DNA of 57,885 bases from NCBI GenBank assembly GCA_013115145.1, contig JAAPAO010000173.1, forward strand, positions 1 to 57,885, written 5' to 3'. This document shows, piece by piece, positions 1 through 57,885 of this stretch. The notes under the pieces are model-generated. The model was not told the DNA's origin. It did no database searches and saw only the letters and a list, made by a program, of their open reading frames with translations. This DNA is from Perkinsus chesapeaki. Its lineage: Eukaryota > Perkinsozoa > Perkinsida > Perkinsidae. Positions within the stretch are counted from its first letter, which is position 1. Every line of letters begins with the position of its first letter. The position numbers were made by a program, and so were the translations under genes.

Positions 1-275
1 ATAATGTTAACCAAGGCTCAACCATACCATCAGTAACATAGAATCCGTCAACGCGCTACACGAACGCGCGCAAGGTAGTGCCTCTCCCTTACGTCTTTTA
101 GCTTATAGTTTCTTCCTCCCCCGTTCGGTAGTAGCTGAGCTATGACAAATGATTGTAGAGCATATTGTCCTCAGCAACTCGGAAGGGAAACATGAGCTGA
201 ATAAAGAAGCCGATATTTTTTGCCTGGTGCAATATTGAAGAGCCGGTTTCGGATTCTTCGTCTGAATATGTAGCA

Positions 276-2885
276 CTGATCAAGACCTCATATGAACGAT
301 GGGTCAATCAATGTTCAACATTCTGCAAGGCGATCGAAAAGAAGATGGTCGAGTTGGATGCTTGTGAGGACTACAGCAACCCTGCACTTATTCTGAGAAG
401 ATGGTCGATTCTCTTTAAGAAGGCTGGTCACTTGGAGTTTACCCGTATAGTAGAAGTAGAAGGCTTCCTCTCAGAGGAATCCTCTGCGGGAAACTCACTG
501 AGATTAAAGGTTTATCTCTCGAGTGGAACTTCCGAGCTCGGCTCTTCGAACTCATTTTGCAGAATTGCTGGATGTTTGGACCAGGGCGAAAAAGGAAAGC
601 GTAGTATCGGTTGGAAAACAACGAGCTTGAGGGAATCTACCATTTCAGGTGGTTTCCTTAGTCGCACACTATATTCACCCGGCGGATCCGGAGAACCCTT
701 CGCTCACCGGCTCCATACAGACGAAGGTGATAGGCTTCGAGACATTGCGGTCAAAGCACACAGCTGACAATATCAGCTGGCTTCTAACAAGGACTCTCAA
801 CAAAATGGGCTTGCAAGGTAAGGCGGCTCCAGCCAGGCATGATGCCCGAGACACCATGTAGATATGTATCTTTGTTCAGGTCGCATTAGCATGCACAGAC
901 TCTGGCAGCAATATGGTTAAATGCTTCTCTGATTTGATCGATTCCGGTACTATGGCCCTTCTTAAACAGTGGTTGCCTTGTGCGGCACACCGTCTACATG
1001 GCCTCGGGCTATATAAGACGAAGCGCTCCGAGAAAACTGGTATCTATGGGCATAGGACGGCAGAGGACGGCCTAGCACAAGCGGAAGAACCTCTCAAGGA
1101 AATAGATCCGAAGGAACCGACCGAGGGCGAAGACTCCACTAATGTCAACAATGACGCACTCTTGATGGAGGCGGAGGAGGGCATTGAGCAGAACGAGCCT
1201 GACTGGGGACTTGAAGGAGATGATGAGGCATTCCGTGCTGGCGTCGAGACTACAGGGCGGGTAACCCGTATTCAAGCAAGTGCTAAGCACTCGATTGACC
1301 GTGTTCGAGCACTGATTTCCCTGCTGCGCAAATCTACCACTGCCCGCGACATCATGAACGATGTGAGGGAGAAGTTCCCTCCGGCTGCTAAAGGAGGGAC
1401 CGCTTACTGCGGGGATACGGTCACCCGCTGGAATAGCACTCTAGCTATGATAAAGCAGATACTTGACTACAAGCTCCAATATGAAGAGTTTCAGCGTTCG
1501 GTGGAGTCGACATTGCCTCCAGAATCACCGGTCTACAAGGTAGTTGAGAATTGTCGGCTCAGCCACACTGATTATCGCGTCCTTCAAGCCGTGTATGATG
1601 CCCTTATACCATTCAAACTATTCAAACTACTGACTGGTTGAGTGGGTCGAAGTATCCTACCCAACCCAATCTACTCATCGCTATCGGTGCAATTAGACGG
1701 AAGCTTGAACGTGATGAACCAGATGTTCGCACGGTGAGGAACCTGGAGGATGTGCTTCTGGATCGTTTGAACCACTACTTCGCCTACTTAACTGAAAGCC
1801 ACTTCGTGAAGGCCGCCTACTATCTGAACCCTACGACTCGATCTCGCCAGCCCGCAAATGACCCGTATCACGTAAGTGAAACCTCTGACTGCGGGGAGGG
1901 GGTAGGGGGAGCATTAGAGGCCAGAACCTGAAGCGAACAACAGGTCGGGTGAATGATAGTATCATTATGATACTGCTATCACCATCCGTACCGTTAACAG
2001 ATGGGCCATAGCATACTGCTTTGAACGCCGAGTATACGACCCGACGCTGTTCGCGAGTTACTGGCTTCTAATGTCACCAGTCTATCCTGAAAGGGGTAGA
2101 CTCGACCGCAGTCTCGGTTGATGGGGAGGGATGGTGGGTTTTAATTCAATAGGCGGCGCGACCCACGCGTCTCCGCAGGGACGCGGCCGTCTATCCGACT
2201 ACTAACTTCAACATTGTTGGGAGATTACGGAGACGTTGCTTTACTAGTAGCTAGTCCTTGGCTTTGTGTTCCGATGTCCCACGACGGAGCGATCGCCCAG
2301 TCATTGTGTTATGTTGTCCCCGCGGAAGTGGTTTCACCGGCGGTAAAACCTACGGTATTACCTAGAGATGACGCGGAGGGGCGGAAGGCAACACTGAAAT
2401 GCTTGGAGACCCTCAATCTGGCAAAATGCGAAGATACAGAGAGGAGGCCCGCTGAGGAAGACTCGCAGCAGGATAAGGCGGTGGACTCTTTCGACAGCCT
2501 GATTAATGACTCTTTCGACCAGCCGGCAGATCACCAACCACACGAGATGAATGCCGAGGAGCGTTACGAGGACGAGATGATGACTATTCTCTGTGAGTAC
2601 GAGATGAGAGCGCGCAGCTTTGCTGCTCCCTCGGACAGTAGCTCCCCGCCTAAGAAAAAGACCAAGCACGCTGAGAGGGATGCCAAGTCATCCCGGTACG
2701 AGCGTTTCTGGATACGCTGCGATGACCTGTCACCTGTCAGCGAGGTCGCTAAGATTTTAGGTAGCTTGCCTTGCACAAGCGTGTCATCAGAGTCGGTGTT
2801 CAGCCTCGCAGGGTGCTTGTCTCGTCGGGAGCGTTCAAGGCTTACGGCCGACCGCCTCCGAACCTTGGTTCTGTTACGCTCTTAA
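276..2885 (+). pseudogene. hAT-family transposase remnant
   Basis: Broken pieces of a hAT DNA-transposon transposase lie in order on the plus strand. Around 649-816 the frame reads the family's HTADNI-type segment. After a likely intron (818-889) it continues with the catalytic-core motif CTDSGSNM and the CAAHRLH motif (892-1000). The frame stops at 1641, and a block starting SGSKYPT (1641-1875) continues one frame over, so a frameshift separates them. A GTAAGT donor follows at 1876. The C-terminal block (2214-2885) ends in the hAT dimerisation signature SSESVFSLAG. The frameshift and the acidic low-complexity insert (about 1090-1220) argue for decay, although some gaps may be introns. I saw no clear terminal inverted repeats. 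Family assignment is firm; integrity is doubtful. Confidence 0.8.
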
Positions 2886-2945
2886 TACTGTCAAGTTGAT
2901 GCATGATCATAAGAATTTCTTATTAAGAAGTAGTATGTTACGTTC

Positions 2946-3045
2946 ATTCTAAGTCGGAGATCCCGGCTTCCCGGCCGGGAGTCCGGGAAAAACGCCGGGA
3001 CAGGAGCTCAATTCACAAAACCGGGATCTTGGCGGGCGGGACGGG
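2946..3045. repeat. CCGG-rich motif cluster beyond the hAT remnant
   Basis: This stretch repeats CCCGG/CCGGG words (for example CCGGCTTCCCGGCCGGGA near 2962) and stands out from the surrounding composition. Subterminal repeats of this kind are known from hAT elements, so it may be the right end of the element, but no matching left end is visible in the window. Confidence 0.3.
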
Positions 3046-3687
3046 GTGGTCAATTATAAGCTACCCGGACTTCGGGCCGGCCGGGATCAGCCCAGACGAA
3101 AATGCCCACCCGTGCCCAGAGCTCGTAACCACGACTCTGGTTATGGTTCATTGATAAGTGATGTTCGAAATAAGAGTACATCACCTCAAGACGTTATTAG
3201 TAGGCTACAGAATGCAGCCCTTCAGAACAAGGATTCATCTATTGATGTTTATCTTGGGTTATATCCTGCTAAGAGCACTCCACCTACAGACGGAGGATCT
3301 CGAAAGAGAAAACCCGAAGGTCAGTTCACTAGTAACCAAAGGAGTATGGCTAAACGTCAGAAGCCAAACCCCATTGGTACTAGTAACCGCCTATCTACAG
3401 GTCTTGCCCAAGGCCCCAATATGAAGGCAAGTGATTTCTTCAAGATATCCCCTGCTGAACTTTCGTTGAGAAAGCAGCGTGGGGAGTGCTTTAAGTGTAA
3501 ACAACATGGGCACTTGGCAAGAGACTGTCCGAATACTTCTACTGAGTCTACTAAATTACGTATTTCTGACGCTTCATCTGCTTACCCATTAATTGACTTT
3601 GAGTTGTCAAGAGCTGAATCAGAAACGGGTGGTAACGAAGCAAGAATACAGTATGTAGAATCATCGGTTGACATATATCGATCATAA
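3046..3687 (+). CDS. CCHC zinc-knuckle protein, gag-like retroelement fragment
   Basis: Open frame of about 213 codons; the first in-frame ATG is at 3346. Near the C-terminus it carries one canonical CCHC zinc knuckle, CFKCKQHGHLARDC (about 3487-3528). The part before it is basic and rich in Ser, Lys, Arg and Pro, as in retrotransposon Gag nucleocapsid regions. No protease, reverse transcriptase or integrase frame follows within 1.3 kb, so this is either an isolated Gag remnant or a domesticated or cellular nucleic-acid-binding CCHC protein. It directly follows the hAT remnant, which supports a repeat graveyard. Confidence 0.5.
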   Translation: MVNYKLPGLRAGRDQPRRKCPPVPRARNHDSGYGSLISDVRNKSTSPQDVISRLQNAALQNKDSSIDVYLGLYPAKSTPPTDGGSRKRKPEGQFTSNQRSMAKRQKPNPIGTSNRLSTGLAQGPNMKASDFFKISPAELSLRKQRGECFKCKQHGHLARDCPNTSTESTKLRISDASSAYPLIDFELSRAESETGGNEARIQYVESSVDIYRS

Positions 3688-4950
3688 ACATTTCGAATGC
3701 AAATACTTCATTCTTCATGATACTACAATCATATTATTGATCATCATGTTGACTGGTTTCCGGTATTATTTTCTTAAAACGACCTCCTGGCGACTTCAAG
3801 CCAGTTGCGCAGTTCAAGGGTTGTTCGGCAAAACCTGCTAAGTTGATTCTAGTTCAACTGGAATAAACTCGTGCCAGTTTGTTGTCGTGGAGCGCACAAG
3901 GTGAGTCGGTGTTATAGCTAAAGCTAGGCTAAAGTCATTATGTTTGATGTATTCGATGTATAATCGAGATCCTATCTGCTCTATCTAAAGTATTGTGTTG
4001 ATACTTAGATTATACAGTTCCAGCACGATTCATGCCGGGATGTCCACCAGTTAGCATTCCTTAATTCCTTTATCGAAATGCTAACTGGATCCCATAAGCT
4101 TAGATACTCCTGCATTCGAGAAACGGTATTCTAGGGACGCAAACTGAGGTTTCGCTAATCATACCAAATGGGTAAGGAAATAAGACATATCTTTCACCAC
4201 AGTATCCTTCGATTCTGACCAAACAATCATTTTAAACTATCCATATTCAAAGGAAAGGTTCGCAGCAGAGTAAGTCACTTTGATCGCCACGGTATCGGAC
4301 TACTGCCTTAGAGGCAGTTCTTTAAGTGACTGGATCGCTGGCAATTGCACAACCCTGATTCTGGAAGAAATTCTCGAGTTTTCGCCTTCCGTCATCAACA
4401 CGTGCTCGACTCAGCAGTAGAACGATCTGTACTGTCTTCCCTTGTGTGGGTATGACTCATGAGTCATCACTATTGGCTTATATTTTAACGTTACTCTTGC
4501 AGCTTCAGTACCAATTATTTTACAATTATTTCAACGTTATTACTAATAACGTTGTTGCTATCATTATTTTACATCCTTGGTAAGATACGCGGTGTTTCAT
4601 TACACTATCACTAATCACAAAAGCGTCATAACGATGATGACGAACAGTACATAAGTACAACTGATGACTGAGTGTTTGTAATCACCAGAACTCGACACTG
4701 GTGGATTCATAGAGCCTTAACTATCAACATATACACGTCAAAGGGTACCACTAGCGAAAGGAGACACTCGGATCGTGTACTTGCACAATCACAGTGTTGT
4801 GCTGTAGCAGCATAGCATGAAGGTTGTTGCTAAGGTTATTCACGTCTGTCGCAAGTACTGACTTAATATTAATTGACATTTATCAATGAACCCATCCAAG
4901 TTTGTGAAGGAGAAACTGGGCAAATTGAAACAAGTAATGTATAGATGAGG
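3688..4950. other. Non-coding spacer with one strong hairpin
   Basis: I see no convincing gene here. The only structure is a perfect 12-bp inverted repeat (4047-4058 with 4077-4088, arms CCAGTTAGCATT and AATGCTAACTGG) around an 18-nt AT-rich loop. Confidence 0.5.
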
Positions 4951-7716
4951 TCAGGATGAAGATTTGGTACGCTGGTCCTAACAAAAGAGACAACTCTTGC
5001 ACGCACGCGCAACTCAACTTACTTGTAAGACTTGTTTTAGTTCTAGGCTGTCAGCAACGGCATGGCAAAACTCATACGTACCCAACATAATTGCGCACCC
5101 TGGGATGACCTGAAAGTAGCCTCATTCGTATCTTTCACGCTTCAACCTATGATACCTTCAGCAGTCGCGGTCCCAAGCCAACAGTAAATCCGCGAAGACG
5201 ATACTCCTTAAAAATCGCCACCATAGCGGATCCTGTCGTATGAATCCTAAAAGCCATACCATTCCACTCATCCTTCTCACTGTAAAAAGCGCGCGCCCGG
5301 ATGATCGATTTATCCTACGGTGAGCTCCGTATCGACTTAGATATTGTGTGATATAAATTCGTTTGATGACATGTCCGTCCAATCGAAATGTTCCTCTCCT
5401 TCCATCCCACCTCCGCAACCGACCAGCTACACAGGGGCACCCCAAATCGATCAACTGGGCGCGCTTCTTCACTCACCGTTTTGCCAAGTTGGTTTGTTGC
5501 TTATTGGGCCGACTGGCGGTCTGAAGCTGTGTCTTGACCATATCAAATGGATGTGTTGCAGCAGCTGCAATGGTGCCGCAAACTGCGCCGTTAAGGAAGG
5601 AAAACCCAAAAGTTTCAAGCCAAGTTGCGGGTTGGTTAACCTGAAACAAGTACCAAATATTTTCCGAGGAAAGTGTCCGTAATATAGCCAATGGTAGAAA
5701 TATCGATCCTGGGAATCGAACCCTCGCTGGCTGTAGGAGATGCTCAGATCAAGCCAACGAAGAGGAACATCAGCAACTATTCCCCGTTGTGAAATGTTTT
5801 CTAGCAGACTTCCTTTCATATCCCCGCTCGTGTTGCCGTCGCGCCACATGTATCCCGTCTTGCGAGAACGATCGATTCCCCGAATCTTTCAAAACAGGTG
5901 TCATAAAACAAGCTGAATTCTCCAAAGCAATGACTTCAGTAGTATATTTTTTGTTATGATCTTTCGACGACGCGCTTTTACTAAATCGACTTGATATTTT
6001 TCCAATTATACTTAACGATCAGAGAGTCACTTGCCTTCACAAATGCGTTCTTCGGAGATTGAAGTCTTCCTAGTGCTGAGATATAATGTAAATTCAATAC
6101 CTCTGGTGGAAATGCACAGATACCGCGCTACTTGCAGAGTCGCTAAGATTCCACGTGCTCAGTAACTACAATGTGGATTTGACCTTGGGTGACCAAACTT
6201 GCGCGATCGCCCTTCTTCCAGGTTGTCTGCGATATTATATACTCCAGCATGGTCATCTCAATTGGTCATGCTCTCCAAAACCCGCATGACCGTCGTGCTT
6301 TGGAAAATACTCAAATAGACTAGAGAACAGCCTTCTTACTCGCTTCATAACGATAGTGTAGGCATCAAAGGTCTTCCCAATTTAACCCCACAAATATCCT
6401 TCCCAATTTAACCTTTGAAGTATCTTTCCCTATTCAACCTCTAAAGTATCTTTCCCTATTTAACCTCTAAAGTATCTTTCCCTATTTAACCTCTAAAGTA
6501 TCTTTCCGCATTTAACCTCTAAAGTAGCGTTCCCCATTTAACCTCTAAAGTATCCTTCCCTATTTAACCTCTAAAGTATCTTTCCCTCACTACATTAGCC
6601 TGCTTCTCAGCCAGTTCCAGCAGTTCTTCATTATTAGCATACCTCGCCGCTCCACGCCGTTCCACGTGTTCCGGGAGGAATATCTTTTTATTGTACTCGT
6701 AGAGTGACCAATAAATTGCAGAAAATGGCAAGTCCCTGGGGAAGAACAGAAACCATCAAATGGAGTCGCGCACTACCAGCTCGCGGATGTAATACGAAAA
6801 TATACAATGGAAAATGACCGAAAGGTGATCAGTTAGAATCAAGAAAAGTTTACTTTCTATAGGCTCAAACAAACGAAGCGGTGGAGGGACTCATGGTAAT
6901 GTGAGGGGCGATAAGCTGTCATTTAAAAGTTACGAAACTGCTCAAGATTCGGAGTGAAATACTAAAGCTTCGTCCGCTGCGAAATTTAATCTCTATTATA
7001 TTCCACAAGAAGCAAGGTTGAAGCTAAGATATCCTTACTACCTAACCAATGTGGGTAGCAATCCACGCCAGAGACTTGAAAAGGAGTCTTCTCGTAGAAC
7101 TCGCTTAACCGTCGCAATGGCACCCTCGCCCATTCCAGTTGTCGCTTGTACACGCGTACGCAGAAACTCCACTGGAGAGGAAATTATTTCATTTGTGAAA
7201 GTGAAGACTTACAAGGAGAAAACAAAGTAACAGCGGTGGCCCGTGCGGCCGCACTGGCTACTCCATCGGGGACTTTTTCGCGCCAGTGCTCATAGAGCAC
7301 GAAAAAGGTCTGAGGAATATGTTAGGTTGAAGCCTGCAAGATGCAAAATAGGTTGTGTACCCAGTTAGACGGTATTTGGTATACTAGGCTTGTGACTGTC
7401 CCGTTCCATAAGGCTCGCCAACCGTAAGTGCTTTTAATATGTCGCATCACCTGCAAGCCGGTAGTATTCGTTCGCTGATGATTCAGAGCCGGCGAGGCCT
7501 AAAAATATCTTAGCTCCATCCAAGTAAGATAAAGAGCAGGTTAGATCGAGATGCCCTACCTGCCAGTAGTTCTTGACTACATCAAAGGGAGTACAAACAG
7601 CCGTGACGGCAACCGATCCCATTGTAGAGGCCACCATTGTGTACCAGAAGGTCGCCTTTTCGCCATCTGGCACACTCATCTTACAAGGCAACAACGCAAA
7701 CCATAGTTCTAAGGAC
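4951..7716 (-). CDS. Mitochondrial carrier, SLC25A39/40 (MTM1)-like
   Basis: Spliced inner-membrane solute carrier. Decoded exons, 5' to 3': about 7560-7716, (gap), 5477-5640, 5319-5426, 5156-5279, 5023-5109, 4951-4977; phases agree from 5640 downstream. The first exon holds a carrier signature, TPFDVVK. Exon 5477-5640 holds THPFDMVKTQLQ. The C-terminal exons read GFTVGLGPRLLK then VIPGCAIMLGTYEF, which closely matches the SLC25A39/40 ending (GLIPRL..APACAIM.STYEF). Members of that subgroup are linked to mitochondrial glutathione import and metal handling. The segment between 5640 and 7559 should hold further exons; a possible one lies near 5740-5830. The N-terminal start is unresolved: the exon opens after an acceptor at 7717, and the first ATG is at 7679. 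Four of the introns carry repeat modules B (twice, opposite orientations), C and D. Confidence 0.75.
4978..5022 (-). repeat. Module D intron (45 nt)
   Basis: Starts GTAAGTTGAGTTGCGCGTGC and ends CTTTTGTTAG, with the module D dyad in the middle. It leads to a short final exon of nine codons including the stop. Without splicing the frame stops two codons after the donor, so this last junction is less certain than the others. Confidence 0.55.
5110..5155 (-). repeat. Module C intron (46 nt)
   Basis: Starts GTATCATAGGTTGAAGCGTG, then AAAGATAC closes the stem, and it ends CTACTTTCAG. Its removal joins PRLLK to VIPGCAIM, a conserved carrier junction, so the intron call is firm. Confidence 0.85.
5280..5318 (-). 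repeat. Module B intron, opposite orientation (39 nt)
   Basis: The next carrier intron. Here the reverse complement of module B lies at the 3' end: AAATCGATCATCCGGGCGCG followed by CGCTTTTTACAG. Removing it joins a Pro codon to the conserved GFTVGLGPRLLK exon in phase. Confidence 0.8.
5427..5476 (-). repeat. Module B intron (50 nt)
   Basis: Intron of the carrier gene. It starts GTGAGTGAAGAAGCGCGCCC and runs into AGTTGATCGATTTG, ending CTGTGTAG. The same 5' sequence opens HAD intron 33314-33358. Splicing keeps phase 2 between exons 5477-5640 and 5319-5426. Confidence 0.8.
6375..6590. repeat. 26-bp tandem repeat, about eight copies
   Basis: Head-to-tail copies of CCTCTAAAGTATCTTTCCCT plus ATTTAA, the first ones diverged. 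It lies in the undecoded part of the carrier gene, probably an intron. On the minus strand the unit contains AAAGATACTTTAGAGGTTAA, resembling part of module C. Confidence 0.85.
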
Positions 7717-7718
7717 AC

Positions 7719-8348
7719 CAGAGAAAAAATACGGAAAAAATATCATCACCAGGGATCGAACCCGCGGGTAGAGGAAGACGGGGCGATAACCAGAAATTCT
7801 TCGGCGAAGACGAATTTTAATGAGCGAAATTTCATTTCCAAAAAACCGTCTCTGGGTAAGTATTTGACTGAGCGCATCTTAGCTCGACCCATGCAAGATA
7901 CGCAAAAGCTTCACAGGAACGGTACATTGCGTATCTCACATACGATATGTGTGCCGACTTGTTCTTGCATTTCAGGTCAATAATGAAATATGAAATCTAT
8001 CTCTAGAGCCCAATATAGGTGCAGCAATTGCTTCATTATCGAAGCGTGTATGAACTCGCTCCTCACACCACAGTCGGCACTAGCTAGTTTGTTAACTTGA
8101 GCTCCCTACCGAGTGACTCGGTCCGATTCGGTAATCCCGACATACAATTCATCAGAATATCCTTTTTATGCTCGAGGAAGCGCTTGATAATTAATGCGAC
8201 GAGAAGTGAAGTCAATCGTCTGTTTTTGCATTCTCTCGACTTCCTTTCGCAAATTGAAACATATGAGATGTTAATGAGTCCACTTCTGCTGCCCAATAAA
8301 GCCTTTGACTTGTTAATATTGATCAACCTACTCAAAGTTAGACACTCC
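7719..8348. other. Spacer between the carrier and the first secreted gene
   Basis: No supported gene. It contains a B-box-like GGTTCGATCCC on the minus strand (about 7749-7762, module H) and a plus-orientation module C copy (about 7877-7910), so part of it may be 5' introns or exons of the minus-strand carrier. Confidence 0.4.
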
Positions 8349-9503
8349 ATGTTCAAACTCGCACTCTTCTTAAGCACCCTTATCGGTATTACTCACACCA
8401 GGGCCACGGAAGGAGACATGATGAGTACCGATGAAGATAGCATTTCAACAGCGTCCAAGGAATCCTATGTCTCTCTGACCACTGATGAGTTTGCGGATAG
8501 AATGGCGAGTCTTTATGCCGACAACTTCTTGAAGTTCTACAAACCTCCCGAAGACGAAGTCGACGCGCAATCATTTATGTCCAAGGGACTCTACCGCTCT
8601 ATCGGAGACAAAGTCAGCGGCACAGGAAGATCCGCTGTCAGAATCGAGAAACACTCTGAGTTAGCCAAAGTCTTCTGCAATTACGGCGCTGAAGAGCACG
8701 GTAAACGGCCATACCCGCCTGGAGTGCAGGCAAAGGCTTTATGCCTGAGCAAGATACCTGATGGAGACTTTACTGAAATATTCTTGCACGACTTCGAAGA
8801 GAGAACTACCGAGACATGTCAAGTTTTCACATTCACGCCGTTGCATGTGAGCAGCAGGCTTGGAACGGCCAGAGAGTATTCTAGAAAGGAGATCCGAGAA
8901 GCTTGGAAAGCGAGCTTCAAGAAAGTGCTGTCGAAGACAAACGCTCGTTGGCAGTTCAACCAAGACGCTGGAGAAGACTTCCTAAAATTCACGCACTTGA
9001 TTTTCGGCGACTGCAACATCAAGCTCGGGTTTTTCAACCCGCAGGTGTCCGCCCTCTACATGGACCCAGTTAAGAATGATAAGTTCTCCATTGCATTCTT
9101 CGTGGAGGCAGAGGCCTCCCCCGTTGATGTCACGTTCGCTAGGATCTCCCCGATCCAATACGGTGGATCGAGCAAAATGTATACCAGTGAAAATCCGAAG
9201 TTACATATCGACGTCAAAAGAGACGGAAGATTCTGGAGGGCGACGATGTATTCTGAGAACGTACCGATAAAGCACCGTGGCTCGCGGAGAGGTGTCATGC
9301 TCTTGCATTCCAAGCCAGACGCTTCACATGTGTACAGGATTAAAAGTGTATACGACACTCGTGGGAGCGAGTCCATGGACCAGATGTTCTTCTACTATCT
9401 TTTCGATAATGCTAAAGTCCAGTATGCAATGATGAGATATAAAGCAAAATGGGCTATATTAGATGAGAACGAGCTACTAAAGTCATATGAAACCACAGTT
9501 TAA
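8349..9503 (+). CDS. Secreted lineage-specific protein, family S member 1
   Basis: Intronless, 384 residues from the ATG at 8349. That start is preferred over upstream in-frame codons because it opens with a clear signal peptide (MFKLALFLSTLIGITHT). The mature part has a low-complexity Ser/Thr/Asp start, then the family pattern FCNY...ALCL, FTEIFLHDF, TETC.VFTFTP, REAW, ARW, KFTHLIFGDC and SALYMDP, ending in FFYYLF...YAMMRYKAK.AIL. The gene at 12931 shares all of these blocks in the same order. I do not recognise a known domain. Paired cysteines and secretion suggest an extracellular or host-facing role, but that is inference. Confidence 0.85.
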   Translation: MFKLALFLSTLIGITHTRATEGDMMSTDEDSISTASKESYVSLTTDEFADRMASLYADNFLKFYKPPEDEVDAQSFMSKGLYRSIGDKVSGTGRSAVRIEKHSELAKVFCNYGAEEHGKRPYPPGVQAKALCLSKIPDGDFTEIFLHDFEERTTETCQVFTFTPLHVSSRLGTAREYSRKEIREAWKASFKKVLSKTNARWQFNQDAGEDFLKFTHLIFGDCNIKLGFFNPQVSALYMDPVKNDKFSIAFFVEAEASPVDVTFARISPIQYGGSSKMYTSENPKLHIDVKRDGRFWRATMYSENVPIKHRGSRRGVMLLHSKPDASHVYRIKSVYDTRGSESMDQMFFYYLFDNAKVQYAMMRYKAKWAILDENELLKSYETTV

Positions 9504-10052
9504 GTATGTCTCTTTGTCGGTTGACCGTCGTGTGTGTTTTATGATGTTGTTGTTAAGAATGATGTCTTCAATATTATTCATTCGTATTGAGTTGAACCAA
9601 GTCAGATTAATCCTCGTTTCACCATCCCCATACTTTCCCATACTTCATACTCATATACTACTCAAGCAGAGTGGCTCTACTAATAGCCGAATTTACGGTT
9701 CGCGTGTTCTGGGTTAAATTCGGGCTTAATTTATAAAGTAAACTAAGTTCGAGTTCAAATACGTTAAACATTCAAAGTTGCTCTAAGCCCGTTGGCTTTG
9801 CTATCCTGAGTGTCATGCTCCAAGGCGAAGAAACTTGTTTACCAAGTGTGCGACTCCATAACACCACTCTCATAGGCTCACCAAGAAACTCCCTTAAAGG
9901 AAGGCTTACGACTAATGATGAATATTTAGGCTGTTCAAATGTCCCAAAGACTTGCGCAGTAACAATAACATCTCAACAAACTGGCTAAAGATCAGAGACA
10001 TTCAGCAAATGGTATCGCGCCCGCGAAGTCATCTGGTCACTATCATCAAACT

Positions 10053-10411
10053 TCACTTATAAAGGCACACCCAGCCAAAGGTGGTTTGTTTGCACCAGGT
10101 GTCACCAGGACAGACCTCGAAGATCTGAAAAGGAGTTGTATTCACCCAGTCCACCCAATCGGACTTTTTCCGTAGACGCTGTCTGATGCGCAAGAAATAT
10201 GATATACGCCGAAAACTGTCAGAAAACACTGACATGTATCGCTGGGAATATTTCTGATAACTATAAAAGTACTCTGAAGCGAAGGCGGCAGATGGAAACT
10301 TGAAGGAATCCGAAGGTCGTCAGGAACTTGCAATTCGCCCGATGCTAAGGAGACTAAGAATAAGAGAGACACTACGCGAAAGGTGGTAGCAGATGTTCTG
10401 ATGCAGAACAC
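10053..10411 (-). CDS. Small Cys-rich secreted protein candidate
   Basis: On the minus strand an ATG at 10411 opens a good signal peptide (MFCIRTSATTFRVVSLLFLV then SLASG). Farther down, in another frame, comes a compact Cys-containing end, CPGDTWC....FGWVC, stopping at 10053. The two would need an intron or a frameshift to join; I could not fix the junction. The spacing loosely recalls half of a granulin-type motif, but this is weak. Confidence 0.35.
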
Positions 10412-11943
10412 CGTGAGTCGCTATGGACTTACTGAAGCACAGCCGAGCATACACTTTTCATCACTGCAGAACGATTTGATAGCTTTCCCCCCCGGGCTTG
10501 GGGGGCAGTCCTTCGTAGCCTCGCAATGAGGTACGCACATACGACTACGCAGCTGAGAAAGCAGACGATTTCAGGAAGAAAAATGATCCAGAGGTTGAAA
10601 AACGTAAAGAGATCATGGTACAATCGAAAGCCTTCCGACGAAAGCAGGACATTGTAGATCTACGCGAAATCAGTCCTCCTGAAACAACATCTTAAGTATC
10701 TAATACTAGACGTTTTTTATGAGCATCAGCTTATGTAGACTCTTAGACCAGTTGGATAGAGCAGGCTTCGAGCCTTAAAGTTCGAAGCTCATTGCTAAAA
10801 TGTGTTTTCGGGTTGCGTCCTGGGCATGGACGCTGGAAGCGAACAAAGCGAACGGCAGACAGTAGCTGTGCACATCTCACATCTGTAATGACTAGTGTGG
10901 TGTTTCCTGGACAATGACAATTCACAAGCTTGTCATCGACGATCTTATCGCAGCCTCCGATCGGCTTCGAGTAAGCTGAATATAATTATACCAATTCATC
11001 GCGCTCTTCAAGCATTACGTTGTGCCAAGACGTCGTAAAGTAAGATGGTGATGAAAGTGATAATTTTCATGGGGGGGGGCACAACTGACAACAGAAAGCA
11101 CTTTTTTCGAGTATTGATGAAGCATCAGCGATGCTGGTCGCTGGCAGTCGTGACCGATTATCGGTCACCGTAGAGTCACGTGCTGTGGTAGTGTGACAGT
11201 CACTACTTCGCGAGCGAACATGTAGGCTACTGCTGTTCCGCGGAACTGCGTACAACTTACACGAATGTGCAAGACAACCACAAGCGATACTTGCGGTTAA
11301 AGAATGGAGGAGTATAGCGTTCCTTGAGCTGATTAAAACCGACCGCCAGATCCGAACACACGCAGTGAGGGGATCGTCGAGATGAAACGGTTGCTGAGGG
11401 TAGCTCTTACGAGCAAAAGTCAGAAGCAGGTTTCAAAAAACAACTGCCTGGAAGAATATGACAGACAGTCATTGACTCTATACTGGTAAGCGAACAAACA
11501 GAATCGTTACATCGTGAATTACATGGAACAAATGGATTCAGTTATAAGCACGCATGGTCTTAGCTCTAGCACGGGGAGATCTGAAGATTGAGCCGGGCTG
11601 TACGTGTGGTAGCAGCATTTTGCTAGTGGTTTGTGTAGTCACATGCCTGCTATGTTTTATGTAAGCCTATCTCTTCCGCCCCGTATAGCTGCGAGCTTTT
11701 TCTACATTTCTGTCCTGGTCTAGTCGGAGACCTCGCAACGGAGTCCGCGACTCGAAAACTCCCCTGCTCGCAGTTGGAGCCCTTCGATGTCCGGCTTCTT
11801 GTCAAAACTTGTAGACGAGGCCGTGAGGCTACTGATCGCTCCTCGGGTAAAAGCCCTGGAGATAGTGCGGCACTAATAGTGCCTAGTTTCTCCAAGTTGG
11901 AGGTTTCAACCGTTTTCTGCTCTTGAGACTAGTTACATTCGTT

Positions 11944-12063
11944 TTTGGTGAACCCTACTGTGACAGTAACAGTATAGGTAACTCTCGCTCGGAAGCTGCA
12001 CATAGAATGGACAGTCTAACTTAGCCAATTTCGGCGTTGGACTATAAACTCACACACACCAAC
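11944..12063 (+). repeat. Dispersed ~120-bp repeat, copy 1
   Basis: Shared blocks with the copies at 15460, 20425 and 21225: GGTGAACC, GCACATAGAA, a GTCTAACT.AGCC block, and a terminal GCGTTGGACTATAAACTCAC followed by a CA run. Confidence 0.7.
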
Positions 12064-12930
12064 CGTTGAGGTGAACTAACTCAGATTAACCTTATTTGTA
12101 ATACACCCTGCCCTTTCCTGTCATTCTGAACCATCTACCATACGACTCTACTCGGTGGCCCTCCGAATTCCCGCTGTTATAACAGCAGCAGTCAGTTCTC
12201 GGCTCGTTAGAGGTTCTAACGGAAAATTCCTCCCGTCTTCTATGTATCAAAATTCGCCGGGTGCGTAACATACAGCATCTGTTGCGATAACTAACTAAAG
12301 CCTCTCCCGGTTGAGAAAAGAAAGCTTATGCTTTTGAAAAGCCCAGGCCGCTGTGTCTGTTAGCAAATGTGAAGTATCTTCATGGGTACCTGAATAAGAG
12401 TCTTATTATAAGACGCATTATTAGTCATAATACGAAACTCATAATGAGTTGCACGTGTCCACTACTTTCCATTTTTCCGAAGTCTTTGAGTTTTTTCATA
12501 ACTTACATCGATTTTCATGCCCGATTAAGTCGCTTATATGTACCGTTGCTAACTCTAACCATCTTCTCTCGGGGGTGCCCGACAGCCTGGCCGTCTGTGG
12601 CCGCCAGCCACCGGCCGCGCTCCGGTCGAGTGGGCTTGTAACGTGACGAGACGCCGATAATCGATTATGATGCCGGCGAGATTTCACTGAGCGAAATTAC
12701 ACTTCCAGGCTAGACGTCTCTCGGGGTATTTTAAAGTTGTTGGTATCTTAGGTTGAACCGCGCTGTGATTCTACGTAAGGTCTCATCCTATACTTTGTAT
12801 AACTTTTCTTGACCCTTTTACTTTGACTTTTTGATCATCTCTGTGAGTGGACTTTGGCATTTCCGGGAGTTTAAGTTGTTTCCCTTGGGATTGAGTATGC
12901 TCTCAGTGATACCGTTTTCATTAGCTTTAC

Positions 12931-14367
12931 ATGTTCCGAGCTGCTATCGTCGGAAGCCTCCTCTGTGCCATTACACACTGCGCTGAACCCAATATGGCGC
13001 ACGCGGTTAAGGTCGAAGGTGTGGAGGTTGAGCTACGTCGACCCTCTCAGAGAGACTCCAAAGATGTTGTGAAAACTGCCGGTGAGGATGAACCCAAAAA
13101 GAGCAAGAAGAAGAGCTGGTGGAAGACCTTGACAAGAACCAAGCGCTCGTCCGAAAGCAGCCTTCTCAATTCCAAACGTTCTCCTGGTAAATCTGATGGC
13201 CGCAATGCTCACAGCGAGGGCTCGCACGTCTTCCGGGTGATTGGGACTTGGGGTGATGAATCTTTTATGGAATCAAAGAGAAGGTCGAGCTTCTCTAACT
13301 TGGCCAACCGCTGGAGTCATGGTGACACTTTGCCGAGACGCTCTTCTGGCAGCAAAGGAGACAGTCTTTTGAAAAGTATCTTTCAGAAGAAGAAGAAAAC
13401 CGCAGGTGTTACAGATCTGGATCTCTCTGCCTCTTTTGGGATGTGGCCGACTGACTCCAAGGACACACCATCTAGCCCTATCTCGCCTGGAACTCTGAGC
13501 ACTGATGAATTCTTCGGGAAAGCACTAGATGCATACAAACTAGCTCCTGTTACCAATGGTTCATCCGCCACCCACTCGAATCCGTCACCCGCAAGCAAGC
13601 CTGCTGATCCTGTAGAAGATGTGTTCTGCAATTATGCTGTTATGCACCCAGATGCGTTGTGCCTTTACAAGCAACGAGGTTCTGACACTTTCACTGATAT
13701 TTTTCATCACAATTTCATGACCAAAGAGACCAAAACCTGTCCGACTTTCACTTTTACACCACCGGAGCTGTCTGGCAAAGATTTTGGTAGGAAGGAAATC
13801 TCTCGGGCCTGGAAGAACGCACTGGCCCATGTCAAGAAAGCTCGTTGGCAGGACACAGCTGTACAAACCGATCTGATGAAGTTCTCCCACGTCATTATAG
13901 GGACCTGCGACATCGCCTTCCCGAAAGATTTGAAGACAGATATTTCGGCTCTCGTCGTTCAACCCGAACATAAAGGCAAGCTTACTCTCGCCTTCTTCAC
14001 TGAGCCAGAGCAGCCCCAAGTGGGAGTCGAGTTCACCATGGTCGAGCCTGAGAGGCACTCAAGTACGACAAGAACATATTACAGCTATGAGCCAAACTTC
14101 ACCATTTCGATGATTAGAGCCGGCGTGGAGCCCAGGGCAAAGGTGACTGTCAACAACGTGACCGTATTCTCAGCCGGTATCAGTCCGTATGGTACTCCGA
14201 CACCTCAGATAATCAAAGACAAAGTCAGCCAGACTCCACAGGGACAGTTTTTCTTTTTTTATCATAAAAGACTATCCGAAGATCCCTTTGCAATGATGAA
14301 GTACCAAGGCAAGTCTGCCATATTGCATTACTTAGACTCCAAATTGCAGTTAGAGACAACGTTGTGA
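12931..14367 (+). CDS. Secreted lineage-specific protein, family S member 2
   Basis: Intronless, 478 residues. A signal peptide (MFRAAIVGSLLCAITHCAEP) is followed by a long basic, Ser-rich region with KKK and KRS clusters, unlike member 1, and then the conserved family block. In order: FCNYAV...ALCLYK, FTDIFHHNF, TKTCPTFTFTP, RKEISRAWKNA, ARWQD, MKFSHVIIGTCDI, SALVVQPE, KLTLAFFTEPE, and near the end FFFFYHKR....AMMKYQGKSAIL. The alignment with the gene at 8349 is collinear, so the two are ancient tandem duplicates about 3.4 kb apart. Function unknown. Confidence 0.88.
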   Translation: MFRAAIVGSLLCAITHCAEPNMAHAVKVEGVEVELRRPSQRDSKDVVKTAGEDEPKKSKKKSWWKTLTRTKRSSESSLLNSKRSPGKSDGRNAHSEGSHVFRVIGTWGDESFMESKRRSSFSNLANRWSHGDTLPRRSSGSKGDSLLKSIFQKKKKTAGVTDLDLSASFGMWPTDSKDTPSSPISPGTLSTDEFFGKALDAYKLAPVTNGSSATHSNPSPASKPADPVEDVFCNYAVMHPDALCLYKQRGSDTFTDIFHHNFMTKETKTCPTFTFTPPELSGKDFGRKEISRAWKNALAHVKKARWQDTAVQTDLMKFSHVIIGTCDIAFPKDLKTDISALVVQPEHKGKLTLAFFTEPEQPQVGVEFTMVEPERHSSTTRTYYSYEPNFTISMIRAGVEPRAKVTVNNVTVFSAGISPYGTPTPQIIKDKVSQTPQGQFFFFYHKRLSEDPFAMMKYQGKSAILHYLDSKLQLETTL

Positions 14368-15335
14368 TGTATATATACCTAGATGCTATTATCAATGTTG
14401 TTGTTGTTAAATAAGCCAGCGCGATGTAGTTGAGTTAGAGAAGTGTGATTCGCGTAATGTCATTCGGGTTGGATGCGGCTGTTTTGCGGTTATTGATTGC
14501 GGACCGAAAGCTCCTTACGTAGAATGACTGAAAAGAGCTGCAATTGTTGCACATATATATTGTAAAATGACTTCAGCCGATTAAAAATGGCAAGATTCCC
14601 TCTGTTATATCGCTACATATGGCGATACTATCACAACCGCTGATAAGTCCACAAGTTGTGGACCACAACCTTACGAAACACATTTCAATTGCTATTTTCA
14701 ACGCTTTCAAAGCTCTTTGTACAGTAAGTGTCCAAAGTATTGCGCGATGCGAGTTATTCGCAGCGGATAGTGATAACAATGGGGCCGGTTGCCATGACGG
14801 CCGGCTTCGACTATCTGTAAGGGTGAAAGTACTCCTCCAGGGCAGGAGGCAGGTTTCACAGAGGATTAGCATTACACGAGTGTAGCTTACTGATGTGAAA
14901 CCTTTTTTTTACATTTTTGGGAGCCTCCTGAATGGCAAGCAAAATAACTTCACAGAGGTCTAGTAGAAGTAACCGGAGATCATCTTAACCCAAAAACAGA
15001 TAGAAGGTTTTGGAGGTTTTTCCGGTACCACCGCTATATTATAGCGTGTTGAGGTCTCTTACCGAGGACGGCGTGCAAAGCGGTTCTCTGGAAAAATGTC
15101 GTGTACACCTTTTCAACGCTTATTTTGACAGGCAAGCAAAATTTACGCTAAATTTTTTTAAAATGGTCTCTAATAACGATCAACACATGATACAAGTTGT
15201 ATCATACAACAATCACGTTCTTCTCCTCAAAGGCTACTGGCTTGGAAGTATGTGTCGAAGTTGAAGTTCCTATATGCGAAGTTGTATTTCGAGTCCAAGA
15301 GATGAAGCTTGGGGTGCCGCATCTTGCGAGCCGTT

Positions 15336-15378
15336 GTTTTGGTAGTTGTACACAGGGCCTGTGTACAACTACCAAAAC
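15336..15378. repeat. Near-perfect 43-bp palindrome
   Basis: Arms GTTTTGGTAGTTGTACACAG-G (15336-15356) and its exact complement (15358-15378) around a single G. DNA of this kind can extrude a cruciform. No gene sits on it. Confidence 0.95.
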
Positions 15379-15459
15379 CAAAGCCTGTGTCACAAGCCCT
15401 TGGTTGCGTAAATGAATTCTGCTATGAGACTCCTAGTAGGAGTAGTAGTAGATTCTTCT

Positions 15460-15585
15460 GGGTGAACCATCCAGTGACAAAAGCAGTGCAGGTATTGAAC
15501 TCTTCCGGCAGTCGGACATAGAGGGGATAATCTAACTAAGCCTTTTTGCGTTGGACTATAAACTCAAACACACAACATTAGTGAA
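15460..15585 (+). repeat. Dispersed ~120-bp repeat, copy 2
   Basis: Reads GGGTGAACCATCCAGTG, then GCAGGTATTGAACTCTTCCG, TAATCTAACTAAGCC, and GCGTTGGACTATAAACTCAA with a CA-rich tail. Same orientation as copy 1. Confidence 0.75.
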
Positions 15586-16378
15586 GAACAGGGAGTCGTG
15601 GATGCATCTCTCTCTGCGATTTTTCACCTGCACATCGGGAAGATCTTCCGGCCTCGAACGCGGGAAGAGCCAAATCTTCTAGGTGTCACATTTCCGTGAG
15701 GTTAGATGATTCCCTGATAACGCACTCTACTCTTAGCAAACAGTGTGGCCACTGTTTTTTCAGCAGAGTGCGATCAGTGCGTTTGAGAGAAGACATTCTC
15801 GGAAGTTTTACCTTTTTGGATACTTAAAGCTCACCAGTTTTATATTGCTGGTAGTGAGACATTATTTTGTCCTGGTGCCTTTGTGGAAGCAAGATCAACG
15901 AATCATAAGCTACCAGTACAATACAGCTCCATGTGTGTAGAAGGTCTTGAACAATTACAATAATCCTATTATAGTGAACGATGTAACAGAGACAAAGAGA
16001 CCTGAACTTGGGGTACTTACATTACTAATGATATGACCAATTACTATCACCTGTGATAGAGTAGAAGACAAAAAACTCGGTAAAAGTTAGTTATACCTTC
16101 ACAGTAAAGGGCAATGAAGGGGTGGGCAAAGAGAGAAACAATGGCTTAGAAAATAGAAGTCTGCCAGCACGGTTCACTACTAGGAGGCAGCTCCAGTTCA
16201 GAACATACTAGCCGATAATCCTTGAGACGAGTAGATTATCGTTCTACTGTAGGAAAACAGACCGATAGTTAGCGCTCGAAGGCAACGTTAGTAGTCCAAG
16301 ATTTTCAACTCTGCTTCGCCCGCCTGCCCAATTCCATCCGAATCGGGCTAAATCGATTCCTGCTATTATTTAATCGGA

Positions 16379-17275
16379 ATGAAGACCCTCACTCCTTTTC
16401 TGGTGATTTTCGCTCGAGCTTTCGGCAGCTCCGTGGACGAGGAAGTCAATATGAGACCTAAGAGGGGCCGCGGTGGAGGCAGCAAAGTTGCATCTGATAT
16501 TTTCGCAGCACCTTACGAGCCTGTTGGAGGTGTAATTCCTGACCTCTATTGCAGCTTTAATGACCAAGACGAAGCCTTGTGTGCCACGAAGGAACGTTTC
16601 GGCGATGTCGAAAGTCTGACAGCCTTCAATATCAGTGAAGGTGCTGCCCAAAGTCAGGTCATTGGCGTTACTACGTACCCTCCTATTGGCGGGGTTGAGA
16701 AGAAAAAGACCTTGGGAAGGAGAGCTTTTGGAAAAATCAAGTCAATGGTAGTTAAAAGTGCCGTCCCCAAAACTGGCAAGGAGCCTCCACTCAAGAAACA
16801 TGACGTGAAGCCAGAAAAACGTATCGCGGTTAGCGGTCTCACCGAGATTGATATCTCGAAGGCGGCGACATTCACTTCCACCAACCCGAGTCATCATCTT
16901 GACTTCACTTTTGTCGACAAGTCGAATGATCACAAGACGTATGTGCTCGATCGCGTGGAAGAGGTTGGCTTTATAGACGTGTTCGAAGCTTATAATAAGC
17001 GAAGTCAGTTTAAATTCGGAAGCGCCCAGCCGAATGTGATTCTCGAGTATGACGGCAGGTTGAGTATGAGACGAGATGGCAACCTTATAGAAATTATGGA
17101 AGATCGAGTAATTGCTAATAGGTATTTCTGGACATTACCCAGCAATAAGGATAGCACGTGGCAAGATTTTGCCAAGTTCTATTACGGATTTTTTTTCAAG
17201 CTCCCCTCAGGAAGATACGCCTTCTACGCTGAAGATTGCATTTTACGTGGTCCACCATTAGTGACGGAGGTGTAA
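16379..17275 (+). CDS. Secreted protein, divergent family S member 3
   Basis: Intronless, 298 residues, with a short hydrophobic start (MKTLTPFLVIFARAFGSS). It keeps the first family block as LYCSFNDQDEALCATKE, with two cysteines spaced much as in members 1 and 2, a basic Lys-rich middle, and an ending FFFKLPSGRYAFYAEDCIL that matches the FFF...AMM.Y...AIL ending of the others. The middle beta-rich block is replaced or highly diverged. Same strand and spacing trend as the two paralogues upstream. Function unknown. Confidence 0.75.
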   Translation: MKTLTPFLVIFARAFGSSVDEEVNMRPKRGRGGGSKVASDIFAAPYEPVGGVIPDLYCSFNDQDEALCATKERFGDVESLTAFNISEGAAQSQVIGVTTYPPIGGVEKKKTLGRRAFGKIKSMVVKSAVPKTGKEPPLKKHDVKPEKRIAVSGLTEIDISKAATFTSTNPSHHLDFTFVDKSNDHKTYVLDRVEEVGFIDVFEAYNKRSQFKFGSAQPNVILEYDGRLSMRRDGNLIEIMEDRVIANRYFWTLPSNKDSTWQDFAKFYYGFFFKLPSGRYAFYAEDCILRGPPLVTEV

Positions 17276-18308
17276 GGAAATGAGAAGTGTGAATGGCAGA
17301 CAGTGAAGATCTCTCAGCAGTGTGCTGTACATTGCTATCAAGATTTATTGTTGTTCGTGCTGTTGTTGTACTCCTTAAGTGTTGAGTTTGCTAGTTCATA
17401 ATAGGAATCTTTTAGATCCCTGAATGAGAGAAAATAGGGTCTTCCTTTATCATTATATACAAGACGGATGGGGACCAGTATTATCCTTTATCTTGCTTGT
17501 GAGAAATCGATCAGTGAAGCGTCCGCTTGGCTAGAAGCCAATGGCTACTCCCTTATCAAAAGAAACGAAACTTGTCCGGTACGTGAATCCGCACTCAACG
17601 ATAGAGCTCAAAAAGACACACAAAATATAACTCAATACTCAGATACTCAGGTCAATCAGTGGATCGTAATTGTGTCGAGTATGGCTTGTTCTTCGCTGAT
17701 AATAAGGCATCGTACAGCTACTCTATATCTAGCTAGCTCACTCACGTAGGGGGGCCTACGAAGTCTGCTAACGCAACGGCGGATCATACGGTTTTTCTAT
17801 GCTTGAACGGAGCCTGGCTCCGGGAGCCATGGAAATGAAAAGGCTCTTTGTAGACGGGAATCATCAGAAAGCCATTGAATCCATTTATATCTTTGTCGAG
17901 CCACATAACCGGCTAGTCTTCCGACCGTTTCCAACTATCACCGATCGATCGAAGCTTCTAGACAAATGATTGTCATGCCTTCAAGCTATTTTGCACTTAT
18001 CCTGTTTCTGAGCCTCGCGCCTTTTTAAGCTCCTTGTCTTCCCGCCAAACGGGCTCCTTACGATCTTTGTGTGAACCGCAAAATACCACGAGACATTCAC
18101 AATGCCTATCTGGAATGTGTGTCAGAATGCGTTGCATAGTCGAACCAGCGCGGCAACCGTTGCACTGAGCTTTCGCAGTTGGAAGCGCCATACGAATAGG
18201 CGGGCTATGGGAGGCCACGCACCGTTTCCCGGCGGGATATTACCGCGCCACGAGAAGCGTCGCCATCGGACCAGTTTCCATCTGGCAGATTTTCTTTAGT
18301 ATAGCATC
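17276..18308. other. Spacer without a supported gene
   Basis: No splice-consistent or motif-bearing frame found. A short GAGCCTGGCTCCGGGAGCC dyad near 17810 is the only mark. Confidence 0.4.
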
Positions 18309-19069
18309 ATGGTGGTGTTCAAAACTGGGTTACTATCAAGTCTTGCAGCCGCCCTGCAACCTGGGAAATACTGCTACCAGCAATTGGTGTCTAAAACTGG
18401 TCCGGTGAGTTGGTACGACTGTGTAATGCTAGATTATGCTTCCTCTACTAACGCCTCGATGTCTTACACTTATTTCGGCAAGGATTGGTACGATATATAT
18501 TATGACGATGTCAGCTTCCAAGGAGATAAGGTCATCTTAAAGCGTCTCGGTAAAGTCGAAGGACCCGAGCTGTATCCATATTTTGACGTTGGTTTCGATC
18601 TCAAAGTCAACGCCGCTAGTGAAGTACATATGGTGGGTAAAAACGGCAAGTACGATTACAAGCTTACAACTGATGCCTGTAGAAACAGCCCAAGAGGGAT
18701 GCACAGAGTGGTATGTCCTGCGCCTTCGCTCGGAAGAGAGTTTGCTTGAGGGGCATGTATTCGGCTACGAACCGTCCGGACGGTCGCGGTATGTATTTGT
18801 CTCTTTACCCCACCTCGAAACGTAGTATGGTTGTGGCTTTCAATTCGAATCATCAAACTTTCACTCTGGCCTATAATGATCTCACGTTATCTCCCAGGAG
18901 GGAACAGGAAGGTGAAGTTATCGTACTGACAAGCCCTTACAAGAAGTATTGTGATAACTACTTCAATATAACCGCCAAGTATGTCTATGACAAATGGAAC
19001 GATGTGGTGTATTTCATTCCAAGGGATGAATCTAGTCCCAAACTCAAGTTGAACCATAGGCGTCCTTGA
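18309..19069 (+). CDS. Small secreted protein with one intron or frameshift
   Basis: ATG at 18309 opens a signal-like start (MVVFKTGLLSSLAAALQPG). The first frame continues to about 18710 with aromatic- and Cys-containing sequence (KYCYQQL, WYDCVML, GKDWYDIYYDD). The second part, in another frame, runs to 19069 and reads MYLSLYPTSKRS...KKYCDNYFNITAKYVYD. A very short intron starting GTATGTCC near 18712 and ending CTCGGAAG would join the frames; a one-base indel is the alternative. Tyr-rich beta-type sequence and paired cysteines suggest an extracellular protein. Not recognisably family S. Confidence 0.6.
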
Positions 19070-20149
19070 CCGTTCAATGGACTATTCAGTCCACCTCAGT
19101 TGGATATTGAAGTGCATCATCATGTGATCGATTCTGTGGCTAAAATACTTTCATTTGACAAGTCAAAGCGTTTACTCATGGTTATCATTTTTTGGGGAAT
19201 AGAGAATTCCTCGCCAGTCTTTCTCTTTTACCGAATCTCAGTGTCGGTTGGTCGACGTCTTCGTATTATTTTCATCGTTAAGGTCGGTATATCACCCGTT
19301 TGAAGAGATTAATGATAGATTGAGTTCTGATACACTATTGGTAATACTTCTTGTTCAACATTTAGAGACTAATGCCTGCTCCATGCAATATCGAGACCAA
19401 GGCATGATGACACTTGAACTTTATAATAGCATCACTCCAGGCATGGCGATGAACGCCGGACAAGAACTCGTCAGTATAGTTACATCAATGATTGTAACGC
19501 CGAGCACTGTTGATGGTGTAACAGTACGCAAACTCTAAGTTTAAGAGTATCTGGAAAAGTATAACCTAAGATTGTCCCTTGTAGGCTACAGATAATCGAC
19601 TACTTTAGGTAGCGTAATCTATAAGTAAGTATTACACAATACTGTTGTCCATAGTGGGGCACAAATACTGTCTCCACAATGGAAAGTGAGTTTACATATT
19701 TATAAAATTGACCTAGCTCATTTCCTTTCTTGTTCACACCGCTATTAAAAGAAGGTGATATTATTCTGTGAGGATCAGCAATTGGCTGATTACGTATATC
19801 TAGGGTGTATACTTCACACCAACCGCGTGACCTTGCTTAGTATGATTCTGTATTGAAGAAGGCGGCGCTCTTGCGTTGCACTACTAGCTTCACGAGCGTT
19901 TGGCCGAATTTGATAAGTCTGGCAGAAGTGCGCTGTATCAACTGTATGTTAACTCGACAATATGTTGGAGCACAATTGACACTTAGTTGCATGAATACTT
20001 ACTCAGAAATCAACTTGGTGTGCTAGTGGGACACGATATGGAGTTGAATGCAAAGCTGTCGGCAGATATCTGATGAAAGCAAATCAACTTTCACGATATG
20101 CGAGCACCCTCGAAGAGAGGAGATGTCAGCTTTCCTGGGCCTCAAGTAT

Positions 20150-20798
20150 TCATTCATTTTTCCACAATGCTGAAGAAGACTCACCTCCCATCAGCGCAAT
20201 AGCGCGCTGCCTGTCAATGTTTCCTCCCAAGCATTTGTCATCTAGAACCAGCCAACAATCCTCGGGCCTATCGAACTCGATGGCTGCCAACGTCCACATA
20301 ACTTCAATGATATCGGGGGACTGCTCTCCTGCTCTTGAAGCATACCTGATGAGCATCATAGAGACCTCGGCAGCTCAGAAATGAGATATGGGAATACCAA
20401 GTATCATGCTCGCAAGGAGATCTGCGTGTGTGTGAGTTGATAGTACAACGCCAAAAATGGCTTAGTTAGACTATCCGTTCTATGTGCAACTGCTGCCGGA
20501 GGAGTTTAATACCTGCACTGTATGGTTCACCCATACGAGGAGATCTGCACTACCCTTAAATGAAAGGATGCAAGGCTTTTTCATTTTCCTGGGATATTTA
20601 TACAGTTTCGATAGGTAGTATTCTATTATATGATCACGAAATCCCTTAATTTTCCGATAAGGTGGTATATTAATAAAGCCCGGCCGTTGGAGGTCTGCTA
20701 ACCTTACCAAATGTCAACGTCCCCAACAACATCATCCATCAATATCTCAATGCCTTCCAGTGCAGCTCTGAGCCCATCTGGATGAGCCACTATAACCT
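20150..20798 (-). pseudogene. Unidentified exon fragments
   Basis: Two coding-like blocks on the minus strand are bounded by splice-like signals: 20705-20798 (after TTTTTTAG, reading VIVAHPDGLRAALEGIEILM..., ending GTAAGG) and 20150-20340 (IIEVMWTLAAIEFDRPEDCW..., ending at a GTGAGT). A dispersed repeat copy sits between them, so the gene may be broken, or the repeat is intronic. No family recognised. Confidence 0.35.
20425..20545 (-). repeat. Dispersed ~120-bp repeat, copy 3
   Basis: Inverted relative to copies 1 and 2. The minus strand reads GGGTGAACCATACAGTGCAG, then GTTGCACATAGAACGGATAG, TCTAACTAAGCC, GGCGTTGTACTATCAACTCA and a CA run. Confidence 0.75.
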
Positions 20799-21224
20799 AA
20801 AAAACACGAAGGAACACCATGGACCCTCAGTACAAGTGGGAAATACCGCTGACACTTTTTGGGTTCTTCGGAAAAGTCCGAGTTTTACTTGCCAACGTAG
20901 CGTCTGAGTCTTACCATCTTTTCTCCTAGACCGGAAGTCCTCCTCTCGACTAGCATTCGAGCTAGCTCATGGATGCCGGAGAACCGCATCGTTAATAAAA
21001 CGGAAGACGAACTATTTCAATCCCCGGACTCCTCCTATCACACAATCCATCCCGTGCCTGGAACCGGTCGGGCATTAGTTGTCGTTGATGTTTTGCAGCA
21101 TTAAGCAGATAACTCAACCAATAGTGGGTCAGTTATCGGCTTATAAGTGGTAGTTAACCTTGAGCTCCGGCTCGTACGGTATGCATCGGTATCAGTCTGC
21201 TCGCTCACTCCGATCGTCTAACCT

Positions 21225-21345
21225 TTTTAGGTGTATAATAATGTGTGTCTATAGTCCAACGCCAAGAACCGCCGGTCGGCAGAAGCATCCGTTCTATGTG
21301 CAACTGCCGAGAGGGATTACCACTTAGACTTCGCTTGTCACTGTA
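21225..21345 (-). repeat. Dispersed ~120-bp repeat, copy 4
   Basis: Inverted and more diverged. The minus strand keeps GTTGCACATAGAACGGAT and TTGGCGTTGGACTATAGACA. Confidence 0.65.
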
Positions 21346-22339
21346 TTATGTGACCATTCCCTTTAATATCTCTAGCATTTGATGAGCTATATTTGGCACT
21401 TTTACAACTATCCATAATAACTGCGCAATACTCCTGCGTATATCGAGGCCGTCAGGACACTACACTTGAGGCTTCCCATGCAGGTGATGGTTTAGGTGTA
21501 TAGAGATATGACTGGACAGCTAAGTGTTGCAAACCGTTTCGCATATATACAACGAGGCTCCAGAAGAGAGGGTCTGGCAGTGAAGAGTGTTCCATGGAGC
21601 ACTTCTAGGGAATATCGTACGGAAAGCCTATCGTCATGAAGACGGGAATTCAGTACTGCTGGATCGGCAATGAGAATCTGTGAAGTCAGCCGGAAATGAA
21701 ACCTACAACTCACCCTGCAGAGGTGACATCAACTGGTGAAACGCCGATCGACGCGGGAGGGGGGGAACTAACTAGAAGATGTCGAGAAACAGAATTTGCC
21801 AAGGAGATATCCGTGAAGCTCGAATGTTAACGTGGAAAAAGCTTTGGAAGCATTGTAGGCTTGAGACTCAAACGGTTGAGCACCTCGCTTCTCTCCCGCT
21901 CCCTAATTCGGTGGATGGTCCATGTGCCGCATGCCATCCATGTTTGCACGTTTCTATTCGCGGATAAAGCCCAGCAACAGCAGAGAAGGAGTTCTCGAAC
22001 TCAAAAGTCTCCGTGTCTTTGAATACCACTATGCGGAATAGAGACGGTGCCCCTGCGCTGCAGCTCTCGGGATTAGTTAGCGTGTTTGTCGGTCTCAAGT
22101 TGATGGTCGAGTAGCTACACACATTTCCCTAGCCAAATCAGTCATAGCTCGCTCGCCCGATCAGCTCGAGGATGCTGCCGATTGATAAACCGAGCATGGA
22201 TTCATGATTTCGTATTAATGATCGCTCACTTTATCTTTGAGTGATTCCTCCAACTATTCTTTCAGTTAACTTTTCTCGCTCATAGCTGGAAAGCTATCAT
22301 CAACTTTGTGGTATCCACATTAGCTAATCCCCGCTCACT

Positions 22340-22789
22340 ATGCACATGCCCGCTTTGGTGTGCATCTTATCTCTCATCAATGTCTGGTCTCTGAGCTCTG
22401 CCCTCGATACATATTATCACTACATGACCCACGGGGTGTGTATTGAGGTTTTCTGGCCGTCTCCAGGCATGGTCGTGGATATTATTCGCTGCCGAACAAG
22501 ATACGCCATAGCTGATCCGACATCCAAGCGAATGGAGGTTTCTGGCACCAACCCATACTACATAGCCGAACGAAGTAAAGCGGATTACAATGCTTATGTC
22601 GGAAGCTTCGCGCAGACGTGCAACTTCCCTGGTCCCCTAGAACTATACAAGAAAAGCTTCGGCGAATATATACATGACGGAGTGGTCAACACACTTGCTA
22701 CACTCTTCAATGGTTCATATATTGCTCTGAGGTCTGGCTATTGTGATATGGGATCCTTGGATGATCGATTACAGCAAACTGCACCGTAG
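22340..22789 (+). CDS. Small secreted protein, 149 residues
   Basis: Intronless. A clear signal peptide (MHMPALVCILSLINVWSLSS) is followed by a compact domain with cysteines at GVCIEVFW, IIRCRTRY, TCNFPG and GYCDMG, which could form two disulfides. Not recognised. Its position at the edge of the secreted-gene region fits the same lineage-specific secretome. Confidence 0.65.
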   Translation: MHMPALVCILSLINVWSLSSALDTYYHYMTHGVCIEVFWPSPGMVVDIIRCRTRYAIADPTSKRMEVSGTNPYYIAERSKADYNAYVGSFAQTCNFPGPLELYKKSFGEYIHDGVVNTLATLFNGSYIALRSGYCDMGSLDDRLQQTAP

Positions 22790-23823
22790 TCGCTATTTTC
22801 ATTAGGTCCGCACATGCGCGCTTCGCTAAATCAATCTCGTATATCTGTTGCTGTCGGATGGCCGCTTTTACGACGCTTCAAGTCCTTTATATGAGGTTTA
22901 AGAGATCATTTCTGCCCACATTTCGCATCGTCTGGGCATTTATAGAATCTTTTCGATCAAGTAATATTGTGTCTACCAGTTGGTGAATGCACGGAGAGCA
23001 AGGCGGTGTCAAATCTCCGCTACGGAGACCGTAGTAGGAGTATCTTTGAGTGATCATGGGTCAGAACTAGTGATCCAGTTTCTCTCAAGCTGCAAACTTC
23101 TGTAGACATTTCGCCACTGTTGCCGTAGAAGTGCATGTAATGACCTCCATGGGCGTCTATTCAGAGCAAAAACGTCATATAAAACCATTGCTGACCGGCT
23201 ATCGCACATGTCTAGGCGAGCTTGAATCGTCGCTTTCGTTTCGGGATTAGGAATGCAATGAAAGGAAGAATAACTATATCTTCGTTGCATCAGCCGCCCA
23301 GTGTCATCCATGGGCACCCTCGATTGGGGTCCTACTACATACACTGTATGATACAACGATCGACAAGAAGAAAGGTGGAAATGAAACGAAATATTATTCC
23401 ATTTTCACTGTAGGAGAGTTCCATCAATATGGATCGCTGAGACAGAATTCAAGCGATGCTGTTTTACATTTCGGTCTTCTTGTAGAAAATCGCCGGTTTT
23501 GGAATTCTGCCGAATTCCCCTCACGGAGCCAGTCACTAAAGCGGTATTCTGTGTTGCCTTATCATTCTTCAACCTCACACATCGCTCGAGCCCGACAGAC
23601 AATCATCATCTGAAACGTGCGCCACGGGCCTTTTTTTCGATAAGCAAGGTACCGTCATGCATACCGATACTAAATCCACAAGGCTAGCAATCATACAACC
23701 AAGGGTCGCCCCGTCCGTTCTCAGCCATGGTAGGTTGGCTGAATATCAAAGGCAAACCTTCGCGCCCCTGCCCAATTACAAGGGGTAACCCGAATTAAAG
23801 TGTGAACTCAAGCGGGAATGCAA
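22790..23823. other. Spacer without a supported gene
   Basis: No splice-consistent coding sequence seen on either strand. Confidence 0.4.
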
Positions 23824-25587
23824 CTAATCTACCGGCAGCCCTCCAACGACTTTGTCTCGCCATGAGCTCTGACTCATATGATACAGTGAAAAATCGATAC
23901 TGGACGGCAAACGAGTTGATCTACCATGGTCGTATCTTAAGAATAGGGGAAGTGACGCATCCATCGATCGCAACGGAAGAATATTTTTATCTGAAAATAC
24001 CGTCTCCTGGAATCGAACTCGCGGCCTTTCGCTTACTCACCTGTGAAGACTTTATGCCAGACGAACTCCGCTATATAACATGGCATATCTCCCACCCCAC
24101 AGTCGGTGCCGTTCCAACCTTCTCGTATCAAATTATTCATATTCTCATAAAATTCTACCGAACGTCTCGCCATAGCATTTCGACTCACCACAAATTGACC
24201 ACAGCAATAGCTGCTCAAAAACTCATCGACTTTCAAACCTTCGCCGAATATCTTTTGATAAGCTTGAGCCAGACAATTCGTTCGCATTTCAAGATACCTT
24301 TCGTGATTAAGGTGGAGGAAGTCGCCACGGAACGTTCCCAACAAGATGCTTTTTGTAACTATATTTAAAAACGGCAACCTGAGGTGCCTCGGTGCATCAT
24401 CATGGAGAAAAACGACCAAATCCGGGAGGTCGGAGCGTGCATTTAGCAGGTAAAAAAGATACGCCGTGCATTCGCCGGTCATGAAGCCGTCAACTTCGTC
24501 TGTTGTATACTTGTTGAAGAAGACCTTTCCAAACGACAACTGATCGGTTAGATCTGCCAGAGAGAAATCCATGGGAAAATTCCCGCCACATTTATCAATA
24601 ATGTGCAAATGCCACGTACTGCCGATGGTTACGTTGCGTAACTGATAAGCTATCTTGAATCCTACCTGCTTCCACCTAAGATACCCACCCACGACAGAGT
24701 GTGATTGCATTTGGCGATCACGAAGTCGACGCGTAGCGCTGGCTGTCTTTCGTTGACGAATCTTTCCCGCTCCGATGAATAGGAAGCCCAGGCCTCAGCG
24801 ACAGGGAACATTGCGTACCTGGGCATAGGATCGAGCTTGACCTATTTCGCATCATGCACACATGGAGCTAAGATTCTCCTCGGAATTCGATCGCCTTCCC
24901 AATTCCTCAACGAATTCTTTAGCCTTGTTGGCATAATACTCCGCTGCAACCTGCCAATCGGGCGGAGCGAAGCGATTCACGTTTTACATTTATTGTTTTC
25001 CCCTCACCAGGCCGTCGGTCCCTAACCTGATTTCCGCCATCATTAACAACGACGTAACCAACAGACCGGGACAAGACAAAAAGGTATCAAACTGATCCTC
25101 TTCAGTAGTACTAAGGAGCCAGAATACCTGACCAAACTGACCCATTTTGCATCTTTCACGCTTCAACCTATGATACGACCTCTTCTATTGGTGGTCTAGC
25201 AAACTGATGCCCTGGTCTCGATGGTCGATAGTAGTCCAAAAGACGTGCCTAAAAATGGTTCTCTTCTTGACCTGACGAGTATCTTGCGCGCTCAAGCTCG
25301 AGATACCCACCTGGAGGTCCCAAGCAAGAACTTCGCTCCGCCGGCAAAGATAACCCTTCTCGTAAAAATCATGAGAGTCGCATATCTCTCCAATTTGCCG
25401 CAGCGTCCAGTAACATCCGACAAAAAATTCCTGAAAAATCACAAATTTTCGGAAAATTTTCGGGAAAAATTACTTTTCTCGCGTGACGCTCGATGAACTC
25501 GTCGGTATACTCCGTCACGAAATCGTCCTCCGGAGCAGATAGTACTATTTTGGAGAAAAGTAGGATAAACGTCGCCCACGGTGGCAT
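23824..25587 (-). CDS. Secreted DUF3431-domain protein, eight exons, 463 residues
   Basis: Exons 25474-25587, 25311-25430, 25177-25248, 25008-25127, 24895-24950, 24685-24818, 24041-24649, 23824-23990; phases agree at every junction. It starts with a signal peptide (MPPWATFILLFSKIVLSAP). The C-terminal half is a DUF3431-type domain: VDFVIAKCNHTLSWV, HIIDKCGGN, VVFLHDDAPRH, and SSYCCGQFVVSRNAM...VEFYENM. DUF3431 proteins are uncharacterised and are often grouped with glycosyltransferase-like secretory proteins. The N-terminal ~170 residues are unassigned. The introns are 43, 62, 49, 57, 76, 35 and 50 nt and carry modules F, C, C, none seen, C, C and H. The 24819-24894 intron uses a GC donor and is the least certain junction. 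Confidence 0.75.
24650..24684 (-). repeat. Module C intron (35 nt)
   Basis: Starts GTATCTTAGGTGGAAGCAGG and ends TCAAGATAG, so the stem-loop is nearly the whole intron. Its removal joins LSWV to AYQLRN within the DUF3431 domain. Confidence 0.8.
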
Positions 25588-26149
25588 TTTAGACTAGTCA
25601 AGAATGCCAGACAGAAATGCTGTCATTTAGCAATCTCGAATCACCTCTCCCGAGAGTCCAAAAAGTCCGCAAGTTGATCAGGCCGTATGCTCGGCGCGCA
25701 ACTCCTATAATATCGACCCCCGCTGAAAAGCAACTAGTATACTGTAGTTCTCTTCTTTTCAGATGACCGCTTCTTCTTTTCAGATGACCGCTTCTTCTTT
25801 TCAGATGGCTGCTGTTTCGTAACTACCCTTCTTGGCTCAGAGCAATATGACTGTTCTGTGAGACTTTCTACTCCCAAAAAAATAACAATCCACTTTTCCT
25901 TCATTGACAGACCGTTCCCATTGACGGCGCTGAGGTATGCTAGAAAAGATGTTACTAAAGTGAGCACGTATTCTCAAAAATATATTGAATGATTTTATTG
26001 ATGTTATTGAGAATGATTTTTGTTCCAGATTCTTAAATAGTCGGTAAAAAGTTCATGTTCCTTTTTAAGGAGGTCGCCGAGGAACGCACTTGTCACACGC
26101 CGCCTTGCCGAACGTTTGGCTTGCTGAGCGAGAGAACGAAAGATTCGAA

Positions 26150-26422
26150 TGACTGGAATAACATTTTAACAGCGTAAGAATAAACAATATAATCGATCGA
26201 CTGGAATAACATTTTAACAGTGTAAGAATAAACAATATAATCGATCGNNNNNNNNNNNNNNNNNNNNNNNNNNNNNNNNNNNNNNNNNNNNNNNNNNNNN
26301 NNNNNNNNNNNNNNNNNNNNNNNNNNNNNNNNNNNNNNNNNNNNNATAATCGATCGACTGGAATAACATTTTAACAGCGTAAGAATAAACAATATAATCG
26401 ATCGACTGGAATAACATTTCAC
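26150..26422. repeat. 48-bp tandem repeat interrupted by an N gap
   Basis: Units of ATCGATCGACTGGAATAACA, TTTTAACAGCGTAAGAATAA, ACAATATA. Two copies precede and about one and a half follow the N run at 26248-26345, so the true copy number is unknown. Confidence 0.9.
26248..26345. other. Assembly gap (98 N)
   Basis: Run of N inside the 48-bp tandem array; probably unresolved repeat copies. Confidence 0.98.
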
Positions 26423-26544
26423 TCTATTTCATTGACCAACTAAAAATAGTTGTCTCCAATGTACCTCAAATTGTTATATACGAAACGAAAACAATGAGCA
26501 ACATTCGATCTGGCCTGTTTCCTAGCAATGAGAACGTAAACGGA

Positions 26545-27211
26545 TCATCCTTGTAGAATCTGACAGGAAAACCTCATTCGCATCTTGCGCGCTTCAACCT
26601 AAGATACCATCCAGCAAACTGATAAGAAACTTTCGTATCTTTCTATCTCATAAAGATATTTTTTCCTCACCTGATAATAAGGGCTCAACTTGAACTGTAG
26701 GGAACGGTACTAGTGACAGCGTTGCGTACCTATGGAAAGGAATCTTTGCGCATGCGTGCAGATTATTTCTTACCAACTAATTTTGCCGTCAGGATGGATA
26801 ACACTAACACCTTGACACTGAGAATCGGAGACGTCAAGAGAGGGAGGACGTCTCCTTGGTGTTCTGCAAAATATCCTCATGTTGAGCGTGCAAGATACAA
26901 AATAGGTCACCTCATCTGCTGGGGTACACCAAGCTTCTTCTCATCGTGAAAAGATGCTGAATTCACTTCCGAGCCAATCGGTCTGAAATTATATGCTCCT
27001 ACTAACTATCCTTAACATTAAAGAAAAGATTCATAAAATAATTAACCTTACGTCGATGTGCTTCGACTCGAGCCCTCAAAATGGTCTAATAAAACCTGTT
27101 AGGAGACAGTATGACACAGAAATCTGCACGCATGCGCAAGGATACCGTTTCGTGAAAGTCTGCCGCCAACGCAGTCGGGGGTTTCTTTTTCTTTTTCGAT
27201 GACGAAGTCAT
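26545..27211 (-). CDS. Unknown 118-residue protein with six introns
   Basis: ATG at 27211. Exons 27146-27211, 27052-27095, 26911-26982, 26774-26863, 26671-26729, 26608-26618, 26545-26559. All six junctions keep frame and end at a TGA, which is strong evidence despite no recognised family. The protein begins MTSSSKKKKKPPTALAADF and contains RTPRRRPPSLDVSDSQC, a basic, possibly disordered chain. Introns are 50, 69, 47, 44, 52 and 48 nt. They carry module D, none seen, C (reverse), D, an E-like stem (ATATCTTT...AAAGATAC) and C (forward). The 11-nt exon 26608-26618 and the last two introns are the least secure part. Confidence 0.65.
26730..26773 (-). repeat. Module D intron (44 nt)
   Basis: Starts GTAAGAAATAATCTGCACGC, continues ATGCGCAAAG, and ends TCCATAG. 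Confidence 0.75.
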
Positions 27212-27866
27212 AATGTACGATTCGATTAATAATAATAAACTTTCGGAAAAATTCAACGAAAATTTCCCATTTCTCAAATAAAGTTTTACTTACCGCTGCG
27301 CACCGCAATGGTATTCGCAGAGACGTAAACGCCGACGGAAAAAGTAGGAAATTTCACCAGATTTTTCACAAATTTTTGCCGAAAATTTCAGAAAAATCTG
27401 GTCGGTTTTTCAGATATTGAATAGGAAAAAGGTACGAAAAGCTAAAAGCAATAAAACAACGAAAGTTAAGAGTAAGAAAAGACGGGAAGTTGGAATTAAT
27501 AAAATGATAAATATAAGAATAAAATATACAATTAAGAATTCTCTGCGCTTTCCCTCAATTAAAAACTGCCTCAACTCAATAATATACGAGATTTAATAAA
27601 AGTAGCATTCAACTTCTTTACGCTATTTGCCGACTATATACGTCAGCAAGAACGAGTTTAGACTAATCACTCGGCACCGGGACATACTCTAATACGGGTT
27701 AAGTTACATCGACAGGAAATAAACATATTACAGTTGTTGGTTATATAGATTATTTCAGATTACTCCACAAAGATTAATTAATTGTGTCGCGCTTGAGCTC
27801 ACAGACGATTGAAAAACCATTATTGGTTTTTGAATTAATCGATTCTTCGATGCTACAACAGACCGT
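27212..27866. other. AT-rich spacer with module F
   Basis: No gene seen. Module F-like runs of AAATTTTTC/GAAAAATT lie at 27355-27415. Confidence 0.4.
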
Positions 27867-28195
27867 TCAATCGCTGGGATTTGCTCGGCAAACACCGAAA
27901 TATGCACAGTAATAGTCGAATTGTGGAAAAGTGAGACGGGGAGCAGCGGAGCGATGCAAAACAAGCAACGGGCTGCTGCAGGGGAAAATCACACCGATTG
28001 TTCGGCGATCGCCAATCACATGTTTAGGTTGAAATTCGGTCACCTGCAAGCAAAAGAACAATGTACGATTGAATACGATAATCACGGATTTGCGCATGCG
28101 TGCAATATGGGGACAGTGCACACAATCGATCTCACTTGCTGTGACAATGAAATGTCATTTTCAAACTTGAATTTACGATCTTCAGCAACATTCAT
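27867..28195 (-). CDS. Hypothetical protein, two decoded exons
   Basis: ATG at 28195 opens a 60-nt exon (MNVAEDRKFKFENDISLSQQ). A GTGAGA intron (28044-28135) holding module D ends TTGCTTGCAG. Exon 2 (from 28043) starts VTEFQPKHVIGDRRT and stays open to 27867. The far end may include further introns; no family recognised. Confidence 0.4.
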
Positions 28196-30226
28196 TTTTC
28201 GGATTCGGAACGCTCAGCATTGGAAAATGCAATCAGGAAAGTGATGCAAGAAAAACAATTTCATCCGACGAATTACCGTCGAAGTCAAAAACCAGGATAA
28301 GATTCGCGATTTAGTAAACCATAAAAAATCAGAGTATTCGCAAGAAGTTCGATTGCGTAAAATCTCCAAAGGACAAAACATTTTCTGTCCAAGCGGAGTA
28401 TAGAAAAAAGGTAATCCGAACTTCCCATTCATTTAGTTACATTAGTAACCAAATATGTATATAAGTTACTACTACATAACTACTGTTACTATTAACTACT
28501 AATACTATAATAACTATCTGACTGACAGTTACAAGTTAATACGTACACATATTAAGTTGTGTTTTTCTACTTGAAAGATTATGTATATTCTTATTCGCAC
28601 TGGAAAAATAAGCTGTTCCTTACCTGTTATGCACACTGGCGACGATAACGACGGACATCAGATTTTACAGAGGACCTAAAAACGTACTCACCGGGGATCG
28701 AACCCACGACCTTTAAAGAGACGGAATTTCTTTATATGGATTTGTACTCAGTATCTAGTCGGAAGCATTATAGTGTCATTAGTCGTGATGATATCGAATC
28801 CCCAAGAGGTTAAATTAAGCTAGGACACCCAAGGTAGCTTCGGAAATATATAGATTTCGTTCGAGACTGTCGAAATCAGACATCCCGAGAAATCTATGAG
28901 TAACAAAAAATATCGATTATAGTGGGGTATCCGGCCTGTCTCATGGCGTAGGCAGAATTCTACCGCGGATCAATCTGATATGACAACTACCTGAACCCGC
29001 CCCAGCGACGCCCCTATACTGGTCGAAGGGGACAGGTTGCACAAAAAGAAGAGAAATTATGACAATCTCGCGACGATATCACAGTAAAATTAGAACGATT
29101 GACCAGCCAACTAGCTCAACAGTGGGAGCCGGCTCGATTGGGAGGAACCAAAAAGTAATCATTTGTATCAAGGCGATTGGGAACCTCTATTTCTCTTCAG
29201 TGATATAAAAATAGGTGGTGGAAAAGGAAAGGATATTGGCAAGCAATTCATCAATCTAACTAGATTCTAAACCGCCCTCTAAACGCGTGCAGATTGTGAC
29301 AGTTCCAGTTTTTGATTCCGGGCGAGCGAGATTTTCAGCAGTCACATGACAGTTTATATCAGTATCGTAAAAAAGTTGTTCTCACAAAATATCAAGCCCT
29401 AGCTCTTTCTCGTCAGTAGTTTATGCTCAAAAGTGTAGAGGTCGTATTATTTTGTGAGGGGGTTTATATCAACAATTTTAGTGTGGAACAATCACTCCAT
29501 TGAAATATATTTATATATTTCAGAGCAACTCAATCATCAAACATGCCTACGCACTGAGTTAGTCCGGCAATAGTGACTTGTGGTATATCCTCTTCATCAG
29601 TAATAATCCTGAGATACTAATCGATCACGTGATCGATTTAGAAATAGTTTACCTGATCTTAACGAATTTGTTTCGACTAGAATGTCGAGGCGGTGTCTTT
29701 CCGGCCACATCGCTATCGGCGACTTTGCGCGGTTTCAAACGGGAAGACTCAGCAAGTAAGGACGACCTGAAAATGTATCTTAGGTTCAAGCTTGCAGTTC
29801 ACATTCGAGCCTGAAGATACTCACTTATCGCTGGCACTTTCAAATTCATGACGGTCGCCGATTTTACGGCAGCAGCCAGCTATCGGCAAACAACACAGAG
29901 GTTTGGGCCTGAAGGAATCTTAGGTTGAACCGTGCAAGATATAAAACATGTCAAAACATGTCAACTTGTGTCGTTCACATTTCGCGAAGCTTCACAGGAA
30001 TCTCAGCTTGAAGCATGCAAGATGCGCCAGATGTTAAAACGACGCCTTTCTCACCTAACCCCGTGCCTGTCGCCTTCGTCTTCAACAACAATCAGTTTTG
30101 GCCCACATCGCGGTCCTACTTCTCCCTGACCACAAAAATCTTTGCAGTGCGAAAAGATACTCCTCACCTTCGTATCTTTTAAATCACTCACTGAGGGTTC
30201 GATAATCGGGGAGAATGCCATCTTAG

Positions 30227-30440
30227 AGAACAAAATCTTCAAAGTGTGGAAAGATAAAAAACAGAGACAAATCTTCACAGTGCCGAAAGATACGAAACAG
30301 TGAAAAATCTTCACAGTGCGGAAGAATACGAAACAGTGAAAAATCTTGACAGTGCAGAAGGATACGAAACAGAGAAAAACCTTCACAGTGCGGAAAGATA
30401 CGAAACAGAGACAAATCTTCACAGTGCGAAAAGATACACT
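30227..30440. repeat. 36-bp tandem array of E-type hairpins
   Basis: About five or six units containing AAATCTTCACAGTGCGGAAA followed by GATACGAAACAG. Each unit folds as ATCTT-cacagtgcg-AAGAT. Because the unit is divisible by three, the minus strand translates as an apparent 12-residue protein repeat; I treat that as an artefact. Confidence 0.85.
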
Positions 30441-31818
30441 TCAAACTCAACTCAGCAACATACTTTAACACACTTCCACGAAATACCTTCATACTTAATG
30501 TCAATGTAAAAAGCGCTCGCCCGATTGATCGATTATTTATTAGTAAAATAAAAAAGGAAATATATAATAATAAAGGCATGCACGTGCGGTAATCCTTTCA
30601 CCCGGGTTCGAATCCCAGCGGCGACATCAATTCAGCGACTTGGACCGTGCAGGGCGATGCATGCCAAAAATTATTATATAAAAACAGCCGATCGATTTAA
30701 TGAAACGGCTAAAAGATATAATTCGCAAATCGATCAAGTGATCGATAAATAGAAGATTAAAATTTACCTGAAAAAATATCTTTTCCCAATTTATCAAGTT
30801 TGGTTTACCTCATGAAGTTGAACGCCTCGGACGGGCGCCGGTAGTGAAAGAATCGACTAAAATCCTGAAGAAGACGGAATCGATCACGCGATCGATTATA
30901 CTTCATACTTGATGATCTGGAATTTTGAGATTTCTAATTAAGCATTCATTCGGCCTTTCGCCAGCGGGGAGATGTGTTACTAGTGCTTTAGCGTCCTCTT
31001 TAAAGGGAGTCCTCCTAATGGCAACTCTACCAGTTCTTCCTCATTGCGACTAGGGATAGATACCTCCGCAAAGATCCCAAGCGCAACGCACTGTGAAGAA
31101 TTATATAACTCTGCACGCATGCGCAATTCAGCGCCTCCCAAATGGCAACTACAGGAGCCCTTTTAGGAAAAACCTGTGAAATTGGATTCTATTTTCTAAT
31201 GAAAGATAAGCTAATCACAGACTTTGCAACTCGCAAATGTCGCAACGACTTCGTATATCAATTACATGCCAGGGGTGTCTTCCCAACACAAAAAATTTGC
31301 ACGCATGCGCATGCGGCACAATTCCAAATATGCGTTTCATTCAGCTGTTCAAAACGCGAGTTCTCGGACATGGCCACTCTGTCGGCGAGCCAATCCCATG
31401 GAAGCTCACCCACGGCGGTCTCAAACTTTTTAAAAAGGACACTAAGTCATCAAATAAGGGGACAGACTACACAATCATCTTGCACGCATGCGCAAGTGCA
31501 ACCTGTTTGAACAGATCAGAAAAATGTTGTGAATTATTTTGCGAGATTTGTCGTTGCAAAATATCTGTGAAAGTTCGACCATTTCTCGCACTGTGAAGAT
31601 TTCCGATCTTACTCGACTCGTCGTTTCTCAGTTGGTGTCCTCGCCGAATTCGATCGATTTCGAATCACCAAAGCAGGCAATCTGAACATCTCCGATCCAC
31701 TAAAAACAGATAAATACAAAAATGCCAAACATGGAACAATTTTACAGCGGAGCGTTGCATTCATCAACAACGATAACGGTCCTTCTGCTTGAAGCGAGAG
31801 ATGCATCCTAAAAGGAAC

Positions 31819-32064
31819 AGTATCTTTACGCACTATAAAGATTTTATTCGGTATCTTTACGCACTATAAAGATTTAATTCGGTATCTTTAAGCACTATAA
31901 AGATTTAATTCGGTATCTTTACGCACTATAAAGATTTTATTCGGTATCTTTACGCACTATAAAGATTTAATTCGGTATCTTTACGCACTATAAAGATTTT
32001 ATTTGGTATCTTTACGCACTATAAAGATCTTATTTGGTATATTTACGCACTATAATGATTTATC
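31819..32064. repeat. 31-bp tandem array of E-type hairpins
   Basis: Eight units of GGTATCTTTACGCACTATAA plus AGATTTAATTC, each with the stem ATCTTT...AAAGAT. Confidence 0.92.
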
Positions 32065-33148
32065 CCACTCACATTCAAAGAAGATCGCCTTCTCATCATT
32101 TTCGTTTTTATTTCCGCGAGGGGCAGAGTCGGCACGAAACTCGATGATGGCATTACAGATGAAAAACAGTTAACCTCAAAAATATCTTAGCGCTCCCTCA
32201 TGAGGCATATCTTAGCTTAAAGCGCGTAAGATACAGAAAATGTCACTCCCTCGCCTACTGTATACACCAGAATTTTCACGACAAAGATAAAAAATGCGAA
32301 AATAAATTTGACACGATACACACAAAACATAGTTCCGTATGTCTCTTTATTTGATGCTCGCATCAACCTAAGATTCTCTCAGAAGTAATGCACTTGATTT
32401 TCTCAGTTAAAGATGTTAAGAAAATTTCTCAACGTCTTTAAAGAAATATGTTTATATGTTTGTATATATAATTCATTTCTTAAAGGAATAATTAAAGTAT
32501 TCTTCCAACAGTGTTGTTCATCCTGCGTCACGAAAAAGGCCACGTGCTCCTAGATTGAAAGATATAATGGAAACCTGACTTCCGAAAGACTATTCCCGAA
32601 CAATTTTTCCCAAATTTTTCCGAAATTTTTCCGAAATTCTTCTGAATAAGTACCCCAGCGCTGTCCCATTCGCACAATATCAAAGCAAAGCAGTCATTAA
32701 ATTATTTCCAAAAATGTTTAAACGAATAAATTGCCCTGAAGTAATATTTCAACAGATTGCCAATTGAAATCTCAACTCAACACATTCGATCATTTTAATA
32801 CTACTAGAGCGCCGACCAGCGAAATGAAAGAATAATAACGTGCACAAACAGTAGGTCGAGCAGTGATATAAACAACGTATCTTTTATCGATCACCTGATC
32901 GATTTGAACCAGCAAAACCAATCAAACCAACTTCATCATCTCTACACAGTCTCCTTATGAATTTAATACTCATCAACTGCACATTCGGGAGTCGGTTCTT
33001 CCCGCCTTTCGATCGGTTTGGTCATTTGGGGCGGAGCGGCTTCGTTGGTGAGAAGCTCGAGATCGAGTGCTCCGTCATGCTTTACAATATGCTCTGAAAG
33101 GCAGTAGCTGACCCATTATGTATCGTGCATGCTTCAACATAAGATATT

Positions 33149-35947
33149 TCAAGCGACACAGTTGAATAAACCGAAAAAACTAGAATAGCCTCCCTCAACT
33201 ATCAAATCGATCACGTGATCGATTATCACTCACCGAGCGATTCCGTCAACAACTGAATCTCATTTCCTAACTGCGTCAGATCAGGTTTCAACAGAAACTT
33301 CACAGACTTCATCCTGATCGAAACACAAATCGATCAACTGGGCGCGCTTTTCACTCACCAACTGTTCGCAGTTCTCCTCGTGGGAATGTTGCCAAGCGTG
33401 ACTCTCATCAAAGCCTCACGCTCATGCGGGGAATCTCCAATAGAGATAACGTTCCTCCACGACCTGAGGAAATATCTTAGCTCGAAGCGTGCAAGGTACA
33501 CAATAGCTCAACTCGTACCTATGCATAGCCGAGCTGTTCCAAAAATTAACCGCTGTGCTTGACGGTTGCTCAAGAAACTGTGGCCCACTCCCACTAACAG
33601 GCGTCGCACCTTGGAATTCATAATCGATCGCGTGATCGATTTGGATACTCACATCTCTGACCGTCAATGATATCCCTAAAAGCATGTGCCTTCCACCCCG
33701 CCGGGCTTTTTATTCCCGTATGCTCAAACGCACCTAAAATGACAACAAAATCTTGCAATCTTGCTCTTCCTTCCATTTCCTCAACGCAGAAAACCCTGTT
33801 CCGCCTACTTCTAGCACTGCAAATCTGAACTGCCAAATCTTGCAAAAGTGGCTCCAACGAGGGAAGCCATTTTCGGCAGGAAAGTTCAAACCATCCATCC
33901 TGAGGGAAAAATATTTTTCGCGGAAAAAATCTCAGTTTTTTTCTCAGGAAAAATTTATTGAATAATTTTTACATAATTTTTCCAAGAAAAAAATACCGAA
34001 ATTTAAAAAAATAATTCCGGTCAAGTAATTCAACTGTCTCCAATACTCGTCCCCAAGAAAGGAACAATTTTCCCGGAAATTTTCCGGGAAAATTTGGGAT
34101 TTTTTTTCATACCAGAAATGCTATACATCATATTTCCATGCACGCATTGAAAACATCACTTCGCGTTTCAGATTTACTTTTTTAATTTTCCAGAAATTTT
34201 CCGAAAAATTTCCGAAAATTTTCCGAAAATTTTCTGCTCACCTGCGCGTTTGTAACAATGACGACCTTCCCCAACGAAGCGGCAACGCGGACCATCTTAG
34301 CCGCCATTTCAGCGAGCTCTGCCAAAGGGTCGATGAACTGCTCAGGTACGAACGGATCGCAAACCTAAATAAATCCGTGAAACGAAACTCGCTTCGCTCC
34401 GCTAGAAAATGCTTCTCTATTGTGGATACAATGCGAAAATGAACAGCTTCGATTCGTTTTTTTCAATGGGAAAGTTGCAATGAATACACTTGCGAGCATA
34501 TAGAAATGTGCAAAACATCTCCGGCAGATTTTTAGGCGAATTCGGAACTTCTCGCGGATGTGAAAATTATTGAGAGCAGAAAGATTTCGCGGAGGTTGAA
34601 TTCCCGAAAAACAAGATTTGGCTGAACAAATTCAAGAGAGATCCAGAGCGGTTAAAGTATTAAGGGCACTGGCAGGCTCGGAAAAACTTAGGAAGAAAAA
34701 ACGCTTCGCTCCGCCTTACGTTCAATCCATTTAATTTCGCCCAAGTGGTCGGACAAATAGTATCATCCCAATCAAAGATAACCAAAGTCTGAGCTCGAGC
34801 TGGCGTGCCTGAAAGATACTTTTGAGCTCAACTTGCCTGCACCCCTTCTACTTGGTGTGGCAGCACAAGCCTCCTTCAAAGGAGTCGGAGTGGCGCCAAC
34901 TGCAGTACTGAAAAAAAAGAAATTTTTCCACGGAAAAAAATACGAAAATCACCAAGGAGGAATCTGGAATAATTTCAAAAAGGTGAAGAAATGTTTAAAA
35001 AATATATTGTAACATTCAGGGTTCAAATGAGTGAAAAATTATCACACGAATCTTAGGTTGATTCTTGCACCGAACAATCTGAAGCGATTTGAACAGCAGT
35101 AAAATTTATTAAATTTCGAAATCCTAAATGTTCGTGATCGGCGAGCCAACTTGACATTGAGAGACGTAACCCCCGGATGGCATGGGAAAGTTTTGGTAGA
35201 ATTAAACTGGCGAGAGTTCTTCCTTATTGATACCATCCAACTTTTAAAACTCCCCGCTTTACCTTCCATTTGAGATATCCCCTTCTTTCTCCTCTCCAGG
35301 TGTCATAGGTTGATCCGCGTCTTTTTCATCTCGCAAAGATTCCTTTGGTGTCATCATGACTCGACTGCGACTCTCCACATGGGGAAATGTTGCTGTGGGG
35401 AAGTCTGAGAGTAATATCGATCGTTTGATCGATTTCGAACTGACAACGTGTTATACTGCTATGTAGGCCTTTTGGAATATCGATCACGTGATCGATTCAC
35501 AGATCAATAAATTCAACCATACTGTCTCCCTAGACTTATTTTACAATATCGATTACTCGATCGATTTGCTCAACCTACAGTTATTCTGATCAGTTCTATG
35601 ATGATCCTCTCCCAGCGGACTCAACACGTCTCGACTCTCATCCTCATCACTTCCGAACACCATCGGGTCTGAATCTAACTCTAGGCATCTACGGGTACCT
35701 GAATCGATCACGTGATCGATTTAGAACAGCTAACCAAGCTAACGGCTTCGGCATATCCTAGGTCCGACCTTGCAAGACGAATAGAACTCCAATCAAAAAG
35801 GAATATAAAACATATCTTAGCTCGAAGCGTACAAGATACAAGATAGCTCAATTCCCTACCTCTCCCCGGAACAGGTGTACTCTGCTGAAGATCTTCCATC
35901 GAAATCGGTTGCTCCTCATCAATTGATTTTTCCTCGCCGGCAAACAT
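33149..35947 (-). CDS. HAD-superfamily phosphatase, 14 exons, 390 residues
   Basis: Exons 35860-35947, 35579-35698, 35501-35521, 35448-35468, 35263-35404, 34837-34907, 34720-34808, 34242-34364, 33809-33899, 33653-33733, 33519-33609, 33359-33463, 33234-33313, 33149-33198; phase agrees throughout. HAD motif I is IFDWDDTICPTTW (nucleophile Asp), motif II is VVIVTNAQ, then GWFELSCRKWLP, GIKSPAGWKAHAF (motif III Lys) and motif IV NVISIGDSPHEREAL. These match a protist/algal HAD group. The N-terminal ~125 residues are acidic, Pro/Ser-rich linker. Exons 3 and 4 (21 nt each) lie in unconserved sequence, so their splicing is the least certain. At least eight introns carry modules A, B or C. The start at 35947 lies 23 nt after an AG that follows a module A palindrome. 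Confidence 0.8.
33314..33358 (-). repeat. Module B intron (45 nt)
   Basis: Starts GTGAGTGAAAAGCGCGCCCA, continues GTTGATCGATTTG and ends TTCGATCAG; the 5' part nearly matches carrier intron 5427-5476, more than 27 kb away. Removal joins TANSW to MKSVKFL, which fits the HAD family. Confidence 0.85.
33464..33518 (-). repeat. Module C intron, reverse orientation (55 nt)
   Basis: Starts GTACGAGTTGAGCTATTGTG, contains CTTGCACGCTTCGAGCTAAG, and ends TTTCCTCAG. Removal produces the conserved SWRNVISIGDS block. Confidence 0.88.
33610..33652 (-). repeat. Module A intron (43 nt)
   Basis: Starts GTGAGTATCCAAATCGATCA, then CGCGATCGATTATG, ends TTCCAAG. It joins DGQR to CATPVSGSGP in phase. Confidence 0.85.
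34809..34836 (-). repeat. Shortest decoded intron (28 nt, GC-AG)
   Basis: Starts GCAAGTTGAGCTCAAAAGTA and ends TCTTTCAG; it looks like a truncated reverse module C. It must be removed to keep phase between the Ala/Pro-rich exon and the DWDDT exon. Confidence 0.6.
35469..35500 (-). repeat. Module A intron (32 nt)
   Basis: GTGA + ATCGATCACGTGATCGAT + ATTCCAAAAG: the palindrome makes up more than half of the intron. Confidence 0.6.
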
Positions 35948-35970
35948 GCAAAACCAATCACCACCCAAAA

Positions 35971-35994
35971 CTACAAATCGATCACGTGATCGAT
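35971..35994 (-). promoter_or_regulatory. Module A palindrome with AG, 23 nt before the HAD start
   Basis: ATCGATCACGTGATCGAT then TTGTAG; the AG (35971-35972) could act as trans-splice acceptor for the HAD gene, which starts 71 bp after the THUMPD stop codon. Confidence 0.45.
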
Positions 35995-36018
35995 TTCACC
36001 AAACCCAACCCATCATTC

Positions 36019-37296
36019 TCAAGAAACCTTTCCAATCCGTCTCAAAGGCGCCCGCAAACTACACTTCATCGCAGCCCACTCAGCGCGCCCTCCCTCATGT
36101 TCCCATTCAAATCTGTGCGTCGCTCCGCTAAATTGTGTTGCATGTTTCACATTTTCCTTCGACACTATCGTAACGATCGCCGACGGCATTTCCCCCAATT
36201 TTATTTTTCTAACATGGACGACTTTCCATCCTTCGACAAGCGAATCTTCCACGATTTCAACCAGATCCTCTTTTGTCAGAAGCACCTAAAAAAGCTATAC
36301 CAAATCGATCAAGTGATCGATTATTACCATAACACCCTCTCGTCTGCAAACCCTGCCAAATTCGGCCAACGTTCGCCGATAAATATCTTCCAATTTCTCA
36401 GGGTCTCCCGCGCACCATTGAACTCCAAACGGCAGGTCCGAAATTATCAAATCAAAAATATCTTTTCGGAAATTCAACCTCCGCGAATCTTCCAAGATTC
36501 CATCCACTTTCGCATCCGCAAGAAAATCCAAATTCGCCAAAAATTTCGTCATCTGTTGCCGACTAGAATCGCTTCCGATCGCCCAACTCCCTCCACTCCG
36601 CTCAAAAATCGTCGCGCCAGTTCCACAGAACGCATCCAAAACAGTCAGGTTACCAATTTCTTGCGCGCCACAAATTTCTGTTATGAACCTTGCTTGCCTA
36701 TTCATCGCCCAGGCCACAGGACCAGAGAGACCAACACATTTTCGCTCGCCCGATTGATCGATTCGAACCATCACGGGAATATCAATAATAATCCAATCAT
36801 CATTCATAAATATCCTCACCACAACCTGCGGTTTAGGGGAAACTCGCGCTTGCCACGTTTTCAACCTCTCGGGTATCATGCACGCTGCAAGCTTAGATAC
36901 GTCAAATGACGATATCGATGCGAATCTCTTCCCTTTCCTCTGAGTTTCGACCTTGAAATCGATCACCTGATCGATTTTCGCATCCATCGCCGTTCTCACT
37001 TTCTCATCGACTCCTTCCCAATCTACACCATCCAAATAATCGCGTATCTTTTCATGTGGATAATCCTCGCTTGAAGCTTCGCATAAAAGATTCAAACAAA
37101 TCTTTTCCTGCAATTTTATATCCGACTTCAATATTTCAGTCAAATCGCCATCGAAATAAATTCTCTGTCGAGGTCCGGAAAAAATTATTTTTTCCGAATT
37201 TATTTTTTCCCGGATTTCCCAAAGCGCACGCGTGCTCATTCCAACACCTGTGCTAAACGTCGAACAAAACTGCGATGTAATACGAGGAGCTGGCAT
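36019..37296 (-). CDS. THUMP-domain tRNA guanine-N2 methyltransferase (THUMPD2/3-like)
   Basis: Two exons, 36328-37296 and 36019-36285, 411 residues. The N-terminal part fits THUMP-type tRNA-binding regions (FCSTFSTGVGMSTRALWEI...). The C-terminal part is a Rossmann methyltransferase: SAM motif VLDAFCGTGAT, acidic motif WAIGSDSS, and catalytic-type ISDLPFGVQW (D/N-L-P-F-G is typical of THUMPD/Trm14 enzymes making m2G). The intron 36286-36327 carries module A. Within the long exon, module-like sequence is translated in frame at three or four places (IDQVIDF near 36958; the module C-like stretch near 36870-36897; RIDQSGER near 36750; a module G-like stretch near 36661), so unrecognised 3n introns or exonised copies are possible. 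The start at 37296 lies 9 nt after an AG next to a module A palindrome. Confidence 0.82.
36286..36327 (-). repeat. Module A intron (42 nt)
   Basis: GTAATA + ATCGATCACTTGATCGAT + a T-rich tail ending CTTTTTTAG. Removal joins EGVM to VLLTKEDL in phase. Confidence 0.9.
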
Positions 37297-37305
37297 GAAA
37301 TAAAG

Positions 37306-37332
37306 CTAATCAAAATCGATTACGCGATCGAT
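37306..37332 (-). promoter_or_regulatory. Module A palindrome with AG, 9 nt before the THUMPD start
   Basis: ATCGATCGCGTAATCGAT, then TTTGATTAG; the AG (37306-37307) could act as a spliced-leader trans-splice acceptor. It lies in the short gap between the upstream gene's stop and the ATG at 37296. Confidence 0.45.
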
Positions 37333-37433
37333 TTGCCCAATTATCATCAACACAAAACACTTCTCATCCAACACCTAGTAAATTTCGTTAAAAAAACATA
37401 TCCAAGCTCCAAGCATGCAAAGTACAAAATAAC

Positions 37434-40400
37434 TCAACTTGCTCCCTTCCTCGGAGTAAAACTTTTTCTATTACTAACAGACAAATACTTACTCGCCATC
37501 GATTGCTTTCTTCCATCGTTGCTCAAAACCGATCCTTGCCGAGCAACCGATTTATTAGAAGCCAATCGACTCGAAGCGAATCTTCCGGACGCGGAGATCG
37601 ACTGTCGATGCGATCGATTACTCATCATAGAAGATTTAAAATTAGATCCCCGGCGATCGTCTCCTCCAGCAAACATAACTAACAAACCGACCTATTTTCT
37701 ATCTTTCACGCTTCAACCTAAGATACCATTTATCCCCCCTGCTCCATTCATTTCTTCCTTAGGCGGTTCCGGCGATGGGAAATAATTATAATTATATCGA
37801 TAACAATCAGCCGGGAAAACACCTGCCCGCAAAAACCCAAATCGATCACCCGGGCGCGCGCTTTTCACCTCCATGAATATCAGTTGCCATCGCATGCTCG
37901 TCAACTCCCCAAACCTCGCCGTGTATCGAATTCATCGCGCCTGAAGAAGAGAAATCCGAAAGTCTTTGAGAACTCTGTAGTGGTGAAACTACAACGACGA
38001 CTCGCCCGGGTATCCTACGGAGGGCAAATTCAATTCGTAAAATCTGAAAAAACGATTTCTTAAACAAAAATTCCTCCCACAGCAAATTTCCGAAAAAAGC
38101 CCTGCGAAAAATAGTAACCCGAAAAATCCGAGATTTTCAAAATAATTTCCTACCTCCAGAAATTCCGCCTCCATTTGTCGCAGTCGGCCGATATCGAGTG
38201 GCATTTGATTCTTTTTGAAGTCCATGAAGGTCCGCAGACATGCGATATGCCTCCGACACTTGAACCTGATTTCTCATCCGAACGACCCTGGTTCGATCCC
38301 CGCGGATGGCATTTTACTTGTAATAATGTAGTTGCAGTTTGGAGACTAGCAACAGTGGGATCAGCTGATCTTGGCCTGAGAAGCGGAACGGTTCCCCGGA
38401 AAAGCATGCTCGAAAAAAAGATCACAAAAATTTCAAACCTCATTCGGAAAATTTTCTTCAGGAAAAAATTTTTCGGTTACTCAGAAATAAAATTTATTGC
38501 GAATCCTGGAATATGATCTGCTGGAAATAATTGTTTCACCATGAAACTGTCAGATTACTCATTTCTTGCGCGCCACAAAACTCCATCATGAACAGTACTG
38601 ATAATTTCAAATCGACAAAGTGATTCCCACCAGATCAGATCCCAAGATTTCTTTGAACAGGATCGGAAGAATTACAAAATTTTTCCGGTGGCCCATTTAT
38701 TTCCGGACAATGAAATCGCTTTTCGTCCCGATTTTTTTCCAATTGACTTTCGGAAAAAACTGTATTTTTTCGGAAAATATTTTTCACAGCGCAATTTCCG
38801 CCTGTAAAAAAACAAATTTTCCCGTCTTTTCCTTACCCGTTGGCAACCGCACTATTCAACGCCAAAATCGATTTGCTCGGATCCGCATAATACTCAACAG
38901 TCCCGTCCTTTCCGTATTTCTCTTCATCTTTCCTCCCCTGAAATTTTCGTAATCGAAAGGTCCCTGGTTCGATCCTCGGCAGGTACCAATGTGAAGCCCG
39001 CCAGAGATGCTTCTCTGATAGCTCGCAAATCTCCTGTTAGTTTCTCCACTTCGTTTTCCAGTCGTACAATTTCCTTTCGAGATTCCCGAGATTGAAGCTT
39101 CGTGTGCTTCAAGTGTAACTGAGAAAAAAAATAGAAAAATCTTAGAAGAAAAATCGAGGAAAATTTCAACAAATCGGACAATGCAAGCCAGACAACTCTA
39201 TAACATTAGTACTCGTCGTCCCTATATAAAAAATAATAGGCAATAAAATTAAGAGGAAAATTTTCGGGTTCGGCTTGTAGGTGACGGGAGTTTTAAATGG
39301 AGGAATCAGAAAGTGAGAGAGTCCAAAAAATACAATAGGGAAAATGACAACAGATACTCCAGAAAAATACGAAAAATTCTACCAAAATTTTTGAAAAATT
39401 AGGAAAAAATTGGAAAAATTTTCCGCGAATCTTTCTCCTCTCTTACTGCAGAATTATCATTTCTTGCTTTGGCCAACTGATGCTGCAGTTCGACAATTTC
39501 GCTTTTCATCTGCTCGATCTGATTCGCCATGTTAGTCACGCCGCGACCTGAGAATCAAATCGGTCATTGCACGCATGCGCACGAAGATTCCTTTACCTTC
39601 GAGCTCTTCTAGTGTAGCTTGGATATCTTTCTTTTCCATCTCCAATCGTTTAACTTCCTTCATCGCGGCTTCTCGATCGCACTTCGCCGATTCCTAACCG
39701 AGAAATATTCCACAGGGCTTGGTAAAAAAATTCCAATATGTTTGCAAATGTTTAATTTCACTTCCCAAAAATAACCTCCAGAGGAGTCTTCCTTCTCTAT
39801 TATTACTGATAATAGCAAAGGGAGAGTCTTCTGGAGTTCAAGCCTTAAAAGTTTCAGCACTGACAATTTGTTAGTAGCTGTTACCCGATGGAAACACTAC
39901 ACAGTACACCTTAGGACACGCCGACTGAGTCTCAGGCTGAATCATTCTTCCAATTACAGATTCACAGCATCGCCGCCATCTCGGCCACTCTTACCGAAAC
40001 GGTAAACAAGTATTTAGAGCATACGTACAGTATGCAATTTATATGAGAGATATGCAAACACAAGGGATTATAATTTCGTTGTCTCTCCTTGCATCCATGA
40101 CAATTCTGCACTTCGTTGTTTTCGAGACACTGTCCCGCACTGGGAAACTAGCTACGAATCGCTTAGTTAAGCAATTAGCGTGCTATATGGGGTTGAAGAG
40201 TCCTCCTCCATATCATATCACTATGCCAATCATCGGTCGACTCCACGAAGAAAGGTTCTGCCTGTCTTCACAAAGAGCGTCAAGCACGGGTTTATCCTAT
40301 GCCATGTTTTAGCCTCGACCATCACACTCTTGAACAACAGGCATACGAATCGCTTTCCAGCGGGTAGCTGAATGATACAGCAATGCCATGGTAAACCAAG

Positions 40401-43400
40401 GGCTAAGAGGTAGCCCAGCTGTGAGCCTGCTCACCAGCGATCCACAGTGTGGATCCACGACATGCTTAAAAGAACGTGCTCCATCGACCGAGGCTATCTA
40501 AGTTTTCCCAACACGGAACAAAAGGTCAACATAGTGGGATACTCCGGAAGATGGAAGATACAAACCTTCTACTCTATAAGGTTCGTCGAGTAGTCCTGAA
40601 TGTTAAGCCTGGGCTATGGAGTTGTTTCTCATGTTTAACATAATTAAACTTATAATTTTTTCCAACATGCGAAACAACTCCGACACCAGTTATAGTTTAA
40701 CTGCAAAATCTGCTATGAAAATTATCAGACTTAATTCTACATGAGAAGTCCAGATTAGCTATCGAAAAATACAAACGGATATCTTCAGTTGAGCTAACTG
40801 CAAACTAAGTGTAAGATTTTCATCTTCGGATTTCAAACCACCACTCAGTCCGCATGCCGTCTCATCCCACTTGTATCAGTAGAATCTCCTGCGTCAGCTC
40901 CTCAATCTTATTTTTATCTTCATTCGTCGACGACTCTGCCTTCACATTCTTACTTTTCGATGCACCGTCCGACGCCGGTGCTGTCGACTGAACGAACAAC
41001 CGAACTCCAAACCACAGGAGGGAATTTGGCGCATAGCATCTCAAAGTTACCCATAACAGATGATCGACTGTGAGACTACATGGGCTACAACGGTAGGAGG
41101 GAATTAAGTGAATTCCTGAGACGCCGGTTGCTGGTGAAGCTCCAGTGCTGTGTTAGCTACCAATTTCTTCACGTGAGCCTCCATGATTTTTTGGAACAGC
41201 GGCAATATTCGGCTACATAACTTGTAACGATTAATGGACTGTATGGAATCCCGAGCTTCACCGTGCACGATACGTTTTAGGTTAACCTTCCCTCCCTTGT
41301 TTACCCCTCCTTTCCTTTTCAGTTCCCTCTCCAATTGCCGCACGCGATCATCCAGCTCATTCGCTTTCTTCTGAATCTCCACCTTCTCCAAACGTGCTCT
41401 AAATTGTCATAGAATAGTCACGCGCCACAAAATTACTTTTCTGCATCCCTAACAGCTTGGGCTGCTTTTGCCTCGGCAGCTTTAACGACTTCATCAACCT
41501 AAAGACATCTTACCTTGAACCATGCAAGATACGAAATAGCTTGCCTTCTGATCCACCTTTCCTTCAGTTTTCTCCTTCTTGACTTCCTCAGCAGCTGGTG
41601 GTGGCGGCACCGGAGCCTCCGGAGGAGGCGGTTCCTATTGGAAAAAATAATAACCAAACCGCGGCGAAATTCTGCAATACGTAACAAACGATCACAAACT
41701 ATACGACATTGGTAATTTGGATCGCCACGTTTTCTAACTCACTTTATTATTTTTTAACTCACTTTATTATTTTTTAATTCACTTCATTATTTTCTAATTC
41801 ACTTTATTATTTTTTAATTCACTTTATTATTCTTTAATTCACTTTATTATTTTTTAATTCACTTTATTATTTTCCAATTCACTTTATTATTTTTTAATTC
41901 ACTTTATTATTTTCTATCCGAATGCTACTTCAATATTACCTTATCCTTCCCTCCACTCGTCGCCTTAGCTTTCAACTTATCCTCATATTCCTTCTTTTTC
42001 GCCTCCAAGGCCGACATAGTAGATTTAGCCGCCGCCGCCGGAGCATCTTTACCTAACCCAACCCCTTCTCTATCTTGCACGCTTTAACCTAAGATACCAT
42101 CTTCCATGTTTTCCTTAGGTGGTGGTGGTCGTGCTTCTACTGGCGGCGCAGCAGCTTCCTTATTCTCTCCCTCCGACTTGTCTGCCGCAGCCGCTTTCGC
42201 TTTAGCTTTCGCCTAAGATACTCCAATCCACTTCGGTGGCCACTTCCAAGCAGTATTTTACTAACACAGATTCACCCAACCCCAGCAAAATGTGTTTCTC
42301 TAGGGAAGGCAAAAATTGCTCTAGTAGAGAGAGATGAAAACTGTAAGCGTAAATCTCACTAAAAGCTCCACGGACGACGACAGACACTGCTTCATGCAGA
42401 TGGATGGAAAGATTATCAGACAGCAATATCGGAATTTTACTGCATCCCCAATAATTATGTAATAATAGACTTACCAGGATTCGAACCCATGCCTACCTTC
42501 GCTTTAGCCTTTCCCTTCGCCTTGGCTTTCGGCTTAGTTTTCGGTTTCTCCTCCGCTCCGGCATCTGCCCCCTCTGGAGGCTTGTCCGGTCTCTTCTCCG
42601 GCGGCCCAGCGGTCGGCTTCGGTCCCAAATCAGTTTCACTCGCCACGAAACTATTTTCAAATCCTATCGACGCCCCGTCTGACAACAAATGCGTCCGAAT
42701 CATTTATCGTCTTTTCCACCAATTCACGCCTCAGCGAAAGTAGCAAACTATCCTCCACGAAAAATATTATATTTATATTATACAATAATAGCCCTTCGCG
42801 GCGTGCCACTCTAGCGTCGTTTGACGCCGTCGAAAGGCCCTTGCGGCAATAGACAACACTACTGCCCTGCTGGAGCAACCTCCAGATAAGTAAATATAAT
42901 AATTTATACTGGATACCATATGAAGTCCGTGTATATTTATTTAACATATAAAGCCCATCACATCCATCTTATTGCTTATAACGCATTTTTCCTTCCTTAT
43001 TTTCCCTATCACCCTCACATACACCTAATCCGAGAAAAACTAATTTTCACGAAAAAAATCCTGAAAATTTTTCCCTCCCGAATTCCCTTAGTACCTTCTC
43101 CAACTACCGCCAAATTCTGTTCCTTCATCTCTCCAGGAATCACCACCTCAAAAGTTGCGCCCTTCTCCTTCTCTCCCGACCAGCTCAGCGTCAGTCCCAT
43201 TTTATTACACATATTCTGTATCATATTCAACCCCAGACCAATCCCATAATACGTCTCCGGTTGCGCCCGATAAAAAGGATGATTTAATTTCTCCTTCTCT
43301 TCAGCTGTGAATCCACAGCCGGTATCAGTCACCACGAACTTCAAACCGTCCCCTTCCGGCGAAGCGGAAAGTGTCACCTTGCCTGAAGTTAATATTACTA

Positions 43401-46400
43401 TAATACGTGCTTATCTACCGTATCATTATATATACTCTCCCCGAACTGGAGAGCGACCTCCTATCACACATAACGGGGAAATGTCAGCTCTTTGATAGCA
43501 TCAACAAGCTGAGATGCTCGTCACCAACAATCCCCTCATCAATAAAGTATTAATCACAATTTTCGTGATAGTGATAATTCATAAGTAGTAAAATTACGAT
43601 AAGTGCATCAACGAACGTCCGGAAAACAAATGAAATAAAAACAACTTTCCTAAATTCATTCCTGTATATCCCTCAGCCTTCGTGCACTAAATCACTCGGT
43701 CACGCGCCACGAAATTATTCCTCACTCCCTCACCTTCAGCAGTGAACTTCAATGCATTGTCTGCCAACTGATAGAAAATTCTTCTCAATCTATTAGGGTC
43801 TTGCTTAACCTACAAAATGCAGGATATCTTTCGCACTATAAAGATTTTCCATCCAGAAAAGATACCTTTCGCACTATAAAGATTTTCCATCCATAAAGAT
43901 ATATTTCGCACTATAAAGATTTTCCATCCATAAAAGATATCTTTCGCACTATGAGGATTTTCCATTCAGAAAAGATATCTTTCGCACTATAAAGATTTTC
44001 CATCCATAAAAGATATCTTTCGCACTATAAAGATTTCTATCCTACACAGTTATTATTTATTACCATAGGTAGTCCCTCACTCGGAACTTCATTAATAAAT
44101 TCAACTTTATCCTTCTTCATCGGCTGCCCTCTTTTATCTTTCGCTTCCATCAATTCATTAAAGCAACTCGAGACGATCGGACCGATATTGACACCTTCCG
44201 CCGGTGCAGAGTAGACGAGGAGAGGCTCTGCTGCTAAACAACCATCACGAATAAGTGACATAACCTGACAAGGATGAATCTTTGCTTCAAGCGTGCATGG
44301 TATGTGAGAGGTTAAGTATTGCCTATACGGCTAATGTCCAGGTGAGCAATTTGAATCTAGTGATCATATCGAATTCGGAAAAGATCGTAGAGCTAGTATC
44401 ACATATAATTCACACGATCTAAGAAAGAATCTTTGCTCGAAGCGTGCACGATAAGCTGGAGGTCGAGTGTTGACCATAATAACTGCCCAGTGACAAGCAG
44501 ACCTATTATCGTCTCCGAATTTCCCAATTCTCAACCACCCTAGATTCCACGTAGTATCCAAGCTTGAACCATGCAAGATCCTCCCAAGCTCACCTCAACC
44601 ACCCTTATACCACACCTATATATCATTCCCAATTGCTTCTGCACCGGTTTCTTCGTCTCAGTCTTTATCAATACCTCCGCCACCCCCGTAATCCCCAAAT
44701 GCGGCGTCACCAGCATATGAGCTAGATGCCCCAATCCTCGCTTCTGCATCAGCCACTTCTGACCAACTCCATCCTTCTCGCTCCAATAACCAAAGCCCTC
44801 CACACCTTTCTCAAACTCTCCCTCAATCGCAACATCATTTTTGGGCAACCAAATCTCAAAGATACTTCCGAGGTCGACTTGAGAACTCCTCACAAAAATC
44901 TTTCCCCCACATATCTTTTCAATACCCTCCTTCGCAGAGCTCAACCCCAACCCCCAAGATTCACCGTCATGATTGCAAGTCGCCTTATTATGGTATCCAG
45001 GCCGCAATCTCACCCACGGTTCGAAAATTCTGGCCCATTGATTTTCCGGAATGCCCAGACCAGTATCATGAACGCATAAAACATAATACTCCGGCTCTTC
45101 GCGAGAGGTGCAAATGACGTGCCCTTTTTCGGTGAATTTCAACGCGTTGTGGATCTGAGAAAGGCTTATATAGCGCGGCGGTATGGCACTGCTTTCCAAA
45201 CCTATCAATGCGTTTCCCGCACAGGTTCGTTTCTTGCGTGAGGCCTTTTTTAATTAATATCGATAATTATACAAATAATGTTATCATAAAAGTCATTCTC
45301 CGGAATAAGCACAAAAAAATGCGGGTCCTTATGGAACAGAATCGCGAAGTGCACGCATCAACCTAAGATACCCTCCTTTTACCACGGCATAAATCGCCTT
45401 AGCAATATGAGGTTCACTTCCCTTCACAACTGGTCCATCGTCGGTCCATCCTGTTTGATTTTCAATCGCAACTTCATCTGATTTAGTTGGCGAATCGTTA
45501 TTGTCCAAGCCGAACCTTAAAAAATACACCACCCGGGGATCGAACCAGGGACCAATATACTCTCAACAATCCAAAAGTTTTGAACATATTCGACAGATCG
45601 ATAGAAGATCCTTGAGGTTGAAATGTCAAAGGTGGTGTTATAACACTATAGTTATGCAACAGCTATCATAACCATAGCAAAGACAACGATAGTAATATTA
45701 AACCACAGCAAAGACAACGATAGTAATATTAAACCACAGCAAAGACAACGATNNNNNNNNNNNNNNNNNNNNNNNNNNNNNNNNNNNNNNNNNNNNNNNN
45801 NNNNNNNNNNNNNNNNNNNNNNNNNNNNNNNNNNNNNNNNNNNNNNNCAACGATAGTAATATTAAACCACAGCAAAGACAACGATAGTAATATTAAACCA
45901 CAGCAAAGACAACGATAGTAACCACAGCAAAGACAACGATAGTGATATTAAACCACAGCAAAGACAACGATAGTAACATTTCAGGTCAAAAGGGCACATA
46001 AAACCCGTTCATGATGGGCCTAAAATCTACTGTTTCCCAATAAAATGATTTTCGCCGTCGAAGTAATCATCTTTTACTACTTCATGAGCTCTACGACTTC
46101 CTCTACGACCCCGCCAAGTTTAACGTCCTCCTTCCTTATCTTCATCCACCCCTTTGCCAACTTCTCGCTCACCACATTCTCCTCGACCAACGCGCAGAAA
46201 CGTGCACCAGCTCTGAAACGGTAAACCAAGTAGATGAATTTGCTTCGCCTGGAGGAGTAATCGGTCTGCCCCCCTCCAACGAGAATTCTTGTCAAGGTGT
46301 GTAGTAAAACATATGAGACCAGAATAATTAATATCAGTAGTAATCATAATAAAGTTTATGAGCTATGATAAACTATAGATGACTCTTATGTGACCCAGTA

Positions 46401-47262
46401 TAAATTTGATACTCATTCAATGCCAGACATATAGACGGTAATGCTTGATAATAAAAGATACGTTAAAGTGAATTATTCTCCACACGTAAGGGCTTACCAA
46501 CTACAGCAAGCACAAACGATGAAGAGAGGCATTTCTACCGACTTTCCCAGACAACGCAGGTTCACCATGGTTAAGAATTTATAAAATGAACGAGACGGCG
46601 GAAGTCCGATAGACTTCATAAATGACATTTTCGGATACCGAAAGTAAATATAAAATATATAAGAAACTATAAAGGGGAACCGTCGAGATGGTGAAAGACT
46701 AGCAGTTGGTGAGCAGTCGGATGAGCGAAAATAATACAATAGTTTATAGGGAAATAATAGTGAGTAATTATAAAACAGGAGAATATTATCAAGTACTACG
46801 AAAGATAATAGAATGCTCCGAGGTAAGATACTACTGAATAAAAGTATGTAGGAAGCACGCTACAACCTAAGATACTATTTGTAAAGAGCAGGCTCCAAGC
46901 TAAGATACGTTTTGTTGAGAGTATGGTTCAACCTAAGATACTACTTGTTTATCAACGTTAATCGTTTCTTCTTAACGTCATCTTTAACCATCATTTTCAT
47001 CGCTTCAGTTAATCCGACAATTCCATTAAAAGGAGACTTCATATCGTGGGTTACATGGCCTTGTTCCTAAGCAGAGTATCTTAGGTTAAATCGTGCAAGA
47101 TAGGAAATAGGTTGAAATGCAGAAGCGAGCACATCTTAGGTGAACCATGCAAGATACAAAATAGGTTCAATAAGATTGCGCCATTACCTCTTTTGAAAAA
47201 AACTCATCAGTTTTACTCCGTTCCGGATGATTAGCATATCCCTCTTCGACCGACATGTAGTA
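37434..47262 (-). CDS. Tandem histidine kinase with long coiled-coil tail
   Basis: At least 24 decoded exons. Kinase module 1: HisKA box HVTHDMKSPFNG (exon 46945-47066), dimer helix (46081-46212), 45372-45515, then HATPase with N box NALKFTEKG, G1 DTGLGIP, F box FEPWV and G2 GLGLS (44594-45164). The same exon starts module 2 with a second HisKA box, LAHMLVTPHLGITG; 44064-44264, 43734-43809 (DPNRLRRIFYQLADNALKFT) and 43095-43382 (DTGCGF, YGIGLGL) complete its HATPase. A Pro/Lys/Ala-rich and coiled-coil tail follows (42497-42663, 42098-42212, 41940-42052, 41545-41634, 41437-41498, 41305-41398, 40871-40987, 39597-39693, 39447-39547, 38987-39118, 38837-38937, about 38318-38400, 38154-38265, 37869-38043, 37727-37822, 37434-37678). 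Phases agree except where exons are missing. No receiver domain was found; the N-terminal sensor is unresolved. The 39694-40870 gap leaves open that the tail is a separate gene. Confidence 0.75.
37679..37726 (-). repeat. Module C intron (48 nt)
   Basis: GTATCTTAGGTTGAAGCGTG, then AAAGATAGAAAATAGG, ending TTTGTTAG. Confidence 0.75.
37823..37868 (-). repeat. Module B intron (46 nt)
   Basis: Starts GTGAAAAGCGCGCGCCCGGG, then TGATCGATTTGGG, ends TGCGGGCAG. The exons on both sides start with GTG at the junction. Confidence 0.75.
38266..38317 (-). repeat. Module H (tRNA B-box-like) intron (52 nt)
   Basis: Starts GTAAAATGCCATCCGCGGGG, continues ATCGAACCAGGG, ends GAAATCAG. The opposite strand reads CCTGGTTCGATCCCCG. 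Confidence 0.65.
38938..38986 (-). repeat. Module H intron (49 nt)
   Basis: Starts GTACCTGCCGAGGATCGAAC, ends GAAAATTTCAG. Coiled-coil sequence continues in phase on both sides. Confidence 0.72.
39548..39596 (-). repeat. Module D intron (49 nt)
   Basis: GTAAAGGAATCTTCG then TGCGCATGCGTGCAATG, ending GATTCTCAG; joins two heptad-rich exons in phase. Confidence 0.8.
39694..40870. other. Interval without a decoded exon inside the histidine-kinase gene
   Basis: Either one long intron or the boundary between two genes. A plus-strand frame starting near 40052 has a hydrophobic leader (IIISLSLLASMTILHFVVF) but no other support. A dyad around GATCCACAGTGTGGATCC lies near 40440. Confidence 0.4.
41399..41436 (-). 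repeat. Module G intron (38 nt)
   Basis: GTAATTTTGTGGCGCGTGAC, ending ATGACAATTTAG. Confidence 0.75.
41499..41544 (-). repeat. Module C intron, reverse, GC-AG (46 nt)
   Basis: GCAAGCTATTTCGTATCTTG then CATGGTTCAAGGTAAGATG, ending TCTTTAG. Confidence 0.65.
41738..41925. repeat. 20-bp tandem repeat, about nine copies
   Basis: Units of AATTCACTTTATTATTTTTT fill the intron 41635-41939 of the histidine-kinase gene. Confidence 0.92.
42053..42097 (-). repeat. Module C intron (45 nt)
   Basis: GTATCTTAGGTTAAAGCGTG, CAAGATAG, ending GGTTGGGTTAG. The next exon again begins GTA, a possible 3-nt duplication. Confidence 0.8.
43822..44037. repeat. 38-bp tandem array of E-type hairpins
   Basis: Six units of GATATCTTTCGCACTATAAA plus GATTTTCCATCCATAAAA. 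It fills intron 43810-44063, between the two conserved halves (EGLPM and VKQDPNRL) of histidine-kinase module 2. Confidence 0.92.
45668..45977. repeat. 31-bp tandem array with an N gap
   Basis: Units of TTAAACCACAGCAAAGACAA plus CGATAGTAATA, in intron 45516-46080 of the histidine-kinase gene. Copy number is uncertain because of the gap. Confidence 0.92.
45753..45847. other. Assembly gap (95 N)
   Basis: Run of N inside the 31-bp tandem array. Confidence 0.98.
46850..46944 (-). repeat. Three consecutive module C copies
   Basis: Within one intron, starting at its donor: GTAGTATCTTAGGTTGAACC, then CGTATCTTAGCTTGGAGCC, then AGTATCTTAGGTTGTAGCG, spaced about 30 nt apart and all in the same orientation. 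Confidence 0.85.
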
Positions 47263-47534
47263 AAAGCCTCAACCTAACCTATTATGTATCTTCCTCGCTT
47301 CAACCTCCACCCAAAATGCTCAGACCAATCGATCATTAAGGCGTGCGCATCAAAAGCTCAGTATAAATCTCGCTCGCCTAAAACGTCTAATTCCGCCTTG
47401 CCGTCTCTCCTGGAACCTTCCGTCCATTAAATTGCTGATAAAGAGCCGCTTTTTATAAAGCCCAAGGAATAATAATTCATATCCTATCTCAGCTGTAGGC
47501 AATCTAACCTCGAAAATATCTTTTAAGTTTGGAT

Positions 47535-48609
47535 ATGTTTTATACATTCTCCTTCTTCACTGTGGCATCCTTCGTCCTTGCCGACGACAAGTTTGCCTTC
47601 GAATATGTTATGTGTGATGTTGACGGTGAAACCAAAACCATTCCAGATGGACACATTTGTATGATTAAGAGACATGACGGCATTAAAGAGGTCAGCCTAT
47701 ACTTTATTATCCACGTCCTTCGTTCATCTCAGAATCACCTCTATCCTAGTAGCTGAATGTTCTGAATGACGCACAGAACAGATTCCGCTCCGTTGATCAA
47801 TAGTACATCAGTATCATATTATTATCTTGTTCACTTTCCCTATGTAATTCACTCACGATCTATCCACTGTCAACTCTCATCGCACAGCTCACATTAATGA
47901 TGCTATAATACCTTAGCCGCCTCCTATCAGTATACTGCAGTTATATTGCACATTCCCTCTTCAGCTACTCACTATTGAAGGCCTCCAACAAGAGCCGAAG
48001 GTGACCATCTCCAAGATGAACTTCCTTCCTTGCCAGTCAGCCCTACGTCGATCCATCAGACGATTATCCGGGCGACGTCCTCTACCTCAGTGCTTTTCCT
48101 TGAATCCGCCGGTTGTCACACTCAACGATAAGAACACTACTAACGGTCAGCACGTCATGGAATCTACCAGTGAAGGAAAGACCTTGAAATTCGATGTGGA
48201 GAATACAGTTCATACAACAGACGTGGAGCTGTTGCGAGTCACCGAATTGACTGTATCGGATGACAGAAGTATGGGAAGGTTTACTGATTATGGCAATATA
48301 AGCATATATCAATCGCATAAGCCCACATACGCTCGCTCGATCTCGTTCAACGGCGGAGACAACTGGAGTGAGCCGGTAGCGAAGGGCTACATTCTAAAAT
48401 CTGCTAACGAAGATTTGGTGGGTACGTTTTACCAGATGACCAGTTCGAAAGACGTAAATGATAATGAAGTCGTTTTCCTCGGTCGCCATAGAGGTAAGAC
48501 GGTTCTGTTGAGCAAGGAAAGAACCATAAAGAAGGAGAGCCAGCCTAAGAGGAAACTTACCTCTACTCGCCGTTCTCGCCAGCCTAAACCATTGGAAAGT
48601 GATTTATGA
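47535..48609 (+). CDS. Secreted protein with family S first block, two exons
   Basis: Exons 47535-47690 and 47965-48609, 266 residues; the intron uses GTCAGC and a pyrimidine-rich CCCTCTTCAG acceptor, with no repeat module. A signal peptide (MFYTFSFFTVASFVLA) is followed by YVMCDVDGE...GHICMIKRHDG, which resembles the paired-Cys block of the 8.3-17 kb secreted family. The C-terminus is basic (KKESQPKRKL...RRSRQPK). It is divergently oriented to the histidine-kinase gene, whose 5' end must lie close by. Family membership is tentative. Confidence 0.65.
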
Positions 48610-51036
48610 AGATGGTCAGGGTATGTCTCGAATGCATGGTTAAGATGTTGATGTGAACGATCTGTTATTGAGTTGATGAGTCACAAATGCTCTACATCAA
48701 AGTGAGGATAGAACTCCGCTACTGTAAAATGGATAGCCGACTTCGAGGAAGAAAGTGTTGCACAATAGTGCACGGTCGGTTCCGTGGAAAGAGCTCATTC
48801 GCCCATGTGCTTTTGTCGGTTTTCTATTCTGGACGGAAAAACGAGAATACTTCAATCAATGCTATTTTGTAATGAACAGAACACCACCTGCCAATTGCAA
48901 AACAACACCTTTTCTCTTCATAACATCAGTTGCAATAACCGCGAGATAAACGTATAAAACAGCCTTTCTGCTGCAATGTCCGTTTGCTCTACGACCAAAT
49001 ACAAGTGAGCATTTCTGTAGTTTTTTCTCTCGGCAGCAACATACACACTGGTACACTGAACCAAATGTGGTACCAACTGCTGCAGTCACGACTCGGACAG
49101 CAATTTATACCAATTCGGTCAATTCTGCTCCTGGTAATATTAACTTGGCCTTATTTTCTGTTGACTCTACCAGGATTCGAACCAAGGCTACATGAGTGTG
49201 AGTGGAGCTGCTCACCAGCTAGGCTAAGAGCCGACTCGACATACTAACATTCATCTCCAACCCTCTCAGTACAAGAATTACCGCGCCCTGCGCCACAATT
49301 TGTATACACTATACAGATGTCCCACCTCTGAATAACTATATCGCTATGCAAACATAGCCTGTATTTAATGACGTTATCGCTGCACGATGTAACGCGATTT
49401 GACAGCGCTATTATACACGAAAACGGCAGCGAATAAAATAGCACTTGCAATACATGATCGCAGCGAACTTTAGGTAAAATAGCAGTCGCGGGTACATAAG
49501 AGCACTTCCATTTGTTCATAAAAGCATAGCTGCTCTTTTGACAGCGTGGTATATTTTTGTACTATAATCGCTATTGGGTGCTTGTTTTTCTACAACACCG
49601 CGCTTCTGCTTTTCTGTCTGTAAAACGTTTTTTAGCTATTTTCTCCGGCGTGGTGCTTCACCAACTCAACGAGCAATTTTAATTGGTTTGATTGAACCAC
49701 TCCGAAGTCGGTCTAACAATCATGACCAATTGCGCAGGATAACGAGGCAGCATCGGGCCTCTAAGGAAGGAAGTATATACGAAGGACTCTCAACAACTCA
49801 CAGTTGTACGAACCTGTACCATGGGCAGTCGACTCAGCTCAATCTGAGTAAGTACGACCAATCATCAGTCCAGAATTGTAGTCCTGATCAACCGTATTCA
49901 CCAGGCATTTGAGCAGATGAGGTACTAGTAGAATTTCTAGTAGCGTGACTCGCAGGAGGCATGAAAGGTCAACAAAAGACTCTTACTCTGTACTGGATCC
50001 GAAGTGCACAGGGTTCCGGAGGGGATAACATAGCTACCGGCCTCCGTGCAACAGCTATGGGGTCCGAAGCAGTTGGTAGTTCGTTGCCCGTAATATGGGC
50101 ACAAATGTAGGACGGAAGTAGAATTGATGATTGGAGGTAACACAGCTTCACAGGCTTCGCATCCCGATCACACTTCCTGTCAGAGCTGCCCCTCACCCGT
50201 AAGGGATCGTAAAGCGAAGTGCAAAATGCAATGACTGAGGCGTACGCGAGAATGAAGTGGGAAGACAGACAACACCACTTGTGTCAAACCATGGAGAGGC
50301 CTGACGAGCATAAATCATCCGTCGTATTATTGATTGTTACTCGTCGCCCGTGACTATCGAAAATAAGAGCAGATCGCCCACAATGAGCCGGCCGAGCCAT
50401 TCGCCAAGGGAGTTTCGCAGCTGAGGCGCGGGGAAATTCCCCGTATTCAATGCGTACGGGCATAGAAACCCCCCAAATAAAAATATTATCAACTTCAGAT
50501 AAACTATTATCTATTATTTTTCGTTATCGCGTGAAGATCCTGATATATTGCCAAGTTCATAGTATACTTATACCTTTATAAAGGAGACTTACGACTACAC
50601 TTAATGTGTATAATACATTACCCTGTTAGCTTCTCGGACAGCCCATTGCCCCTAGAATTTTCGATTGATTTACTGGTCGCACGCACGCATGCGCCTTTTA
50701 TATGTCACCATGAAATTGTTACGTGCTTCTAAAGTCAAAGCTCTCGGTGGAGCAGCCTCAAAATCCGACCTTGCCTTCCGAGAGTCAAGAATTTTGACCA
50801 TCCATATTCCCTCCGTCAGAACAATACCGCTGCGAGATTCTCGCGTTGCTGTAGGAGGTAATTCTCTAGTCGTTGTGAGGCTTTCTTGTTGTCTTCTGGT
50901 ATCTTTGTTGCCTTGTTCTGCCGCTCCCCGAGATGTGATCCGAGCCCCCTCTCCCATTGTTAAACTAGCTTGTGGGAAAAGAGCTGGGATTTCACTCCTG
51001 CGTTTTATGCGAGTCGCAGCACTTTTGACCTGTCCA
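48610..51036. other. Spacer with one tRNA-like relic
   Basis: No supported gene. The only recognisable item is the tRNA-like segment at 49167-49240. Confidence 0.4.
49167..49240 (-). other. tRNA-derived relic
   Basis: The minus strand has an A-box-like TAGCCTAGCTGGTGAGC and a B box GGTTCGAATCC about 35 nt apart, but the T stem is mismatched and no acceptor stem closes. A related A-box half (CTGCTCACCAGC on the plus strand) recurs near 40430 and 54475, which suggests a tRNA-derived SINE. Confidence 0.45.
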
Positions 51037-52194
51037 ATGACTAACTTCTGCAAAACGCCGGTAGCAGCGGTTCTGTGGTACACAATGGTATTTCTTCTGG
51101 CTGAGAGAGTAATATGCAAGCAGTTGAAGCTCGCTATTTCTCGCTTAAATACAGCAGACGATAAGGTTGGGCTTTTGACGACTTTGTTGGCAGATGGTCA
51201 ACAACAGACGGCTGTAGTGGACACCGGTGGTCCCAAGTCATTTTTTGTGTGGAAAAGTTGGTATGAACATCTTCTTGGTCCCGGATCATGCAAGCAACTG
51301 CTCTGGGGATGCTACGATCGTAAACTGCCGTTCCCGAAGCCCGCCAATCTGGAATACATTGACTTTAACGATGACAGTTCAGTGGGTATCTTCCCATACT
51401 CTGCTAATGTGCGATTCGGTAATTTCGCGAAGGCCAACACCAAGATCGGCCTAGTAAGCGCAAGCGATCCTTCACCACTACAGCGACCACCACATGCCTC
51501 CTTCGGCCTTGGTCCTCCTCGCGAAGGTCCTACCAGGTTTCCTACCTTTATGCAGCAGCTCATGAGCGACCCCGCGAGACCCATCAGTGGGAATATCTTC
51601 GCGCTTTACCTCAACCAAAGCAAAAGTGCTGTGCCTGCTGGTTACACTGGATACCTCCTCTTAGGGAAGGGCGATCCGACTGTTTACCAGAAGCCTCTCA
51701 AATACATACCTCTGATACCTTCAACGCTTTGGCGTGTGAGACTTGGATTCTTCCAGATTGGGAGAGCCCGTAAAACTGACGTGCTTGGAGAAGAAGTCGT
51801 GATCGACACGGGAACCAATGCCATGTTGGTCCCACAAGCGCACCTGGAAAGCTTGCTGAGTTCCATCCGTCAGCACGCAAGCGCCACAGCTGGAACCACT
51901 GTGAGCGTCGACTGGTACCGTCCTTGGGGTGTATATGTATTTGAGTGCAGATTTCTCAAATACTTTCCCAACATCAACTTCGGGCTTGGTAATGCAGGCT
52001 CGGAGGTGACAGTCGAAATTGCCCATAATGCGTACTTCCTTGGTGAGTCACTCGTACGTGGTCGATGCGTTCTTGGTATATCTGCCCACCGTGGTTCGGG
52101 ATGGTATCTTCCTGATACATCTCTTGTTGGTAACTATTTTGAATTTCAACCAGACAATGAGAGGATCGGATATGCAAAGTTGAAGGCTCGCTAG
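51037..52194 (+). CDS. Secreted pepsin-like (A1) aspartic protease
   Basis: Intronless, 385 residues from the ATG at 51037, chosen because it opens with a hydrophobic signal (MTNFCKTPVAAVLWYTMVFL); the frame is open further upstream. Both catalytic motifs are intact: AVVDTGGPKSFF (near 51215) and VVIDTGTNAML (near 51800). The ending LPDTSLVGNYF...DNERIGYAKLK is typical of A1 proteases (LG..F). A Tyr flap is not obvious. Secreted aspartic proteases act in extracellular or lysosomal protein breakdown; a role in host tissue would be inference. Confidence 0.88.
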   Translation: MTNFCKTPVAAVLWYTMVFLLAERVICKQLKLAISRLNTADDKVGLLTTLLADGQQQTAVVDTGGPKSFFVWKSWYEHLLGPGSCKQLLWGCYDRKLPFPKPANLEYIDFNDDSSVGIFPYSANVRFGNFAKANTKIGLVSASDPSPLQRPPHASFGLGPPREGPTRFPTFMQQLMSDPARPISGNIFALYLNQSKSAVPAGYTGYLLLGKGDPTVYQKPLKYIPLIPSTLWRVRLGFFQIGRARKTDVLGEEVVIDTGTNAMLVPQAHLESLLSSIRQHASATAGTTVSVDWYRPWGVYVFECRFLKYFPNINFGLGNAGSEVTVEIAHNAYFLGESLVRGRCVLGISAHRGSGWYLPDTSLVGNYFEFQPDNERIGYAKLKAR

Positions 52195-54483
52195 CATAAA
52201 AGGCTAGTGACGCCAGTCTTGTGCAACCGTAGTCCTACCAACTACGAGTTACCAGTGGTAACTCACCACATACAACCTGAAATCTTGAAAATGTAAAATC
52301 CTAAAAAATCATTATGAGGTATGTCAATGTGATAATAACATAGTCATACTAGTCGACATTTTGGGTCGTCGCCGACTCATCGGCATTGATGCCCTGTGTA
52401 GTTTCTGACCACTCATAATGATCGTACCGTGATCATGACAGCATCAGTTTGCGAATGTTCCATATGTTGTGTTATTGAATAGTTGGAGCATTGACACAAT
52501 TTTCTGCTCGCTTCATCACCGAAACTCATATTGTTAAGTCCGAACGGTGAAGAGTTTGGCCCAAATCTCTAAAGCGTTTCTCCCCCAACTGCATGAGTAA
52601 GCGGAATGAGTGAGCGGTCGAACACACGCCCTGTGATCGTTTTGTACATCACTTGAAACAAGACAGATTAACCTGAGCTGGACCCCTCCCAGCTTGGAAA
52701 GGGACAATCATTCCCGGCGGCTTCCCGAGGGCTCCGTGGATTGCGTCAGATTTGGGGCTTAAATGGTTAATTGATTTACATGCGCTAGTACTACTAGTAC
52801 CACCAAGATTCAGGCATTAGAATTTCGAATAAAATTCAATACTCGATCTTCAGCGAAGACTCATAAGAGCTATACACCCGTTAGTAATGAGCCGTTGTGC
52901 AAGACCGTAGCGTAAAGGGCAAATTGCATAACACAACGCGTAAGTTACACGGTCTAATGATTTTCACACACCAAACGCTCCAGCGCGTTCCAATATTGCG
53001 ATCATGCATCACAACTATTTGTAGGACCTATACGGTGCAGTTTTACTAAAACTGTTTCAGCACTCATGATTTCTCCTGGCTGAGACCGACGCAACCACTC
53101 AACGCTATGAATAACCTTATGTATCGCAACCACTCAACGCTATGAATAACCTTATGTATCGCAACCACTCAACGCTATGAATAACCTTATGTATCGCAAC
53201 CACTCAACGCTATGAATAACCTTATGTATTGCAACCACTCAACGCTATGAATAACCTTATGTATTGCAACCACTCAACGCTATGAATAACTCTATGTATC
53301 GCAACCACTCAACGCTCGGGCCGCGACGAGTCTGGCTTCAGCCCACTATTGTCTGCGAGCCTACTTGCGTCACGATAATGCGGTTGGTGGTACTCTCGGT
53401 AGCATATGGCATATTCCGAATCTACATTACGTATTCGGCAGATTATGGTTCTCCGTAATCTTGTACGGTGCTTATTGATAGTTTCGCCTTTGGTGTAAAG
53501 CGGAGTTTTATACCGCTCCTGAAGGCTACATTATTCACCGCAATTCCAGTTCCATCCGGCAATGGAGCCCAGACTAGCATGCCAAGAGGTCATAATGAAA
53601 GTTCCGTTAACGTAAGATGTTTCCAAAAGGAGTGTATTGCTGCTCATCACCGACGTAAGCGTTTAAGCTTTGTTGTAGGAACGTATAGGAATTGTCCATT
53701 ATATTAGCGAATTTCTATTTGCGATGCTCGAAGGCACATGTATGTGTCGGTAGAGTAGTACTGGTACGGGCTGCCGGACGATCAACTTTACTGTGTTAAC
53801 TCAATACACGCTTCAGTCAACAACTAAAGGCAAGTGTGAATCACATGACTCTCCCAAAGGGGATATCAGGCCAAACAAATCTTGGACTATTGACGTATCT
53901 TGAAGTCGACTTAGATTGTATATGGTATTTTTCAACCTACTTCCCAGCAGCGACATTCCCTTGAATGTTCGGATTCAAGCAGACCCGCGGCGTTTGACTA
54001 ACAACCACCTAGGAGCAAGAGAGACGTCAAGTGTCACTATGGCACTCTTTAGCTTAACTACGATAAAATAATATTTAGTTATAGAACTCGCTGAGAGTAA
54101 TAATAACATGAACGTGGCACGAAACAAAAAGTGTCTTCCTAAAAGACCAGAGAGCCTATATACTTGATAGTATAGATCAGTGACTGATCATCTGTCTTAG
54201 AAACCTATACGATATAGAGCAGTGCTTTGACATTGTTATCGGACATCACCGGATCATTCCGGCGATACCAAAATGAGGCAAATTAAATTTAAAATCTCTC
54301 TGGACTTGAATGTTCTTATTGATTGATTCTTTTTGAAGGCGTTATTGACAATAGTAAAGTGACGTTGGAACGATAAGACCGATGGTTGCAAACGCCTACC
54401 TTGGTCGGAAATACGGCAAAGTGTGGGGAGTGGTGACCTGAAGCGGGCAAAGCAATAGACTATATAGGGCGAAAGCTGCTCAC
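52195..54483. other. Spacer, tandem array only
   Basis: No supported gene. The 3' exons of the minus-strand kinase may extend into its right end. Confidence 0.4.
53091..53316. repeat. 35-bp tandem repeat, six full copies
   Basis: Units of GCAACCACTCAACGCTATGA plus ATAACCTTATGTATC with only a few substitutions, then a partial seventh copy. Homogeneity suggests recent expansion. Confidence 0.96.
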
Positions 54484-57404
54484 CAGCGACGGTCCTAGCC
54501 GTCATTGGAGGAGATAGATTAACACGTGCAGTGGCCATCACTGGCGATGCAATGGGCTTAACCTGAAAGAGTATACCTGTTCCCAATGCTTTGTTTTAGA
54601 GACACAGGGGTCTGTTACGTCCTGTACAATATTGGTGGCCCACAAATTGTAAACTGTTCAACATACGAGTTGCAATGTAAAATATACGTATCAGATTGAT
54701 AAGCATATACAGTGTGGGAATTACTGTCACTTCAATCGCCTGATGCCTGTAGACAGTTAAGTCTTTAAAGGGAGGATTTCGGCCAGGGAAAATCTTTTTA
54801 GTTTCTGCTGGTAACCACAAGCTTGCATTACGACACCGCTTCACGAGGATGCACCCACGATTAATAAAGTTCGAGTTACCTTACCCTCGCTTCCCATCGT
54901 GGACTCAACAGTGCCCTCGCGATGGCACCGACACGCTGCTGCAAGCAAGATACCAATTCAAAATCTCATCACAAAAGTCTCACTTTGTTCGCGGGAGTCT
55001 GTACTATTCCTGGCGGAATCTGAGGGATTCCAAACGCCGAACTGAGGGCGTATAAATGAGGTGGACCTTCACGGAACCGTTTTGAGCACAACAGATGGTA
55101 CCTGAATGAGCACTGGTGCGCAATTAAACGCTACGGAATCGGCCCCTGAGATTTGTCCCACCTCACACAATTATTGTCCCCGATTCAGAAATTTAGAAGT
55201 TGACCTATCACCGCACGGTTGTATTTTCATCGATTTCGGTTGAACTAAAACGTTCCAAGAAGTTTCCGGCGAAGACCCGAACTGAGTTTCTGGTTGCCAC
55301 TGACGGCGTTCGACTTCGAACCAGAGGGAAATTCGATCGTCTCCGTTGGCACTTACGCTGTCGTGGCATGGTTTTTCCGTCCATTAATCAAATTTTGGAT
55401 GACATCGTTCGGAGGGAACCCAAGAGTCCCCAATTCAGCCAAGACTTCTTCATCAAATTGGCCCTGAAACACCATTACCGTGCGCCGCAAAATTGCCATT
55501 TCCCTACCGTATAATAATCACTATGCTGACGAGCATATTCACAGAGACGGCAACCACGCACACCGCAGTGGTCGGCTGGGGTGCCCGGTGGGAGCAGCAG
55601 CTTTGACGATGCCGGATCGACGATGGGTGATGCAAATTGACTATTCGGGTTTTGGCATGCACGCGTGCACATAGCGTCTTACCCGCGCAAAAATGGATCC
55701 GTTTTCAAGAGTGTCTCGAAACTCGGTCGTTCGTTTGGATTGCTTGTGAGCATTCGAAATATCAATTGCCGAACTTCTGGAGACGTTCGGTTTCGACTGG
55801 GCACCTGCTCGGGCGGAAAATTTTTTTCGCGAAAATTCCGGGAAAATTTTCGCACCTCGAAGCTTCCATTTAAAATCTTCTTGTAGAGTCTTCCTGTATT
55901 TTGGTCTTCAAATGGTAGGTGTCCGCAAATCATTGCATACAGAATTATCCTAAATAAAAAAATCCCGAAATTCTCTCGCAATTTTTTTACCCGACGCTCC
56001 ACACGTCGCATTTTATAGGGTTGTATGGTAAACCCGCGACCATCTCCGGCGGAGCGTAGCACGGCGATCCGCAAGCCGTTCGGAGCGGCTGGCCGGGCAA
56101 GAAGAAGTTGGACAGGCCGAAGTCGGCGATTCGGATATTGTTGTCTTTGTCGAGCAGGAGATTCTCCGGCTTGAGGTCACTGAAAGATACCACGGTTTCG
56201 TTAGCGTGCGTATGCGTGCAAAAGGAGATACAGTGAACATATCGGTTCGCGAATATCTAATTTAAAATAAGTGTTCGGTTCGTTTGAATGTACGATTCTA
56301 CTATTCTCGATAATAAGTGACTTGGATGTCGGAGATCGAGCTTCCATTGTGGAAGACATGTTCGTAGCGCTAAGAAGACGTTCGGAACGTCTTGGACGTC
56401 CTCCTCGCTAGGAGGAACGTCACGTTTCTCCTAGCAACACTTGAAGCTCATCTCACATCCGTGGTTAAAACTCATTTACTCATACTTCGCACTTCGTGGT
56501 AAAAATATCCTCCTGGTGATTCGCTCGAGCCTCATTCTCGCGGTCCATTCCCGAACCGGTTGTTCCGCGTATGAGATGTCCCACTACTATTTCCAATCGA
56601 ATTGCTTACCGATGCACCACATTGTTCCGATGAATGTGACGAACGCCACATACAATTTGCCTAAGAAATTTGCACGCTTCGGACTCGCAGATCTGAAAGA
56701 AAGATACGGTATGAAAAAGTTTTTCAGGCAAACCGTTGGTAGCAAAAATTCTTTTAAGTATATCTTTCAAACGTTTCTTAATCAGGACTAGTATTTCAAG
56801 CGTACATTATAATATCACACACATTTACCCTACCGCGTATTCCTTTCTTTACGTGCAAGTCTGCTTTGACACCACATTGTGAATTTTAAAATGTTTTAGG
56901 CAGGAATCGAACTTACGACTCTTGGTGTGTTAAATATACGCTCTACCGCTTGACCATTTATACTCCACAATAAACCTACCCTTCCTTTATCCACAATGTA
57001 ATCGAACAACTCCCCTCCACTTGCGTACTCCATAACCATAAATATCTCCCGTGGAGTTTCCATTATCTCAAATAGTTGTACAACATGCGGCGACCTCCGC
57101 AGAGATCGTAGGATCCTAACCATCAGCACGTGATGACCGCTGCGCCACGAAATTGCCCACCTCAGTTCCCGGGTCACTCGTTCTATATCTCCTGGTGTGA
57201 GTATCTTGTCTTTTTCGAGTATTTTAATCGCAACTTTTTCTCCTGTTAAAATGTGCGTTCCTGTGTGATGTTCATACCGACTTTTTCTCTCTTCGCGTTT
57301 CTTTTCTCACCGAGTTTAACCTTCCCGAACGTTCCCTCTCCGATGGTTTTTCCGAGCACGTATTGAGCCAAAGGTCTTCGCGGCGTCGAAATTGATTCGA
57401 AACA
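54484..57404 (-). CDS. SNF1/AMPK-like Ser/Thr protein kinase, partial
   Basis: Exons 57311-57404, 57161-57260, 56980-57115, 56610-56692, 55991-56179, 55856-55949, 55683-55804, 55508-55640, 55357-55463, 54984-55101, 54885-54938 and probably 54484-54562, all in phase. Kinase motifs: GEGTFGKV, VAIK (Lys), RELR helix C, VVHRDLKPENLLLD, IADFGLSNFF, ACGSPCYAPPE, DVWSVGIILYAM, RMLTSNPNERPS. After the kinase come a Cys-bearing linker and a UBA-like segment, ELGTLGFPPNDVIQ...NHATTAYHLL, the SNF1-family arrangement. Role: energy-stress or polarity signalling, by homology. The 5' part has one more likely exon near 57463-57530 (GRVVGDRWKDWM); the true start and end lie outside what I could decode. Introns carry modules C, D, F, G and a tRNA-like sequence. 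Confidence 0.88.
55464..55507 (-). repeat. Module G intron (44 nt)
   Basis: GTAGGGAAATGGCAATTTTG, CGGCGCACGG, ending GTGTTTCAG; removal opens the UBA-like exon. Confidence 0.8.
55641..55682 (-). repeat. Module D intron (42 nt)
   Basis: GTAAGACGCTATGTGCACGC, GTGCATGCC, ending CCGAATAG. Confidence 0.8.
55805..55855 (-). repeat. Module F intron, 51 nt and stop-free
   Basis: GTGCGAAAATTTTCCCGGAA, then TTTTCGCGAAAAAAATTTTC, ending CCCGAGCAG. It is 17 codons long without a stop, but kinase homology (NGSFE joined to VPS...SPEVRQLI) requires removal. GTGC is repeated at both ends. Confidence 0.88.
56896..56965 (-). other. Pseudo-tRNA inside a kinase intron
   Basis: The minus strand reads an A box TGGTCAAGCGGTAGAGCG and a B box GTTCGATTCCTG about 30 nt apart. 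The T stem has mismatches and the acceptor stem does not pair, so it is a tRNA-derived relic, not a functional tRNA. Confidence 0.6.
57116..57160 (-). repeat. Module G intron, 45 nt and stop-free
   Basis: GTGGGCAATTTCGTGGCGCA, ending GCTGATGGTTAG. It is 15 codons in frame, inside kinase helix C; removal restores RELRILRSLRRSPHVVQL. Confidence 0.9.
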
Positions 57405-57795
57405 CTTCATTAAAAGGAAGATATCTCAGCTTGAAGCATGCAAGATGCATAATAACTCACCATCCAATCCTTCCACCGATCGCCTACTACACGTCCTAGA
57501 AATTCGAATGTTGCGCTAAATCTATTAGAATGGCGTGCGCTAAGCTAACAGCGCACTTTGAATCATTTGCATTCCCATCCATTTTAAATGCTCCCACACT
57601 GTTTTCGGTCACTATGGATGGCTTTGGTCCTTCTATGGTCTTTTTTACTAACAAGTTTACAAATCTTTAAGGCGGCGTTGTGCCGTTCTAAACGGGAGAA
57701 CGTTAGTGCTAGGTGGGTGACGGTGAAAGGTTGATGTTTTATTGCGTGTTGGAGTACGAGTATTGCATTTGACGATTCATTAGCAACAAATTTGA

Positions 57796-57885
57796 TATTA
57801 TATCTCCTACTACTACTCCGCACTAGTAACATATTTTATATTATATCTCCTCCTACTCCGCACTAGTAACATATTTTATATTATA
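57796..57885. repeat. Tandem repeat at the right edge
   Basis: Two copies of a ~40-bp unit containing ATTATATCTCCT and CTCCGCACTAGTAACATATT; the array continues beyond the window. Confidence 0.85.

Follow-up and report, generated by a model that had tools for sequence, protein, structure and literature searches.

The origin of introns and of the sequences inside them is a long-standing question, and a contig of the marine parasite Perkinsus chesapeaki raises it in a particular form: did the short modules that recur in the introns of unrelated genes create those introns, or did they enter introns that already existed? The window, by which we mean the whole 57,885-nt stretch analysed here, is a single contig of the P. 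chesapeaki assembly (35.4 Mb, 884 contigs). Perkinsus has a compact genome with about 2,000 counted, mostly intronic module copies, and belongs to a group adjoining the dinoflagellates, where introners are known. A sequence-only reading of the window had proposed that the modules, acting as non-autonomous elements or hairpin templates, mass-produced the introns in which they lie.

The module families were drawn from a repeat search of the window together with reading; the letters A to H are our own and may differ from those of the sequence-only reading:

Module A: GTATCTTAGSTTSAASCRTGCAAGATAC plus a tail around AGGTYA; ends GTATCTT/AAGATAC, with GT at the terminus
Module B: ATCGATCANNTGATCGAT, palindromic
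Module C: TGCGCATGCGTGCA
Module D: AATTTTCCGGAAAATT-like
Module E: TATCTTTNCGCACTRTRAAGATTT, palindromic
Module F: AAATCGATCANCNGGGCGCGCGCTTTT; no terminal inverted repeats; its reverse strand starts GTAAAAAG
Module G: GCAATTTCGTGGCGCR; no palindrome, no terminal inverted repeats, no hairpin
Module H: T-arm-like

As for the terminal inverted repeats typical of MITEs, A has inverted-repeat ends and B and E are palindromic, with F and G showing neither trait; the dyad symmetry once ascribed to the modules in common does not extend to G. Across the 35.4-Mb assembly, the six families A, B, C, E, F and G occupy at least 2,108 places, against 7 for reversed-pattern controls. By family, the counts are at least 241 for A (118 and 123 by strand), at least 345 for B, at least 315 for C (171 and 144), at least 189 for E (113 and 76, some in tandem) and at least 162 for F (81 and 81), each with a control of 0, and at least 856 for G (399 and 457), with a control of 7 (4 and 3). 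These counts rule out a repeat confined to this locus. With fixed mismatch limits, a 316-kb set comprising the window, 20 random stretches and nine stretches chosen for modules holds 51 copies of A, 88 strand hits of B (44 places), 15 of C, 37 of E, 22 of F and 18 of G; its reversed sequence yields one module match (C). The repeat search also located denser accumulations in the window:

30136..30437, minus strand: an E copy and an E tandem array of 36-nt period
31821..32061, plus strand: an E tandem array of 31-nt period
29614..37338, no strand assigned: a stretch rich in B palindromes, with 13 listed copies

The E-type arrays differ in period, with 31, 36 and 38 nt (the last in an E-like variant) in the window and about 30 and 35 nt at C288 and C493. 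The inner nine bases of genomic A copies take several forms, including the mutual reverse complements GGTTGAAGC and GCTTCAACC; it looks as though the centre of A might flip.

That modules lie within introns is supported by an AMPK/SNF1-like kinase gene on the minus strand (55.4-57.4 kb), which when spliced encodes a 355-aa protein aligning to AMPK (E 3e-79). Its residues 41-355, which cover seven of the eight introns, are identical to an NCBI P. chesapeaki protein model that may itself be a prediction (100% over 89% of the query), and homologous proteins of P. olseni and P. marinus are 74-78% identical. All eight introns are GT-AG; four short ones and two long ones carry modules or related pieces:

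57116..57160, minus strand: 45-nt GT-AG intron with module G (GCAATTTCGTGGCGCA, sense)
55464..55507, minus strand: 44-nt intron with module G
55641..55682, minus strand: 42-nt intron with a C-like module (GCACGCGTGCATGC)
55805..55855, minus strand: 51-nt intron with a D-like palindrome (GCGAAAATTTTCCCGGAATTTTCGC)
56693..56979, minus strand: 287-nt intron with a tRNA T-arm/B-box-like stretch, in which Rfam finds no tRNA
56180..56609, minus strand: 430-nt intron, a C-like module lying close to the 3' end

Comparable introns are found in other genes of the window, with homology or reading as their support:

5110..5155, minus strand: mitochondrial-carrier intron with module A; junction within the Mito_carr match, exact ends by reading
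5280..5476, minus strand: mitochondrial-carrier intron with two F modules (5285-5311 and 5444-5470); the domain match spans the junction, exact ends by reading
36286..36327, minus strand: 42-nt THUMP/methyltransferase intron with the palindromic module B; the domain match spans the junction
43383..43733, minus strand: 351-nt histidine-kinase ATPase intron, module G lying close to the 5' end; junction covered by the HATPase_c match, ends by reading
43810..44063, minus strand: intron consisting largely of a 38-nt tandem array (43823-44048) of an E-like module, 1 nt shorter than E; ends by reading, the junction falling just ahead of the HATPase_c match
42053..42097, minus strand: 45-nt intron with module A, the terminal GT of which is the donor; frame joined by reading, no homolog

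The 'at least 25' verified introns of the sequence-only reading are a plausible figure beside the 28 module introns that a lenient gene model (see below) places in the window, where two of the eight gene models listed score below 8, but homology backs only eight short and two long ones, in four genes. At another locus (L032), domain matches (HATPase, guanylate cyclase) span the junctions of one F and two B introns, and these, with two in NAD-kinase genes, bring the homology-supported short module introns checked to 13. Of 20 exact G copies, those that head the genome list once the window's own are set aside, 17 read by eye as GT-AG introns of 26-58 nt and three were left unassigned; 14 of the 17 keep at least 20 open codons on either side. 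Near 41.5 kb of the window (minus strand), an antisense A copy would by reading need a GC donor (GC-AG). The genes at 8.3-24 kb and 47.5-52 kb, secreted-protein-like and by reading in one case pepsin-like, read as largely intronless open frames with few modules nearby. Minisatellites of 26 and 35 nt, unlike the modules, lie at 6348-6633 and 53055-53334, and runs of N inside tandem repeats at 26248-26345 and 45753-45847 are probably assembly gaps.

The splice competence of the module places was scored with a model trained on the 17 G introns picked by eye and four kinase introns, by scripts that admitted only GT-AG introns. Modules score higher than random positions of the same loci for A (Mann-Whitney p 4.5e-10), B (1.4e-6), C (7.5e-4) and F (5.9e-9), and marginally so for E (0.026); the copies exceeding the 90th percentile of random places are 25 of 51 for A, 15 of 43 for B, 3 of 15 for C, 5 of 25 for E and 10 of 22 for F. 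A gene model with splice sites, codons and length as its only scores was then applied to the window and nine module-rich loci, under strict and lenient settings chosen after the first settings had given an excess on reversed sequence (1,766 versus 1,280 and 2,195 versus 1,697 on the real one). It predicts 140 introns, 40 of them with a module, under the strict setting (reversed sequence 0) and 329, 78 with a module, under the lenient one (reversed sequence 35), figures that are not genome rates, since the nine loci were chosen for their modules. The lenient model puts 93 of 151 copies in predicted introns, against 45.0 expected, and 10 in predicted exons, against 52.5 expected; for the strict model the figures are 51 against 22.8 and 10 against 36.7. 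In 200 kb of random sequence, 5 of 540 predicted introns carry A, B, C, F or G, and the 365 predictions on its reversed sequence hold no module. As these predictions include many false introns, we use only one feature of them, a clear excess of module-free introns at 40-50 nt. Modules are not a requirement of introns: away from module-rich regions, most of the predicted introns carry none. Overlap with long open reading frames did not separate modules from random places. Ab initio gene finding by codon usage alone had no power: retraining ran away, and GT-AG stood barely above decoy dinucleotides. Gene finding worked only once the splice-site weights had been learned from G introns.

Copies occur in both orientations relative to the gene, with sense/antisense counts of 20/28 for A (3 unclear), 7/15 for F and 11/6 for the 17 G introns; the six antisense cases dispose of the idea that G is always sense. 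As RNA-based copying should keep one orientation, this argues against spliced intron RNA having been the only template. To this extent the earlier reading is borne out: there are several families, spread genome-wide, mostly intronic, in both orientations and in some cases with inverted-repeat ends. The copies agree over a core of 16-40 nt, beyond which the flanks are nearly unrelated and share almost no information. Of the marks of introners, sequence shared by many introns of unrelated genes is found for the core only, and end-to-end similarity of introns within a family is absent, the flanks differing among 20 G loci. No target-site duplication survives correction in any of the six families (A n=51, B 44, C 15, E 25, F 22, G 18), in a scan of 1,875 combinations per family that would miss old, decayed duplications; the smallest uncorrected p values are 8.1e-5 (E) and 1.5e-4 (A).

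Compensatory change in the stems is nearly absent, with two-sided Watson-Crick changes versus one-sided breaks standing at 2/79 in A, 1/12 in B and 0/15 in E, and one assumed inner pair of A forms in 19 of 51 copies through a one-sided change. These figures for A, and the lack of any hairpin in G, tell against the suggestion that hairpins served as templates. Constraint within A is uneven, some positions being almost invariant (chi-square 73.1, 23 df, p 4e-7, four polymorphic sites excluded). Under the strict model, median intron lengths are 44 nt for B (n=13), 48 for F (n=5), 64.5 for A (n=10) and 56.5 for G copies other than the exact ones (n=6); exact-G introns, taken by eye, have a median of 45 nt (n=17). 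The claim that the module is nearly the whole intron holds for some A introns of 49-50 nt and for one 26-nt G intron, but not for the B and exact-G introns, each with about 25 nt of non-module sequence. An intron length independent of module length fits B, F and exact G but not A or the other G copies, and we do not rely on it.

A few copies appear to have entered coding sequence. Cores of B, A, F and a G-like module lie within a single 314-codon open frame (36.66-36.98 kb) of the THUMP/methyltransferase gene, which does not bear out the assumption that all module copies are introns:

36664..36975, minus strand: cores in a single frame free of stops and probably exonic (B 36958-36975, A 36873-36900, F 36743-36763, G-like 36664-36676)

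No frame-keeping GT-AG intron around the B, A or F core scores above 5, a threshold that we set ourselves; around the G-like core, one candidate scores 5.3 but would delete VLDAFCGTG, which is kept in homologs. The gene model instead places here a 33-nt intron ending inside B, which improves the THUMP match (18.8 bits against 16.1), so that B may be partly intronic at this place. The homolog P0126 has similar peptides at B and F (IDHVIDF, RIDQSGGRK), and its A and G stretches diverge with hardly any change in length. Part of this exon match could be coincidence, as the F peptide overlaps what we take to be a motif conserved in such methyltransferases.

The relative age of introns and modules can be approached through paralogs and relatives. 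In two tandem NAD-kinase paralogs (locus L031, C59:13001-21000; positions by reading), LNEC(V/L)IAR is followed by a shared intron of identical phase, which in one is 43 nt long and carries F and in the other is about 195 nt long and carries two B, though the latter might instead be a pair of introns flanking a short exon. One intron further upstream, the two positions agree to within one codon, with B in one paralog and A in the other. A P. marinus protein (95% identity over 98% of the query) lacks residues at the second intron position, which fits the removal of an intron there as read. Only the NAD kinases were informative among the paralogs examined, and a search for a second long match to window positions 36-40 kb, as an allelic contig with an empty site, found none. 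Two further positions come from protein models of relatives. One of two P. olseni kinase models reads KVRRNNFVARDDFF, which is G-like, at the site of a P. chesapeaki G intron (55464..55507), and P0126 reads SEIDHVIDL, a B-like peptide, at the site of the B intron (36286..36327). These relatives, known here at the protein level, seem to carry B and G read through into peptide, and their proteins are 57-78% identical to those of P. chesapeaki. It would follow that at least some intron positions predate their present modules, or that the modules are old and were kept. Mass production of introns by the modules is not established and is in part contradicted by the negative search for target-site duplications, by the NAD-kinase positions, by the apparent keeping of the family in relatives at two introns and by the coding exon that seems to hold four module cores.

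We tentatively favour, at somewhat less than even confidence, the reading that modules were written into pre-existing short introns at the DNA level and turned over there; we rank it above introners, and these above selected elements. At least six families of 16-40-nt motifs would be copied as DNA in either orientation, leaving no detectable target-site duplication. The copies would enter mainly introns that already exist, replacing or displacing the interior without loss of the splice sites or of a length that can be spliced, and one module could supplant another at the same intron position. The copy-in step, which we infer together with its driver, might be a patch-like repair or conversion, or an insertion followed by compensating deletion. 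Some copies, judged by the read-through peptides, seem to predate the split of the Perkinsus species, and a few would appear in frame in a coding exon. The match of B introns (median 44 nt) and exact-G introns (median 45 nt) to the 40-50-nt excess of module-free introns speaks for this turnover; against it, the medians of A (64.5) and the other G (56.5) are as plain insertion would give, and the uneven constraint inside A could mean function. The common paralog positions could also be repeated hits at favoured sites, with one paralog pair and two read-through positions as the whole sample. The choice of the 17 G introns by eye, the many copies that stay below the 90th percentile of random places and the rarity of modules among the introns predicted in random sequence weigh on the same side. 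The 26-nt G intron, being nearly all module, fits intron creation better than turnover, and both it and the 49-50-nt A introns could be such creations. Extending creation to the whole set gives the introner explanation, in which non-autonomous elements of several families, spreading in bursts, created each intron by insertion into an exon. This we regard as somewhat unlikely, even though the same core lies in introns of unrelated genes, A ends in a terminal GT within its inverted repeats, the reverse-strand start of F (GTAAAAAG) serves some introns as donor, splicing looks feasible in both orientations, the longer A introns fit, and published introner families have medians from 30 nt and can be without target-site duplications (PMC9860276). 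It would have some 25 nt of each B or exact-G intron come from exon despite the intact kinase protein, with no surviving duplication, and it sits uneasily with paralogs whose common positions hold different modules, with modules apparently common to relatives and with similarity limited to the core.

The seeming retention of B and G at corresponding introns of relatives, the uneven conservation of sites in A, and the intron excess and exon depletion of the copies would all be expected if the modules were selected cis-elements, that is, binding motifs or structures kept in introns for splicing or chromatin, with interchangeable families. Yet the non-palindromic A and G occur in both orientations, most introns have no module, stems show hardly any compensatory change, copies lie in coding frame, and motifs of 28-40 nt seem too long for convergent origin; on balance this explanation is distinctly improbable. 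Highly improbable, in our estimate, is the idea that introns received the modules as copied pieces of small-RNA genes (tRNA T-arms, snRNAs). A B-box-like motif does recur, at 23 places for a stricter pattern (0 on reversed sequence) and at 85 with one mismatch, a count without a control; E2 and G each reach a shuffle p of 0.010 against one U5 gene, uncorrected over 18 comparisons; and G by eye presumably resembles part of U6. However, once the number of comparisons is allowed for, no similarity to the U5 and U2 of this genome holds up, and ARAGORN and Rfam call no tRNA in the window or the two stretches tested, leaving a small-RNA origin unsupported. No recognisable tRNA head with the A and B boxes of tRNA-derived SINEs turned up there either, B-box-like stretches alone being found, with an A-box-like match in 3 of the 16 in the window. 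The Rfam U6 model matched nothing in this genome or in control genomes. U2 and U5 snRNA genes lie at C487:17856-18062 and 22576-22687, with a second U5 at C665:92074-92195. An intergenic stretch of the window (49130-49240, minus strand) reads like a whole tRNA, with D-arm-like and T-arm-like parts, and is not called by ARAGORN or Rfam.

If the modules mainly replace the content of old introns, introns can come to resemble each other, which is the usual sign of gain, although none was gained, and any count of introner-derived introns would have to be checked for position. We consider it unlikely that the whole picture holds together, namely a process overwriting short intron DNA, and occasionally exon DNA in frame, with a few motifs that are copied in either orientation, leave no insertion footprint, are swapped in place and persist across species, so that what introns contain turns over and no introns are gained.

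In the open-licence literature on introners, Perkinsus introns and palindromic introns, none of the titles and abstract openings listed describes such modules in Perkinsus. Rickettsia palindromic elements are likewise short palindromic repeats found also in frame within coding genes, but they are bacterial, exceed 100 nt and involve no introns. The introner families surveyed across eukaryotes have median lengths from 30 nt, some without target-site duplications or terminal inverted repeats (Gozashti et al., 2022; PMC9860276), and resemble the Perkinsus modules in the similarity of introns between unrelated genes and in DNA-based spread; the main text of that survey does not name Perkinsus. They were found by BLAST of introns with their flanks (E 1e-5) and taken as intron gain, whereas Perkinsus introns are alike in the core only and their positions can predate the module. 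The symmetrical stwintrons of Hypoxylaceae, for which a repair-based spread has been proposed, are also palindromic, proliferating and intronic, without short flanking duplications, but they are longer (93 and 207 nt in the examples given), globally highly similar and seamless at new positions (Fekete et al., 2021; PMC8469720).

Amoebophrya, like Perkinsus a parasite of the dinoflagellate line with many-family repeated introns, has 252 and 1,954 families of introner elements (Farhat et al., 2021; PMC7789003), beside which the number of families here, once thought unusual, is not so. As in some Perkinsus modules, its elements have hairpin-forming inverted repeats, and a transposable-element-like spread was proposed for them. 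As that account defines them, they lie within non-canonical introns that are bordered by direct repeats of 3-5 nt and end in inverted repeats, the introns analysed being 40-1000 bp long (Farhat et al., 2021). In contrast, the Perkinsus modules form a core inside introns of mostly 26-60 nt that are canonical GT-AG, the only type our scripts allowed and the type of all eight kinase introns, and that show no direct repeat. It is in core-only similarity, free orientation and swapping in place that the Perkinsus modules differ from the Amoebophrya elements.
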